From the NCBI GenBank assembly GCA_013298595.1, contig JAAFIG010000004.1, positions 108,860 through 172,859 on the forward strand: a stretch of 64,000 nucleotides of DNA, written 5' to 3'. The position numbers were made by a program, and so were the translations under genes. Below are positions 1 through 64,000 of the stretch, one piece after another. Position 1 is the stretch's first letter. Each line of letters opens with the position of its first letter. The stretch is from Deinococcales bacterium. GTDB lineage: Bacteria; Deinococcota; Deinococci; Deinococcales; JAAFIG01. The notes beneath the pieces were generated by a model, which saw only the letters and a program-made list of their open reading frames with translations, did not search any database and was not told the DNA's origin.

Positions 1-69
1 GAGGGTACTAACAAGAACAACAGGCGTGCCAAAGTACATGATTTTTGGTTCAACAATTTTGTGATTCAT
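1..69 (-). CDS. Flavin reductase-like domain protein, N-terminal fragment
   Basis: Reading leftwards from an ATG at 67-69, an open frame runs off the window edge and gives 23 residues beginning MNHKIVEPKIMYFGTPVVLV. The FGTPVVLVSTL pattern resembles the N-terminus of flavin reductase-like (RutF/DIM6-type) FMN-binding proteins, in which this strand helps form the split-barrel flavin site. No clear Shine-Dalgarno precedes the start. Only the first part of the gene is present, so the assignment rests on a short match. Confidence 0.5.
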   Translation of the reverse strand, partial: MNHKIVEPKIMYFGTPVVLVSTL

Positions 70-343
70 AGGTATTAAGCTTAGGTCGAGCACCCAAAAG
101 CCACAATCTGATTCTTGTGCAGCAATAAAAGCTCTATTTAATCTCGAGTTTAAAAATCTGTCCTTTGCGCCTCACCACCCATATGATAAAGTCCTAACTT
201 GGCTTGGTCTTTGGTAGAGGTACGAGCCACCGGCAATACCGCCCGGACAACCCTCGAGACGACGTTCCCCCGAGCTGGCATCTCGAGCCACAAAGCGGCT
301 TAACCGCACAGCAGACAATGCTTTGCGATTTTGGAGAATCATC

Positions 344-793
344 ATGTTCAAAACGTACTTACCTGCTAAAACAGACCCTCGCTGGGTTGTTGTGGATGCT
401 GAAGGCATGACCCTTGGTCGTTTAGCAACCCAAATTGCCACGCTGATACGCGGCAAACACAAACCCGATTACACCCCACACCTCGGCAACGGCGATTATG
501 TGATCGTAGTCAACGCCGAAAAAGTGGTGTTAAGCGGCAACAAAATGAGTGGCAAAATCTACACTCGTTACAGCGGCTACCCAAGTGGTTTGAAACTCGA
601 GCCAGCCAACATCGCCATCGAAAAGCATCCAGAACGCGTCATCGAACACGCCGTCTTTGGAATGTTACCAAAAGGACGTTTAGGACGTGCAATGCACACC
701 CACTTAAAAGTCTACAAAGGCGAAACCCACCCACACGAAGCACAAAAACCCGTCAAACTCGAATTGCCACACGGCAAGAATGAGGTGAAATAA
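344..793 (+). CDS. rplM: 50S ribosomal protein L13
   Basis: L13 is an early-assembling protein of the large ribosomal subunit that binds 23S rRNA. The 149-residue product starts [11 protein letters not shown] and shows the family hallmarks WVVDAEG-like, LGRLAT and the C-terminal [17 protein letters not shown] start seven codons upstream is possible, but the ATG at 344 follows a GGAGA and gives the normal N-terminus. The stop codon overlaps the rpsI start by one base, the usual rplM-rpsI operon. The 150 bases upstream hold several short inverted segments with two CTCGAG copies and may be a structured leader; I could not match it to a known ribosomal leader. Confidence 0.97.
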
Positions 794-1185
794 TGGCAGT
801 CGAGATGTTCTACGGCACTGGTCGCCGCAAAGCCAGCATCGCTCGAGTTTTCCTCAAAAGCGGCGAAGGTCGAATCACCGTCAATGGCAAAGATTTCCAA
901 GATTACTTCCGTGGTATCTTACGTGCCTTACAAGCCCTCGAGCCATTGCGTGCCACTGGAGCAGTTGGTCGTTTTGACGCTCGTATCACCGTCGAAGGTG
1001 GCGGTCCCAGCGGTCAAATAGACGCAATTAAACTCGGACTTGCTCGAGCCTTGGTACGTTTAGACGTGGACAACCGCGCTAAGCTCAAACCAGCTGGCTT
1101 ATTAACCCGCGATTCCCGCGAGGTCGAAAGCAAAAAAGCAGGTCTCAAAAAAGCACGTCGCGCCCCACAATTCAGCAAGCGTTAA
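793..1185 (+). CDS. rpsI: 30S ribosomal protein S9
   Basis: S9 belongs to the small-subunit head, and its basic C-terminal tail reaches the P-site tRNA. The 130-residue protein has FYGTGRRKASIARVFLKSG near the start, GGGPSGQIDAIKLGLARAL in the middle, and ends RRAPQFSKR, the typical KR tail. The ATG overlaps the rplM stop codon (TAATG), so translation is coupled. A strong terminator follows directly. Confidence 0.98.
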   Translation: MAVEMFYGTGRRKASIARVFLKSGEGRITVNGKDFQDYFRGILRALQALEPLRATGAVGRFDARITVEGGGPSGQIDAIKLGLARALVRLDVDNRAKLKPAGLLTRDSREVESKKAGLKKARRAPQFSKR

Positions 1186-1200
1186 AATTTTGTTCAAAAC

Positions 1201-1238
1201 AAAAAAGGCAAAGAGAAAATCTTTGCCTTTTTTGTTTT
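1201..1238. terminator. Rho-independent terminator between rpsI and folA
   Basis: A perfect 13-bp stem AAAAAAGGCAAAG / CTTTGCCTTTTTT with a 7-base loop is followed by further T-rich sequence. It lies between two convergent genes and, with A-rich and T-rich flanks, can serve both strands. Confidence 0.9.
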
Positions 1239-1262
1239 ACCTTCGCTAATCACCACTACGGT

Positions 1263-1748
1263 TTACGATTTCTTGCGCTCGAGCGTGACCCATTCAAAAT
1301 TAAACGCATGTTTTTCGTCTATGCCATGTGCTACTCTCGAGGTTTCTTGCCACTCGAGCGCATTCCAACTGGGGAAGAACACATCGGCACTGGCTACTCG
1401 AGTATTGACAAAAGTCAGGTGTAATTTTGCGGCATGTGGTAGTGCAAGGCTGTATACCTCTCCTCCACCAATCACCATCAGGTTTGGCTCGAGGGCAAGG
1501 GCTTCTTCTAAATGATGTACCACTTCGATGCCAGCTGCGTTAAAACCCGTGTCCCGAGTCAGAATGATATTTCGACGCTTAGGCAGTGGTCTGCCGATGC
1601 TGAGGAAGGTTTTACGCCCCATCAGCACAGTTTTGTCTAAAGTTATTTGCTTAAAGAATTTGAGATCGTCGGGTAAATGCCAAGGCATGGCGTTGTTAAA
1701 GCCAATAGCGTTGTTCAGGTCAAGGGCTGCTACAAGCTCGAGATTCAT
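1263..1748 (-). CDS. folA: Dihydrofolate reductase
   Basis: This enzyme reduces dihydrofolate to tetrahydrofolate with NADPH, regenerating the cofactor oxidised by thymidylate synthase. The 161-residue protein has the N-terminal [22 protein letters not shown] (substrate-site Trp, Leu and Asp), the NADPH-binding [18 protein letters not shown], and the GGGEVY turn. Length is normal. The start overlaps the thyA stop by four bases, so the pair is a coupled thyA-folA operon. The 3' end faces rpsI across the shared terminator. Confidence 0.96.
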
Positions 1749-2539
1749 ACAGCAACCACGGCTTTGATACGTGGGTGCGGGTTGTATTCCTCGAGACTAA
1801 TATCTTCAAGCGTAAACCCAAATAAATCTTTGATATTTGGGTTTAACACCACTTTTGGTAATGGACGAAGTTCTCGAGAAAGTTGTAATTGCACTTGCTC
1901 GAGGTGATTGTTGTAAATGTGAGCATCGCCGAAAGTATGCACAAATTCGCCTAACTCGAGATTGCAGACATGAGCAATCATTTGGGTTAGCAGTGCATAA
2001 GAAGCAATATTAAATGGCACGCCAAGAAAAGCATCGGCACTGCGTTGATAGAGTTGGCAGGAGAGTTTGTTATTGGCTACATAGAACTGGAACATGGTGT
2101 GGCACGGTAGTAATGCCATATCAGGTAAATCCGCAACATTCCAAGCAGAAATAATTAAGCGTCTCGAGTCAGGGTTTTTCTTGATTTCCTTGAGTAACCA
2201 CTGCATTTGGTCTATGGTTTGATTGTTTTTACCCGTCCAGGAACGCCATTGATGCCCGTAAATTGGTCCTAACGAACCATCAGCTCTTGCCCATTCCCGC
2301 CAAATAGTCACTCCCATTTGCTCGAGAGTATTGTTGTTGGTATCGCCTGTTAAAAACCACAGCAGCTCACCAGCTACACTTTTCCAATGGACTTTTTTGG
2401 TAGTTACCAACGGGAAGCCTTTAGCCAAATCAAATCGCATTTGATACCCAAAAACACTGCGAGTACCCGTACCAGTGCGATCCGATTTTTCGATGCCATG
2501 CTCGAGGATATGCTGTAAAAATTGATGGTATTGCTGCAC
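1745..2539 (-). CDS. thyA: Thymidylate synthase
   Basis: ThyA converts dUMP to dTMP with methylene-tetrahydrofolate, producing dihydrofolate for the adjacent FolA. The 264 residues are the usual length of the short ThyA class. Visible motifs are [12 protein letters not shown] (phosphate-binding Arg), the catalytic PCH in [33 protein letters not shown], and the C-terminal [10 protein letters not shown]. The start codon is GTG. A TAGACT box lies five bases upstream of it, suggesting a leaderless transcript. Confidence 0.97.
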
Positions 2540-2556
2540 AAATCAGTCTACCTTTT

Positions 2557-3069
2557 TTAGATATGATGCGCCACAAAACGTTGCAAATCATCAAATAAAT
2601 CGAGGTACTCAACTGCAAAACGCGCTATTGCCATTGAGGTCACGCCACCATACACAGGCATATCTGCTTGGATGACAAGTTCATCTTCGCTATTGAGGTA
2701 ACACTTGCCAAAGGTATACATGGCATTCCAAACATTACACAAATGCACATCTAAGGAATGTTCTGGGAAGATAATCTGAAAACCAATGGCTAAATCTGCC
2801 ACTCGAGTTTCGCTTTCTTCATCACTGACCGTGTACAACTGAATGCCATGCGAAATACCCAAATGCGTTAAATACAAAGCATCAGCACTACCCGAATCTG
2901 CAAAGGTCACAGCGAAACCAAATGCCTCGAGTAAACTCTTTAATTGAGTTGCATCAATAGCTTGCCAAATTTGCTCAGGTACACTCGCTCGAGCAATTTG
3001 AGCCAGTAAAGTTGGTTTCGAGAAAGTGTCTGATTCGTACTTAAAATCTGCATTTTTAATTTTTTGCAC
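2557..3069 (-). CDS. YbjN domain-containing protein
   Basis: The 170-residue soluble protein resembles YbjN/bacterial sensory transduction regulator-like proteins. Support comes from a first part reading LLEAFGFAVTFADSG, a central strand pattern ADLAIGFQIIF...LHLCNVWNAMYTFGKCYL, and a C-terminal helix SMAIARFAVEYLDLFDDLQRF. Molecular function of the family is not established. Translation starts at a GTG that directly follows the stop codon of the small gene upstream, with GGTGG as ribosome-binding site, so the two are co-translated. A longer ATG start is not available because the upstream stop is adjacent. Confidence 0.65.
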   Translation of the reverse strand: MQKIKNADFKYESDTFSKPTLLAQIARASVPEQIWQAIDATQLKSLLEAFGFAVTFADSGSADALYLTHLGISHGIQLYTVSDEESETRVADLAIGFQIIFPEHSLDVHLCNVWNAMYTFGKCYLNSEDELVIQADMPVYGGVTSMAIARFAVEYLDLFDDLQRFVAHHI

Positions 3070-3255
3070 TTAACCACCTAAGTACAAAGGATACTCGAGT
3101 TGTGCAGCAATTTGTGTGCTATCAGCTTGCATTTCAAGCACTTGGCTTTGTAAACGTTGCAAAGCTGCACCTTCGCCAGCTTGGAGATCTTTGATGCTTT
3201 CGAGAACACGATGAGCGGTACTTTGCAAATGCTCGAGTAATTGATCCTGATTCAT
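3070..3255 (-). CDS. Small coiled-coil protein of unknown function
   Basis: This is a 61-residue protein preceded by a perfect AGGAGG eight bases before the ATG, so it is very likely translated. Heptad-like sequence (LLEHLQSTAHRVLESIKDLQ, then LQRLQSQVLEMQ) predicts a short helical bundle or coiled coil. There is no signal peptide or membrane segment. It ends immediately before the YbjN-like gene, and the two probably act together. I recognise no family. Confidence 0.7.
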   Translation of the reverse strand: MNQDQLLEHLQSTAHRVLESIKDLQAGEGAALQRLQSQVLEMQADSTQIAAQLEYPLYLGG

Positions 3256-3312
3256 AAAAAACCTCCTGTAGAGCTACTAATTTCTCATTTTGTTTTTCTT
3301 GTACCCGACGTT

Positions 3313-3870
3313 TTAGGCTTTGGCACTGATATCTGCCAGCGGATGCTCGAGTGCATTACTCGAACCCTCATAAACCTGACTCGAGATGTCCACATTGCTG
3401 CCTCGAGAAAGCGCAACCCGACCTGTTCGCATGGTTTCAATAATGCCAAATGGACGCATTTGTTCAATAAACGCAGTGATCTTACCTTCATCGCCTGTCA
3501 CTTCAAACACATACGATTTAGAACCAACATCCACATTACGTGCTCGGAAATCCTCAGCAATCATCCGAATCTCGAGACGCGTTTGTGGGTTCACATGAAC
3601 TTTGAGTAGCACCAATTCACGGTCAACAAATTTTTCATGAGCATGATTAACCACTTTTAAAACATCCTCGAGTTTCTCGAGTTGCCGCTGAATTTGATCC
3701 GCCATGTAATCAGGCGCTTCGGCAATAAACGTCATTCTCGAGATGCCACGTTGTTCTGTTGCACCTACCGAGAGCGAATCAATGTTGTAACCACGCCGTG
3801 CAAATAAACTGGTGACTCGAGTGAGGACACGTGGTTCGTCACGGAGGAAAGCCGAAAAAATATGTTTCAT
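3313..3870 (-). CDS. ilvN: Acetolactate synthase small (regulatory) subunit
   Basis: This is the regulatory subunit of acetohydroxyacid synthase and confers valine feedback inhibition on IlvB. The 185-residue protein opens MKHIFSAFLRDEPRVLTRVTSLFARRGYNIDSLSVG, the conserved ACT domain of IlvN/IlvH. A C-terminal ferredoxin-like domain follows (VHVNPQTRLEIRMIAEDFRA...GRVALSRGS). An AGGAG lies at the proper distance before the ATG. It lies 203 bp downstream of ilvB in the same direction, and the gap is filled with REP-like palindromes. Confidence 0.96.
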   Translation of the reverse strand: MKHIFSAFLRDEPRVLTRVTSLFARRGYNIDSLSVGATEQRGISRMTFIAEAPDYMADQIQRQLEKLEDVLKVVNHAHEKFVDRELVLLKVHVNPQTRLEIRMIAEDFRARNVDVGSKSYVFEVTGDEGKITAFIEQMRPFGIIETMRTGRVALSRGSNVDISSQVYEGSSNALEHPLADISAKA

Positions 3871-3883
3871 TTGTATCTCCTGT

Positions 3884-4030
3884 CAGGCAAGGCTTGCCTC
3901 GCGGCTACGGTTGATGTGATTTTGATTTTTGTAGGGGCGAATCTTGTATTCGCCTTGAATTGCATTTGGCATTTAGCTTTGGTAGGTTGGGCGAGTTGGG
4001 CGAGGCATGCCTCGCCCCTACGGTTGATGA
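3884..4030. repeat. REP-like palindromic repeats between ilvB and ilvN
   Basis: Three palindromic units occur here. At 3885-3899 is AGGCAAG-G-CTTGCCT followed by CGCGGCTACGGTTGATG. At 3936-3954 is GGCGAAT-CTTGT-ATTCGCC. At 3998-4017 is a perfect 20-bp palindrome centred on GAGGCATGCCTC, followed by CTACGGTTGATGAT. Near-identical units recur at 27492-27587, so this is a dispersed intergenic family. In the ilv transcript they may form hairpins separating ilvB from ilvN. Confidence 0.8.
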
Positions 4031-4073
4031 TTTTGTATTTGTTGGTTTGGGCACGCCTTCTCTCTACGAGTTT

Positions 4074-5771
4074 TTAGGCTGGGACGAGCGCTTTGGTCTC
4101 GAGGAATTTTGGATCATCATCAAGCATTTCGTCTAAGCCTTTACCCGCGGGTACCATTGGGAAGACATTGGCTTCTTGTGGCACTCGTACCTCGAGTACA
4201 GCTGGTCCGTCTACGCTGAGCCACATTTCGATGGCTTTCTCGAGATCAGCTTGGTTATCAGCAGCAAATCCTGGAATTCGATATGCGCTGGCTAAAATCG
4301 GGAAATCAGGGTTGCTATCCTCGAGATAGACTTCAGAGTAGCGACGGCTGTGGAACATTTCTTGCCATTGACGCACCATACCTAAGTAACCGTTGTTGAT
4401 GATCGCAAATTTCACTGGGATATCGTATTTACGTAAAGTAGCTAGTTCTTGGATGGTCATTTGGCTCGAGCCATCCCCTGCAATACCAACAACTCGGACT
4501 CCTTTGGCATCGCCGCCATCGTGAGCACCAATGGCAACAGCGGCTCCCATAGCAGCTGGTAAGCAGAAACCCATGGTGCCTGCACCACCGCTATTAGACC
4601 ATTTGCGCGGTTGTTCAAAAGGGTGAAGTTGTGCGGTCAGCATTTGGTGTTGTCCAACATCGGCAACCACAATATCGTTGCCATTGAGTTTACTCGAGAT
4701 CATTTTGATGGCTTCAGCAGCGCCCCAACTTGGGCGTTTTGGTTGCCTAGCTTGCCAATCCTCGAGTTTCAACCACCATTCTGGCGTGTCAAGGTAGCTA
4801 ACTTGTTTGGTTAATGCCTCGAGTGCAGCGGCGCTATCTGAGTGAATGGGGATAAAAGCTGGGATTAGTTTGTTGTGTTCGGCAGTGTCGATGTCTATGT
4901 GGATAATTTGGGCATTTTTGGCAAAGCGACTGGTTTTACCTGTCACCCGATCATCAAAACGCATACCCACACCAATCAGTACATCGCATTGTGAAATTGC
5001 ACGGTTGCTGGCAACGCTACCGTGCATTCCTGGCATACCAAGCCATTGTTTATCGGATGCTGGGTAATTACCAAGCCCCATCAGGGTAGTAATCACAGGC
5101 ATACCTGTTTTCTTTGCAAACTCGAGAATTTGTGGGGCAGCATCGCATGCACCCCCACCAACAACCAGCACGGGTTGCTTAGCACTTTGAATCAGAGCAA
5201 CTGCTTTAGCAATGGTCTCTGGGTTTGGCTCGAGCCGTGGTGCTTTGGCATGAGGCTGAGTAATTGGTGCATTGGTTTGGGCTTGTTGCACATCCTTGGG
5301 AATGTCCACCAGCACAGGTCCTGGGCGACCCTCGAGTGCTATTTGGATAGCTTTTGCTACGGTTTTTGAAATATCGTCTGCGTTTCGTACCAAGAAATTG
5401 TGTTTGGTAATCGGCATGGTGATACCAGTAATATCGGCTTCTTGGAAGGCATCAGTGCCTAGTAATGGCGATGGCACATTGCCTGTAATGGCAAGAATCG
5501 GCAAACTATCAAGCATTGCATCGGCAAGAGCTGTCACTAAATTGGTTGCTCCAGGACCAGAAGTTGCCATGCAAACACCAAGCCCGCCTGTGGCTCTGGC
5601 GTAACCTTCGGCAGCATGACCTCCGCCTTGTTCGTGACGTACCAGAATATGCTGAATTGGACTGTCGTATAACGCATCGTAAACAGGCATAATCGCGCCA
5701 CCAGGATGACCAAAAATATGTTTCACACCATGTGCTTCGAGGGTTTTTAAGAGGGCTTCTGAACCGGTCAT
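4074..5771 (-). CDS. ilvB: Acetolactate synthase large (catalytic) subunit
   Basis: This ThDP-dependent enzyme condenses pyruvate with pyruvate or 2-ketobutyrate in valine, leucine and isoleucine synthesis. The 565-residue protein is full length. Glu47 in RHEQGGGHAAEGYAR is the cofactor-activating glutamate. SGPGATNL, the central FAD-binding domain (GVGMRFDDRVTG) and the ThDP/Mg motif starting GDGSS and ending FAIINN are all present. The ATG follows AAAGGAG. It lies behind the leader peptide and attenuator at 5824-5931, so expression should respond to charged branched-chain tRNA levels. Confidence 0.97.
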   Translation of the reverse strand: MTGSEALLKTLEAHGVKHIFGHPGGAIMPVYDALYDSPIQHILVRHEQGGGHAAEGYARATGGLGVCMATSGPGATNLVTALADAMLDSLPILAITGNVPSPLLGTDAFQEADITGITMPITKHNFLVRNADDISKTVAKAIQIALEGRPGPVLVDIPKDVQQAQTNAPITQPHAKAPRLEPNPETIAKAVALIQSAKQPVLVVGGGACDAAPQILEFAKKTGMPVITTLMGLGNYPASDKQWLGMPGMHGSVASNRAISQCDVLIGVGMRFDDRVTGKTSRFAKNAQIIHIDIDTAEHNKLIPAFIPIHSDSAAALEALTKQVSYLDTPEWWLKLEDWQARQPKRPSWGAAEAIKMISSKLNGNDIVVADVGQHQMLTAQLHPFEQPRKWSNSGGAGTMGFCLPAAMGAAVAIGAHDGGDAKGVRVVGIAGDGSSQMTIQELATLRKYDIPVKFAIINNGYLGMVRQWQEMFHSRRYSEVYLEDSNPDFPILASAYRIPGFAADNQADLEKAIEMWLSVDGPAVLEVRVPQEANVFPMVPAGKGLDEMLDDDPKFLETKALVPA

Positions 5772-5823
5772 GATTGTCTCCTTTGATGCGCCACTACCTG
5801 CATGACTTTTTGCTTGAGGATGT

Positions 5824-5848
5824 AAAAAACCCCCGCTGTGGGCGGGGG
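5824..5848 (-). terminator. Attenuator terminator of the ilvB leader
   Basis: On the minus strand CCCCCGC-CCACA-GCGGGGG is followed by TTTTTT, an intrinsic terminator lying before ilvB rather than after a gene. Its 5' arm (GCGACCCCC, 5844-5852) can pair instead with GGGGGTCGC inside the leader peptide gene (5879-5887). That gives mutually exclusive antiterminator and terminator structures. Confidence 0.9.
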
Positions 5849-5871
5849 TCGCTTGGCTCTTTCTCGAAAAA

Positions 5872-5931
5872 CTACGCCGCGACCCCCTTCGATAGGGCTA
5901 CGACTACTACAATAATCGGGGCGTTTTTCAT
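5872..5931 (-). CDS. ilvL: ilv operon leader peptide
   Basis: A 19-codon reading frame encodes MKNAPIIVVVVALSKGVAA. It contains two Ile, five Val and one Leu codons, six of them consecutive (IIVVVV), exactly the arrangement of branched-chain attenuator leaders. Ribosome stalling on this run would leave GGGGGTCGC (5879-5887) free to sequester the terminator arm and allow read-through into ilvB. A TACGCT -10 box lies only nine bases before the ATG and no Shine-Dalgarno is evident. The leader mRNA is therefore probably very short at its 5' end or leaderless. Confidence 0.88.
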   Translation of the reverse strand: MKNAPIIVVVVALSKGVAA

Positions 5932-5940
5932 TACTCGAGT

Positions 5941-5970
5941 AGCGTATCAGTGGTATACCAAAACTGTCAA
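5941..5970 (-). promoter_or_regulatory. Promoter of the ilv leader-ilvB-ilvN operon
   Basis: On the minus strand a consensus -35 TTGACA (5965-5970) is followed after 18 bases by TACGCT (5941-5946), nine bases before the leader ATG. It sits directly downstream of the preceding nrtD stop. Confidence 0.7.
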
Positions 5971-5989
5971 GCCCCACTCGAGCCAGAAA

Positions 5990-6817
5990 TTAGTGTTTTC
6001 CGAGAACATCTGTTAGTAAATGCACCAATTTGTCGCGCAACGCAATAAATTCTACAGAACGGGTTAGTTCAGCTCGAGGGCGCGGACGAGCAAATGGCAC
6101 ATTGATGATTTCTTGGATTCTGGCTTTTGGACCATTACTCATCACAACAATGCGGTCTGAAAGATACAGCGCTTCGTCGATATCGTGTGTGACCATGACA
6201 ACGGTTTCGATACCGCTTTCACCAGTCCACATTTCATTGAGTTTGTCTTGCAAAGACCCTCTTGTCAGTGCATCCAAAGCACCAAATGGTTCATCTAATA
6301 ACAATACTTTGGGGTGCGTAGCAAAGGCTCGAGCAATAGCAACTCGTTGTTTCATACCGCCCGAAAGTTCACTTGGGCGTTTTTCACGGTGCGACCACAA
6401 ATTAACAGCCCGCAAAAACACTTCGACTCGAGCTTTGATTTCGATAGCATTTAAACTTGGGCGAGCTGCCTCGAGTGCCTCAGAAACATTTTGATAAACA
6501 TTCAGCCACGGTAATAACGAGTAATTCTGGAAAACCACTGCCCGATCTGGACTAGGTTTTTGAATTTCTAAACCATCAAGTTTAAGACTGCCTGTACTTG
6601 GCGACTCGAGACCTGCAATTAAGGAAAGTAATGTACTTTTACCGCAACCAGAATGCCCAATTAAACTAACAAACTCGCCCGCTTTAATCTCGAGATTGAC
6701 ATGTTCAATCGCTGTATAAGAACCAAATGATTTTGAAACCCCGCTGATCTCGAGTCCTGTAGCGCGTTGCAAATGTGAGGCGCTCAGAACAGCACTGGTA
6801 GAAATATCGCTGTACAT
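5990..6817 (-). CDS. nrtD: Nitrate ABC transporter ATP-binding protein
   Basis: This cytoplasmic ATPase of the NrtD/SsuB/TauB family powers anion uptake. The 275 residues include Walker A GHSGCGKSTL, Q-loop VVFQNYSLLPWL, signature LSGGMKQRVAIARA, Walker B VLLLDEPFGALD and the switch His in VTHDIDEAL. The ATG follows AAAGGAG. It is the last gene of nirA-nas-nrtA-nrtB-nrtD, which makes nitrate (or nitrite) the likely substrate. A cyanobacterial-type NrtC fusion ATPase is absent, so NrtD probably works as a homodimer. Confidence 0.9.
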   Translation of the reverse strand: MYSDISTSAVLSASHLQRATGLEISGVSKSFGSYTAIEHVNLEIKAGEFVSLIGHSGCGKSTLLSLIAGLESPSTGSLKLDGLEIQKPSPDRAVVFQNYSLLPWLNVYQNVSEALEAARPSLNAIEIKARVEVFLRAVNLWSHREKRPSELSGGMKQRVAIARAFATHPKVLLLDEPFGALDALTRGSLQDKLNEMWTGESGIETVVMVTHDIDEALYLSDRIVVMSNGPKARIQEIINVPFARPRPRAELTRSVEFIALRDKLVHLLTDVLGKH

Positions 6818-6854
6818 AAAAAACTCCTTTGAAAAGGGTAAAAATTTAAAGAAT

Positions 6855-6890
6855 GAAAAGGTAAAAGTGAGGAGGAGCTTTTACCTTTTC
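6855..6890 (-). other. Intercistronic hairpin between nrtB and nrtD
   Basis: A perfect 13-bp stem, GAAAAGGTAAAAG / CTTTTACCTTTTC, encloses a 10-base loop and is followed on the minus strand by T-rich sequence. It may partially terminate transcription or stabilise the upstream mRNA. Confidence 0.65.
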
Positions 6891-6906
6891 GATTGTAGTT
6901 GTCACC

Positions 6907-7734
6907 TTAAACCGTATAGGTGACTTTTTTCTGTGCCCATTCAAAAACTTTATCGAGCAACAAACCTGTAATACCAATGATGAAAATAGCGCTGATGACT
7001 TTTTCATAACTGAGCGCGTTATACGAATCCCAAACGAAGAAACCGATACCACTGGCACCTGAAAGCATTTCTGCTGCCACAATTACCATCCAAGCAACAC
7101 CAAAAGACAAACGTAAACCCGTTAAAATATGTGGCAGAGCAAAAGGAATCAGCACTTGGCGCACATAACGATCTGGGGTGAAACTAAAAACTCGAGCCAC
7201 ATTTTTATAATCTTTTGGTACACTGGCAACACCAAAAGCAGTGTTTAAGACTGTTGACCACAAACTGGTAATGAAAATCACAAACACCAAAGCATTCGGG
7301 GTGACTTTAAGTGTTACCAAAGCAATTGGGTACCAAGCAAGCGGAGAAACAGGGCGCAGCACTTGCACAATTGGGTTCATTAAACGCTGCACAAATGGCA
7401 CACTACCCATAAGCATACCCAGCGGAATTGCCACTAAACCACCCAGCAACCAACCTAAGGAGACTCGAGTTAAACTTGCCCAAAGTAAACGCCCAATACC
7501 TTGGTCATTTGGTCCACCATAACGAAAAGGGTCTTTGATTAATTCCCAAAAAACAACAGCCGTGGCTTGAGGTGTTGGTAAATCAGCGCCAACAAAAGCT
7601 CGAATCACTGACCATAATGCCCAAATTAAACCAATGCTTAACGCACCAATGCCAAGGCTCGAGACAACAGCAGGGATTTTGAAAGGTTTAATCGGTTTTA
7701 ACTCCAGTGGTGTGGTTGAAATTTTCTCTGTCAT
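6907..7734 (-). CDS. nrtB: Nitrate ABC transporter permease
   Basis: This inner-membrane permease of the NrtB/SsuC type starts MTEKISTTPLELKP at 7734, where GGAG precedes the ATG. A longer frame begins nine codons earlier without better support. About 275 residues carry roughly six hydrophobic segments. The EAA-type loop, which contacts NrtD, reads NVARVFSFTPDRYVRQVLIPFALP. It lies between the binding protein NrtA and the ATPase NrtD. Confidence 0.9.
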   Translation of the reverse strand: MTEKISTTPLELKPIKPFKIPAVVSSLGIGALSIGLIWALWSVIRAFVGADLPTPQATAVVFWELIKDPFRYGGPNDQGIGRLLWASLTRVSLGWLLGGLVAIPLGMLMGSVPFVQRLMNPIVQVLRPVSPLAWYPIALVTLKVTPNALVFVIFITSLWSTVLNTAFGVASVPKDYKNVARVFSFTPDRYVRQVLIPFALPHILTGLRLSFGVAWMVIVAAEMLSGASGIGFFVWDSYNALSYEKVISAIFIIGITGLLLDKVFEWAQKKVTYTV

Positions 7735-7778
7735 AAGAACTCCACATGGGGCGAAAAACAAGGCGAGAAGCTGCTTGG

Positions 7779-7841
7779 TATCTCACGCCTTCGTTTTAGA
7801 ATTTCCAAAATTCGTCAATTCTGTCACTTCGGCGTGAGATA
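7779..7841 (-). other. Long-armed inverted repeat between nrtA and nrtB
   Basis: TATCTCACGCC (7779-7789) and GGCGTGAGATA (7831-7841) are perfect 11-bp inverted arms separated by 41 bases. They form a large stem-loop in the nrt transcript next to the hairpin at 7866-7898. Confidence 0.7.
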
Positions 7842-7865
7842 CATTGTCCGTACTCCCGTTGGTCG

Positions 7866-7898
7866 GAAATGTTTTAGCAAAGAACTCTAAAACATTTC
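7866..7898 (-). other. Hairpin directly after nrtA
   Basis: GAAATGTTTTAG / CTAAAACATTTC is a perfect 12-bp stem with a 9-base loop, 20 bases past the nrtA stop and without a T tract. Such elements often protect the binding-protein message and reduce read-through to the permease gene, giving excess NrtA. Confidence 0.7.
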
Positions 7899-7917
7899 GC
7901 GGAGATACTTAGGTAGC

Positions 7918-9135
7918 TCAAACGTTTTTAAGATAAGCAGCTGGGTTGTTTGGATCGAATTTCAGATTATCCAAGGTCAGGCTGAACGGTTTCATATCAT
8001 CGGTTGGTATGGCAATACCCATTTCCTTTGCCACAGATTCGTACAGATCCTGCATGATTAATTTATTGGCAACAGCTTTGTAATCTGGAGCCGTTTTTAA
8101 ATAACCAAATCGTTGGTACTGCGCCATAAACCAAATAGCGTGCGATAAACGTGGGTACGGGGTTTTACCGCCACGGAAGAACTGCATTCTGTCCTCGAGA
8201 AATTGCTTAGTACCAATACCAGCACCCATATCATAACGACCCTCGAGTCTGCCACTAATCACATCTGGGCTGGCATTGACATATTGGGCTTGTCCGATGG
8301 TAGCTGCTGCTTTACGGATATTACCGATATTATCTAACCACTCACCAGCCTCGAGAATGGCTTTCATCAGTTTTTTCACAGTTTCGTCTTGTTCAGCAAA
8401 ATCTTTATTCAAAACCAAAGCTTTTTCTGGGTGGTGTTTCCAAATTTCTTGGCTCGTAATGGTTGTAAAACCAACATCTTGGGCAACGCCAACACCATTC
8501 CACGGCTCACCAACGCAGTAACCCAGCATATTACCAACTTTCATATTGGCAACCATTTGTGGCGGTGGAATAGTAATAATGCGTTGTTTACTCGAGACAC
8601 TAGCATCCACACCTGCGGTAGCCAAGTAATTACGCAGCCATATATCGTGTGTACCACCTGGGAAAGTCATAGCAAAAGTCGTGTCTTTACCATCAGCTGC
8701 GAGTTTCTCGAGAGCTGGTTTAAGTTTTTTAATGTCGCGTCCAACGCTGCTTAATGCTTTACCCAAAGTGATTGCTTGACCATTATTATTAAGAATCATA
8801 GCAATTTTCATTTCCTTACCTGCTTGCCCACCAATGCCGTTATAGACACTAAAAGGCATACCAAATAAGCAATGAGCACCTTGAATATCCCCATTTAAGA
8901 TACCGTCTCGAAGGGCTGCCCACGAAGCTTGTTTCACAATTTCGACATCTAAGCCGTACTTTTTGAAATACCCCAATTCTTTTGCCATCACTAAACTGGC
9001 ACAATCGGTTAACGCAATAAAGCCAAGACGAATGGTTTTTTGAGCACTGGCTCGAGAAAAAATCTGTGGTACTGCCAAAGCTGCACTGGCAGTAGCAGCG
9101 GTTTTGATGAATTGCCGACGATTGATATTGGACAT
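7918..9135 (-). CDS. nrtA: Nitrate ABC transporter substrate-binding protein
   Basis: The 405-residue exported protein opens with a twin-arginine signal, MSNINRRQFIKTAATASAAL, ending near FSRASAQ. The mature part is a periplasmic NrtA/SsuA-type binding protein (LGFIALTDCASLVMAKELGYF, GAHCLFGMPFSVYNG, CVGEPWNGVGV). TDCA-, GVG- and WN-type residues fit the nitrate-binding subfamily. Tat export of a cofactor-free binding protein is seen in cyanobacterial NrtA too. Two strong hairpins follow the gene. Substrate is inferred as nitrate from the neighbours; nitrite or bicarbonate cannot be excluded from sequence alone. Confidence 0.93.
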   Translation of the reverse strand: MSNINRRQFIKTAATASAALAVPQIFSRASAQKTIRLGFIALTDCASLVMAKELGYFKKYGLDVEIVKQASWAALRDGILNGDIQGAHCLFGMPFSVYNGIGGQAGKEMKIAMILNNNGQAITLGKALSSVGRDIKKLKPALEKLAADGKDTTFAMTFPGGTHDIWLRNYLATAGVDASVSSKQRIITIPPPQMVANMKVGNMLGYCVGEPWNGVGVAQDVGFTTITSQEIWKHHPEKALVLNKDFAEQDETVKKLMKAILEAGEWLDNIGNIRKAAATIGQAQYVNASPDVISGRLEGRYDMGAGIGTKQFLEDRMQFFRGGKTPYPRLSHAIWFMAQYQRFGYLKTAPDYKAVANKLIMQDLYESVAKEMGIAIPTDDMKPFSLTLDNLKFDPNNPAAYLKNV

Positions 9136-9181
9136 ACATAACTCCCTTAGCTAGATGGCTTCATACGAAAGATAGATAAAT

Positions 9182-12100
9182 TTAATCAGCTGCAATAGCA
9201 TTACTCGAGGTTCGGGCTGGAATTTGAATAATATGTTCGCCGCTGGTACGAATTAACTCGAGTTCGGTTTTTAAGCGCTCAATTTCAAGGCGAAGCACAG
9301 CAATGTAGAAGATGGCAAAACTAATCAGGGTCAGTATCGTTAGGACAATAAAAATAATTTGTGGATAAGCTTTGCCAAGCGCAGCAAATAACAGTGGTAA
9401 AGCAAAACCACCAAGCCCACCAAGTAAGCCCACTAAGCCGCCAACCACACCAATATCTTTGGCATACCAGTGTGTCACCAGTTTGTAATTACTGGCTTTA
9501 CCAACGCCCATACCAATACCAACAACAACGGTGATGCAGGTAAAAATTGGCAAACTGATAATACTTGCAGGTAATGCTAACAAAGCCAGTGCACTCATCA
9601 TGACAATAAACGAAACAAGTGTGACAGGACGTGCTCCAAATTTATCTGAGAGAAAGCCACCCAGTGGACGCAATAAACTAGCTGGAAAAATAAACAAAGC
9701 TGTCAGTAAACCTGCAACACTCAGTGGTAAATCGTAAACATCCTCGTAATACTTAGGTAACCATAGTGAAAGCGCCACATAAGCACCAAAGAAAATCACG
9801 TAATACAAACCAAAACGCCAAACCTGAATTTTTGTTAACGGACGCAACCACTCGAGCATGGTTTTACGGGTGGTTGTAGCTTTATCTTTTGGCGCGTAGA
9901 ACTGCACAAACAAAGCGACCAGCACTAAGGCAATACCAAACATAAATGGCACAAACCGCCATCCATAAAAATACAGACCACTCGAGGCAGGTATCAGACC
10001 TATCATGCCTGGAGCCAGAAGTTTTGTGATACTAGCACCCACATTGCCAGCGCCAAATGTTCCGAGTGCCAAACCACTTTTTTCTTTTGCTACCCACGCA
10101 CCAATCCAAGCGTTACCAATAGCAAAACTCACACCAGCAAAGCCAATAAAAAAGGCTAAGGTCAGAATACTCGAGTAAGTGGTTAGCGTTGGTAAAATAA
10201 AGGCTGTACCAGCGGTAAACAGCATCAACGTCACAAACATGTTGCGTCCGCCAAAACGTTCTGCCATGATACCCGCAGGTAAACGCAAAAGCGACCCTGT
10301 GAGAATCGGTACAGCTGTTAAAAGTGCAAATTGCGAATCGGTTAAACCCATTTCTTTACGCAATGCCAAACCAACAATTGAAAACATCACCCAAACAGCA
10401 AACATCAAGGTAAAACCCATTGTGGCAGCAGTAATTACTCGAGCTTCGGGGGCTTGTGAAAATACAAAAGGACTGGCTTTGGCTCTGGTACGACGGGCTT
10501 CTCGAGTGGCAGCTCCTGAAAGTAAAGCGCTATAACCAAGTGGCAAGTTATTTGGAGCAAAAAATGGTTGATTGACAGGTGTTTCTAAGACATCCGAAAT
10601 TCGCTCGAGTTGAGCGGGTGTGACCTTAAAATCGGGCATGCGGCTAGTTGGGTCTAAGGTGGCTTTGGTTAAACGATTGGCATTGGCTAAACCAGCATAA
10701 TGAAAAGTGCTAAACACTGTGTCTTCACGGATTGAATCTTGAATCAGCACTGCAAAATCTGCACTACCCGATTCGGTGGTGACGCGCACTTTTTCGCCTT
10801 TTAAAACACCATATTGTTTTGCTAGGTTTGGGTGCATCTCGAGGACTGCATGTGGTGCTTTAGCATTGAGTTTTTCGTTGCGCCGTGTTTGCACACCACT
10901 TTGGTACTGATGGGCATTCCGACCCGTAGTGAAGTACACAGGTCGCTCGAAACTGGCAATCTCGGCGGGTAATCTATAAGCAATTGGCTCGAGATGTGCT
11001 TTGCCATCGGCATGAGCAAAACGTACAGCAAAAGGCTCAGGTATACCTGCATGCCCAAGATCTGGGCATGGGTAAAAAACACCATTTGGTTCAAGTTTTT
11101 CGTAGGTGATGCCCGAGTAATCAGCACTCGAGCCTTTAGTAGCTGCTGCTAATTCTGTGAAAATTTCACGTGGACTACTAAAAGCAAATTTATCACCAAC
11201 ACCAAGCAACTCGGCAATCTGACACAGAATCTGCCAATCGGCTCGAGCTTCGCCAGGTAAATTCGTGGCTTGGCGACGACGCAAAACTCGTCCCTCGAGA
11301 TTGGTCATGGTGCCATCTTCTTCAAGCCACATGCTGCCAGGCAAAACCACATCTGCCAGTTGTGCTGTTTCGGAAAGGAAAAAATCGATGACCACCAAAT
11401 GCTCGAGGCTACCAAGATGACGGGTTACAGCTAAGCTATTGGCTGCGCTGACCACAGGGTTAGAACCAAGTACCAGCAAACCCTGAATTTTACGACCACA
11501 TGCCTCGAGTAATTCCTGAGCGCTCAGCCCTTTACGTGGTAATTCTGATTCAGCAATTCCCCAAAAATCGGACATAAAAGTGCGAGCTGCTGGGTCTTCA
11601 ATCAAACGATAACCTGGTAGTTGATCGGCTTTTTGTCCGTGTTCACGCCCACCCTGACCATTTCCTTGACCAGTTAAAGGCGCATAAAAACCACCCATTG
11701 CCAAGGCTAAATTGAGCAAAGCTTTAATTGTTTCAACACCTCGAGAAGATTGTTCAGGACCGCGCCCAGATAAAATAAGTAAAGTGCCTTTTTGAGCGCT
11801 AGTGCCCATGACTTTGGCTGTTTCACGAATGACCATTGCATCCACACCACAACGCGCAGCTGCCCATGCTGGCGTGCAATAACGCACACTCTGCGCCACA
11901 GCTGCCCAACCAGAAACTCGAGCTTCGAGAAAGGCAATATCTAAAAGGTTTTCGGAAATCAGTGCATTGAGTAAACCAAGTGCCAAAGCCAAATCGCCAT
12001 TTGGTTGCACAGGAATATGCAAAGTTCCAAGTTTGGTACTTGGTGTGGCACGCGGGTCAACCACAATAATTGGTGCACCATTCTTGCGTGCTCTTGCGAC

Positions 12101-12673
12101 AAATTGCGAAACAGGTGGCAAAGTTTCTGCTAAATTACTGCCCCATAAAACAATACAACTTGCCTCGGCGACTTTCTCGAGTGGAAATGGCAAACCCCGA
12201 TCCATACCGTAAACGGCTCGCATGGCAGCTCCAGCGCTGCTCATACAGTAACGCCCGTTGTAATCGATATTGGCTGTTTTTAAAGCAACTCGAGCAAATT
12301 TACCCAGTAAATATGTTTTCTCATTGGTTAAACTGCCACCACCAAACACAGCGAAGGCATTGCGACCATATTCGGATTGAACACGTTTGATGTTACTTGA
12401 AACTCGAGCCAATGCCTCTTGCCAAGTGGCAGGTACAAGCTCACCATTCTGACGCACCAAAGGGGTCAAGAGCCGTTCTGCGTGGCTTGGCTCCTCGAGG
12501 GCAGCTAAACCTTTTTTGCAGACACTGCCATGCGCCACAGGGCAAGCAGGCGTGCTGCGCAATGCCAGTAATTCATTGCCTTTGTGTTCGATTTCAAAAG
12601 TACACTGCACTGCGCAATATGGGCAGGTGGTTTTTGTCACCTGAGCTGTTGGCTCGAGAAATGACATGGTCAT
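9182..12673 (-). CDS. Assimilatory nitrate reductase fused to a NarK-type MFS transporter
   Basis: One uninterrupted 1163-codon frame encodes two normally separate proteins. Residues 1-700 form a molybdopterin oxidoreductase of the NasA/NarB type. Its [4Fe-4S] ligands are Cys17, Cys20, Cys24 and Cys52, a likely Mo-ligand Cys lies in YNGRYCMSSAGAAMR, and the C-terminal MGD-binding domain contains FTTGRNAHQYQSG. Residues 744-1140 form a 12-helix nitrate/nitrite transporter (TAATMGFTLMFAVWVMFS, RLPAGIMAERFGGRN, GNAWIGAWV). A linker of about 40 residues joins them. The fusion would place nitrate entry and reduction at the cytoplasmic face of the membrane. It sits between nirA and nrtA. No frameshift or stop separates the parts. 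Confidence 0.93.
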   Translation of the reverse strand: MTMSFLEPTAQVTKTTCPYCAVQCTFEIEHKGNELLALRSTPACPVAHGSVCKKGLAALEEPSHAERLLTPLVRQNGELVPATWQEALARVSSNIKRVQSEYGRNAFAVFGGGSLTNEKTYLLGKFARVALKTANIDYNGRYCMSSAGAAMRAVYGMDRGLPFPLEKVAEASCIVLWGSNLAETLPPVSQFVARARKNGAPIIVVDPRATPSTKLGTLHIPVQPNGDLALALGLLNALISENLLDIAFLEARVSGWAAVAQSVRYCTPAWAAARCGVDAMVIRETAKVMGTSAQKGTLLILSGRGPEQSSRGVETIKALLNLALAMGGFYAPLTGQGNGQGGREHGQKADQLPGYRLIEDPAARTFMSDFWGIAESELPRKGLSAQELLEACGRKIQGLLVLGSNPVVSAANSLAVTRHLGSLEHLVVIDFFLSETAQLADVVLPGSMWLEEDGTMTNLEGRVLRRRQATNLPGEARADWQILCQIAELLGVGDKFAFSSPREIFTELAAATKGSSADYSGITYEKLEPNGVFYPCPDLGHAGIPEPFAVRFAHADGKAHLEPIAYRLPAEIASFERPVYFTTGRNAHQYQSGVQTRRNEKLNAKAPHAVLEMHPNLAKQYGVLKGEKVRVTTESGSADFAVLIQDSIREDTVFSTFHYAGLANANRLTKATLDPTSRMPDFKVTPAQLERISDVLETPVNQPFFAPNNLPLGYSALLSGAATREARRTRAKASPFVFSQAPEARVITAATMGFTLMFAVWVMFSIVGLALRKEMGLTDSQFALLTAVPILTGSLLRLPAGIMAERFGGRNMFVTLMLFTAGTAFILPTLTTYSSILTLAFFIGFAGVSFAIGNAWIGAWVAKEKSGLALGTFGAGNVGASITKLLAPGMIGLIPASSGLYFYGWRFVPFMFGIALVLVALFVQFYAPKDKATTTRKTMLEWLRPLTKIQVWRFGLYYVIFFGAYVALSLWLPKYYEDVYDLPLSVAGLLTALFIFPASLLRPLGGFLSDKFGARPVTLVSFIVMMSALALLALPASIISLPIFTCITVVVGIGMGVGKASNYKLVTHWYAKDIGVVGGLVGLLGGLGGFALPLLFAALGKAYPQIIFIVLTILTLISFAIFYIAVLRLEIERLKTELELIRTSGEHIIQIPARTSSNAIAAD

Positions 12674-12703
12674 ACGGCACTCCCAAAATCAGGAATAAAG
12701 CAC

Positions 12704-14233
12704 TTAATCATCAGCTGCCTCAAGTTCTCGAACCAGTAAATGCGGCAAGTGCTCACGGGTTAATTGCACTAATTTTTCAGGCAATTCAGTAATTGGTACA
12801 CGATCAAGAATTTTATGAGCGAGTTGAGCGTTTCGCCCAATCATGCCACCAACGTACACATCCACGGCTTCAACCATGACGCCATCTTTTTTAACTTTTG
12901 TGCCTTGCAAACCAAAATCACCGATATGATGACTAGCACAAGCATGTTGGCAACCGCTCCAATGAATCCGAATTGGCTCGATTAAAGGCAAAGCATTCAG
13001 CAATTCTGTCTCGAGAATCTGGCTGACCTCGAGGGCACGGGTTTTGGTTTCAATCACTGCCATTGGACAGAATTCCACACCTGTGCAACTGACCACACCT
13101 TCAACAATTTTATTGGGGGTGGCTGTATGCCGCATAAAAAACGGATGAGCTAAAACAGTTTCCAAATCAGCTGTTTTAATATTTGGTAAGATTAAATTTT
13201 GTTCGATTGTAAAACGTGCTTCGCCTGTGCCATACATATCTGCTAAGTTCGCTAACTCGAGCAATGCCGTACCTGTAGTGCGTCCAACAGGTACATGAAC
13301 ACCAATGTAATGCAGTCCCAGTTGCTTTTGTGGATTGACACCAAGGTGCAAACGCGGTGTGCCCTGAATCCGTAAATCCTCACCTGCCGTCTCGAGACGA
13401 TAACCAAGGTGTGTCTCGAGTGCGGCACGGAATTTTTCGATACCCCATAACTCGAGTAACCATTTCAGACGGGCTTTATGGCGTTCTTCGCGCAGTCCAT
13501 GTTGATGGTACAACTCGACGATACCTGCTGTGATTTTTAGCGCTTGTTCAGGCAAAATCCAAACATCGAGTTCTCGAGCTAACATCGGATGTTTACCACC
13601 CACCGCTCCACCAATCATGACGTTAAAACCAAGCATGCCATTTTTCCGAGCGGGGTACATACCAATGTCGTTGGTACTGGCACCAAGATCATGGATATGC
13701 CCAGTGATATGAATATTCATTTTGCGTGGCAAATTAGCGGTTGCTGGGTTGCCTTGATCAAAATTGGTAATCCAATCAGAAATTTCACGACAAATTGGTA
13801 AGGCATCAATCAGTTCGCCTGAATCGAGTTGAGCCACACTCGAGGTCACAACATTACGGATACTATCCATGCCGTTTTGCAGACTGGTTAAATGCACAGC
13901 CCGCAAGCGTTCATAAACTTCTGGAATATGGCTAGTATCAAGCCAACGCAATTGCACTTGCTGGCGCGTTGTAATGTCGACTAAATCGTGTCCAAAATCT
14001 TTGGCAATACCCGCAATCACTCGTAACTGGGCACTCGAGGCGACCCCACCAGCCACACGAATACGCTGCATCAGGGTTGGTGGTTCGGTTTCTCTGTACC
14101 AAAAACCCAGCCATTTAATACGTTGCTGATCATCTTTGGAAAGCTCTGCCACAGGGGTACTGGCTAAGCGTGGGAACTCGTTGAGTAGCTCGAGTCCGAG
14201 TTTTTCTTGTTTTAAGCGTTCAATTGGATTCAT
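12704..14233 (-). CDS. nirA: Ferredoxin-dependent nitrite reductase (nitrite/sulfite reductase family)
   Basis: This siroheme/[4Fe-4S] enzyme reduces nitrite to ammonium. The 509-residue protein has the duplicated ferrodoxin-like repeats (LMQRIRVAGGVASSAQLR, VDITTRQQVQLRW). Cluster cysteines occur as CTGVEFC (around residue 385) and GCQHACASHH (around 428). The ATG at 14233 is preferred because AAGGGG lies 12 bases ahead; a GTG four codons earlier would overlap that site. First gene of the nitrate operon, with its own consensus promoter. A sulfite reductase is the alternative, but the neighbours argue for nitrite. Confidence 0.92.
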   Translation of the reverse strand: MNPIERLKQEKLGLELLNEFPRLASTPVAELSKDDQQRIKWLGFWYRETEPPTLMQRIRVAGGVASSAQLRVIAGIAKDFGHDLVDITTRQQVQLRWLDTSHIPEVYERLRAVHLTSLQNGMDSIRNVVTSSVAQLDSGELIDALPICREISDWITNFDQGNPATANLPRKMNIHITGHIHDLGASTNDIGMYPARKNGMLGFNVMIGGAVGGKHPMLARELDVWILPEQALKITAGIVELYHQHGLREERHKARLKWLLELWGIEKFRAALETHLGYRLETAGEDLRIQGTPRLHLGVNPQKQLGLHYIGVHVPVGRTTGTALLELANLADMYGTGEARFTIEQNLILPNIKTADLETVLAHPFFMRHTATPNKIVEGVVSCTGVEFCPMAVIETKTRALEVSQILETELLNALPLIEPIRIHWSGCQHACASHHIGDFGLQGTKVKKDGVMVEAVDVYVGGMIGRNAQLAHKILDRVPITELPEKLVQLTREHLPHLLVRELEAADD

Positions 14234-14259
14234 TGCGGTTAACACCCCTTACTCGAGGC

Positions 14260-14289
14260 ATGTTAGCCATAATTTATGCAAAATGTCAA
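14260..14289 (-). promoter_or_regulatory. Promoter of the nirA-nas-nrt operon
   Basis: On the minus strand a perfect -35 TTGACA (14284-14289) and TAACAT (14260-14265) are 18 bases apart, 26 bases before the nirA ATG. The AT-rich 270-bp divergent region upstream also holds an ACAGTTT/AAACTGT inverted pair (14300-14306, 14353-14359), a weak candidate for a regulator site. Confidence 0.65.
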
Positions 14290-14505
14290 TTTAAAAGAAA
14301 CAGTTTGAACATTTTTAATTGTACGTTTTGCAATAAAATAAGCATAATTTGTAAACTGTATTCAAATATCTGTACATTTTACCGAAGTAAAACCAGCCAA
14401 ACGTGCGTTTGATTTTGCCAAGCGTGACAAAAAAACAAAACATTGGACTCAGGACAAATTCGCTCACTCGCCCCTCAAACCACCACCAATCATGATCTAT
14501 TCGCC

Positions 14506-14517
14506 TAGAATTAACCC
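14506..14517 (+). promoter_or_regulatory. Leaderless-type -10 box of hemD
   Basis: TAGAAT followed by exactly six bases and the ATG. Transcription would start at or next to the start codon; there is no Shine-Dalgarno. Confidence 0.65.
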
Positions 14518-15318
14518 ATGAAAACCAAACCCGATTTCGCTGGCGTGAATGTACTCTCCCTCGAGTCTCGGCGGGCAGAAGAAATGCAGTCTTTGATTCG
14601 CGGTTATAACGGCATTGGCACAGTTGCACCAAGCCTACGAGAAGTACCGCTTGAAACCAACACACGATTACTCGAGTTTGCTGCCGAGTTACGCATTGGT
14701 CAGGTACAACATTTGGTTTGTATGACAGGGGTTGGCACCAAGTTTTTACTGCAACAACTAAAAAATATTCCTGAAACCATCGCCGCACTGCAAAACACAA
14801 CCATTGTCATTCGCAGTAACAAAGCCACAAGTGTTCTACGGGAACATGGTTTAAGCGCTACCTTGGTTAATGATCCGCACACATGGCACGAAATACAAAG
14901 TCATTATCAAAACACAGACCTACAAAATCAAACCATTTGGATTGCCGAATTTGGCGAAGACACCCCATCCGAGCTGATCTCAAATCTGCAAGCCAAAGGC
15001 GCAAAAGTACAAACCTTAGCCCTGTACCGCTGGGCATTACCCGAAAACACCAAACCACTCGAGGATGCCATTCGTGGTGTTTGCAACAATGAATTTCAGT
15101 GGTTATTGCTAACCAGTGGTGTACAACTCTGGCATGCCATCACTTTTGCCAAAACACTTGGTCTCGAGACTGATTTTCGCGCAGCCTTGCAAAAAATTCG
15201 TATTGCCAGCATTGGACCAAGTTGCAACGAAGCGATTCTCGAATTGGGGTTTACACCAAGTATTGTGGCAGAACCACATAAGATGGGAACACTGGTCAGA
15301 GCCGCCGCTTTGGCATAA
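14518..15318 (+). CDS. hemD: Uroporphyrinogen-III synthase
   Basis: HemD closes hydroxymethylbilane to uroporphyrinogen III, the branch point to siroheme and heme. The 266-residue protein shows the bilobal HemD pattern: VNVLSLESRRAEEMQSLI at the start, VCMTGVGTKFLLQQL, then the second lobe QWLLLTSGVQLWHAI and IASIGPSCNEAILELGF. It is divergent from nirA, whose product needs siroheme, so the pairing suggests co-regulation by nitrogen source. Sequence identity within this family is always low, so the call leans on motif order and context. Confidence 0.87.
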   Translation: MKTKPDFAGVNVLSLESRRAEEMQSLIRGYNGIGTVAPSLREVPLETNTRLLEFAAELRIGQVQHLVCMTGVGTKFLLQQLKNIPETIAALQNTTIVIRSNKATSVLREHGLSATLVNDPHTWHEIQSHYQNTDLQNQTIWIAEFGEDTPSELISNLQAKGAKVQTLALYRWALPENTKPLEDAIRGVCNNEFQWLLLTSGVQLWHAITFAKTLGLETDFRAALQKIRIASIGPSCNEAILELGFTPSIVAEPHKMGTLVRAAALA

Positions 15319-15374
15319 CACTTGACATCGGGTTCACCCGACGTTGCATCCTCAAAGAGCCACAGGAGGCAACC

Positions 15375-15446
15375 ATGAATGGAATACGTAAAACCAAACC
15401 CGAACTTGAAGCAATCAGTGCAGATTTTCCGATTCAACTATATTGA
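15375..15446 (+). CDS. Possible 23-residue small protein
   Basis: An ATG preceded by AGGAGG at optimal distance opens MNGIRKTKPELEAISADFPI and ends after three more residues. The ribosome-binding site is among the best in the window. A TTGACA lies upstream at 15322-15327 beside a small hairpin (TCGGGT-TC-ACCCGA, 15328-15341). It may be a genuine small protein, a leader peptide or the truncated start of a lost gene. I do not recognise it. Confidence 0.35.
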   Translation: MNGIRKTKPELEAISADFPIQLY

Positions 15447-15791
15447 GACGTTTTGTTTTAGGGTTTTCACACCCCGATTAGTGTGTTCATGACAGTGTTG
15501 AGCAATTCCAATGTGTACTTTTCATTTTTATAATACGGTTGACCCAAGCGGCTCGGGTTTAACGTGTTGCTCGAGTCATTGTTCAAGAGGAAACTCGGGT
15601 TCAACGTGAGGCAGACCAAGCTCACCCGATATTAGATCACCAAGTGTTAACATCCATTCTATATGATGTCAAAATCGGTGTTCAGTGGCAGCCGTTGCCC
15701 CGCAGCCTGGGGTCAAGTCCAGCATGCATGACCGCTTTGTCGCGTGTTCGGAAGCGGTATCCAACCACACGGCAGGTCAAAGGAGATTGAC
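15447..15791. other. Intergenic stretch with short direct repeats
   Basis: No gene is visible. CTCGGGTTTAACGTG (15552-15566) and CTCGGGTTCAACGTG (15594-15608) are near-identical direct repeats. An ACCCGA occurs at 15624-15629, echoing the hairpin at 15328-15341. The region leads into the ribosome-binding site (AAAGGAG) of the lipoprotein gene. Confidence 0.5.
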
Positions 15792-18194
15792 ATGAGTAAG
15801 ATGACCTCGGGTTGGCTGAATGTGATGGGGCTGTTGATTGTCGGCAGTGCGCTCTCATTGGCAGGCTGCGAAGCGCAAACACCAATATCCACGCCAACGC
15901 CAGTGCCTGACGTGCAAAGCTTCACAAGACAAGATGTAAAAAGCGTGGATTTTAGTTCTGGGGCAAATTATTTTTCCATCAAGGCGGCTTCTTCAGGCTC
16001 GGGGGGTGAAGTTGAGTTACGCCTTGATCGTGCCAATGGTCCAGTGATCGGTCGCGCTTATTTTCACCATACAGGCAGTCAAACGTATTTCTTGGACTAC
16101 GAAGCAAAACTCAATCAAGTCGTCACTGGACAACACGATGTCTATATGAATTTTCAGGACTATTCTGCACCAACGGCTGGTGGAATTCTAAAGATAGGTG
16201 ACTTTAAGTTTTTAATGACCAATACGAATTCGGCGACTGGTTCTTCAGGAAACACAGGAGACGCTAGCTTGCATGTTTATGATCCTGTGCCAGAACTAGA
16301 TCCATCACCGTACTATGAAATCCGTGTTCAGGAAAAAAGCAAGCTCAACTCGGCTAGCCTCAGTGCGGTCACAAATTGGCAAACCCCTTTCGCGTGGTTC
16401 ACCGAATGTGTACAAAAAAGCGCACCTGACACCTTTACCGATAAGTCATATTACGGTTCTATTGCTGGATGGAGTCACACATTCACCAATTTTGAATTGA
16501 CTTCTGGCACAACCATTGTTGTAAAAATATCCCGCAAAGCAACGAATGACTTTAATGCCCCAGCAGGTCCAATCAGCACCGCTGTTGCATATCCAAAACG
16601 CCATGTTTTGTCTACAGAAGTGATTAATGGCGACGTGTACGTGACCATGAACAAACCAGCCCAAGTGAGCATTGATATTGACGGGCAAATGGATACGCGC
16701 AATGCGCCAAGGGTGAAACCAGATGGTTTTCTTTCTGCCGGTGCGTTTCCATTCGCTGGTCGTAAAGAAGGTTCACATGCCGTTTCAATTTTTGCCAATC
16801 CATTCATCACTCCACCCAACAAAAACGATCCAGGCGTGTTGGTGATTAAGGCTGGGCAAAAGATACCAGCCGATTTGAGCACACGCTCTTGGAGTACCCT
16901 TTATTTCGAGCCTGGTGTTCACAAAACTTCGGTGGACGAGGTTACAGATAAAGACGGCAACAAGAACCTCGTCGAACGGCTATGGAAACCTGAGGATCGG
17001 ATACCATTGATCAGCGGTCGGAGTTACTACATCCCTGGGGATGCCATCGTTTACGGAAATTTCAGCGATTACGACAAAACATCTTCCAACGTGAAAATCT
17101 ACGGGCATGGTCTCATCTCTGGTTCAAAAATTCTTCACTTTAAGTCATGGTCAGATTATCCAAGCAGCGAATATCCTAATAGCGAGCAGCACCGAGGGAT
17201 TTCGATGAAAAAAGCGAGTAATTCACACATCGAAGGTGTGACATTGCTCGATGGGGCGAATCACAATATCGATCTTCAGTCAGCCGACGCGACCAATTCA
17301 ATACGGTGGATTAAAGCGATTGGTTGGCGTGCAAACTCCGATGCGGCGAGTGTGAATGGTCTGGTCACGATGGAAGATAGTTTCTTTCGCGTACAAGACG
17401 ATGATCATTACATCGCTGGTGCGAACCCGCTGCGTCGCATGATTTTCTGGAACGATGCAAACGGGCAGGCATTTAGAGCCGATTTTGCCACGTCTAGGAT
17501 AGGACCAGATTATCGCCCCGATTACCCTCAGCAAATCGTGATTGAGGACATTGACATTCTGTATGCTCGCGGCACGTTTAAAAGCGGGAACAATCCAAAT
17601 GCTGGACTTATTGGTGTGGAGGACAGCGGCAGGTCTGGAACGACGCTTCCAAACGGGGTTCTCAATACGGGTCAGATGGTTATTTTTAGGAATGTCTTAG
17701 TGTCGGATCCCAGACCTCAATCCGGTTTATTTTCATTTGTTCCTGGAGGTAATTTGACAAAATACGCTGGTTTCCGTTTTGAAAACGTTACGTATGTTGG
17801 GAAGCAGGCTTTTGGCTGGAGAAATACGCTTAAGGGAAACACCGCTGGTCTCAGCAATTTTGTGTTCGATAACGTGTCCATTGCGGGTCAGAAAATTGAT
17901 ATGGACTATGTGAATGACCCTGCCAATTTTAATACAGATGGCGCTGTTTCCGATTTGACCTTTAGAATCAAAGATGTTGTTCCTTCAACACAGTTTACCT
18001 TAACCAGAACCGCAACCAACGGAACAATTAATCTCGAGCCGTTTGGTTCAAATCAACTCACTGTTAAGGCAACTCCGAAGGCAGGGTATGTGTTTACTGG
18101 GTGGAGTGGCGACCTTAGTGGAACAGAAAATACAGTTACGATAACTATCAATCGTGATAAAGCCATCACAGCTAACTTTGCACTAAAACCTTGA
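15792..18194 (+). CDS. Beta-helix lipoprotein, GH49/dextranase-like, with C-terminal InlB-type repeat
   Basis: The start MSKMTSGWLNVMGLL follows AAAGGAG; an in-frame ATG 16 codons earlier lacks such a site. A lipobox (SLAGC) makes it a lipoprotein of about 800 residues. The middle contains right-handed beta-helix sequence (SHIEGVTLLDGANHNIDLQS, VNGLVTMEDSFFRVQDDDHY) with the acidic DDD turn reminiscent of GH49 dextranase/isopullulanase enzymes. The last 70 residues (TNGTINLEP...GYVFTGWSGDLSGTENTVTITI) match the divergent InlB B-repeat. It has only one CTCGAG in 2.4 kb, unlike its neighbours, which suggests recent transfer. Glycan hydrolysis is likely; substrate unknown. Confidence 0.72.
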   Translation: MSKMTSGWLNVMGLLIVGSALSLAGCEAQTPISTPTPVPDVQSFTRQDVKSVDFSSGANYFSIKAASSGSGGEVELRLDRANGPVIGRAYFHHTGSQTYFLDYEAKLNQVVTGQHDVYMNFQDYSAPTAGGILKIGDFKFLMTNTNSATGSSGNTGDASLHVYDPVPELDPSPYYEIRVQEKSKLNSASLSAVTNWQTPFAWFTECVQKSAPDTFTDKSYYGSIAGWSHTFTNFELTSGTTIVVKISRKATNDFNAPAGPISTAVAYPKRHVLSTEVINGDVYVTMNKPAQVSIDIDGQMDTRNAPRVKPDGFLSAGAFPFAGRKEGSHAVSIFANPFITPPNKNDPGVLVIKAGQKIPADLSTRSWSTLYFEPGVHKTSVDEVTDKDGNKNLVERLWKPEDRIPLISGRSYYIPGDAIVYGNFSDYDKTSSNVKIYGHGLISGSKILHFKSWSDYPSSEYPNSEQHRGISMKKASNSHIEGVTLLDGANHNIDLQSADATNSIRWIKAIGWRANSDAASVNGLVTMEDSFFRVQDDDHYIAGANPLRRMIFWNDANGQAFRADFATSRIGPDYRPDYPQQIVIEDIDILYARGTFKSGNNPNAGLIGVEDSGRSGTTLPNGVLNTGQMVIFRNVLVSDPRPQSGLFSFVPGGNLTKYAGFRFENVTYVGKQAFGWRNTLKGNTAGLSNFVFDNVSIAGQKIDMDYVNDPANFNTDGAVSDLTFRIKDVVPSTQFTLTRTATNGTINLEPFGSNQLTVKATPKAGYVFTGWSGDLSGTENTVTITINRDKAITANFALKP

Positions 18195-18420
18195 TGGTAA
18201 TTTACGTCCGTTACGTGATCCGAATGTTGAGCTTTTCTAGGATCAGAAGATATGAGTGTGACAGTGTTCTTGGGGGATAACCCGATTTTCGTTTTTTACT
18301 ATCACCAAACCCATTCAACTAGGCTATATGGATGCAAGATGAGTTACTAACTCGATTTTCAAAATTTACTCTGCGTGAAGGCTAGCATTGTATGACCAAA
18401 ATATCGGCAACACACGAGTC

Positions 18421-18591
18421 ATGAAATACAGCAAAGAAGAATCTGAAACACTCGGACTGAACCTAGACCAAATTCGACTTGATTACAATGCACAAATAAC
18501 ACAACTCGAGCAGAAAGAACTGGAATTAGAAACCCAACTCGAGCAAGTTAAAAACCTTCGAGCCAAACTCGAGCCTATTCAGGCTGGTTAA
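18421..18591 (+). CDS. Small coiled-coil protein
   Basis: From the ATG at 18421 a 56-residue, strongly helical protein is encoded (ITQLEQKELELETQLEQVKN). An alternative TTG start lies 11 codons upstream. Three CTCGAG copies in 170 bp agree with native coding sequence. Its end overlaps the convergent VOC gene by 17 bases. No family recognised; no clear ribosome-binding site. Confidence 0.5.
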   Translation: MKYSKEESETLGLNLDQIRLDYNAQITQLEQKELELETQLEQVKNLRAKLEPIQAG

Positions 18592-18937
18592 TCTGAGCAA
18601 TCACACCATCTGGGTGACGCAAAAATGCCATGTGAAAACGGCTGTTTTCGTTAAAAAAAGGTTCGCGTTCGTAAACATAACCATCACCCAATAATTTGGC
18701 ACAGGTTGCTTTGATATCCTCGACCTCAAATGCCAAATGCAATAAACTTGGTGCAGGCATCCCAGACACTTGAATTAACTCGAGGTCAACACCTGTTGCA
18801 GGATTGGTGATAAAAGCTGTGGGCATCCCATTGGCATAGTGCTTGCCACGTCCTCGTAAGACAAAACCAAGTGTTTGGTACAAAATAATACCTGCTTCAA
18901 CATCGTGGATTCCCAAGGCAACATGATGTAATTTCAT
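18575..18937 (-). CDS. VOC (glyoxalase/bleomycin-resistance fold) family protein
   Basis: The 120-residue single-domain protein starts [25 protein letters not shown] and ends with a [13 protein letters not shown] strand. The metal-site residues of the vicinal oxygen chelate fold appear conserved: His at 5, Glu in DLELIQ, His in LLHLAFEV and a terminal acid. It could be a methylmalonyl-CoA epimerase- or lactoylglutathione lyase-like enzyme; the substrate cannot be told. Its ATG overlaps the copA stop (ATGA). A TATACT box lies six bases ahead within copA, so it may also have its own leaderless transcript. Confidence 0.78.
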
Positions 18938-21246
18938 GGCTTTAGTATAAGCCCTTTTGCCCTCGAGCTGATTGGAATAGGCGAACGAAAACTTCTTAAA
19001 CGCAACGCATTACCCAGCACAAAAATACTCGAGAAACCCATCGCGGCTCCTGCCAGTACAGGGTTTAGTAACCAAGCAAACAGTGGGTATAACACACCTG
19101 CTGCTACTGGAATCAGGACAATGTTATAAGCAAATGCCCAGAATAAATTAAAACAAATATTATTTATGGTACTTCTCGAGAGTGCCACAGCATTGACCAC
19201 ACCACGAATATCACCTGACATCAGAATTACATCAGCCGCTTCGATGGCAACATCTGTGCCAGTACCAATGGCAATACCCACATCGGCTTGGGCAAGAGCA
19301 GGGGCATCGTTGATACCATCACCAACAAACGCGACTTTGCCCTGTTGTTGAAATTGCTTAACGGCATTGGCTTTACCATCTGGTAAAACCTCGGCTAGGA
19401 TTTGGGTAATACCCAATTGACCCGCAATAGCTCGAGCGGTTCGTTGGTTATCACCTGTGACCATAGCAACTTTGATACCCCGCTTTTGCAACGCCGCAAG
19501 CGCCACACTCGAGCCTTCCTTGATGGTATCTGCCACAGCCAGCAATGCTACCAATTTGCCATTGATTGCCGCGTATAACGGCGTTTTACCTTGGTCAGCA
19601 AGAATCTCACTCTGACTCGAGAAACAAGCAATATCTAAACCCAATTGCTGCATATAACGATCCGCCCCAATTTGCAGTAGCTGCTGATCGACTCGAGCAC
19701 TGACACCAAAACCAGGTACCGCCATAAAATCGCTGGTAGATAACAGACTAAGGTGTTGTTGTTTTGCTGCTTGCACAATAGCTTTTGCCACTGGATGCTC
19801 GCTCGAGTTTTCAACACTGGCAATCAGTGTCAGTAATTTGTTATCTGAATAGATGCTTTGGTTGATAAAATCGGTCAGTTCTGGTTTTCCGTTAGTGAGT
19901 GTGCCTGTTTTATCAAAAACAATGGTTTGTACACCTTGTAATGCCTCGAGCGCTGTGCCACTGCGAAACAACACACCAAGTTCGGCAGCCTTGCCGGTAC
20001 CAACCATAATACTGGTTGGTGTAGCAAGCCCCATCGCACAAGGGCAAGCAATAATCAGCACAGCAACAGTATTGACCATAGCAAAGCCAAAACCTGCACC
20101 AAGGAGTACCCAAACAATCAATGTCAGAGCTGCAATACCAAGCACAATTGGTGTAAATACCCTTACCACTTGATCGGCTACACCCTGAATTGGTGGTTTT
20201 GTGGCTTGAGCCGTTTCGACCAATTGAATAATTTGCGCCAACACTGTATCTGCACCAACCGCTGTAGCTCGCATGGTCAGCACACCATTGGTGTTGAGCG
20301 TACCCCCAATCAGATTGGCACCCAGCATTTTTTGTACTGGCATTGACTCGCCTGTCATCATGCTTTCGTCCACAAAACTCGAGCCAGCCATCACCACACC
20401 ATCCACAGGAATTTTCTCACCAGGACGGACAATCATTTCATCAGCTAAACGCACAGCTTCTATGGAGATTTCTTGTTCAATTGTGCCTCGCAGCACTCGA
20501 GCTGTTTTAGGTTGTAATCGCAACAAAGCTTTCATCGCTTGGCTGGTTCGACCCTTAGCAATTGCCTCGAGATACTTACCCAACAAAACCAATGCAATCA
20601 CCACACCAGCCGCTTCAAAATAAACAAAACGCCCAGTTTCAGGAATGGTGTTCGGCACAAAAGTCTCGAGGAGAACAACGGCTGTGCTGTACCAAAAAGC
20701 CGCACTGGTACCAAGCATAACCAGACTATTCATATCTGGACTGCGTTGCCATAAGGCTTGCCAACCATGCACAAGAAAACGCCGCCCAGGTAGAAAATAA
20801 ATTGGGATTGCTAAAGCCAACATCACCCAATCCCAGACTCGCATGGGTGCAATACCCATTAAAAACATCATGGCAGGCATCCAAAGCATTGGAATCATTG
20901 CCAAGCACAACAATGGAACAGCAAACACTGTTGCCAAGAACAAATCACTTTTTAAATCTCGAATTTCGGTTTCTCGAGCCAACGCTTCAGCATCCGCTCG
21001 AGATTGCCCCACTTGCACTTGGAGAATGTCATAACCCGCTTTACGAATAGCTGTTTCAATAACATCTTGATTCGCTTGTGCCGCAAAATAATCGATAACC
21101 GCTCGTTCCGTGGCTAAGTTCACATTGGCATCCAGAACGCCATCCACTTTTTTTAAGGCACGCTCAACTCGAGCAACACAAGCTGCACAGGTCATACCTG
21201 TTATACCTAGCTCGAGGGTTTTTGCTGATTGGATGGTTGTTACCAT
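18934..21246 (-). CDS. copA: Copper-exporting P1B-type ATPase
   Basis: This inner-membrane Cu(I) exporter has 770 residues. One N-terminal heavy-metal domain carries GMTCAAC. The transmembrane copper site is the CPC in [14 protein letters not shown] (around residue 402), the phosphorylation motif is DKTGTLTNG (around 445), and the hinge reads [17 protein letters not shown]. It is divergent from copZ-csoR, and a CsoR operator sits just ahead of its start. A TAGGAT box is five bases before the ATG. Confidence 0.96.
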
Positions 21247-21260
21247 AAAAAATCCTAACG

Positions 21261-21278
21261 TATCCCTATGGGGGGATA
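21261..21278. promoter_or_regulatory. CsoR operator upstream of copA
   Basis: TATCCCTATGGGGGGATA is a near-perfect palindrome with the GC tract-TATG-GC tract form of copper-responsive CsoR sites. It lies 14 bp upstream of the copA start, next to the TAGGAT box, where binding would block transcription. Confidence 0.82.
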
Positions 21279-21446
21279 TTTAGATATCATAACGAGAGGC
21301 TTGATTTAGGTCAAGTGATTTCAGATACATAACTCGAGAATAAAGCATGCCAATATCTGATTTTCAGTGTTTGTCGGTACAAAATGAACCTCAATTCCAC
21401 TACTGCCTAAGGTCTTGCAAATTCAAAATTTCTCGAGTATTCTTTT

Positions 21447-21464
21447 TATACCCCCTATGGGGAT
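21447..21464. promoter_or_regulatory. CsoR operator upstream of copZ
   Basis: TATACCCCCTATGGGGAT matches the copA operator in reverse orientation. It directly precedes the AAAGGAG ribosome-binding site of copZ, so CsoR would repress its own operon. Confidence 0.82.
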
Positions 21465-21476
21465 AAAGGAGTTATC

Positions 21477-21686
21477 ATGAACATCGAATTAAAAGTATCG
21501 GGTATGTCTTGCAACCACTGCCAAGCAGCAGTAGATAAAGCCCTAAAAAGTATTCAAGGTGTCACCAGCGCTAACGTGAACTTAGCCAATGGCACCGCTA
21601 GTGTTGAAGGCACAAATATCAACCCAGACGTACTGATTGCCGCCATTGTTGAAGAAGGATACAGCGCCAGCCTTGCAGGAGCGTAA
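21477..21686 (+). CDS. copZ: Copper chaperone
   Basis: This 69-residue cytosolic heavy-metal-associated domain carries the Cu(I)-binding GMSCNHC near residue 9 and a ferredoxin-like babbab pattern ending EEGYSASLAGA. It delivers copper to CopA. AAAGGAG lies six bases before the ATG. Its stop codon abuts the csoR start, giving a copZ-csoR-DUF305 operon controlled by the CsoR box. Confidence 0.95.
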   Translation: MNIELKVSGMSCNHCQAAVDKALKSIQGVTSANVNLANGTASVEGTNINPDVLIAAIVEEGYSASLAGA

Positions 21687-21971
21687 GTGGAACACGAAGC
21701 CTTATGTATGCCACTCGAGTCACGCAAACGTGCCATCAGACGGCTTGCTATTGCCAAAGGACACCTCGAGAGTATCCAACGGATGCTCGAAGACCCGCAT
21801 GTGTACTGTGTAGATGTCCTACGGCAAATAAAAGCTGTTCAAGGTGCACTCAATGGTGCTGGTGAAGTGGTTTTACGTGGGCATCTTGAGGCACATGTTG
21901 CCACAGCTGCAACTCGAGGCGATGCTTCTGAAATGGTAGATGAAGTTATGGAAGCCATTCGATTACATTAA
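21687..21971 (+). CDS. csoR: Copper-sensing transcriptional repressor CsoR
   Basis: This is a 94-residue all-helical repressor that releases DNA on binding Cu(I). It starts at a GTG immediately after the copZ stop. The copper ligands are Cys41 (VYCVDVL), His66 and His70 (GHLEAH). Most CsoR proteins have Cys at the third position, but the T. thermophilus protein uses exactly Cys41/His66/His70. The basic stretch KRAIRRLAIAKGHLE is the DNA-contacting helix. Two palindromic operators flank the divergent copA/copZ promoters. Confidence 0.93.
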   Translation: MEHEALCMPLESRKRAIRRLAIAKGHLESIQRMLEDPHVYCVDVLRQIKAVQGALNGAGEVVLRGHLEAHVATAATRGDASEMVDEVMEAIRLH

Positions 21972-21980
21972 AGGGACACT

Positions 21981-22574
21981 ATGAAAAAGTTTTTACTAAC
22001 ACTGACATTTTTAAGTAGCATTGCACTGGCACAAATGAATCACGATATGAACAGCATGGGTGGTATGGGCGACTCGAGTACCAAAGCCTTAGCAGCCTTA
22101 AACGGCAAAGCCTACGATATGGCATGGCTTTCACAAATGATTGCTCATCACCAAGCTGCCCTCGAGATGTCCGAGTTATGTGTCAAAAATTGTGTGGATA
22201 AAGATGTTAAAAACGCAGCACAAAAAATTATCAATGCCCAAGATAAAGAAATTATGCAAATGAAAACATGGTTAAAAACATGGTACAAAGCCACCCCAGA
22301 CCCTAAACAAATGGCACTCATGAATGCTGATATGAAACCCATGATGGACACTGCCCGCACAGGTATGACCCCAATGGCAGGTATGAAAATGCCAATTGAT
22401 AAGAGTTTTCTTCAGGGAATGATTCCGCATCATCAACACGCTGTAGTAATGGGCTTAGATGCAGCTAAACGTGCTTTGCGTCTCGAGTTGCAAAAATTTG
22501 GCAAAGCTGTTGCCAATGACCAAAGCAAAGAAATTAAACAATTTCAGAGCTGGCTTAAAACCAAGAAACTCTAA
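21981..22574 (+). CDS. DUF305 secreted copper-associated protein
   Basis: The 197-residue protein has a cleavable signal peptide (MKKFLLTLTFLSSIALAQ) and two ferritin-like DUF305 motifs, MIAHHQAALEM and MIPHHQHAVVMG. Met/His-rich segments (MNHDMNSMGGMG, MAGMKMP) suggest periplasmic copper binding, as in CopM-like proteins. It is the third gene of the copZ-csoR operon, nine bases after csoR. A weak hairpin over the stop codon (AAACTCT/AGAGTTT) may end the transcript. Confidence 0.88.
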   Translation: MKKFLLTLTFLSSIALAQMNHDMNSMGGMGDSSTKALAALNGKAYDMAWLSQMIAHHQAALEMSELCVKNCVDKDVKNAAQKIINAQDKEIMQMKTWLKTWYKATPDPKQMALMNADMKPMMDTARTGMTPMAGMKMPIDKSFLQGMIPHHQHAVVMGLDAAKRALRLELQKFGKAVANDQSKEIKQFQSWLKTKKL

Positions 22575-22688
22575 CCTTGTAAGAGTTTAGCAATAAAAAA
22601 CCATAGCGGGGAATAAAACATTTACCAGACGCATTTTTCGCCAAAAATACGATGTGAAAAATGCACAACCAACCCAAAAAAGCTCGAG

Positions 22689-22700
22689 TACAGTACTGAT
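22689..22700 (+). promoter_or_regulatory. Leaderless-type -10 box
   Basis: TACAGT followed by six bases and the ATG of the lipoprotein gene at 22701; no Shine-Dalgarno is present. Confidence 0.6.
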
Positions 22701-24212
22701 ATGAAGTTACCCATCCCTCTTGCCATTGCCTTTGGCACATTTTCACTGATCAGTTGCCAACAAACACCACCCATTGCCACAGTACAATTCCAAGTGATCT
22801 CCGAGAATGCAGTTCAACTTGGCGAGCAAGAAATTGGCTTGGCTAACATCAGCACAGGTCTGCGATTACAAGGACAAAACAGTGTTTACCGCTTTAACCA
22901 AATTGCCCAAGTCACACCACCCAGTGTCAACGGACTCGAGTTACGAGCCACTCATGTAACCAGCCAAGGCAACAAAGTTCTGGTTTCTTACGCTCGAGAA
23001 GGTGATGTTTTTGCTGGCGGTTTTGATGTTTTTAATGTCAGCAACCCAAGTGCCCCAAGTCTCGAAACTCGAGTTATCTCTGACAGTGTAGATGTTTACA
23101 GTGCAGTGCTCAGTGGCAACACAGTGTACTTAGCTGGTGCGGTCAATCCCGACAAACTTGGCTTAGAAACACCCAGCGCCATGCTCGAGCTACAACTGAG
23201 TAATAACAGCACCCTAACTGGTAAAATCACCAGTCTGCCAGGCTACGCAGGCACAGGTATTGTCAAAGCCAATAACACTTTGTACTACACCGCTGGTAAT
23301 GCTGCTTGTGCAACTCTTGGTAAACGCCAAGGCGGTAGCGGTAGCCTGACCTTAGATGGTATTTCGTTATTTAGCAAGTCACACTGTAACGCCCAAAGCA
23401 TCAGCGTAGACGACGATACTGTGGTTTCACTCGAGGCTGGTATCAACGGCAAACTGCATATTTTTAACAGTAAAAATTTAAGTGCCAGCAAAACCATAGA
23501 CATTGGTGCAGTCACCCCAGAAGATGGACGCAACACAGTCTTCCAAGAAGATCAAATCAGCTTTATTGCCATGGGCAAAGGTGGTATCAAAGCCTTTAAT
23601 ACCAAAGATGGCAATAGCACACCTCTTTATTCACTCGAGCCAGAAAATAACACCGACCCAGATTTACTCGCTAATGGTGTTGCTTTTGCCAATGACTTGG
23701 TTTACATTGCCCACGGCAGCGGTGGTTTACGCGTGGCTCGCTTACCAGACGATGGTGGCAAACTTGATTTACTGGGTAAACTTGCCCTGACCAACACAGC
23801 CAGCGCCAATTACGTTGCCATCGCCAACGAACTGATCTTTATCGCAGGTGGACGCGGTGGTTTAACCATTGCTAAACGCAACAAACTCGGGACCAAAACC
23901 ACATGGACAAATGGCATCTCCCCTATTCTCGAGTGTGTCAGCAGCAACGATGATGGCACATACACCGCACACTTTGGTTACTTAAACCGCGAAGAAAACC
24001 CCATCAGTATCCCCATTGGCAACGATAACCAATTCTCGGGAGCCAGTGGCTCGAGCAAAGACCGAGGACAACCAATCGCCTTTGACACAGGACGCACCAC
24101 TTACTACCCAAATGCCAAGTACCGTGTCAAATTTAATACCGATGAACAAATTGTTTGGAAACTCACCAGCCGCACTTCCACAGCTAACAAAAATAGTAAA
24201 CGCTGCAACTAA
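22701..24212 (+). CDS. Lipoprotein with LVIVD-type beta-propeller repeats
   Basis: The 503-residue protein has a lipoprotein signal ending LISC and repeated blades of about 45 residues (GGFDVFNVSNPSAPSLETRV, VYLAGAV, GGLRVARLPDDGGKLDLLGKL, GGLTIAKR). They resemble LVIVD-repeat propellers of surface proteins. The last 100 residues are a separate beta domain with paired cysteines (LECVSS near the middle, KRCN at the end). Ligand unknown. It has a leaderless start, and native CTCGAG density indicates a resident gene. Confidence 0.72.
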   Translation: MKLPIPLAIAFGTFSLISCQQTPPIATVQFQVISENAVQLGEQEIGLANISTGLRLQGQNSVYRFNQIAQVTPPSVNGLELRATHVTSQGNKVLVSYAREGDVFAGGFDVFNVSNPSAPSLETRVISDSVDVYSAVLSGNTVYLAGAVNPDKLGLETPSAMLELQLSNNSTLTGKITSLPGYAGTGIVKANNTLYYTAGNAACATLGKRQGGSGSLTLDGISLFSKSHCNAQSISVDDDTVVSLEAGINGKLHIFNSKNLSASKTIDIGAVTPEDGRNTVFQEDQISFIAMGKGGIKAFNTKDGNSTPLYSLEPENNTDPDLLANGVAFANDLVYIAHGSGGLRVARLPDDGGKLDLLGKLALTNTASANYVAIANELIFIAGGRGGLTIAKRNKLGTKTTWTNGISPILECVSSNDDGTYTAHFGYLNREENPISIPIGNDNQFSGASGSSKDRGQPIAFDTGRTTYYPNAKYRVKFNTDEQIVWKLTSRTSTANKNSKRCN

Positions 24213-24236
24213 ACCACTTACCTCATCAAAATTCGT

Positions 24237-24248
24237 TACACTCGAGCC
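24237..24248 (+). promoter_or_regulatory. Leaderless-type -10 box
   Basis: TACACT, six bases, then the ATG at 24249; the box overlaps a CTCGAG copy. Confidence 0.58.
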
Positions 24249-25160
24249 ATGCGGAAACTCCTTTTTTGCATGGCACTTTCTTTAAGTGGCATTGCAATAT
24301 CACAAACCAGCACAGCAAGTTTACCAAGCGGTGCAACGCTGATTTCGAGCAAAATAGTTTCAGGTATTCTCGAGCAAGACCTTTGGTACAAAAGCGGTTC
24401 ATTACGCATTCGAGGCAGATTGTTTTTACCAAGTAGCACAAGTAAAGTTGCAGGCATTGTTTATAATCACGGCGGAGTCACAGGCTTATCCAACTTAGCC
24501 GCCACCCGTTGCCGCGAACTCGCCCAAGCAGGCTTTGCCGTCTTTGCCTCGAGTTACCGAGGCGAAGACGGCTCGGATGGCAAAGTCGAAGTTGCCAAAG
24601 GCGAAGTGGATGACGTATTGGCAGGCTACGCATGGTTCAAAACCCATCCTCGAGTGGATGCAAACCGCATTACCCAATTTGGCACCAGCCACGGCGCACT
24701 GATTGGTTTACTGAACAGCGCCAAAGACTCGAGTTTTCGCGGACTAGTCTTTGCGTATGGTGTTGCTGATATTGTGGCATGGTACGAGCATTTAGTACGC
24801 ACCAACCAATTAAGTAACGACCAACTGACCCGTGATACCTACGGCAACGGACCCAACGACCGACCCGCCAGTTTCGCAGTTCGCATGGGATTAACCGCTG
24901 TACCAAAACTTCCTAACACCATGCCAATACTGATAATCCAAGGTGGCAAGGATGTGATTGTGCCACCAGAACAAGGCAAAGCCTTACACGCCACGCTCGA
25001 GAAAAATAACAAACCAAGCCAATTAAATATTTACCCAAACAGCGAACATGGCTTTGTGATCACCCAAGAAGCCGCAGCTAAAAAAAGTAACATTGCTGGA
25101 CTCGAGGCAAAACAAGCATGGGTTGACATCAAAAAATTCTTGCTCGAGAACACAAAGTGA
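24249..25160 (+). CDS. Secreted alpha/beta hydrolase (dienelactone hydrolase/prolyl oligopeptidase type)
   Basis: The 303-residue protein has a signal peptide ending near IAISQ and a complete alpha/beta-hydrolase core. The oxyanion region is YNHGG, the nucleophile Ser lies in FGTSHGAL, the acid Asp probably in IIQGGKDVIVPPEQG, and the catalytic His in SEHGF. AGFAVFASSYRGEDGSDGK resembles acyl-peptidase/DLH sequences. It is likely a periplasmic esterase or peptidase. Its stop overlaps the start of the following broken gene by four bases. Confidence 0.85.
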   Translation: MRKLLFCMALSLSGIAISQTSTASLPSGATLISSKIVSGILEQDLWYKSGSLRIRGRLFLPSSTSKVAGIVYNHGGVTGLSNLAATRCRELAQAGFAVFASSYRGEDGSDGKVEVAKGEVDDVLAGYAWFKTHPRVDANRITQFGTSHGALIGLLNSAKDSSFRGLVFAYGVADIVAWYEHLVRTNQLSNDQLTRDTYGNGPNDRPASFAVRMGLTAVPKLPNTMPILIIQGGKDVIVPPEQGKALHATLEKNNKPSQLNIYPNSEHGFVITQEAAAKKSNIAGLEAKQAWVDIKKFLLENTK

Positions 25161-25663
25161 ACACCATCACCGACCCCGTATTTGGCGAACTCACCCAACA
25201 CCGACAATCTTGGATTGGGCATTTCTGGCTCGAGTTCCGACAACAAAACTGCGAAATCGAATTAGAATACATTGGCGGACAACCCCCAAGCATTGAAGAA
25301 CAACAAGCATTCTTGAGATTCCTAGAAAATCAGCACTCGAGAATGCAAGCTATCGAACAGGCTATTTTTCATTATTGCCTCGAAAACACCGAGCGTTACC
25401 GCAGTCATTACGAAACAAATCCAGAAAGCCGAGTACCCGCCTTACAAACCTCGAGCGAAATCTGGCAGCAACTTCGTATTTTGAGATTTTATATAGATTC
25501 CAGCGATGAAGATGCTGTTGTAATCTGCATTGTTTGCGATTTTGCTTAGGATAGCGAACATGGTTTAGACATTGATATTCGAGATGAAGCAATCGCAGTC
25601 GGTTCGGGTGGAGCGCACTGGGATGACAAAACGCATTATGATGCAACTGGCAAACCAATGTGA
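25157..25663 (+). pseudogene. DUF6985-like protein gene interrupted by one in-frame TAG
   Basis: The frame from the ATG at 25157 encodes 130 residues ending VVICIVCDFA and meets TAG at 25547-25549. The same frame then continues with DSEHGLDIDIRDEAIAVGSG and GAHWDDKTHYDATGKPM to a TGA at 25661. The downstream part is an obvious continuation of the domain, since related proteins have a Trp/acidic EHGL turn here. The TAG most simply is a TGG-to-TAG mutation. The full product would be 168 residues. There is no frameshift. It may be a fresh pseudogene, amber read-through or a sequencing error. Its ATG overlaps the hydrolase stop. Confidence 0.72.
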
Positions 25664-25845
25664 AATCAATGTGATTCAATATTTGTTTTTTCTCTCGAGT
25701 TGTCAACCCAATGAAATACGTACAAACAAATACAGCAACAGGCTGACAAAAACTCAAAACTCGAGTCATTAGTCAGCCCATCATCGACCCTCAATAGTTT
25801 CTCCTAACGGAGAAGCGCTCTCAGGCTATTTTCAATTTGGTTTGG

Positions 25846-27360
25846 TTACTTACGAATTCGTACAAGATCATTGAGCACACCATCTAAGCCGTTTGTCACA
25901 GTAAGCGTTTGTACCTTTTCGATAATCCGCTCGAGAGCCTCGAGTTCTTTGAGACGCAATGCCACAGGGTTATCTTCCATGACTTTGGCAGTATTCAATA
26001 GATTCCGTGTAGCCGCTGTTTCTTCGCGCCGACGAATCAAATTGGCTTGGGCTTGCTTTTCGGCTTCGACCACTTTGGCTAGAATTGTTTTCATTTCGCC
26101 GGGCAAAATAATGTCTTTAATACCAACACTCTCGAGTTGCAAACCCAAATTCTCGAGTTTGCTCCGCACAATCGCAGCAATGTCGGTATCAAGTGCAGTT
26201 TTATCCTCGAGTAGCACATCGAGGGTGCGAGTACCAATCACACCTCGTAAAGCAAATTGCAGTTCTTTGTACAAGAACGCCACAAAGTCAGACAGTTGGG
26301 CAAATGCCACCAGTGGCTCGAGAACGCGGTAACCAGCTGCTAAGTTGACACGCAATGCCACTTTATCTTTGGTAAGAATTTCTTGTCCGCTGACCTCGAG
26401 GGTTTGCAAACGCAAATCGGTGGCTGCTACTTTGACACTTCGTCCAGTTTTCCAGAACGCATGAATGCCGACATTAAGGGCTTGCTCGAGTTTGCCATCA
26501 AGGAACAACGCACCTTGGTGGTACTCAGGGACTAAGGTGTACTCGATAAATGCCTCGAGCGGTGTACCTTTGGCGTTTTTTGCTAATGCAAGCGGTACGT
26601 TAATATCTGCCGTCTCGAGAATATCCACTCGCAATGTGGCATCAAGTAACAACAAGACATTGCTGCTCGGCGCAACAGCGTTAACAATCGCAGCACCACG
26701 CTTTAACACTGCTAATTGTGTTTCTGACAACTCGAGACGTGTAAACAACTCGAGCCAAACTGGATTGGCTGCCAAGGCAGTCTCGGCAATGTTCTTAGGC
26801 AATGGCACACCAACGGCTTGATTGGCAACGGCAATATCCTCGAGACCACGCCAGTAAACCTTGCGCTGACCACTGTGGACAATGTCACGCAAGACTCCAC
26901 TTCGAGTCACCAAAGCAAATTGCAAAGCTGCTGGTGCAACTTCAACAAAGTGTTTTGCGAGTAATGCTTTGTTACGCGCTAAACCCAGTGCTGCATTTGG
27001 CTCGAGATCAATACCATCTGTGATGACAAATTTCTCAGCACGGAGTGGCACGAAGCCTTTCCAGTACAACGCACGGCTATTTGGCGCGACCACTTCGAGA
27101 ATTTCGTCGGCTCGCAGGACAACTGCGATCTCGAGTGCACCAGTTTGCACATACAAGAAATGCTGAGCGATCAGATCAGCTCGTTTCTCGAGCAGGAAAT
27201 CTGTCAGCGCATGCTCAAACCGAGTCTCGAGGGCAAATCGTTCGGCGGTGTAACCAGTGCCATAAACGGTGTTGGCTCCAGCTTCGAGAATTCGCACGAA
27301 GCGTCCGAAGCGTGTCAGAATACCTTTTTCGATGTCTTTCATTGGGAAATTTTGAATCAT
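25846..27360 (-). CDS. SPFH/Band-7 domain (slipin-like) protein with N-terminal extension
   Basis: The 504-residue protein ends in an SPFH module followed by a helical tail. Residues 300-420 include LEVSGQEILTKDKVALRVNLAAGYRV, a slipin hallmark. Then come ELQFALRGVIGTRTLDVLLEDK and ESVGIKDIILPGEMKTILAKVVEAEKQAQANLIRRREETAATRNLLNTA. The N-terminal 290 residues contain further band-like repeats (ALEIAVVLRADEI, ALQFALVTRSGVL) and no transmembrane helix, unlike membrane-anchored slipins. It probably forms oligomeric scaffolds; role unknown. GAGGAT precedes the ATG. Confidence 0.8.
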   Translation of the reverse strand: MIQNFPMKDIEKGILTRFGRFVRILEAGANTVYGTGYTAERFALETRFEHALTDFLLEKRADLIAQHFLYVQTGALEIAVVLRADEILEVVAPNSRALYWKGFVPLRAEKFVITDGIDLEPNAALGLARNKALLAKHFVEVAPAALQFALVTRSGVLRDIVHSGQRKVYWRGLEDIAVANQAVGVPLPKNIAETALAANPVWLELFTRLELSETQLAVLKRGAAIVNAVAPSSNVLLLLDATLRVDILETADINVPLALAKNAKGTPLEAFIEYTLVPEYHQGALFLDGKLEQALNVGIHAFWKTGRSVKVAATDLRLQTLEVSGQEILTKDKVALRVNLAAGYRVLEPLVAFAQLSDFVAFLYKELQFALRGVIGTRTLDVLLEDKTALDTDIAAIVRSKLENLGLQLESVGIKDIILPGEMKTILAKVVEAEKQAQANLIRRREETAATRNLLNTAKVMEDNPVALRLKELEALERIIEKVQTLTVTNGLDGVLNDLVRIRK

Positions 27361-27491
27361 ATAAATCCTCTTTTGGCAAAATCCTGTTTGCCATTTTTGT
27401 CTGGGCGACCATTACGACTTTGACTGTTAAGTGTGTATTGTCGAGCATTGGTTGCCCTGAATTGCCAATTGCTTTGGCTTTTGCATGTGCA

Positions 27492-27587
27492 GGCGAGGCA
27501 CGCCTCGACGCTACGGTTTTTGATTTGGGCAAGGCACGCCGTTAGGGTTTTGATTTGGGCGAGGCATGCCTCGCCGCTACGGTTGAT
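27492..27587. repeat. REP-like palindromic repeats, same family as near ilvB
   Basis: Three units lie in tandem: GGCGAGGCACGCCTCGACGC at 27492 followed by TACGGTT; a degenerate GGGCAAGGCACGCC at 27527-27540; and a palindrome GGCGAGGCATGCCTCGCC at 27558-27575 followed by GCTACGGTTGAT. The tail CTACGGTTGAT is shared with the copies at 3884-4030. The remaining sequence to 27859 shows no gene I can support. Confidence 0.8.
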
Positions 27588-27859
27588 AATGTGCCAGCCT
27601 TGTCTCGAGTTATTCGCTTCTCTGATGGACATTTAGGCGCGTGTTCGCTGGGTTAAACGCGTCTCGAGAATGGGTGGAGCTGTTTTCGAGGTGGCAGTTC
27701 AGGTGGGCGAATCGGTGCTTGGTGCCGATGGGAGATTCGAGGCTTTGGAATTCGGCTTGGCATTGGGTTTCCCTTTTGCAAGGCTTGGTTCTTTACAGCA
27801 ACTCGAGACAAGGCTAGTGGTGCTTTGGTAAACGATTTTTCGTATCGTTTCGTACAAAA

Positions 27860-27929
27860 AGATTTATGGGAGTCGAACCCATTACCCTCAGTTTTCAAGA
27901 CTGATGCTCTACCCAAATGAGCTAAAATC
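27860..27929 (-). tRNA. tRNA-like gene with Ser anticodon TGA but short variable loop
   Basis: The minus strand folds as a cloverleaf: D arm GCTC/GAGC with GGG in the loop, anticodon arm TCAGT-CTTGAAA-ACTGA, T arm ATGGG-TTCGACT-CCCAT. The anticodon TGA and its loop match bacterial tRNA-Ser(UGA). However, the variable region is only five bases (GGGTA), whereas Ser tRNAs have a long arm. The acceptor pairs for only five bp (GATTT/AAATC). It is followed by a T run. Either a degenerate tRNA or an unusual mobile-element type tRNA. Confidence 0.55.
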
Positions 27930-27933
27930 GAGG

Positions 27934-28034
27934 AAAAGATGCAGGATTTGAACCTGCTTGCCCGTTCAGGGCGCTCGTTAGTCGTTTACACGACCGCAAC
28001 ACGAGTGCGTTTAACCAGTATCCGCCAATCTTTT
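27934..28034 (-). tRNA. tRNA-like gene, long variable arm and enlarged anticodon loop
   Basis: There is a perfect 7-bp acceptor AAAAGAT/ATCTTTT, a Leu-like D arm (GCG...ACTGGTTAAACGC), a T arm GCAGG-TTCAAAT-CCTGC and a variable arm GCCC-TGAAC-GGGC. The anticodon stem CTCGT/ACGAG encloses 22 rather than 7 bases, and an inner helix GTCGT/ACGAC lies inside. Total length is 101 bases. No anticodon can be assigned with confidence; an insertion in the anticodon loop is the simplest reading. It lies four bases upstream of the tRNA-like gene at 27860-27929. Confidence 0.5.
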
Positions 28035-28036
28035 GT

Positions 28037-28103
28037 TGGTGAAAGGAATCGAACCTTCGACATCCTGCTTGTACAGCAGGCACTCTATCCGCTGAGTTAC
28101 ACC
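28037..28103 (-). tRNA. tRNA-like gene, Val(UAC)-like, shortened acceptor
   Basis: The cloverleaf elements are D arm ACTC/GAGT with GG in the loop, anticodon arm CCTGC-TGTACAA-GCAGG, and T arm GAAGG-TTCGATT-CCTTT. The acceptor pairs for only four bp (GGTG/CACC, then A). In the seven-base loop the anticodon positions read TAC (Val), but position 33, nearly always T, is G. It lies only two bases from the next tRNA-like gene, as in a tRNA array. Confidence 0.5.
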
Positions 28104-28141
28104 GTTTATCTTTGTGCGATATGCAAGGTAAGCATGGCTTT

Positions 28142-28189
28142 TTGCATCAGTGAGGCATACCGAACCTCGTACCGCTGCACGCGATGCAA
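28142..28189. other. Two-helix structured element beside the tRNA cluster
   Basis: TTGCATC and GATGCAA are perfect 7-bp outer arms, and inside lies GAGG-nine bases-CCTC. The shape resembles an acceptor plus T arm without the rest of a tRNA. There is no T tract, so it is not an intrinsic terminator. Function unknown. Confidence 0.4.
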
Positions 28190-28331
28190 GAAGTGTACTC
28201 GAGAAACTTTTGTTGCACATGACTAGTTTGGCGTAATTGTGACTAAGCCATTTACTCGAGTGTAATTTGTATCACGTTGCTAACTCATGATTTTTAACGG
28301 CATTTTCAGAATAGCGATAGTAGCATTGGGT

Positions 28332-31097
28332 ATGAAGCAAATTGTTGCACTTGGCAGTCTGGTTATCATTGGTTTTGCTGCTTGTCAGGGAGCTGCCAAT
28401 CCGCCTGTAGTCATGCAAGACCCACCTCAACCTGTCACAGCGGCATTATTATGGTCGGATGCTGCTACTTGGGGCGGTGCGCTGCCTGCCTCGAGTTCTG
28501 AGGTGATTATTCCCGAAGGTAAACGCATTGTTTTAGATGTGGATGCAAATGTCAAAAACATCACAGTGCTTGGTACGCTCGAGTTTAAAAATACTAATCT
28601 CAATCTTAGTGCAGATTTTATTGCCGTACAAGGCACATTACGCATTGGTAGTGCCCTCAATCCTTTCTTGAGCAAAGCAATTATTTCACTCAAAGGCAGT
28701 AACACCGAGAACATCATGAATATGGGTTCGCGTGGCATTTTAGTGATGGGCGGTAAGCTCGAATTGTTTGGCACAAAACCCGGTGTGGCTTGGACAAAAC
28801 TTGCCGATCATAGCGCAGCAGGGGCAAGCAGTGTAGCCTTACTCGAGAATACGGGTTGGAAAGCATCAGACCAAATTGTGATTGCACCAACCGATTTTTA
28901 CAATGATGGAAATTTTCAAAAAACACCAATCACCGAAAAACTTGAAGTGGAAAGCAATACTGGCTCGAGTTTGGTTTTCAAAACGGCTTTGCTTGGCGCT
29001 CGTTGGGGTAAATTGCAATACGCCACCGAAAGTGGCATGAGTTTAACCCAAGGAAGTATTGCTTTACCAAGCACTGCTGCTCGAGATACAGGTGGTACGA
29101 CCATTCCCACTATTTTAGACGAACGTGCCGAAGTTGGTAATCTGACACGCAACATTGTGATTCAAAGTGCCGATGATTCATTATGGCAACAACAAGGATT
29201 TGGCGCTCATGTTATGGTCATGGGCGCAAACTCGAGTGCTATGCTTGAGGGCGTGGAACTGCGGCGGGTCGGACAAGCAGGGAAATTTGGGCGTTACCCC
29301 GTGCATTTCCATAACCAAAGTTACGACAGCACAGGCGCAGAACTAGCTGACTCGAGCAGTAGCCTGAACTTCTCGAGTATCTGGAATTCCGCGCAGCGTT
29401 GCGTGGTGATTCATGGTTCCAATGGTGTGAAAGTACAAAACAATATTTGTTTTGATATTCGTGGTCATGCAATTTTTCTCGAGGATGCAGTGGAGCGGCG
29501 CAATGTTCTTGAGAATAATTTGGTATTAAAAGTACGTACACCGTTTTCAGGTGCAAATGCACCAAGTAGTTGCCCAATGCAAACCGTCTATGGCACATCG
29601 GAACGCAATTGTGCTTTGTTGCAACACGAGCGCCGCGATGGTCAACCCAGTGGTTTTTGGTTGGTTAACCCCGATAATACAGTGCGTGGTAATGCCGTTG
29701 CTGATGTGGCAGGGCATGGGTATTGGTTGGCATTCCCCAAGCAAGTCATGGGCAGTAACAAATTGGTTTCGTTAAATGGCAACCGTGCCCGCCCAGATAA
29801 TTTACCATTTGGTATTTTTGAAAATAATGTCGCTCATAGTCTGTCGGAAAACGGGGTACATCTTGATAACGTACCCATGAACTCAGAAACAGGTGAACTC
29901 GAGGGAAACAAATACTCACCGACGACAACAGGGGCACCTTACGATTACAGCAATGGCAAAAGATTCACCTTGGCTCGAGTCACCACCTATAAAACCGGTA
30001 ATTACTTTGGCGGTGGCGGCGGAATGTGGAACCGTAACACCTTCCCAAATTTCCTCGAGTGGGTTTCGGCAGATCATGCTGGTGGGTGGTTTGCTGGGGC
30101 GGGCGATGATGGCTTAATTGCTCGTAGTTTAATTGTTGGCACAAGTTTGAACACAGGTGTTGCACGGGTCAGTACGCAACCACTGGCAGCCTTGGCGAGT
30201 TATCACAGTACCTTCGATATGACCCAGAATGTGGTGATGGAGTTTCCATTTGTTGAAGGAAGCGAAAACAATTCCAGTGGTGTTTTTATGACCGCCGATT
30301 ATTACATCACGGCCGTTGATAAAGGCTTAAAGCGCAATGGCGATAACAAGTTAATCAACGCGCATCCTGGGCGGCGTGTGCAACCATTTACCAACGAACA
30401 TTGGACTTTGGCAGGAGCATTATTTGATGCCCACGGTTACTGGGGAGCAAAAGGTAATTATTGGGTCTACGAAGAACCATTTTTTACCGCTGGAGTAACG
30501 TGTAGCCAAGTCGCACCAGCGGGCAAAAATGGCTCGAGCTGCAACGGAACGTATTATGCCATTGGTGATTTCACCACCGATTTCGATGCGAATCGTTACA
30601 CCTTTAAACATCCTATCCAAGCCTCTCGAGTGGACACTAACAACAACCTAATCGGAACTTGGAGCGTGGCAGATGGCAATACCAATTGTCCTAAACTTTG
30701 CGGAATGCGGCATTTTGCAGCCCTCAAAGATGGCAGATTTATTTTACGATTTCCAAAACGCAGTGGCAGTGGTTACGAAATCCCAACCAATTTTGCTGCC
30801 ACGGTTGGCAATTTTCTCACCTCGAGCGATAACATATTATTGGCAGTGCAATTTGATGGCAGCCTCAACCCAAGTATCAGTTTGGATACTGGTGCCGAAA
30901 AACGCAGTATCACCTCGAGCGCCGCTAATCTTGATGCAGTGCAAGCCGACTCGAGTGGTAGAACCTACTTTTTTGATCGCGCCAATAATCTGATTTGGCT
31001 AAAAATCATGGGTGGATTAGCCGCCAATCGTTATTGGCAACAAGACCCAAATTCCAACGATCAATTGTATAAACCCATGCGTCTCGAGATCAGGTAA
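28332..31097 (+). CDS. G8-domain lipoprotein with beta-helix, CEMIP/TMEM2-like
   Basis: The preferred start MKQIVALGSLVIIGFAACQG gives a lipoprotein signal with lipidated Cys18 and a product of 921 residues. A TAGCAT box sits five bases upstream; an ATG 15 codons earlier is possible. Residues 38-165 (LLWSDAATWGGALPASSSEV, ITVLGTLEF, GTLRIGS) form a G8 domain, named for its conserved glycines and known from animal hyaluronidase CEMIP/TMEM2. A long right-handed beta-helix follows (SAQRCVVIHGSNGVKVQNNI, GHAIFLEDAVERRNVLENNL). Polysaccharide binding or cleavage is likely. The end overlaps the convergent dehydratase gene by eight bases. Confidence 0.8.
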   Translation: MKQIVALGSLVIIGFAACQGAANPPVVMQDPPQPVTAALLWSDAATWGGALPASSSEVIIPEGKRIVLDVDANVKNITVLGTLEFKNTNLNLSADFIAVQGTLRIGSALNPFLSKAIISLKGSNTENIMNMGSRGILVMGGKLELFGTKPGVAWTKLADHSAAGASSVALLENTGWKASDQIVIAPTDFYNDGNFQKTPITEKLEVESNTGSSLVFKTALLGARWGKLQYATESGMSLTQGSIALPSTAARDTGGTTIPTILDERAEVGNLTRNIVIQSADDSLWQQQGFGAHVMVMGANSSAMLEGVELRRVGQAGKFGRYPVHFHNQSYDSTGAELADSSSSLNFSSIWNSAQRCVVIHGSNGVKVQNNICFDIRGHAIFLEDAVERRNVLENNLVLKVRTPFSGANAPSSCPMQTVYGTSERNCALLQHERRDGQPSGFWLVNPDNTVRGNAVADVAGHGYWLAFPKQVMGSNKLVSLNGNRARPDNLPFGIFENNVAHSLSENGVHLDNVPMNSETGELEGNKYSPTTTGAPYDYSNGKRFTLARVTTYKTGNYFGGGGGMWNRNTFPNFLEWVSADHAGGWFAGAGDDGLIARSLIVGTSLNTGVARVSTQPLAALASYHSTFDMTQNVVMEFPFVEGSENNSSGVFMTADYYITAVDKGLKRNGDNKLINAHPGRRVQPFTNEHWTLAGALFDAHGYWGAKGNYWVYEEPFFTAGVTCSQVAPAGKNGSSCNGTYYAIGDFTTDFDANRYTFKHPIQASRVDTNNNLIGTWSVADGNTNCPKLCGMRHFAALKDGRFILRFPKRSGSGYEIPTNFAATVGNFLTSSDNILLAVQFDGSLNPSISLDTGAEKRSITSSAANLDAVQADSSGRTYFFDRANNLIWLKIMGGLAANRYWQQDPNSNDQLYKPMRLEIR

Positions 31098-32025
31098 GAA
31101 TTTTGCTCAGCAATGCAGGGTCGTAATTACCACCAGAAACAATACAAACCGTTTTGCCTGTTGGCGTAAAAACCCTACTGCGAATGGCAGCTGTGGTCAG
31201 GGCACCTGTTGGCTCTACAGCGAGTTTTGTCTCGAGGAACAAGTGTTTCATGGCTTCAATTACCGCATCTTCAGAAACAGTTATTATATCGTCTACAAGT
31301 CTCGAGATGATCTCAAAATTCAGTTCACCAATGCCTTGGGTGCGTACACCATCGCAAATTGTTCTGGTGACTAAACTGGCATCCCATGATCGGCGTTCTT
31401 TGGCATAAAAAGATTCTCTGGCATCGGCGGCAAGTTCTGGTTCGACTCCAATAACCTTGGTTTTAGGCGATATGGCTTTAATACTGGTGGCAATCCCTGC
31501 CAGCAATCCGCCACCTCCAACACAAACCAGTACAGCTTTGACATCTGTTAAGTCCGCCAATATCTCGAGTCCGATGGTACCCTGCCCAGCAATCATTCGG
31601 GCATCGTCAAATGGTGCAATGTACTCGAGACCTCTTGTATCTCGGATATCCATAGCAACTTGCATTCGTAAATCCGAGGCATTTGGGCAACGAATAATTT
31701 CTGCTCCCCACGCGGCGGTTCGGTCTACTTTGATTTGTGGCGCGTTCTCGGGAATGACAATCGTGGCTGAGATGCCGTGCATGTGTGCGGCAGCAGCCAC
31801 ACCTTGGGCATGATTGCCACTCGAGTCGGCTACCACGCCTTTAGCTCGAGTGGTAGCATCTAAGCTCGAGATGGCATTGTAGGCTCCACGAAATTTGAAG
31901 CTACCTGTAACTTGTAAATTCTCGGGTTTGAGCCAGATTTGTGGCTCGAGTGGCAAAAGCGGGGTATGCCGTGCAAAACCTTTGATTCGAGCGGCTGCCG
32001 CGTGAACATCAGCAATAGTGACCAT
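31090..32025 (-). CDS. Threonine dehydratase (PLP-dependent, short catabolic form)
   Basis: This fold-type II PLP enzyme has 311 residues. The Schiff-base Lys44 lies in TGSFKFRGAYN, the substrate loop is SSGNHAQGVA, the phosphate-binding glycine loop is VCVGGGGLLAG, and the pyridine-nitrogen contact is in CIVSGGNYD. It lacks the C-terminal ACT-like regulatory domain of biosynthetic IlvA. It could deaminate threonine to 2-ketobutyrate for isoleucine, or act on serine as dehydratase or racemase. TACAAT lies seven bases before the ATG. Confidence 0.88.
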   Translation of the reverse strand: MVTIADVHAAAARIKGFARHTPLLPLEPQIWLKPENLQVTGSFKFRGAYNAISSLDATTRAKGVVADSSGNHAQGVAAAAHMHGISATIVIPENAPQIKVDRTAAWGAEIIRCPNASDLRMQVAMDIRDTRGLEYIAPFDDARMIAGQGTIGLEILADLTDVKAVLVCVGGGGLLAGIATSIKAISPKTKVIGVEPELAADARESFYAKERRSWDASLVTRTICDGVRTQGIGELNFEIISRLVDDIITVSEDAVIEAMKHLFLETKLAVEPTGALTTAAIRSRVFTPTGKTVCIVSGGNYDPALLSKILT

Positions 32026-32123
32026 GTACTTTATTGTACCTTGCTTCTCGAGATTTAAATCTCATGCTGACAAAACGCTGCGCTCATCAAATGCCGATTT
32101 ACTGGTTTTATCAGGAGGTTTCG

Positions 32124-34031
32124 ATGCGTAAAGTTTTGGCTTTGTTACTGTTTGCTGGTATGGCTGTGGTGTTTGCCCAAATAGATGATTACACCAAAGC
32201 ACTAACCACCTTGTATGCAGCAGGTAAAACTGCCCAATTTGCTCGAGATTGGTGTGTTCAGCGCGTACCAAAATCTGAAGTCAGTGCTTCTTTTGCACTC
32301 GAGGCTTGGCGTACTGCCCAAGGTATTCCTGAAATAGAAACTCGGTTTAAGGCATTAATGGGTAATGCTTTTGCTGGTGTCGAAGCAAAACTCGAGGCTG
32401 CTCGTCCAGATTTGTATCAAAGCTTAGAAAAAAATGTTTCTAACCCAGAAAGTATTTGTATGAACTTAGCTGGTTTTTATTCGCAATCGCTGAATTTACG
32501 GGTTACCTATGCTAATGAATATCAAATCATTGCAACTAGGGCTTTACCAAATACCAATACTGCACCGACTACCAAACCAAATATCGCTATGCCAACAACC
32601 AAACCAGTGCTGAGCAATCCGCCTGTTGTCCCCAATTCAGGCTTACCCAATGTGGCTGTTTTAACCCCAATGCAGCTCGAGGCTATGGGGATTGATCCTG
32701 ATAAAGAACCAACGCCAGACGAGTATCGTTGCTATGCCAAAAGTCGTTCGGATCAGTACCAACAACCAAGTCTGATTTTACAAATTCTCCCTAAACGTCA
32801 GTACCGTTTTGCTGGTGGTAGTGGTTCGTTCAAAGTAGATCGTGACGATATTATTTTTACTTCTGGAGCTTGGGCATCAAAAGAAGATCATTATTTTCAT
32901 TTTCGCCGTAAATCTGGTACCGAAATTTGGTTATATAACATTGGGGTTAACGAAACCGATTACCGTTGTCATCAACGTGGGAGTGCCGATAACTTAGCTC
33001 AGCTCGAGTTTAAGCGCAAAGACCCACCTGTCGGAACGTATTCGTGTTTTAGTAAAGATGGCAAAGGCACAGACCTAGGCAAACTCGAGATTCTAGCCAG
33101 TCGGCAATACCGATACAACAATCAAATCGGTCAAATTAAAGTCGATATCCTTGGTGACCAAAGTGATGATTACAGCAGTATAGATTTTGTTGGTGGTGCT
33201 TGGGATGATGAAAATGCCTTTTACGAAGAAGACGAATATGGTCAACAAGTTTGGAGTGTTTATGCCAGTCCAAAAATGGATTGTTCACGGCAAAGCACCC
33301 CCCGACCCAATCCTAAATTCGGCTCGAGTGCCGCACCAAAACCACCATCTGGTACAGGTGGACTCGAAGGACGGTTTTATCATTGGCAAATCGAAATTCC
33401 AATTGGTGGTAATTATTACTGTGGTGGACTCTGTTACGATTACGCGTTTTTTAATAAAAATGGGTATGTTTTCGTCAGCGACCCCGAAGACATGGAAGGC
33501 ATTGAAGATACCGATTGCAATAAAACCTACCCAAGCGGCTACCCTATTTGCGATGTTTACCGAGTATCGGGTGGCAAAATAACCATTGGTAAAGAAAAAG
33601 CTCAATCGTTCAAACGCAGCAACAAAGGTATCAGCCTTGATGGGACAAGTTACGAGCCATTATTGCCTTTGGGGAACCTAACTTTACAAGGCACATACAA
33701 TTCTTTCACTGCTTCAAGCAGCACCATTGGTGCACCTTCGGGTTTTACATCAAATGTAGATTATATTTTTGCCACTAATGGACGTTTCACTCGAGATGCA
33801 AACAGTTCAGCTTTTGTCAGTGCAACCAGTGATGGAACAGCTTTTGGCAGTACCACAGCTTCGAGCAGTAGTTGGAGTCAACGTAAAAACAGTGGCACGT
33901 ACCGAATTTATAGTAATACCCTCGAGTTAAAATACTTGGATGGTCGAGTGATTCGCAAATTTATGTTTGCTGTGGATAAAGATAAAAGTTTTTATCGTAT
34001 TGGTGGGCGCGATTATACTCGTAAGAAATAA
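32124..34031 (+). CDS. Secreted repeat protein of unknown function
   Basis: The start MRKVLALLLFAGMAVVFAQ follows AGGAGG and is a classical signal peptide; earlier in-frame starts are unsupported. About 635 residues consist of an N-terminal helical domain and a Pro/Thr linker (PTTKPNIAMPTTKP). Next are two similar beta units, EYRCYAKSRSDQYQQP onward with RQYRFAGGSGSFKVDRDDI, and GTYSCFSKDGKGTDLGKLEI with RQYRYNNQIGQIKVD. A Cys-rich segment (YYCGGLCYDYAFF) and a C-terminal lipocalin-like beta region follow. No family is recognised. GC and CTCGAG use are native. Confidence 0.6.
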   Translation: MRKVLALLLFAGMAVVFAQIDDYTKALTTLYAAGKTAQFARDWCVQRVPKSEVSASFALEAWRTAQGIPEIETRFKALMGNAFAGVEAKLEAARPDLYQSLEKNVSNPESICMNLAGFYSQSLNLRVTYANEYQIIATRALPNTNTAPTTKPNIAMPTTKPVLSNPPVVPNSGLPNVAVLTPMQLEAMGIDPDKEPTPDEYRCYAKSRSDQYQQPSLILQILPKRQYRFAGGSGSFKVDRDDIIFTSGAWASKEDHYFHFRRKSGTEIWLYNIGVNETDYRCHQRGSADNLAQLEFKRKDPPVGTYSCFSKDGKGTDLGKLEILASRQYRYNNQIGQIKVDILGDQSDDYSSIDFVGGAWDDENAFYEEDEYGQQVWSVYASPKMDCSRQSTPRPNPKFGSSAAPKPPSGTGGLEGRFYHWQIEIPIGGNYYCGGLCYDYAFFNKNGYVFVSDPEDMEGIEDTDCNKTYPSGYPICDVYRVSGGKITIGKEKAQSFKRSNKGISLDGTSYEPLLPLGNLTLQGTYNSFTASSSTIGAPSGFTSNVDYIFATNGRFTRDANSSAFVSATSDGTAFGSTTASSSSWSQRKNSGTYRIYSNTLELKYLDGRVIRKFMFAVDKDKSFYRIGGRDYTRKK

Positions 34032-34033
34032 TT

Positions 34034-34666
34034 TTACAGAGCCTGAATATGATAAGCACAAACATGCCCGCCAGCAATCATATGGGCTACACGTTGTACT
34101 TTGGCTTTTGGTAGTGCCGCTTGGATAAACTCGAGTTCGCTGCTACAAGCTTGACCGTACTTTAAGGCAACGCCAAGAATCGCACAATTATGCTCGATGA
34201 TACGAAAACCTGAACCATCCTTGATCACATCGGCTAAGTAGCCATCTTCATCAAGAATTTTGGTTAGTTCTAAGACTTGGGCTTTTAAGGTTTTAAGTGG
34301 CTCGAGTCGAATTTGAGCTTGGCGCAAACGGCGTTCACGGCGTTGATGAAAAATCCGATTGAGTGTTTCTGGTGTTAAATACTCAAGTAATTCGTTGGTG
34401 AGTTCGCTGTAAGTACGTGGGTAAAGTGCATCCGCAGCGGCGGTGAGTTGATACGCGTGTTTGGGTCTACCGCGTCCGATGCGCTGCTCGAGATGGTTCA
34501 CTAAACCGTCTGACTCGAGCAGTGCAAGGTGTTGTCGTATTCCTGATGCGGTGATATTAGCAGCCTGAGCGAGTTCGTCGGCACGTAATGCACCACGTTT
34601 TTTCAGCGCATTGAGTATCGTGCGTTGTGCCACTGGTCGGCTTTGTAAGGTGGGGTGCTCGAACAT
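34034..34666 (-). CDS. SufR-like winged-helix transcriptional regulator
   Basis: The 210-residue protein has an N-terminal winged helix (RTILNALKKRGALRADELAQ, then ITASGIRQHLALLESDGLV) and wing GRGRPKHAYQLT, as in COG2345/SufR-type regulators. Near the C-terminus three cysteines are spaced C-x12-C-x28-C (HNCAIL, QACSSE, HVCAYH). SufR proteins typically have four in the pattern C-x12-C-x13-C-x14-C; here the third position is Ala. An Fe-S cofactor is therefore plausible but uncertain. It is divergent from an FMN reductase gene, with a palindromic operator between them. Confidence 0.72.
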   Translation of the reverse strand: MFEHPTLQSRPVAQRTILNALKKRGALRADELAQAANITASGIRQHLALLESDGLVNHLEQRIGRGRPKHAYQLTAAADALYPRTYSELTNELLEYLTPETLNRIFHQRRERRLRQAQIRLEPLKTLKAQVLELTKILDEDGYLADVIKDGSGFRIIEHNCAILGVALKYGQACSSELEFIQAALPKAKVQRVAHMIAGGHVCAYHIQAL

Positions 34667-34672
34667 GGTTGT

Positions 34673-34708
34673 ATTCTAGCAAATAATATAAACAGTGATT
34701 ACTTGCTA
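34673..34708. promoter_or_regulatory. Promoter and palindromic operator of the SufR-like regulator
   Basis: On the minus strand TAGAAT (34673-34678) lies six bases before the regulator ATG. Overlapping it is an inverted repeat TAGCAAATAAT / ATTACTTGCTA (34677-34687, 34698-34708), 10 of 11 positions matching. It is the obvious binding site for autoregulation and control of the divergent reductase gene. Confidence 0.6.
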
Positions 34709-34819
34709 AATTCTTCCGTTTGCAGTACTATCTGATAATTCGAGGTTGCCATGAGTCAAACACTCAAATTCTTTGCCCTGCGTCAAACCAAAGCAATCCC
34801 AAGAAATTCAGGAGAAACC

Positions 34820-35362
34820 ATGTCCAAAATATTAATCATTGCCACCAGTCTCAACCCAGATAGCCGTTCACAAGCACTGGCTCGAGTTGCCATTGACTTA
34901 GCCAAAAAAGAAAAACTCGAGGCAGATTTACTCGATTTACGCGAATATCCTTTGCCATTGGCTGGCTCAGATGCCGCTTGGGATGACAAAAACGTGCAAA
35001 AACTGAAAACTTTAATGCAAGGGTATAGCAAATTTATTTTTGCCATGCCAATTTATAATTACGATGGTAATGCCGCTGCTAAAAACTTACTCGAGTTATG
35101 TGGTGGCAGTTACCTCGAGGGAACAACAGCTGGTTTTATTTGTGCCGCTGGCGGCAAAGCATCCTATATGAGTGCCTTAGGCATGATGAATAGTTTAATG
35201 CTCGATTTTCGAGTTTGGATTGCACCACGTTTTGTTTATGCGACCGAAGCTGACTGGACAAGCAAAGATTGGCATGACAAAAAAAGTCTTAAACCCGAAT
35301 TACTCGAGCGCTTAAAAACCGTTGTGCTCGATGTACAAAATGGCACCAGTATCAGATCATAA
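34820..35362 (+). CDS. NADPH-dependent FMN reductase (flavodoxin fold)
   Basis: The ATG at 34820 follows AGGAG and starts MSKILIIATSLNPDSRSQ, the phosphate-binding loop of this flavodoxin-like family. Another in-frame ATG 23 codons earlier is less likely. MPIYNYDGNAAAKNLLE and AAGGKASYMSALGMMNSLML complete the FMN site in a 180-residue protein. It probably reduces FMN or quinones. Expression is likely governed by the divergent SufR-like regulator. The end overlaps the convergent epimerase gene by six bases. Confidence 0.87.
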   Translation: MSKILIIATSLNPDSRSQALARVAIDLAKKEKLEADLLDLREYPLPLAGSDAAWDDKNVQKLKTLMQGYSKFIFAMPIYNYDGNAAAKNLLELCGGSYLEGTTAGFICAAGGKASYMSALGMMNSLMLDFRVWIAPRFVYATEADWTSKDWHDKKSLKPELLERLKTVVLDVQNGTSIRS

Positions 35363-36319
35363 CCACTTATGACTTTTATACCAACTAAACGTGTCTGCAA
35401 AACCTTGCTCGAGGGCTGTTTGGCATTGCACACCGAGTTCCTCAGTGATTGGTGTGACATCACAAACCCAACCAGGTGCCAGTAAATCCTTTTGTCTCGA
35501 GCGATTAATTAAACCAACTTGTCCAACAAAACGCCCCATTTCACCAGCTCCAGCCGCTACCTCGAGTGCAAAATTGGGTAATTGCAACGGCTTAAATGGT
35601 TTCTCAAACAAAATAGCAATTGTCTCGAGGATTCTTAAATACGACACAGGCTCGGGGTGTCCAGCAAAATACGTGCGTCCAAGAGCTGCTGGGTTCTCGC
35701 CGCAAGCCAGAATTGCCTTGACCAAATCCTTAGCATAAACCAAGGTATAAGCACGAGCAGGATTGCCCAAGACAGGAAAAAAACCACGTTTAGCTGCTTG
35801 GAAAGCAAATAAAAAATCTTTATCTCGTTCGCCATACACACCAGGTGGACGAAGAATACTCCACGCTAAACCAGCTGTTTCATGCACTCGCACTTCGCCT
35901 TCGAGCTTACTGCGACCATACGCCGTAATCGGCTGTGGTTCGTCCAAAATTCGGCGTGGGGCATCCAGTGTGCCAGTACCCGCCGCTGCTAAACTCGAGA
36001 CATAAACCAGCCTTGCACCAACTCGAGCCGCCGCCACAGCTGCCACACGCGTACCCTCGGCATTTGCCCACATAAATTCGGCTTCGGTATTGGCTCGAGT
36101 AATCCCCCCGAGGTGATACACCACACTGCAACCCGCAGCAGCTCGAGTTAAACCATCTGTGGTAAAAGGCGCAGCAAAAGATTCAAGGTTTTCTCGAGGG
36201 GTGACTTTGCCACCATTGGGGCGAGTTAACACACGCACACGTTGCCCTTGCTCAAGCAGCGCATCCACCAAATGCGAGCCAATAAAACCAGTGGCACCAG
36301 TTACAAGCACGGTATTCAT
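35357..36319 (-). CDS. NAD-dependent epimerase/dehydratase (extended SDR)
   Basis: This 320-residue Rossmann enzyme has TGATGFIGSHLVDALLEQG as nucleotide-binding loop, a VYHLGG strand end, and the YVSSLAAAG Ser. Catalytic Tyr and Lys lie in ITAYGRSKLEGE, and RPPGVYGERDKDFLF follows. It resembles dihydroflavonol-4-reductase-like and sugar-epimerase SDRs; substrate unknown. TATCCT lies six bases before the ATG (36326-36331), a leaderless arrangement. Confidence 0.85.
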   Translation of the reverse strand: MNTVLVTGATGFIGSHLVDALLEQGQRVRVLTRPNGGKVTPRENLESFAAPFTTDGLTRAAAGCSVVYHLGGITRANTEAEFMWANAEGTRVAAVAAARVGARLVYVSSLAAAGTGTLDAPRRILDEPQPITAYGRSKLEGEVRVHETAGLAWSILRPPGVYGERDKDFLFAFQAAKRGFFPVLGNPARAYTLVYAKDLVKAILACGENPAALGRTYFAGHPEPVSYLRILETIAILFEKPFKPLQLPNFALEVAAGAGEMGRFVGQVGLINRSRQKDLLAPGWVCDVTPITEELGVQCQTALEQGFADTFSWYKSHKWL

Positions 36320-36471
36320 GGCTTTAGGATACCTCTTCCCAGATAGGGCAATATGATATTCACCCTAAAAATGCCCTTGTGCTTCGACCACTTTTATGCT
36401 ACATTTCCAAGGCTGCCTCGAGATGGGGCTATGTATGTGCCTATCAACGGGCTTTATAAGGGGTTTTAATC

Positions 36472-36756
36472 ATGTTTGCAATTGTAAAATCAGGTGGTAA
36501 ACAACACCGTGTCGAAGCTGGTAGTGTCATTCGTGTTGAGAAATTAGATGCCGAAGCTGGTACTCACGTAGATTTACCAGTCGTAATGCTTGGTGGTGAC
36601 AAAGTCACTTTTAATACTGGCAATGTCAAAGCCGAAGTATTGCGTCATGTTAAAGGCGAAAAAATTTATATTGACAAGTACAAAAGCGGTATCCAATACC
36701 GTCGTCGTAATGGTCATCGTCAAGCGTACACAGATGTTAAAATCACCAGCCTGTAA
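36472..36756 (+). CDS. rplU: 50S ribosomal protein L21
   Basis: L21 is a large-subunit protein. The 94 residues begin [20 protein letters not shown] and end [17 protein letters not shown], with the characteristic [25 protein letters not shown] precedes the ATG. It is the first gene of rplU-rpmA-obgE. No CTCGAG occurs inside the gene, unusual in this window. Confidence 0.97.
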
Positions 36757-36793
36757 AGCGGCGCTGGAACACACTTTATAGGGGTGAAGTAAT

Positions 36794-37066
36794 ATGGCAC
36801 ATAAAAAAGGCGTGGGTAGTACCCGCAACGGACGCGACAGCAATCCAAAGTACCTTGGCGTTAAACGCTTCGGTGGCGAATTGGTTAAAGCTGGCAATAT
36901 TTTGGTTCGTCAACGTGGTACCAAATTCAATGCTGGTAAGAATGTTGGCATGGGACGCGACCACACATTGTTTGCTCTGGAAACAGGCACGGTTAAATTT
37001 CAAGATAAAGGCGCTTTTGGGCGTTTTATTCATATCGAACAATTGGCTGCTGCTGCAGACGATTAA
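36794..37066 (+). CDS. rpmA: 50S ribosomal protein L27
   Basis: L27 reaches the peptidyl-transferase centre with its N-terminus. The 90 residues start [20 protein letters not shown] and contain [22 protein letters not shown]. There is no N-terminal cleavage extension as seen in Firmicutes. It is followed by a strong terminator, so obgE probably has additional transcription. Confidence 0.98.
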
Positions 37067-37094
37067 AAGCCAGTAGCTTTTAACTACTAGCTCA

Positions 37095-37134
37095 AACCTC
37101 ACACCTGAGCGCGACTCGAGTGTGAGGGTTTTTT
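37095..37134 (+). terminator. Terminator after rpmA
   Basis: AACCTCACAC pairs with GTGTGAGGGTT (one G-T pair) around a 15-base loop that contains a CTCGAG-type core, followed by TTTTTT. Confidence 0.88.
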
Positions 37135-37168
37135 ATGGTGTAGGCTGTTGTTGGATTAATATGTTTTT

Positions 37169-37194
37169 AGCTAGAAGCTAGAAGCTAGGAGCTA
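37169..37194 (+). repeat. Heptamer tandem repeat before obgE
   Basis: AGCTAGA is repeated 3.7 times, the last unit changed to AGCTAGG so that AGGAG forms the ribosome-binding site of obgE. Slippage here would alter ribosome-binding spacing. Confidence 0.75.
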
Positions 37195-37199
37195 TTTCT

Positions 37200-38510
37200 A
37201 TGACCAAATTCCGTGATGTTCTTGAGATTGAATTAACCGCTGGTAAAGGTGGTGATGGCAGCATGTCTTTTCATCGTGGTTCGCATGAACCTAAAGGTGG
37301 ACCTGATGGTGGGCATGGTGGCAAAGGTGGTAGCGTTTTTCTGCGTGCCATTCAAGGTGTGGAATCGCTGACCAATATTGTTGGTAAGCGCAAATTCAAA
37401 GCCGAAAATGGTGGTTATGGCATGGGTCGCTTAATGCACGGTGCGGATGGCGCAGATTTTACAGTGGATGTTCCTGTGGGTACCATCTGTATTGATCTAA
37501 CAACCAATCGTGTGATTGCTGATTTACTCGAGGTTGGTCAAATCCAGCGTGTGGCGAAGGGTGGCGATGGTGGGCGTGGCAATAGTGCTTTTGCCAGTAG
37601 TACTCGGCGGAGTCCACGGTTTGCTGAAATTGGTACGATGGGTGATGATTTAAAAGTTCGGCTCGAGTTGCGTTTAATTGCTGATGTTGGCTTGGTTGGT
37701 TATCCAAATGCGGGTAAGTCGAGTTTACTTAAAGCCTTGTCCAATGCCAATCCCGAAGTTGCAGCCTATCCTTTTACGACCTTAAATCCCATTCTTGGCA
37801 TTATCGAACGCGGTGATGACGAATTAACGCGTTTTACATTGGCAGATATTCCGGGCATTATCGAAGGTGCTCACGAAGGTAAAGGGCTAGGTCTTGAGTT
37901 CTTGCGGCATATCTCGAGAACAAGGCTTTTGGCTTTTGTGTTAGATGGTAACGAAGCACCTCGAGAACACTTGGAAGCCCTGCGTTTTGAATTGCAAAAT
38001 TACGATCCGACGTTACTTGATTTACCTGCGATTATTATTCTCAATAAACTTGATTTAATTGATGATGAAATTAGGGCTATGCACGAAGAAGAATTATTTG
38101 ATTTTGGTTTACCTGTTATTTGTGTCAGTGCTCAGCGTGGCGATGCTTTGGAAGAATTACGTGAAACTTTATTCCAAATTTTGCCACCGCAAATGCAGCG
38201 TGCCAGCCTTGTGGTTCAAGAAAAAATCACTGGACCAGAACCTGTTAAAGTGGTGGCTGCCAGTGATTTCTATGCCGATGGTACGCGTTTATGGCTAGTG
38301 ACTGGTGGAACATTTGGTGCTCGAATTGAACGTTTCTCGAGACACCTTGAAGATGCAGCCGAATACCTCGAGCGGCTCTTTAAGCGCGAGGGTTTAAATG
38401 CCCAATTGCGTCGAGCTGGGGTTAAACCAGGCGATACTGTCAAAATTGGTGAGTTTGCTTTTGAATTCTTTGAAGATGAATTCTCGGATAGCGAACATAA
38501 ACAAGTCTAA
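37200..38510 (+). CDS. obgE: Obg family GTPase
   Basis: This essential GTPase links ribosome assembly with stress responses. The 436 residues comprise the glycine-rich Obg fold ([20 protein letters not shown]), the G domain with [14 protein letters not shown] (G1, about residue 167), TTLNPILG (G2), [17 protein letters not shown] (G3) and NKLD (G4). The C-terminal OCT domain reads GAFRARIERF-like and [17 protein letters not shown]. Context with rplU and rpmA is the classic one. Confidence 0.97.
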
Positions 38511-38558
38511 TTTCACTTCCGTTTGGGATAACACAGTACCCGTAAAATCATGATCTTT

Positions 38559-38588
38559 AGGGAGGGAATAAACCCCTCCCTGTTTTTA
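38559..38588. terminator. Terminator between obgE and the convergent operon
   Basis: AGGGAGGG / CCCTCCCT (8 bp) with a 7-base loop is followed by GTTTTT. It serves obgE and lies just after the end of the opposite-strand operon. Confidence 0.85.
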
Positions 38589-38592
38589 TCTT

Positions 38593-39540
38593 TTAACCTC
38601 GAGCTGATGGCTGTTCGGCTTTTGTATTAGTAATCTCGGATTCTTGAGGTGTTATTTTTTTGATTGTTCTGAGAAAACGCACCCATAAACTCCATGTTCG
38701 TGGTTTGACGGCTCGAGTTGCTGCAAACGCCTCGGCTTTATCTAAGCAATCTTCAACCAGTGCATCATGAATTGGTCGAATCAAAAACCACATGGCAATA
38801 GCTTTGCCTCGAGCTGTCATATTGATTTCATGGCGCATGATGTTGTTTTGTAAAGTCAGTTCGTGCCAACCATCAAAACCTTTGGGAGCTGTAAAACGAA
38901 AACGAATGTGTTGGCTAGGTGTGTACTTTTCAATATCGTAACGGATTGATGCGTGCCCACCGTGTGCACCAACTTGCAAAGGTCGGTCAAATATCATTGG
39001 CATCCAACGCTCGTGTGCCCAGAGAATATCGTTGCTCGAGGCGAGTTGGTTCAGTAGTCTGCCATTTTCAGGGTTATTCTCGAGTTGACGCTGATGCACG
39101 TTACGAATATGTAATTTAGCTGGCTCGAGGTGATGCCAGACTTGATACGTACCCAAGGCATGAATAATTCCAATACCCAGCACAATCAGTGATGTAACAG
39201 TCATAAAAGTATCAAGAGGCATCAATGCAGCCGCCATGAAAGGCAAACCACCACGCAATAAAAGTATTGTAGCTATCACAATCAAGGCTACACGCGTTAG
39301 CAATAACGGTTTAATCACTCGAGCCGCAGATAACGCATACAAACCCCAAAGCACAAACACCAGAAAAATGAAACTTGTAACAATGGCTGGTATAAAACTG
39401 CCTTGTTCAGATTCTCGAGCAAACTGTTCACCTGCGCCAAAAAATCGATAAGCGGGTGCGCCCGCAAAAATAATATAAACATGCAAAGCTGCAATACAAA
39501 AGTATATCAAAGCCGCAATTTTTAGGAAAATCGTATTCAT
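38593..39540 (-). CDS. Membrane domain fused to an SRPBCC-type ligand-binding domain
   Basis: The 315-residue protein has four predicted transmembrane helices in the first 135 residues (ALIYFCIAALHVYIIFAG, FIPAIVTSFIFLVFVLWGLY, LLTRVALIVIATILLLRGG, VTSLIVLGIGIIHALG). Residues 155-290 resemble standalone SRPBCC proteins (DILWAHERWMPMIFDRPLQV, GGHASIRYDIEKYTPSQHIR, KGFDGWHELTL). The ATG overlaps the preceding stop (ATGA). It is the fourth and last gene of the TetR operon. The combination suggests a lipid- or polyketide-binding membrane protein; function unknown. Confidence 0.65.
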   Translation of the reverse strand: MNTIFLKIAALIYFCIAALHVYIIFAGAPAYRFFGAGEQFARESEQGSFIPAIVTSFIFLVFVLWGLYALSAARVIKPLLLTRVALIVIATILLLRGGLPFMAAALMPLDTFMTVTSLIVLGIGIIHALGTYQVWHHLEPAKLHIRNVHQRQLENNPENGRLLNQLASSNDILWAHERWMPMIFDRPLQVGAHGGHASIRYDIEKYTPSQHIRFRFTAPKGFDGWHELTLQNNIMRHEINMTARGKAIAMWFLIRPIHDALVEDCLDKAEAFAATRAVKPRTWSLWVRFLRTIKKITPQESEITNTKAEQPSARG

Positions 39541-39938
39541 GACTCACCTCGAGTTTTCAGCATCAAGACAGGTGCAATGACATGACCACCCAATAAAACC
39601 ATGTTCAGTACACGCTCAAATAAATTTGGTAGCAACTCGAGGTGTTGAAAATGATATAAAAAATGTGGAACACTAAACACCACACCTACCAAGGCACTGG
39701 CAATTGCTGCTGCAGGATTTTTTGAGGTCAACGCATAAGTTGTGGCAATGGCAAGACCTAAATTCAGACTACCAACATCTCGAATCAGGTGTTCGTTGAA
39801 TGCACCATCTGCACGAATCCAGTGCATACCAAAACCGGGGAAGTTGGTGTAAAAGGCATCTGGAAAAAACAATGCCCAAATGCCAACAAAGGCTGAACTC
39901 ACTATCTGATACAGCAAAGCTATTCGGGTGATATTCAT
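39537..39938 (-). CDS. Small four-helix membrane protein
   Basis: The ATG at 39938 overlaps the preceding stop (ATGA) with GGAAG upstream; a longer TTG frame is unlikely. The 133 residues carry about four hydrophobic helices. Sequence FPDAFYTNFPGFGMHWIRAD followed by GAFNEHLIRDVGSLNLGLA is a recurrent motif of uncharacterised DUF4345-like membrane proteins. Position in the operon suggests a joint role with the SRPBCC fusion. Confidence 0.6.
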   Translation of the reverse strand: MNITRIALLYQIVSSAFVGIWALFFPDAFYTNFPGFGMHWIRADGAFNEHLIRDVGSLNLGLAIATTYALTSKNPAAAIASALVGVVFSVPHFLYHFQHLELLPNLFERVLNMVLLGGHVIAPVLMLKTRGES

Positions 39939-40483
39939 TTTGCACTTCCAATCGCACAAAAACCTTGGGCTTCGATCTCGAGTGGTGCAGTTAAGCGGTT
40001 GTAAAAATTTTCCGTAGCAACTGCCACCGTTAGCTCGAGTATTTCGCGTTCAGAAAAGTGTTTTGTTAGGTTTGCAAAAGTATCATCAGAAACTTTTGCC
40101 ATCACTTGCGTGGCTTCAAACACATATTGCAAAGCAGCTTTTTCGCTTGCCGAGAAAAGTGGATTGGTTTGGTATTGCAAAACTAAACGCATTTTCTCGA
40201 GTCCAAGTTTTTCGTCGGTAGCAACACGTTGTCCTAAATCGATACAAAAAGCGCATTGATTTAGTTGAGCCACAAGTTGTGTTGCAAGACGTTTAATTGG
40301 CGTTGGTAAAGTTGTTCGGCTATTGCTGAAATTATTTGCCATGAAACCATAAGCAATTGGAAAATGAGGATTATGCCCAAGTAATTGCAGGGTTGGAAAT
40401 GGTTTCCCAAAGCGCCCAGCCAACATTTTATTGATAAAGGTACCAATCAAGGGTTGTTTTTTTGGAGCGGCAATTCTTGCCAT
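39935..40483 (-). CDS. Carboxymuconolactone decarboxylase/AhpD-like protein
   Basis: The 182-residue helical protein carries the redox/active-site motif NQCAFCIDLGQRVA (CxxC at about residues 78-81) of AhpD-type alkylhydroperoxidase-fold proteins. It may remove peroxides or act on small carbonyl compounds. An excellent AGGAGG precedes the ATG. It lies 12 bases after the TetR gene and is coupled by ATGA to the next gene. Confidence 0.85.
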   Translation of the reverse strand: MARIAAPKKQPLIGTFINKMLAGRFGKPFPTLQLLGHNPHFPIAYGFMANNFSNSRTTLPTPIKRLATQLVAQLNQCAFCIDLGQRVATDEKLGLEKMRLVLQYQTNPLFSASEKAALQYVFEATQVMAKVSDDTFANLTKHFSEREILELTVAVATENFYNRLTAPLEIEAQGFCAIGSAK

Positions 40484-40494
40484 AGAGCCTCCTG

Positions 40495-41133
40495 TTACAA
40501 AATCTGTAACGTGGTTTTGAGAATGTGTTTGATATGGTTTTTGCGTTGCTCGAGAAAATCTGGACTATGCCAATCAAATCCCAATGGTGCTGCTACTGTA
40601 TTGCCATAAACCAAGTGGGCATTACAAATACCAATAATGGTTAAAACCATGTGGCGCTGATCTTCTTGCTCGAGTTTTGTGCCTTTTAAGGTCAGTATTA
40701 CTGCTTGCATCATGGCGCTCAGGGTGCCCCAATGGGCTTGTACATCGTTAATTAAAGTTTGGTTACCTTCGAGTGAAACCCAATGAATGAGGCGCAAAAA
40801 ATTGGGATTGTCAAAATGAAAATTCATGTATGAATCGGTAAACACTTCAATCAGCTGTTGTGGGCTAGGGTTCTCCCCAACTTGTTGGAGAGCAGTTGGC
40901 ACAATCTGATAGGCAGTTTGCAGCACACTCTCGAGGACAGCTTTGTACAAATTTTCTTTGCTACCAAAAAAATAAGCTGGTGTTCCCCTTGCCACCCCTG
41001 CAGTTGTGGCAATATCACCAATGCTAGTAGCGTTAAAGCCTTTGCTACAAAAAAGCTTGGTAGCAGCCTGCAGAATGGCGGTTTTGCTGCGTTCAGCATC
41101 GCGGATGATGGGTTCGGGTTGGGTTTCGGTCAT
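40495..41133 (-). CDS. TetR/AcrR family transcriptional repressor
   Basis: The 212-residue protein has the N-terminal TetR helix-turn-helix (ILQAATKLFCSKGFNATSIG, TAGVARGTPAYFFGSKENLY) and a divergent ligand-binding C-terminal domain. First gene of an operon TetR-AhpD-membrane-SRPBCC fusion. A palindrome 20 bp upstream of its start is the probable operator, so the operon is likely autorepressed. Confidence 0.9.
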   Translation of the reverse strand: MTETQPEPIIRDAERSKTAILQAATKLFCSKGFNATSIGDIATTAGVARGTPAYFFGSKENLYKAVLESVLQTAYQIVPTALQQVGENPSPQQLIEVFTDSYMNFHFDNPNFLRLIHWVSLEGNQTLINDVQAHWGTLSAMMQAVILTLKGTKLEQEDQRHMVLTIIGICNAHLVYGNTVAAPLGFDWHSPDFLEQRKNHIKHILKTTLQIL

Positions 41134-41152
41134 GGCTTCCTAGTTTACTGAA

Positions 41153-41162
41153 TGAACGTTCA
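41153..41162. promoter_or_regulatory. Probable TetR operator
   Basis: TGAACGTTCA is a perfect palindrome, embedded in a partly symmetric ACTGAATGAACGTTCAGCT, between the repressor start and the divergent secreted-protein gene. Confidence 0.55.
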
Positions 41163-41238
41163 GCTAGTAATATAATCGTTTGCGAAAATAACCACAAGCC
41201 TAAAAGTCCCATGCTTAAAAATTCCTCATATGGGGTTG

Positions 41239-41250
41239 TAGGCTCGAGCT
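41239..41250 (+). promoter_or_regulatory. Leaderless-type -10 box
   Basis: TAGGCT, six bases, then the ATG at 41251; the spacer is part of a CTCGAG copy. Confidence 0.55.
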
Positions 41251-42120
41251 ATGAAAAAATATTTATTACTGGCGATACTCAGTTTAAGCCTTGCCAATGC
41301 ACAAACTGCGTTAATTCCAGTGTTACCTCCCTATTCATCCTCTTCGGTCAAATTCTATAAAGGTGCTGGTCAGTACTATATTAGCGACTGGGTATCTAAC
41401 CCCAAATATATTGACCTCGGCGAAAAATCTTTTTCATTTTTCTTTCAGGCAAATGGCTCCAACCAAACCCCAAAAGAAATTCGTTTCCGCAATGCCACCA
41501 CCGATTTACACTTCAACATTGCAGACAAAGCCATAGACTCTAACGAAGAAACACGTAGCTACGCTGAATTTGACCTGCCAATCTCAGCATTTCCTGTTAG
41601 TGGAAATGAGAATCAAGTCTACCAAGTCACTACTTTTGATGGTCAACAAGAAAGCGAAGCAGTCACAGTGGCACTTCATTTCCGTGAAGCCAATACCTTT
41701 GATTACAATAGCAATGACAAACTCAGTTTAGAACTTCCTGAAAGCGTTATTGCTATTAATGCCATACAGCGTATCAACGATCAATTTTTGATTGCAATAC
41801 CAAGCATTGAACATTATCAAACGTACTCGGTGGTACGAGTAAAAACCGTAGACATAAACCACTTGGCAGAGTTATTTCTGCAAAATAGTCCAACAATTAG
41901 CGATAATACTGGACAAAAATATAACGTCTCAACAAATACAAGTATCGCTTCAAATGTAAGCCAAGAAACTTCTTACCAAATTTTTCCTCGAGTCAACGAA
42001 AATGCAAAACTTTTAACCATACACTGGAACGATCTTGACCCCGAAGCAGTAGAATTGTTACCACCAGAATTACGCAATACTCGAGTTAAATTTGAAATTG
42101 ATTTAGTCAAAAATAAGTAA
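41251..42120 (+). CDS. Secreted protein of unknown function
   Basis: The 289 residues begin with a clear signal peptide (MKKYLLLAILSLSLANAQ). The mature part is predicted mostly beta, Asn/Ser/Thr-rich, without cysteines or recognised motifs. VYQVTTFDGQQESEAVTVAL and RVKFEIDLVKNK look like immunoglobulin-like strands. Monocistronic, ending in a strong terminator. I do not recognise a family. Confidence 0.6.
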   Translation: MKKYLLLAILSLSLANAQTALIPVLPPYSSSSVKFYKGAGQYYISDWVSNPKYIDLGEKSFSFFFQANGSNQTPKEIRFRNATTDLHFNIADKAIDSNEETRSYAEFDLPISAFPVSGNENQVYQVTTFDGQQESEAVTVALHFREANTFDYNSNDKLSLELPESVIAINAIQRINDQFLIAIPSIEHYQTYSVVRVKTVDINHLAELFLQNSPTISDNTGQKYNVSTNTSIASNVSQETSYQIFPRVNENAKLLTIHWNDLDPEAVELLPPELRNTRVKFEIDLVKNK

Positions 42121-42137
42121 TCCGCACCATCTCTTGC

Positions 42138-42172
42138 GGCTCGAGTTATACATAACTCGAGCCATATTTTTT
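42138..42172 (+). terminator. Terminator built on CTCGAG
   Basis: GGCTCGAGTTAT / ATAACTCGAGCC is a perfect 12-bp stem with a two-base loop, followed by ATATTTTTTG. Both arms contain the iterated palindrome. Confidence 0.88.
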
Positions 42173-42319
42173 GTACCATGCAGCACTGGGCGCAAAAGAA
42201 CAAAAAAGCTACCCAATTGCTGTTACAATGAAATCTTGACGCAGAAACCGCTGCTTTATATCGCCACGTCATTTCAACCAACTCGAGTTTCACTCGACAC
42301 CAGTATTAGAAGGATCACC

Positions 42320-42832
42320 GTGAACCAAAGCGAATTAAGTAAAGCATTTACTAAGCAACAACAGCAATTAGGCAATTTCTTTTCTAATGTCCATAAAACC
42401 AAATTCTTTGTTGCCCAGAGTGGCAAGTGGAGTCCTGCCGAACATGTTGGGCATTTAACCCTGACCCTCGAGCGTATGGCGTTTGGTTTTACCCAAAAAG
42501 ATAAACTCGAGGCTTACGCTGTCGCACCTCGTAGTTATGAAACTATTCAAAAATTGTACCGTAGCACGCTCGAACAAGCCACAGCCGCTGGGTTTTTAGT
42601 GGATAATCCTTTTGCTGCTAAACTCGAGGAAGGGGCAACACAAAAAGCCATTGTCACAGATTTTGCTCGAGCCAGCCAAGCGTTGCGGGACGCTTTTAAT
42701 AAATGGTCGGATGAGGAACTCGATGGGCTTGGTATGCAACACCCTTTAATTGGGTTACTGAGTGCTCGGGAAATGCTGTACTTTTGTTTAATTCATAATG
42801 CCCATCATTGGCATGGCGTGCGTGGTTTCTAA
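42320..42832 (+). CDS. DinB-like protein
   Basis: The GTG at 42320 follows AAGGA and gives a 170-residue four-helix protein typical of the DinB/YfiT metal-binding superfamily. Metal-ligand histidines are probably in PAEHVGHLTLTLERM and the C-terminal CLIHNAHHWHGVRGF. Such proteins act as small-molecule thiol S-transferases or hydrolases; the substrate here is unknown. Longer in-frame starts overlap the preceding terminator. Confidence 0.8.
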   Translation: MNQSELSKAFTKQQQQLGNFFSNVHKTKFFVAQSGKWSPAEHVGHLTLTLERMAFGFTQKDKLEAYAVAPRSYETIQKLYRSTLEQATAAGFLVDNPFAAKLEEGATQKAIVTDFARASQALRDAFNKWSDEELDGLGMQHPLIGLLSAREMLYFCLIHNAHHWHGVRGF

Positions 42833-42836
42833 AATA

Positions 42837-42870
42837 AAAATCGCCTCGAGTAAACACTCGAGGCGATTTT
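42837..42870. terminator. Bidirectional terminator built on CTCGAG
   Basis: AAAATCGCCTCGAGT / ACTCGAGGCGATTTT is a perfect 15-bp stem with loop AAAC between two convergent genes. A and T tracts flank it, so it can stop transcription from both sides. Confidence 0.93.
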
Positions 42871-42880
42871 CTTGGTTATC

Positions 42881-43720
42881 TTAAATTCGGGCTTTGAAGG
42901 TATCACAATCGGCTGGGCTACCACTTTGTAAACCTTTAACAAACCATTGTTGACGTTGTGCGGCGCTACCATGCGTAAAGGTGTGGGGATTGGCAACCCG
43001 ACCAGCTTGGCGTTGCAGGACATCATCACCAATTTCTGCGGCTGTCTCGAGCGCCGAACGAATTTCTTTTTCCGTAATATTGGCATTGCGATCTTTAGCT
43101 GTGGCATTACCCCAAATTCCAGCAAAGCAATCGGCTTGTAGTTCAACCCGTACCGATAAGGCATTACTGGTCACTTTGTCCGAGCGAGCACGTTGAGCTT
43201 GGACTTTATCCGAGATACCTAGTAAGTTTTGCACATGATGACCCACTTCATGCGCTAAAACATAAGCTTGGGCAAAATCGGAATTAGAAGTGCCACGTAA
43301 TTCTTGAAAAAATGCTGTATCAATATAGATTGTTTGGTCAGCGGGACAATAAAACGGACCCATCGCAGCATCTGCCGCACCACAAGCACTTTGATCTTGT
43401 CCAGCAAACAACACCAACTTGGCGGGTTGATAGGTTGCTCCTGAGGCTTTAAAAATTCCATTCCAGACATCCTCGGTTTTACCTAGTACCGATTCAACAA
43501 ATTGTTTATCTCGGTCGTTCAGTGCAGCTCCACCATTGCTGGAAACTCGAGGACTAGTCCCACCTAGAAAACCCAGCACCTGAGCAGGATTAACCCCAAA
43601 GACTGCACTGGCAATGAGCGCAATAATAATGCCACCAATGCCTAAGCCACCAGCTCGCGCCGCGCCACCACCGCGTCGGTCTTCGACGTTGCCACTTTTC
43701 CGAAAATTTCGCCAATTCAT
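42881..43720 (-). CDS. ypfJ: YpfJ-type neutral zinc metallopeptidase
   Basis: The 279-residue protein has a short cytoplasmic N-terminus, one membrane anchor (GGLGIGGIIIALIASAVFG) and an external metallopeptidase domain. The zinc motif HEVGHH lies around residue 158, with a downstream ligand probably in ELQADCFAGIWG. SACGAADAAMGPFYCPADQTIYIDTAFF is a family signature. Start is leaderless: TACAAT (43727-43732) lies six bases before the ATG. Confidence 0.94.
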   Translation of the reverse strand: MNWRNFRKSGNVEDRRGGGAARAGGLGIGGIIIALIASAVFGVNPAQVLGFLGGTSPRVSSNGGAALNDRDKQFVESVLGKTEDVWNGIFKASGATYQPAKLVLFAGQDQSACGAADAAMGPFYCPADQTIYIDTAFFQELRGTSNSDFAQAYVLAHEVGHHVQNLLGISDKVQAQRARSDKVTSNALSVRVELQADCFAGIWGNATAKDRNANITEKEIRSALETAAEIGDDVLQRQAGRVANPHTFTHGSAAQRQQWFVKGLQSGSPADCDTFKARI

Positions 43721-43726
43721 GGTTAT

Positions 43727-43765
43727 ATTGTAACGCTTTTAGATACGACAAGATACAATTTATGA
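43727..43765. promoter_or_regulatory. Compact divergent pair of leaderless promoters
   Basis: The 45-bp gap between two divergent genes holds TACAAT on the minus strand (43727-43732) and TACAAT on the plus strand (43754-43759), each exactly six bases from its start codon. The -35 regions must overlap the opposite promoter. Confidence 0.65.
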
Positions 43766-44635
43766 ATGCTCGAAATTCACCCCTACCAAAATTCCAATCA
43801 AGCTGCTGTTACGAATTTATTAGAAACCGTTTGGCAAGGTGAAATTTCGTATGTCTCGAGAATTTCGCGGTTTAACTTTGCTGCTTTTGTGGCTTTAGAG
43901 CAAGCAGTTGTGATTGGTTATGCCAGTTTATTTACAAATCCCAATCATCCTGAACGCGATTACATTGGCATTCATATCCACCCAACTTACCAAAGACAAG
44001 GGATCGGATCAAAGTTATTCACAGCTTTAGAACCATTTTTTCGCCAGCATCGCAAAATTCAAACCATTACGCCCTTTGCATCAAGCCAACTATTCCTAAG
44101 GCAACACGGATTTGATGAGTTAATGAAAACATATTCACCAATACTCGAGATACAAAAAACAATACCTATTGAGTACCAATTACCCAATGGTTTCCAGCTC
44201 GAGACCATGAGCAACACACAATTTACGCAACTTGAAATAGCCCAACTTCATGCCAGCATTTACAGCGAACAACACATTTGGAACCCAACAACACCATTTG
44301 ATGACCAAACTGCACTCAAAACTTTTATGGACGATGCCGTGGCAGAAGCCATGTTTCTGATTACACATCAAGGCAAAGCCATTGCCTTACTCAGTTTACG
44401 TGGTGAAGCTCCAGAACTAGAATTAGCGTGGTTTGGTGTCCTCAATGCCCATGCAGCGCATCGAACGATGCTAACTCGAGTTTTACTCAATGCAGCTATC
44501 GAATATGCACAAAAGCACAAGATTACCCACATCCTTGCTGAGTTAGATTCGTTGATTCCAGAAGCCGCCCTTGCTCTCGAGCTGTTGCCGTTTGAACCAT
44601 GTACGCCGTGGGTAACGATGCTCAAAAACCCATAA
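43766..44635 (+). CDS. GNAT family N-acetyltransferase, two-domain
   Basis: The 289-residue protein contains an N-terminal GNAT domain with the acetyl-CoA loop YIGIHIHPTYQRQGIGSKLF. A degenerate second GNAT repeat follows (AMFLITHQGKAIALLSLRGE, ELAWFGVLNAHAAHRTMLTR). Acceptor substrate unknown. Leaderless start. Downstream are the tandem secreted paralogues. Confidence 0.85.
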   Translation: MLEIHPYQNSNQAAVTNLLETVWQGEISYVSRISRFNFAAFVALEQAVVIGYASLFTNPNHPERDYIGIHIHPTYQRQGIGSKLFTALEPFFRQHRKIQTITPFASSQLFLRQHGFDELMKTYSPILEIQKTIPIEYQLPNGFQLETMSNTQFTQLEIAQLHASIYSEQHIWNPTTPFDDQTALKTFMDDAVAEAMFLITHQGKAIALLSLRGEAPELELAWFGVLNAHAAHRTMLTRVLLNAAIEYAQKHKITHILAELDSLIPEAALALELLPFEPCTPWVTMLKNP

Positions 44636-44695
44636 AAATCCTCAAAAGAAACTCGAAATGAGCGAATTATCATTCTAGGTATGTCAAACTGATTT

Positions 44696-45880
44696 ATGCG
44701 TTTTTTGATTGGTGTTTTGCTTTGCATTTTTGCTGTTTTTTCGGTCAGTGCCCAACAGACGTGGCGGCAATTGCCTCAAAAAGTCGTGGTAGATGGCAAT
44801 GTTGTTGCAAAAAACGCTCTCATACTCAGTGAAAATACTATTTTGATTTCTTGCGACTGGCTGAACAACAACGCGCCAAGTCTGACTTGTTTTTACGATG
44901 ATTTCTATGAATCTGCCTACTTAACCGAAACGGCTGTACCACTCGAGGGACGTGATGCCAGTGGTTGCTGCGCTAATTGGCAACGCACACTTACTTTTCG
45001 TGGTGACAAACTTGAGTTAGGGCGTTCTGGTTCGTTGTTTAGCAGTGCCAACATTCCATTATTTGAAATTGGTATGGTCGAAAATGAGGGTTCAGGTGTG
45101 GGCGTACCCAAAGGCGAAGTAGCACAAAACATCAAAGTGATTTTCAAAAACAAAGATGCTTTTGTGCCGTTACAAGTTGTGGCTCAGCAGATGAAAATGT
45201 CTTTGCAAACCAGCAATAACGCTGTTGTTGTTGGAACAACAGCTGGTTTCAAACGCACCCTCGAGTCGATTGAAAAAGCGGAGCCTTGGGAAGCTCGATT
45301 TGCCAGTCGGTACTTGAAACTGAGCGCTCCACAACGCTTCCTGACCGAAACGCCAAAACCGATTGCCGAAAAAGGTTCAGATTCGCTGCAAAATACTCTG
45401 CTGCTCTGGCAAAAAGGTCAGGTGAAACAATTTATCGAGATTGATGGTGTCTTTTTGACGTATTGGCAATTGCGCGATAGAACTTGGATGATTTCGTATC
45501 AAGCGCAATTGCAAAAAATTCCAACTTGGTTATGCTCTCCAAACTCGAGCAAGCATGGCAGTGTGTGGCAAGCAATCGGTGTTGCGGTGCAAGAACGAGG
45601 TCAACGTCCTAAGCTGACAGGAGATTTCAGCAAACATGCCAGTTGCCATGTTAAAACAAAAGAATACAGTCATACCCAATTTTTCTCGAGCTTACAAAAT
45701 AATGGTCTGGATGTTCCAAAGTTATGGTTGGCTTTAAGAATCCTAGCGCCACAACTTAAAACCCGTTTGTTAAAAGTAGAACCGCCAATGGTCATTGATC
45801 TGAAGAGTGGTTTATTAACCGCGAGTGCAGTACCAAAAGACTATGGGTTTATGCAGGAAAAACGTCTGCTTGGCAAGTAA
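44696..45880 (+). CDS. Secreted stalk-domain protein, tandem paralogue 1
   Basis: The 394-residue protein has a signal peptide (MRFLIGVLLCIFAVFSVSAQ). Next is a Cys-rich segment (LISCDWLNNNAPSLTCFYDD, DASGCCANWQRTLTF), then a copper-amine-oxidase-N-like stalk repeat (KNKDAFVPLQVVAQQMKMSL ... VVVGTTAGF). The C-terminal half (QGVIEIDGVF-like, PTWLCSPNSSKHGSVWQAIG) is unrecognised. It is paralogous over its whole length to the next gene. A 155-bp block is nearly identical at DNA level, suggesting gene conversion. Confidence 0.68.
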   Translation: MRFLIGVLLCIFAVFSVSAQQTWRQLPQKVVVDGNVVAKNALILSENTILISCDWLNNNAPSLTCFYDDFYESAYLTETAVPLEGRDASGCCANWQRTLTFRGDKLELGRSGSLFSSANIPLFEIGMVENEGSGVGVPKGEVAQNIKVIFKNKDAFVPLQVVAQQMKMSLQTSNNAVVVGTTAGFKRTLESIEKAEPWEARFASRYLKLSAPQRFLTETPKPIAEKGSDSLQNTLLLWQKGQVKQFIEIDGVFLTYWQLRDRTWMISYQAQLQKIPTWLCSPNSSKHGSVWQAIGVAVQERGQRPKLTGDFSKHASCHVKTKEYSHTQFFSSLQNNGLDVPKLWLALRILAPQLKTRLLKVEPPMVIDLKSGLLTASAVPKDYGFMQEKRLLGK

Positions 45881-45951
45881 AACAAGCAAGAACTTTCTCG
45901 AGGGGAACTCGAGATGAATGAACTATCATTTCAAATATGACAAACTGAATT

Positions 45952-47124
45952 ATGCGTTTTTTAAAGCTTTTGTTGATTGGCGGATTCGCACTTTTTTCTA
46001 TGAGTGCTAAACAAACAATGCAACAATTACCCAAAACAGTGGTGGTGGATGGTAGCATCGCGCCAAAAACTGCCCTCATGCTTAGTGAAAATGCCATTTT
46101 AATTTCTTGCGACTGGCTGAACAACAACGCGCCAAGTCTGACTTGTTTTTACGATGATTTCTATGAATCTGCCCACTTAACCGAAACGGCTGTACCACTC
46201 GAGGGACGTGATGCCAGTGGTTGCTGCGCTAATTGGCAGCGCACACTTACTTTTCGCAATGGCAAACTCGAGTTAGGGCGTTCTGGTTCGTTGTTTAGCA
46301 ACGACTTTGCATTGTATAAAATTGGTGTGGTTAGAAATCAGAGTTCAAACGCGAGTATTCCTAAAAGTGAAGTGGCTCAGGGCATTAAAGTGATTATCAA
46401 AAACAAAGATGCTTTTGTACCCTTACAAGTTGTGGCTAAGCAAATGAAAATGCCTTTTCAATATACGAACAACAAATTAACCATTGGAACAACGGCTGGT
46501 TTTCGGCGCACCCTCGAGTTCATCGAAAAAGGGGAAGTTTGGGAAGCTCGTTTTGTCAGCCAATATTTGAAACTCAAAGCACCACAACGTTACTTGACGC
46601 AAATGCCAATTGCTGAAAAAGATTCGCAAGCAATTGGCAACAACATATTAATGTGGCAAAAAGGGCAGGTCAAAGAGTTCATTGAAATTGACGGGGTATT
46701 TGTGAAATACTCGCAAATGCGTAACAGAAATTGGGAAATTACCTATCAAGCACAATTGCAAAAAATTCCAACTTGGCTGTGTAGCCCAAACTCGAGCAAG
46801 TATGGCACTGTTTGGCAAGCGCTGGGTGTAGTGACACAAGAAATAGGTTTACGCCCTAAACTAGCAGGGGATTTTAGCAAACATGCAAGTTGCAGGATCA
46901 AAACCAAAGAGTACGGAGATACCCTATTTTTCTCGAGCTTAGAAAGTAATGGTGTGGATATTCCAAAATTATGGTTAGCTTTAACAATTTTAACCCCTCA
47001 GTTAAACAGCTCTGTTTTACAAAATCCCCCAATAGTGATTAATTTCAAAAGCCGTTTATTGACCAATGACGCTGTGCCAAAAACTCATGGTTTTATGCAG
47101 GAAAAACGTGTGCTTGGCAAATAA
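45952..47124 (+). CDS. Secreted stalk-domain protein, tandem paralogue 2
   Basis: The 390-residue product has the same layout as the preceding gene: signal peptide (MRFLKLLLIGGFALFSMSAK), the same Cys-rich block, stalk repeat (FVPLQVVAKQMKMPFQYTNN), and C-terminal region ending MQEKRVLGK. The block 46102-46256 matches 44846-45000 with two mismatches, while flanks are clearly diverged. A CTCGAG-based hairpin follows at 47136-47157. Function unknown; probably an exported binding protein. Confidence 0.68.
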   Translation: MRFLKLLLIGGFALFSMSAKQTMQQLPKTVVVDGSIAPKTALMLSENAILISCDWLNNNAPSLTCFYDDFYESAHLTETAVPLEGRDASGCCANWQRTLTFRNGKLELGRSGSLFSNDFALYKIGVVRNQSSNASIPKSEVAQGIKVIIKNKDAFVPLQVVAKQMKMPFQYTNNKLTIGTTAGFRRTLEFIEKGEVWEARFVSQYLKLKAPQRYLTQMPIAEKDSQAIGNNILMWQKGQVKEFIEIDGVFVKYSQMRNRNWEITYQAQLQKIPTWLCSPNSSKYGTVWQALGVVTQEIGLRPKLAGDFSKHASCRIKTKEYGDTLFFSSLESNGVDIPKLWLALTILTPQLNSSVLQNPPIVINFKSRLLTNDAVPKTHGFMQEKRVLGK

Positions 47125-47135
47125 CCAAAAAGATG

Positions 47136-47157
47136 CCCTCGAGCATGAACTCGAGGG
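47136..47157. terminator. CTCGAG-based hairpin between convergent genes
   Basis: CCCTCGAG / CTCGAGGG (8 bp) with loop CATGAA, between the second paralogue and lpdA. T tracts are weak, so termination efficiency is uncertain. Confidence 0.6.
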
Positions 47158-47169
47158 AATTGTAAAACT

Positions 47170-48573
47170 TTACTTATTGAGTGTGTGAATGCTGCGTTTA
47201 TGGGTGGCTTCAGCGACCTCGAGCATCAACTCGGACAAGGTTGGATGTGGATGAATAGTTAAGGCAATGTCGTCCACCACTGCGCTCATCTCGAGAGCAA
47301 GGCAGGCTTCGCCGATGATATCCGAGGCATTTGCACCGATGGCATGGACTGCCAGTACCAGATCGGTTTCTTCATCAGCAATCATTTTCACCATGCCTTC
47401 GCTCGAGCCTAGGGTTAAAGCGCGTCCAAGGGCAGCTAGTGGGAATCTACCAATACGCAGTTTGTAGCCTTTTGCCAGCAATTCTTCTTCGCTCGGTCCA
47501 ACCCATGCCACTTCGGGGCTGGTATAAACCACACCGGGCACCGCCACGGCATCGTTCAGACTTGGTTTACCAGCTATTCGTTCAGCAGCGACAATGCCAT
47601 CTTTCATGGCTTTATGAGCAAGCCAAACACCTTGAACCACATCACCAATGGCATAAACACCTGGAATGCTGGTCTCGAGGGTTTGTGGGTTGATATCTAT
47701 GGTGCCTTTTTCATGAAATTTAACACCGATTTCCTCGAGTCCGATACCTTTACCAACTGCATGACGACCAACTGCACTGATGATACGATCAAAGACTTCG
47801 GTGCGTTGTTCCTTGGTCTCGAGGTTCTCAATGAGAACATGCAGCCCATCAGCTTTTTTCTCATAACTGACCACACCTGTTTTACCAAAAATTTGAATGC
47901 CTTGTTTTTTATAGGATTTCTGGGCTTCCTTGGCAATTTCTTCGTCTACTCCAGCCAGCACTTTAAATGGTTCAACAACAACCACTTTGCTACCTAGACG
48001 GTTGTAAATTGTGGCAAACTCGAGTCCAATCACACCACCGCCAATACAAAGTACTCGGGCTGGGATTTTCTCGGGAATAATTAAAGCACTGGTACTATCT
48101 GTGATGTCTATACCATCCACAGGAAAGGTTTTCAGGTGATTTGGTGCACCTCCTGTGGCAACAATGAGTTTATCAAACTCGATTTCTTCTGTACCTTTTT
48201 TACCTTTAATACTGGCTTTGTTTCTCGAGATCAGTTTAGCTTCGCCTTCAAACATGGCAACGCCATTACCTTTAAGTAAGCCACTGACACCACCCGAGAG
48301 TTTTTTGACGATGCCATCACGGTATTTATTGACAGCTTTTAAGTCTAAATCCATGTTGAGGATATTCAAACCAAATTCCTTACCATGCTGGGCGTTATAC
48401 ACTTCTTGTCCAACATGTAACAAAGCTTTGGTTGGGATACAACCCACATTTAAACAAACGCCGCCCCAGAATTCTCGTTCGGCAATAGCGACTTTTAAAC
48501 CAAGTTGTGCTGCACGAATTGCTGCATGATAGCCACCGGGTCCTGCTCCAATTACAAACACGTCGTAACGCAT
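47170..48573 (-). CDS. lpdA: Dihydrolipoyl dehydrogenase
   Basis: This is the E3 flavoprotein of 2-oxoacid dehydrogenase and glycine cleavage complexes. The start MRYDVFVIGAGPGGYHAAIR at 48573 follows GGAGG; a 26-codon longer frame lacks support. Of 467 residues, the redox disulfide is in GGVCLNVGCIPTKALL, NAD binding in GGGVIGLEFA, FAD binding in YAIGDVVQGVWLAHKA, and the catalytic His-Glu in HAIGANASDII...TIHPHPTLSE. No E1 or E2 genes are nearby. Confidence 0.96.
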   Translation of the reverse strand: MRYDVFVIGAGPGGYHAAIRAAQLGLKVAIAEREFWGGVCLNVGCIPTKALLHVGQEVYNAQHGKEFGLNILNMDLDLKAVNKYRDGIVKKLSGGVSGLLKGNGVAMFEGEAKLISRNKASIKGKKGTEEIEFDKLIVATGGAPNHLKTFPVDGIDITDSTSALIIPEKIPARVLCIGGGVIGLEFATIYNRLGSKVVVVEPFKVLAGVDEEIAKEAQKSYKKQGIQIFGKTGVVSYEKKADGLHVLIENLETKEQRTEVFDRIISAVGRHAVGKGIGLEEIGVKFHEKGTIDINPQTLETSIPGVYAIGDVVQGVWLAHKAMKDGIVAAERIAGKPSLNDAVAVPGVVYTSPEVAWVGPSEEELLAKGYKLRIGRFPLAALGRALTLGSSEGMVKMIADEETDLVLAVHAIGANASDIIGEACLALEMSAVVDDIALTIHPHPTLSELMLEVAEATHKRSIHTLNK

Positions 48574-48822
48574 AGTATCCTCCGTTTGCTCGAGATTTTC
48601 CGAGCTTGGTTCATAGTTTAACGCTTTGTAAGTGCAATAGATGTATGGCACAACTCCTTGAGGCTTTAGCCTACAATCCGCACCTTGTTTTGAGTCGTAG
48701 CAAAGCTAAAAATCAATAGGATTTATTTTGTGCCAAACGAAAAAATTCAGTCCTTATTTTTGTCTTTGTCAATGTATTATCAACGATACAAAATTTAGGG
48801 ACAGTCCGCCCGCACCAATGCC

Positions 48823-48834
48823 TAGAATAAAGTT
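48823..48834 (+). promoter_or_regulatory. Leaderless-type -10 box
   Basis: TAGAAT, six bases, then the GTG start of the patatin gene; no Shine-Dalgarno. Confidence 0.62.
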
Positions 48835-50619
48835 GTGAATATCTCGAGAATTTGCATTGTCTTATTGCTTTTTTTCACACCTGTCAGTTTGGCTCAACCC
48901 ATGCCAAAACCACAAGTTGCTGTTACGTTAGCTGGTGGTGTGGCTAGAGGGTTTGCTTTTCTTGGTGCACTCGAAGAGTTAGTCAAAGCGGGTGTACCTG
49001 TTGATCGGATTGTTGGTACTTCGGCTGGGGCTTTGGTTGGTGGTTTGTATGCCAGTGGGTATAGTTTTGCTACACTTGAACAAATTTTTTCTCAACTGCA
49101 ATCAGTACAACGCGATCTGGTGCAAGTACAATTTCCGCCCACACAAGGTTTACTTGATCCTACGGGTTTTGAAGTGATGTACCGCAGTTTAGTGGATGGT
49201 GCAAAACTCGAGAATACTTTGCCTCGTTTGGCTGTGATGGTTACAGAGTTACGTCCAGCGCCAGCCAAAGCCTTACTTGAGGGTGATCTTGCCACGGCTG
49301 TTCGAGCCAGTTTTAGTTTGCCTGTGGTATTTCCTGCCACACAAATAGATGGTGTGTACTATGCCGATGGCGGTCTGCGCGAACCTTTTCCTGTTGGTGT
49401 GGCTCGAGCACTTGGTGCTGATGTGGTGATTGGTGTGCGGGCATTACCAGACCCAAGTGCTACACCCGCTAATATTATTGGAGCCGCACTGGTAACCATT
49501 GGTGCGGTTACTCAACCTGTAGTGCAAGAACAACCTGATGCTTGGGTTCGGGTGAAAACCTTTGATAGTTTGTACTTTGATTTCTCAAGGGTTTCTGAGT
49601 TAATGCAGCGTGGACGCGATACAGCTCGAGCTGAATTACCAAGTATTCTCGAGCTGTTACGGCAAAAAGGTGTGACACTTAATCCTAAAGGCGATCCGCA
49701 CGAGAATAATGCCATTAATATAGGTTGGCAGCAGCGCTTTGAACGTGGTGTGATCGCCGCTCGAGCCTTGCCAAGATCTTTCACCATTGCCCCAGCCATT
49801 GAGTTAAGCCCGAGTGCTTATGATTGGAATACTCGTCCTGGGCAACAAAATGCGTACTCAAGTTTGGGGTTGGGTGCAGATTTTTCTGGTGGCGTTTTTG
49901 GCAATTTTTCTTTTGGACTTGGTTATGTTGAACGTTTAAACGATAGCAACGAGAATATTTTTGCTCGAGCCAGTTTTGATACAAAGCCATTGAGAATCTA
50001 TGGTATTTACGACCCTGCACGTCGCCCAGAAGGTATATCGTGGGAGCTTGGACTCGAGTACGCTAACGGTTTGGGCGCTCGAGTTGCCATAGATGCTTTA
50101 GCTGTTACCCTTGGCACTCGAGCAGACATCGCATTAGGGCAAACAACTGTATCTGGTAATCTCGAGTTACGGTTTGGTTATGCGCCCAGTTTACGTTTAC
50201 AAAGCACGATACTGCTCGAGACTCGGTTTACCGAGTGGTTTGTTCGCGCTCGAGGTTTACTCGGGTTAAGCACAGGTGGCGCACAAGGTTTTAGTTTTGG
50301 CTACCATAGTTTCTTACGGGCTTACCCTGCCAATTTTACCATCAGCAACCAAGCAATTATTGCCAATCTCGAATTTGGTTACCGACTCGAGCTTCCTTCG
50401 GTGGCAGGGATTATCAGTGCTGCACCCGAAATAAAAATCTTTTTCGATTCTGGTTGGGCATTTCATCTAAGCTCGAGCCAATTCTTATGGAGTGCAGGAG
50501 TTGGTGCGTATCTGCCTGGAAAATGGTTGGGGTTCTTTCCTTTTGGTTTTGGTTTTGATTTTGCTTTTGGCACAATTGGCGTGCGATTAACGGCGTACAC
50601 TGTTTTACCAATTCCCTAA
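48835..50619 (+). CDS. Patatin-like phospholipase with outer-membrane beta-barrel
   Basis: The 594-residue protein starts at GTG with a signal peptide (IVLLLFFTPVSLAQ). Residues 25-250 are a patatin domain: oxyanion GGGVARG-like (TLAGGVARGFAFLGALEEL), nucleophile Ser62 in GTSAGALVGG, and the catalytic Asp in YADGGLREPFP (about residue 176). From about residue 318 alternating hydrophobic strands (GNFSFGLGYVERLN, LELRFGYAPSLRLQ, FGFGFDFAFGTIGVRL) form a C-terminal barrel. This is the patatin-barrel layout of PlpD-type (type Vd) secretion. It supports the presence of an outer membrane. Confidence 0.87.
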   Translation: MNISRICIVLLLFFTPVSLAQPMPKPQVAVTLAGGVARGFAFLGALEELVKAGVPVDRIVGTSAGALVGGLYASGYSFATLEQIFSQLQSVQRDLVQVQFPPTQGLLDPTGFEVMYRSLVDGAKLENTLPRLAVMVTELRPAPAKALLEGDLATAVRASFSLPVVFPATQIDGVYYADGGLREPFPVGVARALGADVVIGVRALPDPSATPANIIGAALVTIGAVTQPVVQEQPDAWVRVKTFDSLYFDFSRVSELMQRGRDTARAELPSILELLRQKGVTLNPKGDPHENNAINIGWQQRFERGVIAARALPRSFTIAPAIELSPSAYDWNTRPGQQNAYSSLGLGADFSGGVFGNFSFGLGYVERLNDSNENIFARASFDTKPLRIYGIYDPARRPEGISWELGLEYANGLGARVAIDALAVTLGTRADIALGQTTVSGNLELRFGYAPSLRLQSTILLETRFTEWFVRARGLLGLSTGGAQGFSFGYHSFLRAYPANFTISNQAIIANLEFGYRLELPSVAGIISAAPEIKIFFDSGWAFHLSSSQFLWSAGVGAYLPGKWLGFFPFGFGFDFAFGTIGVRLTAYTVLPIP

Positions 50620-50677
50620 CTCGAGTGGCGCACGTTACATGAATTTCAAGTAGCAATTTGTTAGACTACTCAACGTT

Positions 50678-50974
50678 GTGAGCCGCACTCAAACTAAAAC
50701 TCGAGAAAAATCGCAGACCGCCACACCAAAACAGTGGAAGGTGCTTTTGTTAAATGATGATTACACCCCAATGGATTTTGTGGTGGAAGTTTTAATGCAG
50801 GTATTTCGCAAATCCGAAGAAGAGGCTGTGCGAGTCATGTTGCAAGTGCATCATGCAGGTGCTGGGTTAGCTGGTGTGTACACCTTTGAAGTTGCCGAAA
50901 CCAAAGTCATGCAAGTTGAGGATATGGCTCGTTCTGAAGGGCATCCGTTGCAATGCAGTCTCGAGCCTGAGTGA
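50678..50974 (+). CDS. clpS: ClpS adaptor protein
   Basis: ClpS delivers N-degron substrates to ClpA. The 98 residues contain [20 protein letters not shown] and [20 protein letters not shown], the substrate-binding surface of the family. The start codon is GTG. It immediately precedes clpA, as in many bacteria. Confidence 0.95.
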
Positions 50975-51030
50975 AGGCTTTTAGGCTTTCTTAATGTTCA
51001 TTGCGAAACATTGTCTGTGGCGAATTTCGC

Positions 51031-51042
51031 TAGAATACAACC
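51031..51042 (+). promoter_or_regulatory. Leaderless-type -10 box of clpA
   Basis: TAGAAT, six bases, then ATG. The same TAGAAT-ACAACC-ATG string occurs before the SufR-like regulator. Confidence 0.65.
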
Positions 51043-53265
51043 ATGACTTCAACTTTACAAAACACAGTCACTCGAGCCATGGCGCTTGCCGAGCAGCGTG
51101 AACATGAATATGTGACTTTAGAGCATTTATTATGGGCACTTTTAGATGATGAAGATGCAAAACTTATTTTAACCAGAGTCGGTTTAGATTTTACAATGTT
51201 CCGTGAGGAACTCGAGAAACTGATTGCCGATGCCGAATTGCTCGAGTCTGATGTGCCAACACCGACAGCCGCTTTTCAACGCACTTTGCAACGGGCAATG
51301 TTGGCAATGCGAGCGGCTGGTCGAGAACATGCCAATGGTGCAAATGTGTTGGTCAGTGTTTTTGATGAACGCCAATCACGGGCTTTAGCCTTGCTTGAGG
51401 CGTTTGGTTTAACGCGTTTAGATATTACATCTGCAATTTCTCGAGGGGCAAGTCCGCAGGGTGTGCCCACAGATTCCTCGAGTGAATCTATGCCTACCGA
51501 AGATGATGCTGGTGGTGTGGCACAAAATCCTTTAGATGCGTATTGTGCTAATTTAACGGCTAAAGCTGCTAAGGACGAATTTGATCCGCTGATTGGTCGG
51601 GCAGCTGAACTCGAGCGAGTGGTACAAGTGTTATCGCGCCGCTTAAAAAACAATCCGTTACTGGTCGGCGATCCTGGGGTTGGTAAAACCGCTATTCTCG
51701 AGGGTTTAGCCCAACGAATTATTGCGAAGGATGTACCCGAAAAATTGATTGGCTCGGAGCTTTTTTCTTTGGATATGGGTGCTTTACTGGCTGGTACGCG
51801 TTTTCGTGGCGATTTCGAGGAGCGCTTAAAAGCCGTTATGAAAGCCCTCGAGTTACATCCAAATGCCATTTTGTTTATTGATGAAGTTCACACTGTGGTT
51901 GGGGCTGGGGCAGTCAGTGGCTCTAGTATGGATGCGAGTAATATCCTCAAACCTGCTCTGACTTCTAAACTCAAGTGTATTGGTGCAACTACTTACGGTG
52001 AATACAAAGCTTTTGAAAAAGATCGGGCATTATCGCGGCGTTTCCAAAAAATAGATGTACCAGAACCCAGCCGCGAAGATAGTATTGCCATTCTCGAGGG
52101 TTTACGTTCACGTTTTGAAGCCCATCATGGTTTGAAATACACGGCTGAAGCTTTGGTACGGGCAGTGGATTTAGCTTCTCGGCACTTGGCGGATCGCAAG
52201 TTACCAGACAGTGCCATAGATGTCATAGATGAAGCAGGGGCAGCCCAAAGCCTCAAATCTGGTAAGGATAAAGCGAAAGTCATTCTCGAGTCTCATATCG
52301 AAGCAGTGGTAGCAAAACTCGCCCGAATCCCCGAGAAAACCGTCTCTAAAGATGATGCTTTGGTGCTGCAAAACCTCGAGCAGACCTTAACTGCACAGGT
52401 GTACGGGCAAGCCAAAGCCGTCTCGAGTGTGGTATCTGGTATTAAATTAGCCAGAGCTGGTTTGCGTGATGTGGCTAAACCGATTGGTGCGTATTTATTT
52501 GCTGGTCCGACAGGGGTTGGTAAAACAGAATTAGCTAAGCAATTAGCTAAGCAATTGGGTATTCATTTTCTACGTTTTGATATGTCCGAGTACATGGAAA
52601 AACACAGTATCAGCCGTTTAATCGGTGCACCTCCTGGCTATGTTGGTTTTGACCAAGGTGGTTTACTCACCGATGCTGTCAATCAAAACCCGCACAGTGT
52701 GGTTCTACTCGATGAGATCGAAAAAGCGCACCCAGATTTATTTAGTATTTTATTACAGGTTATGGACTACGGTAGATTAACCGACCATAATGGCAAAAGC
52801 ATTGATTTTCGCAGCACCATCTTAATTATGACCACCAACGCTGGTGCCGCCGAAGCCAGCAGCAATGCAATTGGTTTTACAGGTGGCATCAATAATGCAG
52901 CTTCTGACGATGCCATCAAACGATTATTCACCCCAGAATTCCGTAATCGCTTAGATGCGATTGTGCCATTTAATCCGCTCTCGAACGAAGTCATGGGTGG
53001 TATTGTCGAAAAATTCCTTGCTGAACTGAGTACGCAACTGCTCGAAAAACACATTCAACTCGAGGTGAGTAGCCAAGCCAAGGCTTGGTTTGCCAAAAAA
53101 GGCTATGACAAAATCTTTGGCGCAAGACCACTGGCTCGGGTACTCGAGGAACACTTGAAAAAACCTTTGGCAGATGAAATTCTTTTTGGTAAACTGAAAA
53201 AAGGTGGCAAATTACTTGTACAACTTGCGGAAGATGTATTGGTATTTCAAATCAATGCAAAATAA
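51043..53265 (+). CDS. clpA: ATP-dependent Clp protease ATP-binding subunit ClpA
   Basis: This AAA+ unfoldase feeds ClpP. The 740 residues hold an N-terminal double Clp repeat (AEQREHEYVTLEHLLWALL), D1 with GDPGVGKTAI (about residue 208) and D2 with GPTGVGKTEL (about 487). A pore loop GYVGFDQGG and a C-terminal D2-small domain follow. The lack of a ClpB-type middle coiled coil and the clpS neighbour define ClpA. Possibly also transcribed from its own leaderless promoter. Confidence 0.95.
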   Translation: MTSTLQNTVTRAMALAEQREHEYVTLEHLLWALLDDEDAKLILTRVGLDFTMFREELEKLIADAELLESDVPTPTAAFQRTLQRAMLAMRAAGREHANGANVLVSVFDERQSRALALLEAFGLTRLDITSAISRGASPQGVPTDSSSESMPTEDDAGGVAQNPLDAYCANLTAKAAKDEFDPLIGRAAELERVVQVLSRRLKNNPLLVGDPGVGKTAILEGLAQRIIAKDVPEKLIGSELFSLDMGALLAGTRFRGDFEERLKAVMKALELHPNAILFIDEVHTVVGAGAVSGSSMDASNILKPALTSKLKCIGATTYGEYKAFEKDRALSRRFQKIDVPEPSREDSIAILEGLRSRFEAHHGLKYTAEALVRAVDLASRHLADRKLPDSAIDVIDEAGAAQSLKSGKDKAKVILESHIEAVVAKLARIPEKTVSKDDALVLQNLEQTLTAQVYGQAKAVSSVVSGIKLARAGLRDVAKPIGAYLFAGPTGVGKTELAKQLAKQLGIHFLRFDMSEYMEKHSISRLIGAPPGYVGFDQGGLLTDAVNQNPHSVVLLDEIEKAHPDLFSILLQVMDYGRLTDHNGKSIDFRSTILIMTTNAGAAEASSNAIGFTGGINNAASDDAIKRLFTPEFRNRLDAIVPFNPLSNEVMGGIVEKFLAELSTQLLEKHIQLEVSSQAKAWFAKKGYDKIFGARPLARVLEEHLKKPLADEILFGKLKKGGKLLVQLAEDVLVFQINAK

Positions 53266-53340
53266 TACTCAAACCTTCTCATATCGTTGTGTCACAATTT
53301 TACTTATGCTTTTGTCGGTTCTGCATTTTAAAGAGTCTCT

Positions 53341-54399
53341 ATGGTAACTCGAGAAGTGACCATGCCATTTCTTGCCTTGCTTATTCTAGGCATGGGTTTA
53401 CTGACCGTCTCGAGTGTTGCAACCCCCGAAAATGTGGTCAAACAACTCATTGGTGTTGGTTTGATGATTGCGCCAATACTGGCAGTCTGGTTTTTGGGAC
53501 GGCGGCGTTTATACCAATTGACTGTGCCACTGTATGGTGGTTCGTTGTTACTCATGGTTTTAGTCAGTTTATTTGGGGTTGAAATCAGTGGTAATCGAAA
53601 TTGGTTCGCCTTACCTGGTTTTCAATTTCAACCACTCGAGTTTGGAAAATTAGCTTTTGTACTGATGCTCGCAAAGTACTTGCGCGATCCGTTTAAATCG
53701 GTTAGAGATTATATTCCAGTAGCAGCTATTTCTTTGCCTTTACTGGCAATTACTTTTATTGGCACAGGTGACACTGGTGGGGTAATGGTTTTAACTGCCA
53801 TTATCCTTGGCATGATGGCAACTCGAGGTGTGCCGTGGAAACATGTACTGATTGGCGTAGTAGCACTAGGCATTCTGATTCCAACCGTGGTTGTACCGCG
53901 ATTATCAAATTTTCATAAGGAGCGTTTAACCATTTTCCTCAACCCAGAAGCAGATGCTCGAGGCAAGGGGTATCAGTACATTCAAAGTCGGATTGCAATT
54001 GGTTCTGGTGGTGTTTCGGGTAAAGGTTATCGCCAAGGTACACAATCCCAAGGTGGCTTTGTTCCTGCCGATCACACCGATTTTATTTTTGCCCCGTGGG
54101 CAGAAGAACAGGGCTTTATTGGCGCTGTTTTTATGTTAATTATTTTTGTGGCATTATTCTGGCGTATCGCTGCGCTCGGTGGTGAGTGTATTCACAGCAC
54201 AGACCGCTTAGCCATTGGTGGGATGCTATCTTTACTTGGTTTTCAGGTGCTCGAGAATATTGGTGCTGCCATTGGCGTTGCACCTTTGACTGGTTTAACA
54301 TTGCCACTGGTCAGTTACGGACCCTCGAGTTTATTATCAACAGCCAGTGCGCTAAGCATTATCTATGTGATTCACCGCGACCGTTTTGAGGATTTCTAA
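53341..54399 (+). CDS. rodA: FtsW/RodA/SpoVE (SEDS) family peptidoglycan glycosyltransferase
   Basis: The 352-residue protein has about ten membrane helices and SEDS motifs: GNRNWFALPGFQFQPLEFGK (QPSE-type, with Leu for Ser), the catalytic-loop DHTDFIFAPWAEEQGF and LTGLTLPLVSYGPSSLL (Pro in place of the second Gly of SYGGSS). It polymerises lipid II in elongation or division; RodA is favoured by length and the short termini. An in-frame ATG eight codons downstream is possible. Confidence 0.88.
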   Translation: MVTREVTMPFLALLILGMGLLTVSSVATPENVVKQLIGVGLMIAPILAVWFLGRRRLYQLTVPLYGGSLLLMVLVSLFGVEISGNRNWFALPGFQFQPLEFGKLAFVLMLAKYLRDPFKSVRDYIPVAAISLPLLAITFIGTGDTGGVMVLTAIILGMMATRGVPWKHVLIGVVALGILIPTVVVPRLSNFHKERLTIFLNPEADARGKGYQYIQSRIAIGSGGVSGKGYRQGTQSQGGFVPADHTDFIFAPWAEEQGFIGAVFMLIIFVALFWRIAALGGECIHSTDRLAIGGMLSLLGFQVLENIGAAIGVAPLTGLTLPLVSYGPSSLLSTASALSIIYVIHRDRFEDF

Positions 54400-54403
54400 A
54401 AGC

Positions 54404-54433
54404 TACAATCCGCCCCTCAAAGGGCGGATTGTA
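54404..54433. terminator. Hairpin after rodA
   Basis: TACAATCCGCCC / GGGCGGATTGTA is a perfect 12-bp stem with loop CTCAAA, five bases after the stop codon. There is no strong T tract. Confidence 0.7.
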
Positions 54434-54447
54434 TGAAAAGCCATTTT

Positions 54448-54584
54448 ATACCAAATTAACTTAATCACTCTCGTTTGACCAAAAAGCAGTCAAACTGTTG
54501 TTCAAGCGTTAATTTGGTTTTGTTGCTACTCCTGTTAGTCGGTTAATCAGTCAAAATACGCGACTGATTAACACAATTTGGTAT
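54448..54584. mobile_element. MITE-like 137-bp element with terminal inverted repeats
   Basis: ATACCAAATT (54448-54457) and AATTTGGTAT (54575-54584) are perfect 10-bp terminal inverted repeats. Inside are GTTAATCAGTC / GACTGATTAAC (54542-54572) and TTTGAC / GTCAAA (54474-54494). It has no coding capacity. It lies between rodA and greA, with the right end touching the greA stop codon. Only one copy occurs here, so mobility is unproven; a structured RNA is the alternative. Confidence 0.4.
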
Positions 54585-55036
54585 TATTCAAAGTGAATGT
54601 CAAGGATAGCAACTTCGCGTCCTTTAACACTGACTTTTTTACCCACTGTTTTATCCATTAAAGCCATACCCATATCGCTTTGGTCACTGATTTTTCCTTT
54701 TGCAGGGTCAACTTCGTGGGTTGAAACAATGGTAAAAACACGTTCAGCACCGTTCATACTAATTTTTACCGTGGCACCTAAACCAACTTTTTTCTGGCTC
54801 GAGTCGTCTACAATTTCGGCTTTGGCAAGAATACCTTCAAGTTGGAAAATACGGGTTTCTAAGGCACCCATTCTTTGTCTGGCATCATCGTAACCACTAT
54901 TTTCGGAGATATCACCTTCTGACATCACATCGGACATAAACGCACTAATTTCATCGCGTCCAGCAGTACTTAAATGCTCGAGTTCGGCTTTGAGTTTGTC
55001 ATAGCCTTTTTGTGTTAAACGAACTTTATCACTCAT
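54584..55036 (-). CDS. greA: Transcription elongation factor GreA
   Basis: GreA stimulates transcript cleavage by backtracked RNA polymerase. The 150-residue protein has the N-terminal coiled coil with tip acids in SEGDISENSGYDDARQRM (Asp and Glu kept; ENSGY replaces the common ENAEY) and the C-terminal FKBP-like domain (VGLGATVKISMNGAERVFTI, MGMALMDKTVGKKVSV). Thermus also has the GreA antagonist Gfh1, but the intact EGD-SEN tip favours GreA. AAAGGA precedes the ATG. Confidence 0.92.
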   Translation of the reverse strand: MSDKVRLTQKGYDKLKAELEHLSTAGRDEISAFMSDVMSEGDISENSGYDDARQRMGALETRIFQLEGILAKAEIVDDSSQKKVGLGATVKISMNGAERVFTIVSTHEVDPAKGKISDQSDMGMALMDKTVGKKVSVKGREVAILDIHFE

Positions 55037-55113
55037 GATTCTTTTTCCTTTGACGAACTAGCAGCAAGAGTATACCTTATTGCCCTCGAACTGCTTTTGT
55101 GGCACAACGGTTA

Positions 55114-56082
55114 TTAAACTTCAAATTTCACAAAGCCTTTGCCTTCAAGGTGAACACTTTCGATGATTCGTTCATCGTGCGGGGTGTTCTCGAGGGCGCT
55201 GGCTATGATATCCACATATTTTGAGAGTGGGGTGTTAATCACTTTTTTAGCGAGGGTTTCTTCGGTTTGGAAAATCCCTGCGCTGTTGGTCATACGCACC
55301 CGAATTTCGATTGGTTTATCTTGTCCTCGAGAAATTGTGACTTGTTCGATACTCAGTGCCGAAACACTATGAATATCTATTTTACCTAGGGCAAAGGCTT
55401 TGCGTCCACGCCCCTTGGTAATGTCTGTACCATCAGCCACAGCAGTTACGCCACCTTCAAGGGTCAGTGGTGCTGGGTTGAGATCGTGACAATTAATGCT
55501 GTGCAAAATAAAAGCTCTGAGTTTTGTGCGATGCGCTACATCGGGGTAAACAACCCCAAGGATACGTTCGAGAATTGGTAAGGATAATGCTACACCGTGG
55601 GCTTCATGAGCAGCTCGGTGCACTTGATTACCAATATCGTGCAACATTGTGCCAAGCAACACCACCAAGTAGGTATCGTCGGTATCGCCACTGCCAGACT
55701 CGAGCACATCACCACGAATACCTTGTTCAAGTAATAACTCGAGTAAGGCAAGGCTGGCAGCTCCTGTGACATAAGCATGAACCCGACCATGATCGTTATA
55801 CCCAAGTTTTCTGACTGTGATGTAATTTGCCATATCCCAATTGGCAATGGCTTCTTGGTCAGCAATCAGTAATTCATAGGCTTTTAAGGTTTTAGGGTAC
55901 GGCTCGAGGTCACGGCGAATAGCTTGGTCAGCTTCGGCAATCAAGTTGTTACGGGCGGTGGGAAATTCAACATCCGAACTGCCTGGAGTAACATATTCAG
56001 GTTCGATAGGTTTTGTACCTGCTCGTTGCAAGTTTGCATCGCGTCCGACATGCACATTAAGTTTTAAGCGTTCTCGATTCAT
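55114..56082 (-). CDS. HD-domain phosphohydrolase
   Basis: The 322-residue cytosolic protein has an HD core: HGRVHAYVTGAASLALLELL (first His), MLHDIGNQVHRAAHEAHGV (HD pair near residue 147) and a downstream Asp in GGVTAVADGTDITKGRGR. The C-terminal 90 residues form a separate alpha/beta domain. Substrate could be a nucleotide or a phosphorylated messenger. It is co-directional with the three-gene operon upstream and separated by a hairpin only, so it may belong to that operon. Confidence 0.82.
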   Translation of the reverse strand: MNRERLKLNVHVGRDANLQRAGTKPIEPEYVTPGSSDVEFPTARNNLIAEADQAIRRDLEPYPKTLKAYELLIADQEAIANWDMANYITVRKLGYNDHGRVHAYVTGAASLALLELLLEQGIRGDVLESGSGDTDDTYLVVLLGTMLHDIGNQVHRAAHEAHGVALSLPILERILGVVYPDVAHRTKLRAFILHSINCHDLNPAPLTLEGGVTAVADGTDITKGRGRKAFALGKIDIHSVSALSIEQVTISRGQDKPIEIRVRMTNSAGIFQTEETLAKKVINTPLSKYVDIIASALENTPHDERIIESVHLEGKGFVKFEV

Positions 56083-56089
56083 AAAAACT

Positions 56090-56134
56090 AAGGGTAAAGA
56101 TTAAGGGGTACAACCCCTTTTCACTTTTACCCTT
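56090..56134 (-). other. Nested hairpin between the HD gene and the coiled-coil gene
   Basis: An outer AAGGGTAAAG pairs with CTTTTACCCTT (one bulge), and an inner AAGGGG-TACAA-CCCCTT forms a 6-bp stem. It resembles the hairpin between nrtB and nrtD in its GGTAAAAG core. Confidence 0.55.
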
Positions 56135-56142
56135 TCAACCTC

Positions 56143-59100
56143 CTAAGCAGCTTGCGACCAATTGCGTAGCACTTCAAAATCCCGTTGGGCATTGGCAAAA
56201 ATTCGGCTCATAACAGCAACATCATCTATTTTGACTGTAATAAAATGCTTGGTTTCGTTTTCACCTGCCAAAAACACCATCAGCAAGGTGCCACTGCTTT
56301 GTTCGACAGTACAAATACGTGCTGGACGACGCTCGAGTTCTTTGGCAAGTTCGCGTTGGTAACGATCCATCTCGATGAGCAAAGTGGCAATCTTGGCGGG
56401 TTCGTGGATGCTACCTGCTTGTAAATCACCATTTGCCGAAATTAAAGCCGCTTGGGCAACGCCACGTTCTTTGAGTACATCAGCAATCCAGATAGCAGCA
56501 ACACTATTTTGCACACCACTTGAGGAAACTGTTTGTACCACTGGTGCACTGAGTTCTTCGATTTCTTCGGCTGGTGATGTTTTAGCTTCAACAACGGCTT
56601 GTTGTAAACCACTAGTATCACCACCAAAAATGCCAAGTAAATCATCTATCTGCCCCATATCACGCAGAGCCGCCGCAACTGCTGTGGCAGCTTCAGCTTC
56701 TTGACGGGCAACAACCAATAAACGCTCAGCATCTTCGAGGGTACGCTCGAGTTTTAAGCGTGTTTCAGGAGATAATCTGGTACCAGGCTCGGTTGCCAAC
56801 ACGGTGCTTAAACGCAACAGTTGACGAATTGTTTCACCACCCATTTGACGATATTGATTGACTTCGCGCATCACTGTTTCGGCACGGGTTCGCCACGCAC
56901 CAGCGGCGGCTTCTTCGGCAATTCGTAAACCCTCAAGTGCATCCCAAAGCGGGGCGAGATTGGTTAGCATACCTGCTTCGTGACGACCTCGAGCTTCGGC
57001 GATCTGAGTTTGTAACATCACACTTTGTTGGCTGCCACTAAATTCTTTAATAGCACTTTCTAAGTCTGATAATTCGCGGCGCTGAGCAGCTAATCTCGAT
57101 TCGCGGTGAGCGCGTAAATCGGCTTCAAAATTGGCTAAATCTGGGAAGTTACCTGTTTCTAAACCATCTTTGGCTTGGGATAAATTGAGTGAAACTTCAA
57201 ATGCACCCAGTTCTACAGCCCGTTTTTCAAAATCAGCAATCCGTTGTAGGTAAATTTCTTTGGCACGTTTACCCAAGTTTTCCAAATTGACTTTGAACGA
57301 TTCAATACTCGAGGTAATCGGATTACCATTTTCGATTTGTTTAGCTGATAAACCTAATTGAGCTTCTAGGGCAGCATGATCTGTAGCCAATTCTGGCAAG
57401 TCTGGTAAAGCCGCTAACGAGAAACGCATGGCACGTAACATGCCAGCTTCTCGAGCCACCAGAGCACGGCGTTCGGACTCTAAGCGCTCAGTTTCGCGTT
57501 GTTCAGCAGCAATTCTTTCAGCTTCCAGACGTTCACGTTCACGTTGCTCGGCAGCTAAGCGTTCACGCTCAGCCCTTTCTCGCTCAAGACGTTCGGCTTC
57601 AGCGCGTTCCATTGCCTGCATCCGTTCGCTTTCGATGCGTTTTTGCTCGAGACGTTCAGCTTCTAAACGGGCTTCTTCTGCTTTACGACGTTGTTCCTCG
57701 AGCAAACGAGTGGCTTCTGCTTGACGTTCAGCAGCGGCTCGTTGTTCGGCTTGCCATATTTCAAGAGCGTCTTGTAAACGCGTCATTTCTTCGGATAAAC
57801 CCTTTGCAAGGTCTTCACGTGGTTGACGCAACTGATTTGCCATTTCTAATTCGGTTAGTAATCTCGAGAAACTGGTGGTATTGGCAGCCCCTAATGGTTC
57901 AAAAGTGGCTAATGCACCACGCAATTCGTCTAGCATAGCAGCTTGTCTTGCCAACGCTCGTTCCAAACGAGCGGCTTCTTCAGCACGAACCTGACGCACT
58001 TCCTCGAGTTGACGCTCAAATGTCCGCAGTAAATCCTCGAGTTTTTTCAATTCATCAGTAGCAAGGCTTTTGCCTGCCAACATACCACTGGCAACCGAGG
58101 CTGTTACACTGGCTTCGTTGGTGTCTAAGCCTTCAGCAGCAAATGGTGCAAAAACTTGTTGTAACTCAGCAACTCGAGCTGTTTGTTGAGTTAAAGCAGC
58201 TTGCATCCCTGATTCTAACTCGGGGCGCAACGCTTTAATTGCTTCGGTTTGCACTTCTCTGGCAGTATTAGCATGTTGCAAATCCAACAATTTTTGTTGC
58301 AACACAGGATTTAACTCGAGAATCTGAGCAAAATCCAGTGCCAAACCTTCTATCATACGGGTGTCTTCGGATAATTCGATATCTTTGACCCGTTCTGATT
58401 GTTCTGGGCTAAGTTCAAGCTCAGGGAAGTCGAGATCAATATTGATACTGTCTTCTAAACCATCAATTTCAACTAAGCCATCAAAAGCATCGGCTTTGGG
58501 TTCGTTAATCACGGTGTCATCAATAACAATCGCATCATCTAATTCGATGGCTGGTAAATTAATCTGTGATGGACTGGTTGGCACAATGGTTGGGGCTTTA
58601 ATCGCAGGGACAGAAGGTGGTACTTGCACCACCGAAGATTCAATCAGTTTACGTAACTCTGTTACTAATTTACGTGCCCGTTCCATTTCAGCAGGGGCTA
58701 AAGTCTGAGCCGCTTGGGCTTCGGTAATCTGAGCCACCAATGCTTCTAAGCGCTTAACTCGAGGTCCACCAACCGATTTAACTTTTTCAAAACCACCTTG
58801 TAATTCGGCGATTTCCTGCGCTTGACGCACCAATAAATCCTGTAATTTCCGCTCGAGTGCCACCAATTGCGATTGAGCATCGCGCAGCAAATCTGGCACA
58901 CCACGCCCAGCTTGTTGTTGCTCACGGATAACATTGATTTGGCTACGAAATTTACTAACCTCAGCCCATTCAAAATACAGATTAAAGCGTTTTAAGCCTT
59001 CCTCGAGCACCACCAAGGATTCGCCTTGACGATCCGAAACAGTATCTTTAGGGCTTTGACCAGCACTGGCTGCTGCACCCGCGCCACCTTGCTCGAGTCG

Positions 59101-59331
59101 TGCCAATTCATCAAGCACTTTTTGCACCAACGCCTTAGCATTGGCTGGTGGCAATGCCACTTGTAACTGCTTATAGACACTGGATTTTAAGACTTTTTCC
59201 ACATCTCGAGCTGAAGCGTCATTGGCAGATTTACCAATGCGTTGTAAACCTTCCTCGAGGCTGTTACGGGCTGCCTTTAAGTTGATATCGGCATCAAAGA
59301 ATTTGGTAATTGCACTATATAAAGGTGTCAT
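56143..59331 (-). CDS. Giant coiled-coil protein with N-terminal motif and C-terminal roadblock-like domain
   Basis: The 1062-residue protein lacks signal and membrane segments. Residues 1-75 include LKSSVYKQLQVALPPANAKA, a motif also found in the protein encoded at 61184-62293. Residues 340-900 are mostly coiled coil, with an extreme Arg/Glu-rich part at about 523-634 (RRKAEEARLEAERLEQKRIE). The last 120 residues (GVAQAALISANGDLQAGSI, LLMVFLAGENETKHFITVKI) look like a roadblock/LC7 fold. Its ATG overlaps the previous stop (TAATG). A cytoskeletal or scaffold role is inferred; family not recognised. Confidence 0.7.
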   Translation of the reverse strand: MTPLYSAITKFFDADINLKAARNSLEEGLQRIGKSANDASARDVEKVLKSSVYKQLQVALPPANAKALVQKVLDELARLEQGGAGAAASAGQSPKDTVSDRQGESLVVLEEGLKRFNLYFEWAEVSKFRSQINVIREQQQAGRGVPDLLRDAQSQLVALERKLQDLLVRQAQEIAELQGGFEKVKSVGGPRVKRLEALVAQITEAQAAQTLAPAEMERARKLVTELRKLIESSVVQVPPSVPAIKAPTIVPTSPSQINLPAIELDDAIVIDDTVINEPKADAFDGLVEIDGLEDSINIDLDFPELELSPEQSERVKDIELSEDTRMIEGLALDFAQILELNPVLQQKLLDLQHANTAREVQTEAIKALRPELESGMQAALTQQTARVAELQQVFAPFAAEGLDTNEASVTASVASGMLAGKSLATDELKKLEDLLRTFERQLEEVRQVRAEEAARLERALARQAAMLDELRGALATFEPLGAANTTSFSRLLTELEMANQLRQPREDLAKGLSEEMTRLQDALEIWQAEQRAAAERQAEATRLLEEQRRKAEEARLEAERLEQKRIESERMQAMERAEAERLERERAERERLAAEQRERERLEAERIAAEQRETERLESERRALVAREAGMLRAMRFSLAALPDLPELATDHAALEAQLGLSAKQIENGNPITSSIESFKVNLENLGKRAKEIYLQRIADFEKRAVELGAFEVSLNLSQAKDGLETGNFPDLANFEADLRAHRESRLAAQRRELSDLESAIKEFSGSQQSVMLQTQIAEARGRHEAGMLTNLAPLWDALEGLRIAEEAAAGAWRTRAETVMREVNQYRQMGGETIRQLLRLSTVLATEPGTRLSPETRLKLERTLEDAERLLVVARQEAEAATAVAAALRDMGQIDDLLGIFGGDTSGLQQAVVEAKTSPAEEIEELSAPVVQTVSSSGVQNSVAAIWIADVLKERGVAQAALISANGDLQAGSIHEPAKIATLLIEMDRYQRELAKELERRPARICTVEQSSGTLLMVFLAGENETKHFITVKIDDVAVMSRIFANAQRDFEVLRNWSQAA

Positions 59332-61187
59332 TAAAATTCCTCATCCCATTCGACAATGGTTCGACCCGCACTGGAATTGGGGTTGGTTGGGTTGGTTGGA
59401 TTACGGATTTGTTGTGAGGATGTACTTTTGACCGATGCAGGCTCATTGGTTAGCGGTGTACGGGTACGAATTAAGCCAAATTGGGCTGCAATGCCGCGAA
59501 AACCAATAGTAGCAAAAATAACGGTCACAATCAGCATCAGTGCCCAGATCATTTGCGCTAACGGATTTTGCAGCACCGAAAGCGAGGTTAAGCCATTAAA
59601 AAAATTCTTGACTGGTACAATTTCGGTGCTTTGGGCAATCAAAGAACCTACCCAAGAGATACCCTCGAGTAGTGGCGGAATAAACAACAGCAACATAGCA
59701 ATACCGATATAATTCCAGTAAGGATTACGTCCACCGAAAGCTAAACGCAGTAAGTAAATCGGGTAAATGAAAGCAAGTGCCACCAATAAGAAAATAATGC
59801 CGCGCAAACCAAAACTGCCAAGCGCTCCACCACCCATCCACCACGATTGGGCTGTTGAAACAACACCCTGCATTGCTGACATTGGTTGTTGGCGTGACCA
59901 TTGACGCACCACATCCACTTCGCTCAGCAGTGTTGAAATATCCACTGGGCGTACACCCGAAGCGGCTTCGGTGGCTGCGAATAAATTACTGGCTCGAGCT
60001 GCCAATCCAGGATCAGCTTCTTTGACAATTGGACTGACACCTTGGTTAAATAAATTCTTAGCGCTGCTAATGGACTCACGTCCAGAATCAATCCGAGCAT
60101 TTTGCACATCTATTAAAGCACTCGCCAGTTGTAATGAAATTGCATCCAGTAATTTTGAAAAACTCGAGTACCCCTGTTCAGCTAAATCTCGGGCAAAACG
60201 TTCTGCTTTAGCTGGGTTAATACCTGCACTGACAAGTTCGCGGGTGATGGTAGCTGTTGGAACAGCTACTGGTTTTACCACTGGTTTAGACATCACTGGC
60301 GTAGTTGGTTTAGCCATTGCCAAAGTACTTGGTTTGGCAGTTTGTGGTTTGCTTGGGGCTGGTTTTGTACTTGGTTTGACACTTGGTTTGGGTTTAGCAG
60401 CAGGTTTAGGTTTAGCCACACTGCTTTTTAAGAGTGCTCGAGCCTTGGCACCAAAACTGGTTACTTGTTGCAATAAACCCTTGACACCAACACGAAAACC
60501 ACCTGTATCACCATTTGCCAATAAGCCCAAAACTTCTGAGTACCGCTCAACCGATAATGCCCCAACTCGAGGTGAATCTTGGACAATTAAAAAAGCACTA
60601 GCAGCCCGAACCGTACTCGAGAACGAAGCAATTTGATTGTTCGCATTGCGTTGTGCATTTTGCAAACTGCGCTGCATTAAATTAGCAATACCCGTCTCGA
60701 GCAAAGCCCGCACACGATTATCTTGGCGTTTTTGCACACTGGCTTTGAGATCCAATTGCTGAGCTGTTGGTAATTCAAAAGCTCGAGCTAAAACACCAGC
60801 GTACTTTATTGCGCTTGGTTGTTTTGCTGACATTGCAAAAAACAATTCTTCGTACAAAGCACGTTCAATAATTCGCTCAATCTGCGAGCTTTGCGCTTCT
60901 AAATCAGTCAAACTACCCCGAGAAATTGCGGTTCGTGCATTATCAAAAGCTTTTGCACCAGCCGGAATCAGTTTTTGTGCCCGAATCTCAGAAGAAATTC
61001 GGCGATACCGATCTCGAGCTTCTTCTAAACGGGTCACTGAGGCTCGAGGATTAACCCCCAAAGCCGAAGCTGATTGTTTTAAAGAAGTTGTGATTGCCTG
61101 ATATCCTTCGAGTAAACCCGCTGCTTGCACTGTCTGTAAAGCGCAGAGTGCAATAACCATCAAGCAAATACGATTCCAATATCTCAT
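59331..61187 (-). CDS. Exported multi-pass membrane protein of the coiled-coil operon
   Basis: The 618-residue protein has a signal sequence (ICLMVIALCALQTVQA) and a helical external domain. A Lys/Pro/Thr-rich linker follows at about 256-315 (repeated KPS/KPT units, VAKPKPAAKPKPSVKPSTKP). A second helical domain has a repeated AGINPAKAERFARDLAEQGY segment, and three C-terminal membrane helices lie at 449-567 (GIIFLLVALAFIYPIYLLRL, YIGIAMLLLFIPPLLEGISW, MIWALMLIVTVIFATIGFRG). The start overlaps the preceding stop by four bases. Such a layout could link envelope and cytoplasmic partner. No family recognised. Confidence 0.7.
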   Translation of the reverse strand: MRYWNRICLMVIALCALQTVQAAGLLEGYQAITTSLKQSASALGVNPRASVTRLEEARDRYRRISSEIRAQKLIPAGAKAFDNARTAISRGSLTDLEAQSSQIERIIERALYEELFFAMSAKQPSAIKYAGVLARAFELPTAQQLDLKASVQKRQDNRVRALLETGIANLMQRSLQNAQRNANNQIASFSSTVRAASAFLIVQDSPRVGALSVERYSEVLGLLANGDTGGFRVGVKGLLQQVTSFGAKARALLKSSVAKPKPAAKPKPSVKPSTKPAPSKPQTAKPSTLAMAKPTTPVMSKPVVKPVAVPTATITRELVSAGINPAKAERFARDLAEQGYSSFSKLLDAISLQLASALIDVQNARIDSGRESISSAKNLFNQGVSPIVKEADPGLAARASNLFAATEAASGVRPVDISTLLSEVDVVRQWSRQQPMSAMQGVVSTAQSWWMGGGALGSFGLRGIIFLLVALAFIYPIYLLRLAFGGRNPYWNYIGIAMLLLFIPPLLEGISWVGSLIAQSTEIVPVKNFFNGLTSLSVLQNPLAQMIWALMLIVTVIFATIGFRGIAAQFGLIRTRTPLTNEPASVKSTSSQQIRNPTNPTNPNSSAGRTIVEWDEEF

Positions 61188-62293
61188 GCCGTCTCCTTCA
61201 AGGATTCCAATTCAGTAAAAACCCGTCCGACATTGACTGCTTTATCGGCAAGCACTGTGAGTATCTTATCCTCTAATGGCGCAATAAATGCGCTTACACT
61301 TTCTAAATGGGTGTAAAACACACGAAAAGAGTGCCGTTTAATCAGTAAGAGCGTAGTGGCTGCTACTACCCCAGCTAAGTGATTAGCACTACCACTCGAT
61401 AAACGCGAAGCAATCACATCACCAGCCCGTCCAGAAAGCAAGACACCTGTCACACCCTCTTCGGACGCAAACCGAGTTAACAATTGCTCTTGGGCTTCTG
61501 GTGTATCGAGTTTCACTTTTAAGACTGCGATTTTAGGTTTTTTTGGCACAACAGTTTCGGGTAATGGCAACGAAAACTCGAGCGGCGCAACAGGATCAAA
61601 TTCAATTGATGTCACTTCTGCTTCTGAAACTGATTCAAAAATTGGTGGTGGTAATTCATCAATAATGGTTAAATTCAAATCCTGATCTATACGCGCCACT
61701 GCGACCGCACCAGGACGACCCAAAGTTGGTCCTTGAGGATCGGTTTGTGTGTGTTCCAATTGAAATTGCAAAGGCTCAAATTCACCACTCTCGAGTAATA
61801 AATCACCTTTGAAACGCGGTTGTAAAGAAAATTCTGGTGCTGCATCAGATGATTGCTCGAGTTGCAATAAATCTAATTCTGCCCATAAATCGTTTAAAAC
61901 CCGTACAGGATCGGCTGAGTGTGGTAATTGTGCAATATTGCCAGCTAAACGAACGGCTCGAGGTGATAATTGATCGCCGATTTTGGCAAATTCATCACGC
62001 AACGCTAACCAACCTTCTTGCACTTCGGGTGGCAAGCTGCGATTAGCAGCAAATTCCTGCTCGAGCTGCCCTAGAATCTGGCGGATTTCGCCTTTGGCTT
62101 GTGCTACAGGAATAATTTGTTGCAAGCGAACAAAAACCACACTTTTCAGCAAAGATTGCATTTGCTCAGCTGTCACTTGCTCGGGTGTCATTCGCCCACC
62201 ACGTAAAGCTTCACGCACAATGTTCTCGGCAGCCCGCCGTGAAACAATACGCGACAATGCGTCACAGACGACATCATAGACCGCGTTAGGCAT
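61184..62293 (-). CDS. Roadblock-like protein, first gene of the coiled-coil operon
   Basis: The ATG at 62293 (MPNAVYDVVCDALSRIVSRR) follows TTGGAG; a TTG four codons earlier is less likely. Residues 35-75 (LLKSVVFVRLQQIIPVAQAK followed by GEIRQILGQLEQE) match the N-terminus of the 1062-residue protein. The last 105 residues (LLTRFASEEGVTGVLLSGRA, ANHLAGVVAATTLLLIKRHS, DKAVNVGRVFTELESL) resemble a roadblock/LC7 domain. A middle acidic linker joins them. Paralogy of both ends with the large protein suggests heteromeric assembly. Confidence 0.68.
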   Translation of the reverse strand: MPNAVYDVVCDALSRIVSRRAAENIVREALRGGRMTPEQVTAEQMQSLLKSVVFVRLQQIIPVAQAKGEIRQILGQLEQEFAANRSLPPEVQEGWLALRDEFAKIGDQLSPRAVRLAGNIAQLPHSADPVRVLNDLWAELDLLQLEQSSDAAPEFSLQPRFKGDLLLESGEFEPLQFQLEHTQTDPQGPTLGRPGAVAVARIDQDLNLTIIDELPPPIFESVSEAEVTSIEFDPVAPLEFSLPLPETVVPKKPKIAVLKVKLDTPEAQEQLLTRFASEEGVTGVLLSGRAGDVIASRLSSGSANHLAGVVAATTLLLIKRHSFRVFYTHLESVSAFIAPLEDKILTVLADKAVNVGRVFTELESLKETA

Positions 62294-62305
62294 TTTGAAC
62301 TCCAA

Positions 62306-62583
62306 AATTAGACATCACTGCCTATCAGTATACGCAATTCATACGACTTATTGCTCGAGAAATGCACATCTGCCTTAGCAAACAATGGCAAAGTATTCGT
62401 AACAACCTGCCCAACTCGGTATAAATCCTGTCAGGGACATCCAAAAAAACCATAACTCGGGGTAACAATAAAACCTTTGCAAAAAGCGTATTTGTACTGT
62501 CAAGGACATCTTCTCGAGCAATGTAACGCATAAATGTTTGTAAGACTCGAAAAGAATCCAGCCTAACCTGATACATTAACCAT
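62306..62583. other. Intergenic region before the manganese riboswitch
   Basis: No gene is seen. A 14-bp direct repeat, CTGTCAGGGACATC (62428-62441) and CTGTCAAGGACATC (62497-62510), occurs 69 bp apart. These could be regulator sites. The region must contain the promoters of the roadblock operon (leftward) and of the riboswitch (rightward). Confidence 0.5.
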
Positions 62584-62676
62584 GTTCGAGGGAGTAGCCA
62601 CCGCATAAGCGGTTGTACGCATCTCCAATCCAAGCAGAATATGCTTAGGTGCGTACCTTCACGGCAAGACTCGAGG
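62584..62676 (+). ncRNA. yybP-ykoY type manganese riboswitch
   Basis: The leader of the TerC gene contains the two hallmark segments of the Mn2+ riboswitch, GAGGGAGTAGCC (62588-62599) and GGCAAGACTC (62663-62672). They are joined by P1 (TCGAG with CTCGA) and enclose two hairpins (ACCGCATAAGCGGT; GCAGAATATGC). CATCTCC at 62620-62626 can pair with GGAGAT (62689-62694) or with the ribosome-binding GGAGG, a plausible expression switch. Genes of the TerC/Alx and MntP type are standard targets. I identify it by motif; a covariance search was not possible. Confidence 0.78.
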
Positions 62677-62711
62677 CGCAAACGCTTCGGAGATTGCTTT
62701 TGGAGGACATA

Positions 62712-63698
62712 ATGGATTGGTTAACGACTTTATTTTTAGGTAAAGCCCTGTGGATTTGGCTGGTTTTTCTTGCCATCGTATTTATTTTACTGATACTTGA
62801 TTTAGGTGTACTGCATAAGAAAAATAAGGAGATTAGTACAACCCAATCACTCTGGATCAGCGCTTTGTATATTGCCATTGCTTTAATTTATGGTGCTTGG
62901 ATTTGGTGGCAACTTGGTCAAACAGCAGCAATTCAGTATTACACTGGGTTCTTTATTGAAAAAACCTTAGCGCTCGATAATATTTTTGTTATTTCCCTGA
63001 TTTTTGCTTACTTCGCTATTCCGCCCCAATATCAGCACCGCGTTTTGTTCTGGGGAATCATTGGTGTGATCGTTTTACGTGGCATCATGATTGCGCTTGG
63101 TGCAACTCTGATACAGCAATTTGATTGGGTAATGTATATCTTTGCTGCTTTCTTGTTGGTGACTGGTATCAAAATGTTACTAGATGCTAACAAAGAACAC
63201 TCTACAGACCTAAGCCAAAACCCAATTCTGCGCTTCCTACGAAAACGAATGAAAATAACCAACGAAATCCATGGTGAAAAATTCTTTGTCCAACAACCCG
63301 ACCCGAAAACAGGCAAACTTGTTCGTTATGCAACACCACTTTTTCTTGCATTAGTACTGATCGAATTTGCCGACCTGATCTTTGCTGTTGATAGTGTTCC
63401 AGCCATTTTTGCAATCACCACCGACCCATTCATTGTGTACACCAGCAACATTTTCGCCATTCTTGGATTACGCGCCCTGTACTTTGCCCTTGCTGCCATG
63501 ATTCACCGCTTCAAATATCTCAAATACTCTCTCAGCATCATTCTGATATTTATTGGAGCAAAAGTCTTTTATAACCAAATCTTTGGCAAACTCGACCCAA
63601 TCATTTCACTCAGTATCACCCTCGGTATTCTCGGCGCAGGAATTGTTTACAGTTTACTCAAAACTCGGATAGATACACCAAAACCACTGGCACCATAA
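62712..63698 (+). CDS. TerC/Alx family integral membrane protein
   Basis: The start MDWLTTLFLGKALWIWLVFL at 62712 follows TTGGAGG. The 328-residue protein has about nine membrane helices with TerC motifs FFIEKTLALDNIFVISLIF and LVLIEFADLIFAVDSVPAIF, whose acidic residues form the metal site. Homologues under the same riboswitch export manganese. Here the upstream riboswitch supports Mn2+ efflux rather than tellurite resistance. The frame continues upstream through the riboswitch, which is not translated. Confidence 0.92.
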   Translation: MDWLTTLFLGKALWIWLVFLAIVFILLILDLGVLHKKNKEISTTQSLWISALYIAIALIYGAWIWWQLGQTAAIQYYTGFFIEKTLALDNIFVISLIFAYFAIPPQYQHRVLFWGIIGVIVLRGIMIALGATLIQQFDWVMYIFAAFLLVTGIKMLLDANKEHSTDLSQNPILRFLRKRMKITNEIHGEKFFVQQPDPKTGKLVRYATPLFLALVLIEFADLIFAVDSVPAIFAITTDPFIVYTSNIFAILGLRALYFALAAMIHRFKYLKYSLSIILIFIGAKVFYNQIFGKLDPIISLSITLGILGAGIVYSLLKTRIDTPKPLAP

Positions 63699-63713
63699 CG
63701 AAAGGAAATTCTT

Positions 63714-64000
63714 ATGCAAAAACTTTGCCCCATAGACGAAACAGTCCTCCTTGAGATGCAAAAAAACGGAGTCACCATAGATGTCTGCCCAGAATGCAAA
63801 GGAGTCTGGTTAGACCGAGGCGAACTTGAAAAACTCTTACAAGTGGCTCGAGACTTAGAACGCGAATATGGTGAACCCGAACGAAGCAAGCCACCTGAAT
63901 ACGACCGCCCTCGAACGGGTGAGTATGATCGCCCTCGAGCTGCTGAGTATGACCGCCCTCGAGAACCGTACCGCCGCGACGATGATGACGATGACCACCG
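63714..64000 (+). CDS. TFIIB-type zinc-ribbon protein, truncated by the window end
   Basis: After GAAAGGAAA the ATG starts MQKLCPIDETVLLEMQKNGV. CPEC with KGVWLDRGELEKLLQ completes a zinc ribbon of the zf-TFIIB family. A low-complexity tail then repeats EYDRPR three times in 21-base units (63898-63962) and ends in an acidic DDDDDDH run at the window edge. At least 95 codons are present. It follows the TerC gene by 15 bases and is probably co-transcribed under the Mn riboswitch. Function unknown. Confidence 0.82.
   Translation, partial: MQKLCPIDETVLLEMQKNGVTIDVCPECKGVWLDRGELEKLLQVARDLEREYGEPERSKPPEYDRPRTGEYDRPRAAEYDRPREPYRRDDDDDDH

What the first reader, a model, noticed from the sequence alone, without database searches (positions are those of the whole stretch)
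1..64000. CTCGAG behaves as a highly iterated palindrome in this genome
I count 22 copies in 3,492 bp of the nitrate reductase gene, some 30-fold above expectation for a genome near 45% GC (about 1 per 5 kb). Copies fall in all reading frames, intergenic DNA and terminator stems, so protein sequence does not explain it. CTC and GAG codons seem largely confined to these sites. This parallels HIP1 in cyanobacteria, but with another sequence in a probable Deinococcota member. A methylase, nucleoid protein or repair-related role is conceivable.
Basis: partly seen in the sequence, partly recalled or inferred. Interest (0 to 1): 0.82.

Follow-up and report, generated by a model that had tools for sequence, protein, structure and literature searches.

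The report
Extreme CTCGAG palindrome excess in Deinococcota
A six-letter palindrome, CTCGAG, occurs about once every 169 bases through an entire bacterial genome and its relatives, far more often than chance or protein coding can explain, which makes it a counterpart outside cyanobacteria to the unexplained 'highly iterated palindromes' of cyanobacteria.

Summary
Synonymous-codon shuffling predicts 12-fold fewer, with excess in all three frames and similar density in non-coding DNA. In this genome 65% of Leu-Glu dipeptides are written CTCGAG. The excess recurs in related Deinococcota: strongest in two uncultured families, moderate in Meiothermus-type genomes and some low-GC f5 genomes, absent in Thermus-like genomes, one relative (G007) and Deinococcus plasmid samples. 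Sites are retained between genomes (52% identical versus 12% for neighbouring hexamers). A new feature: copies repel each other below about 60-90 bp, independently of protein sequence and beyond generic hairpin avoidance. No DNA methyltransferase found is shared by the CTCGAG-rich genomes, and genomes with an XhoI restriction gene have fewer sites than siblings, so the methylase explanation is unsupported but not excluded. I favour weak selection (or recombination drive) on each copy as a site for an unidentified dimeric DNA-binding protein. It is a new, very dense variant of the HIP phenomenon outside cyanobacteria; no paper describing it was found in the library searched.

The parts
1..64000 (.). 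378 copies of the palindrome CTCGAG, 1 per 169 bp, spread over the whole window (14-34 per 4 kb)
9182..12673 (-). molybdopterin nitrate-reductase-like gene fused to an MFS transporter domain; 22 CTCGAG, the average density of the genome (20.7 expected at 1/169)
15576..18032 (.). 2,457 bp without any CTCGAG (chance about 2e-4 in the window), over gene 15744-18194 (CBM6 / InlB-repeat protein): probably recently acquired DNA
28100..62400 (.). region compared with four related genomes where alignable; CTCGAG retained far more often than neighbouring hexamers
37200..38510 (+). obg GTPase gene used to place the genome (91% identical to Deinococcales MAG JAAFJQ01)

Best explanation
CTCGAG is a highly iterated palindrome (HIP) carried by part of the phylum Deinococcota. 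Each copy is maintained as a DNA site, regardless of the protein or intergenic sequence it lies in, by weak per-site selection or an equivalent recombination drive. The selecting agent is most likely an abundant, sequence-specific, dimeric DNA-binding protein whose occupancy excludes a second site within about 25-60 bp; its role would be architectural (nucleoid) or DNA-handling (self-recognition or uptake). SHOWN: genome-wide excess, independence of coding, inter-genome retention, exclusion zone, patchy loss, transition-type decay products. INFERRED: the per-site advantage and the binding protein, which has not been identified.
For: Excess in every frame against synonymous shuffles and similar density in non-coding DNA. 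With proteins held fixed, Leu-Glu positions are written CTCGAG in 22% of cases within 12 bp of another copy, 44% at 12-24, 59% at 24-36, 64% at 36-60, 73% at 60-90 and 78-79% at 90-180; the same shape holds for the other two frames and for G001-G003. Pair correlation is 0.21 at 6-12 bp and reaches 1 near 80 bp; other common hexamers do not show this. GC-matched inverted repeats in coding DNA are only slightly depleted (0.74 at 7-12 bp, 0.9-0.97 at 12-24), so hairpin avoidance is too weak. 117 of 225 sites are identical in related genomes versus 460 of 3,687 neighbouring hexamers (p 2e-42). Long CTCGAG-free gaps are mostly AT-rich, and a HEPN/GmrSD/methyltransferase cluster has none, so sites accrue slowly after acquisition.
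Against: No binding protein was identified or tested. No helical (10.5-11 bp) phasing and no dependence on position within genes. Transition-type one-offs are 1.7-2.2-fold enriched, which a simple all-or-none site at equilibrium does not predict; it needs graded function, recombination or non-equilibrium. In cyanobacteria every HIP has a plausible cognate methyltransferase (PMC4390886), so precedent favours methylation. Retention at conserved Leu-Glu pairs (81%) is not far above the stationary usage of 65%, so conservation alone does not separate maintenance of a site from its re-creation.
Confidence: 0.42

Rival explanations
1. Methylation-linked HIP as proposed by Elhai for cyanobacteria: an orphan methyltransferase modifies CTCGAG and a methylation-dependent process (for example mismatch repair) creates and preserves the sites.
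For: All cyanobacterial HIPs have a candidate methyltransferase (PMC4390886). G000 carries an orphan-type C5 methyltransferase at C15 with orthologues in G001, G006 and, with a stop inside, G097. G024, which has a moderate excess, has an M.XhoI-like enzyme (48% to the enzyme beside an XhoI gene in G108) and no XhoI gene.
Against: The C5 enzyme has no close orthologue in the equally rich G002, G003 and G005, and no methyltransferase group spans the rich genomes. Genomes with a predicted active XhoI system have fewer sites than siblings. The 1 kb saturation of the repair model is absent: density is 1/169 and usage does not fall steadily with distance beyond 90 bp. Decay one-offs are about equal at all three positions, with no methylcytosine hotspot. 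Target specificities of the enzymes are unknown and the MAGs are incomplete, so this is not excluded.
Confidence: 0.3
2. DNA-uptake or self-recognition signal: competence machinery prefers CTCGAG-bearing fragments, and recombination spreads the site.
For: Explains accumulation, slow gain by acquired DNA and tolerated one-offs; an exclusion zone would reflect one signal per imported fragment. Thermus and Deinococcus species are naturally competent (own knowledge).
Against: Known uptake signals are non-palindromic and near 1 per kb (own knowledge). Competent Thermus and Deinococcus lack the excess in the samples read. Nothing tested directly.
Confidence: 0.13
3. Mutation or repair bias (VSP-type repair or context-dependent mutation) generates CTCGAG without any function.
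For: Excess is frame-independent and slowly acquired.
Against: A repair that converts near-misses should deplete them, but the transition one-offs are enriched at all three positions. A site-by-site bias does not predict repulsion up to 60-90 bp.
Confidence: 0.1
4. Codon usage, codon-pair or amino-acid effects, or an assembly artefact.
For: 57% of coding copies are in frame as CTC GAG.
Against: Synonymous shuffle, all-frame excess, non-coding density, and independent recurrence in several genomes.
Confidence: 0.02

Closest known systems
HIP1 (GCGATCGC) of cyanobacteria
   Same: Short palindrome, extreme genome-wide excess in coding and non-coding DNA, shared across related genomes with sporadic losses, function unresolved
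   Different: Another sequence and phylum; a hexamer at about 5,900 per Mb against 300-2,700 per Mb for HIP1; no shared cognate methyltransferase found; near-misses not biased to the ends; short-range exclusion shown here
Alternate HIPs (GGCGCC in Calothrix PCC 7103, GCsGC, rCCGGy, GGGATCCC)
   Same: A different palindrome takes over the HIP role; GGCGCC is also a hexamer
   Different: Those are sporadic in single strains or a pair; CTCGAG is shared by families; base-composition O/E 31 here
DNA uptake sequences (Neisseria, Pasteurellaceae)
   Same: Thousands of dispersed copies of a short signal
   Different: Palindromic, several times denser, no uptake evidence
XhoI / PaeR7I restriction-modification (CTCGAG)
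   Same: Same recognition sequence
   Different: XhoI-type endonuclease absent from the rich genomes; where present, CTCGAG is scarcer than in siblings

Membership tests
Highly iterated palindrome (HIP), general kind | Palindromic oligomer grossly over-represented genome-wide against composition and Markov models | tested here: met
Highly iterated palindrome (HIP), general kind | Present in coding and non-coding DNA and in all frames, not explained by codon usage | tested here: met
Highly iterated palindrome (HIP), general kind | Shared by related genomes, retained above background, with sporadic losses | tested here: met
Highly iterated palindrome (HIP), general kind | Cognate methyltransferase present in genomes with the excess | tested here: inconclusive
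   No shared enzyme in five Pfam families over 18 genomes; specificities unknown
HIP1 of cyanobacteria | Sequence GCGATCGC in cyanobacteria | tested here: not met
   Sequence is CTCGAG; genome is Deinococcota
HIP1 of cyanobacteria | One-base deviations concentrated at the first and last positions | tested here: not met
   Transition one-offs 1.91, 2.15 and 1.65 at positions 1, 2 and 3
Elhai repair-driven HIP model | Density saturates near one site per 1000 nt | tested here: not met
   1 per 169 nt; site usage does not decline steadily with distance beyond 90 bp
XhoI-type restriction-modification target | XhoI endonuclease gene (PF04555) in the genome | tested here: not met
   Not found in G000-G007
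DNA uptake sequence | Preferential uptake of DNA carrying the signal | not testable with these tools
   needs a transformation assay

The most novel reading that the evidence does not exclude
Part of the Deinococcota carries a sequence-specific chromosome-coating protein whose CTCGAG sites, averaging about 170 bp apart with a 25-60 bp exclusion zone, are written into most permissive codon pairs: a sequence-encoded nucleoid architecture.
Probability: 0.22. Interest if true: 0.92.

Novelty: new variant of a known kind. Interest (0 to 1): 0.8.

Why it matters
HIPs have been an open puzzle since the 1990s, with work confined to cyanobacteria in the literature found here. A second, independent and denser case in another phylum, with rich, intermediate and lost states in close relatives, allows comparative tests. 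It separates the phenomenon from any one sequence and, provisionally, from a conserved methyltransferase, and it adds a measurable property (short-range exclusion with proteins held fixed) that any mechanism must explain. One genome with the excess (G022) appears to be a cultured species, Allomeiothermus silvanus, so experiments are feasible. Codon usage in these genomes is also visibly shaped by the palindrome.

Tried and rejected
Codon-usage or amino-acid explanation: rejected by synonymous shuffles and non-coding density. Hairpin avoidance as cause of the repulsion: GC-matched inverted repeats in coding DNA are only slightly depleted. Helical phasing and gene-position effects: none. Methylcytosine-deamination hotspot at one cytosine: not seen. 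Conserved methyltransferase: five Pfam families in 18 genomes, clustering of hits, and a phylum-wide search with the orphan C5 enzyme; none fits. GAGCTC avoidance looked special but is part of a general avoidance of other palindromes. Literature for CTCGAG excess in Deinococcota, Meiothermus or Thermus: nothing found; Xu et al. 2018 on HIP1 selection is not held.

Full report
OBSERVATION. The window holds 378 CTCGAG (12.6 expected from base composition, 26 from an order-2 Markov model) and CTCGAG is its commonest 6-mer. The genome holds 27,159 in 4,582,226 bases, 1 per 168.7 bp; the reversed control GAGCTC has 15. Density is 1/167 in coding and 1/183 in non-coding DNA, in all frames. Against synonymous shuffling (same proteins, same codon usage) the excess over 400 kb is 12-fold: 11.4, 10.1 and 21.8 by frame. 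This is conservative because the codon usage itself is inflated by the motif. In this genome 65% of Leu-Glu dipeptides, 62% of [ASPT]R[EDGAV] and 35% of permissive x-S-[SR] positions are written CTCGAG; in G005 93% of Leu-Glu (small sample).

DISTRIBUTION. G001, in the same genus, matches the Deinococcales MAG JAAFJQ01 (ObgE 91%). All four genomes of the family have 1 per 155-169 bp. In the second family G005 and G006 have 1 per 129-160, G004 1 per 280, and G007 has lost it (683 in 2.3 Mb). By synonymous-shuffle O/E: f1 6-12; f2 4-14 (G007 0.5); Meiothermus-type f4 genomes 2.5-5; f4 genus g13, Thermus-like by size and GC, 0.8-1.3; f3 about 2; some low-GC f5 genomes 6-11 (small samples); G105 and G110 about 1. 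Plasmid samples of Deinococcus radiodurans, D. peraridilitoris, D. deserti (0.4-1.1) and Thermus thermophilus (0.5) show no excess; Allomeiothermus silvanus pMESIL01 shows 1.8. G022 is probably A. silvanus (contig sizes and a 1,092-bp 100% match that may be an insertion sequence). So the trait is widespread but not universal in the phylum.

MAINTENANCE. In alignments at 69-74% identity with G001, G002, G003 and G006, 117 of 225 sites are identical against 460 of 3,687 neighbouring in-phase hexamers (Fisher p 2e-42). At conserved Leu-Glu pairs CTCGAG is kept in 44 of 54 cases; other Leu-Glu hexamers are kept in 1 of 18. Because 65% of Leu-Glu are CTCGAG anyway, conservation alone does not separate maintenance from re-creation. 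One-offs are enriched only by transitions, about equally at the three positions (O/E 1.91, 2.15, 1.65; transversions 0.46-1.16), and 28 of 30 one-off differences between genomes are transitions. This looks like ordinary mutational decay, without a deamination hotspot, and opposite to what repair converting near-misses would leave. Foreign-looking DNA (AT-rich gaps; a GmrSD/HEPN/methyltransferase cluster) lacks the motif, so it accrues slowly.

SPACING. Pair correlation is 0.21 at 6-12 bp, 0.46 at 12-18, 0.69 at 18-24 and reaches 1 near 80 bp; other frequent hexamers do not behave so. With proteins fixed, the chance that a permissive Leu-Glu position is written CTCGAG rises from 22% within 12 bp of another copy to 73-79% at 60-180 bp, with no steady decline out to several hundred bp (few positions lie that far); the other two frames and three other genomes show the same shape. 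Generic inverted repeats of equal GC in coding DNA are depleted only to 0.74 at 7-12 bp and 0.9-0.97 at 12-24, so hairpin avoidance explains little. No 10.5-bp phasing and no trend along genes. A footprint-like exclusion is the simplest reading; repair with kilobase reach is not.

METHYLTRANSFERASES. PF07669, PF00145, PF01555, PF02384 and PF02086 were searched in 18 genomes. The hits form a patchwork without an orthologue common to the rich genomes. In G000 the C11 and C34 enzymes have endonuclease partners, C66 lies with GmrSD and HEPN genes, C9 is a large fused-type enzyme beside a helicase, C2 lies by a HerA-type gene, and the C15 C5 enzyme looks orphan; the latter occurs only in G000, G001, G006 and, with an internal stop, G097. 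The XhoI endonuclease occurs only in G012-G014, with fewer CTCGAG than siblings G009-G011, and in G108 with stop codons inside. G024 has an M.XhoI-like enzyme without XhoI. Methylation of CTCGAG is therefore possible in individual genomes but no common enzyme was found; unknown specificities and incomplete MAGs leave it open.

COMPARISON. HIP1 in cyanobacteria runs at 300-2,700 per Mb (PMC4390886); CTCGAG here is about 5,900 per Mb. Elhai's alternates include a hexamer (GGCGCC) but are sporadic, and his repair model expects saturation near 1 per 1000 nt, which is not seen here. It works like a HIP and meets the general defining features; it is not HIP1. No report of a CTCGAG HIP was found in the library searched, which lacks most subscription papers and Xu et al. 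2018. Own knowledge: HIP work has centred on cyanobacteria.

VERDICT. The phenomenon is real beyond reasonable doubt (about 0.98). The mechanism is not settled; a dimeric binding protein is favoured at about 0.42, methylation-linked maintenance next at about 0.3.

Noticed in passing
window 9182-12673 (-): One 1,163-aa frame joins a molybdopterin oxidoreductase (nitrate-reductase-like) to an MFS transporter domain: an apparent reductase-transporter fusion.
   Followed up: no
window 15576-18032: Largest CTCGAG-free stretch of the window, over a CBM6 / InlB-repeat protein gene; likely recent acquisition although GC is normal.
   Followed up: partly
window and G000 samples: Most other palindromic hexamers (GAGCTC, TTCGAA, GGCGCC, CCCGGG, AGGCCT, GACGTC and others) are almost absent, suggesting heavy restriction pressure; CTCGAG is the exception.
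   Followed up: partly
L134, L135, L136 (G012, G013, G014): XhoI endonuclease genes convergent with a beta-class methyltransferase about 60% identical to enzymes in G018 and Thermus-like G044; these genomes have fewer CTCGAG than siblings.
   Followed up: partly
L064 1963-5140 (G000 contig C66): HEPN, GmrSD-type (PADLOC NsnA) and permuted methyltransferase genes in a row with no CTCGAG: a recently acquired defence island.
   Followed up: no
L186 (G108) near 5700-6230: XhoI-type gene interrupted by stop codons beside an intact M.XhoI-like gene: a decayed restriction system.
   Followed up: no
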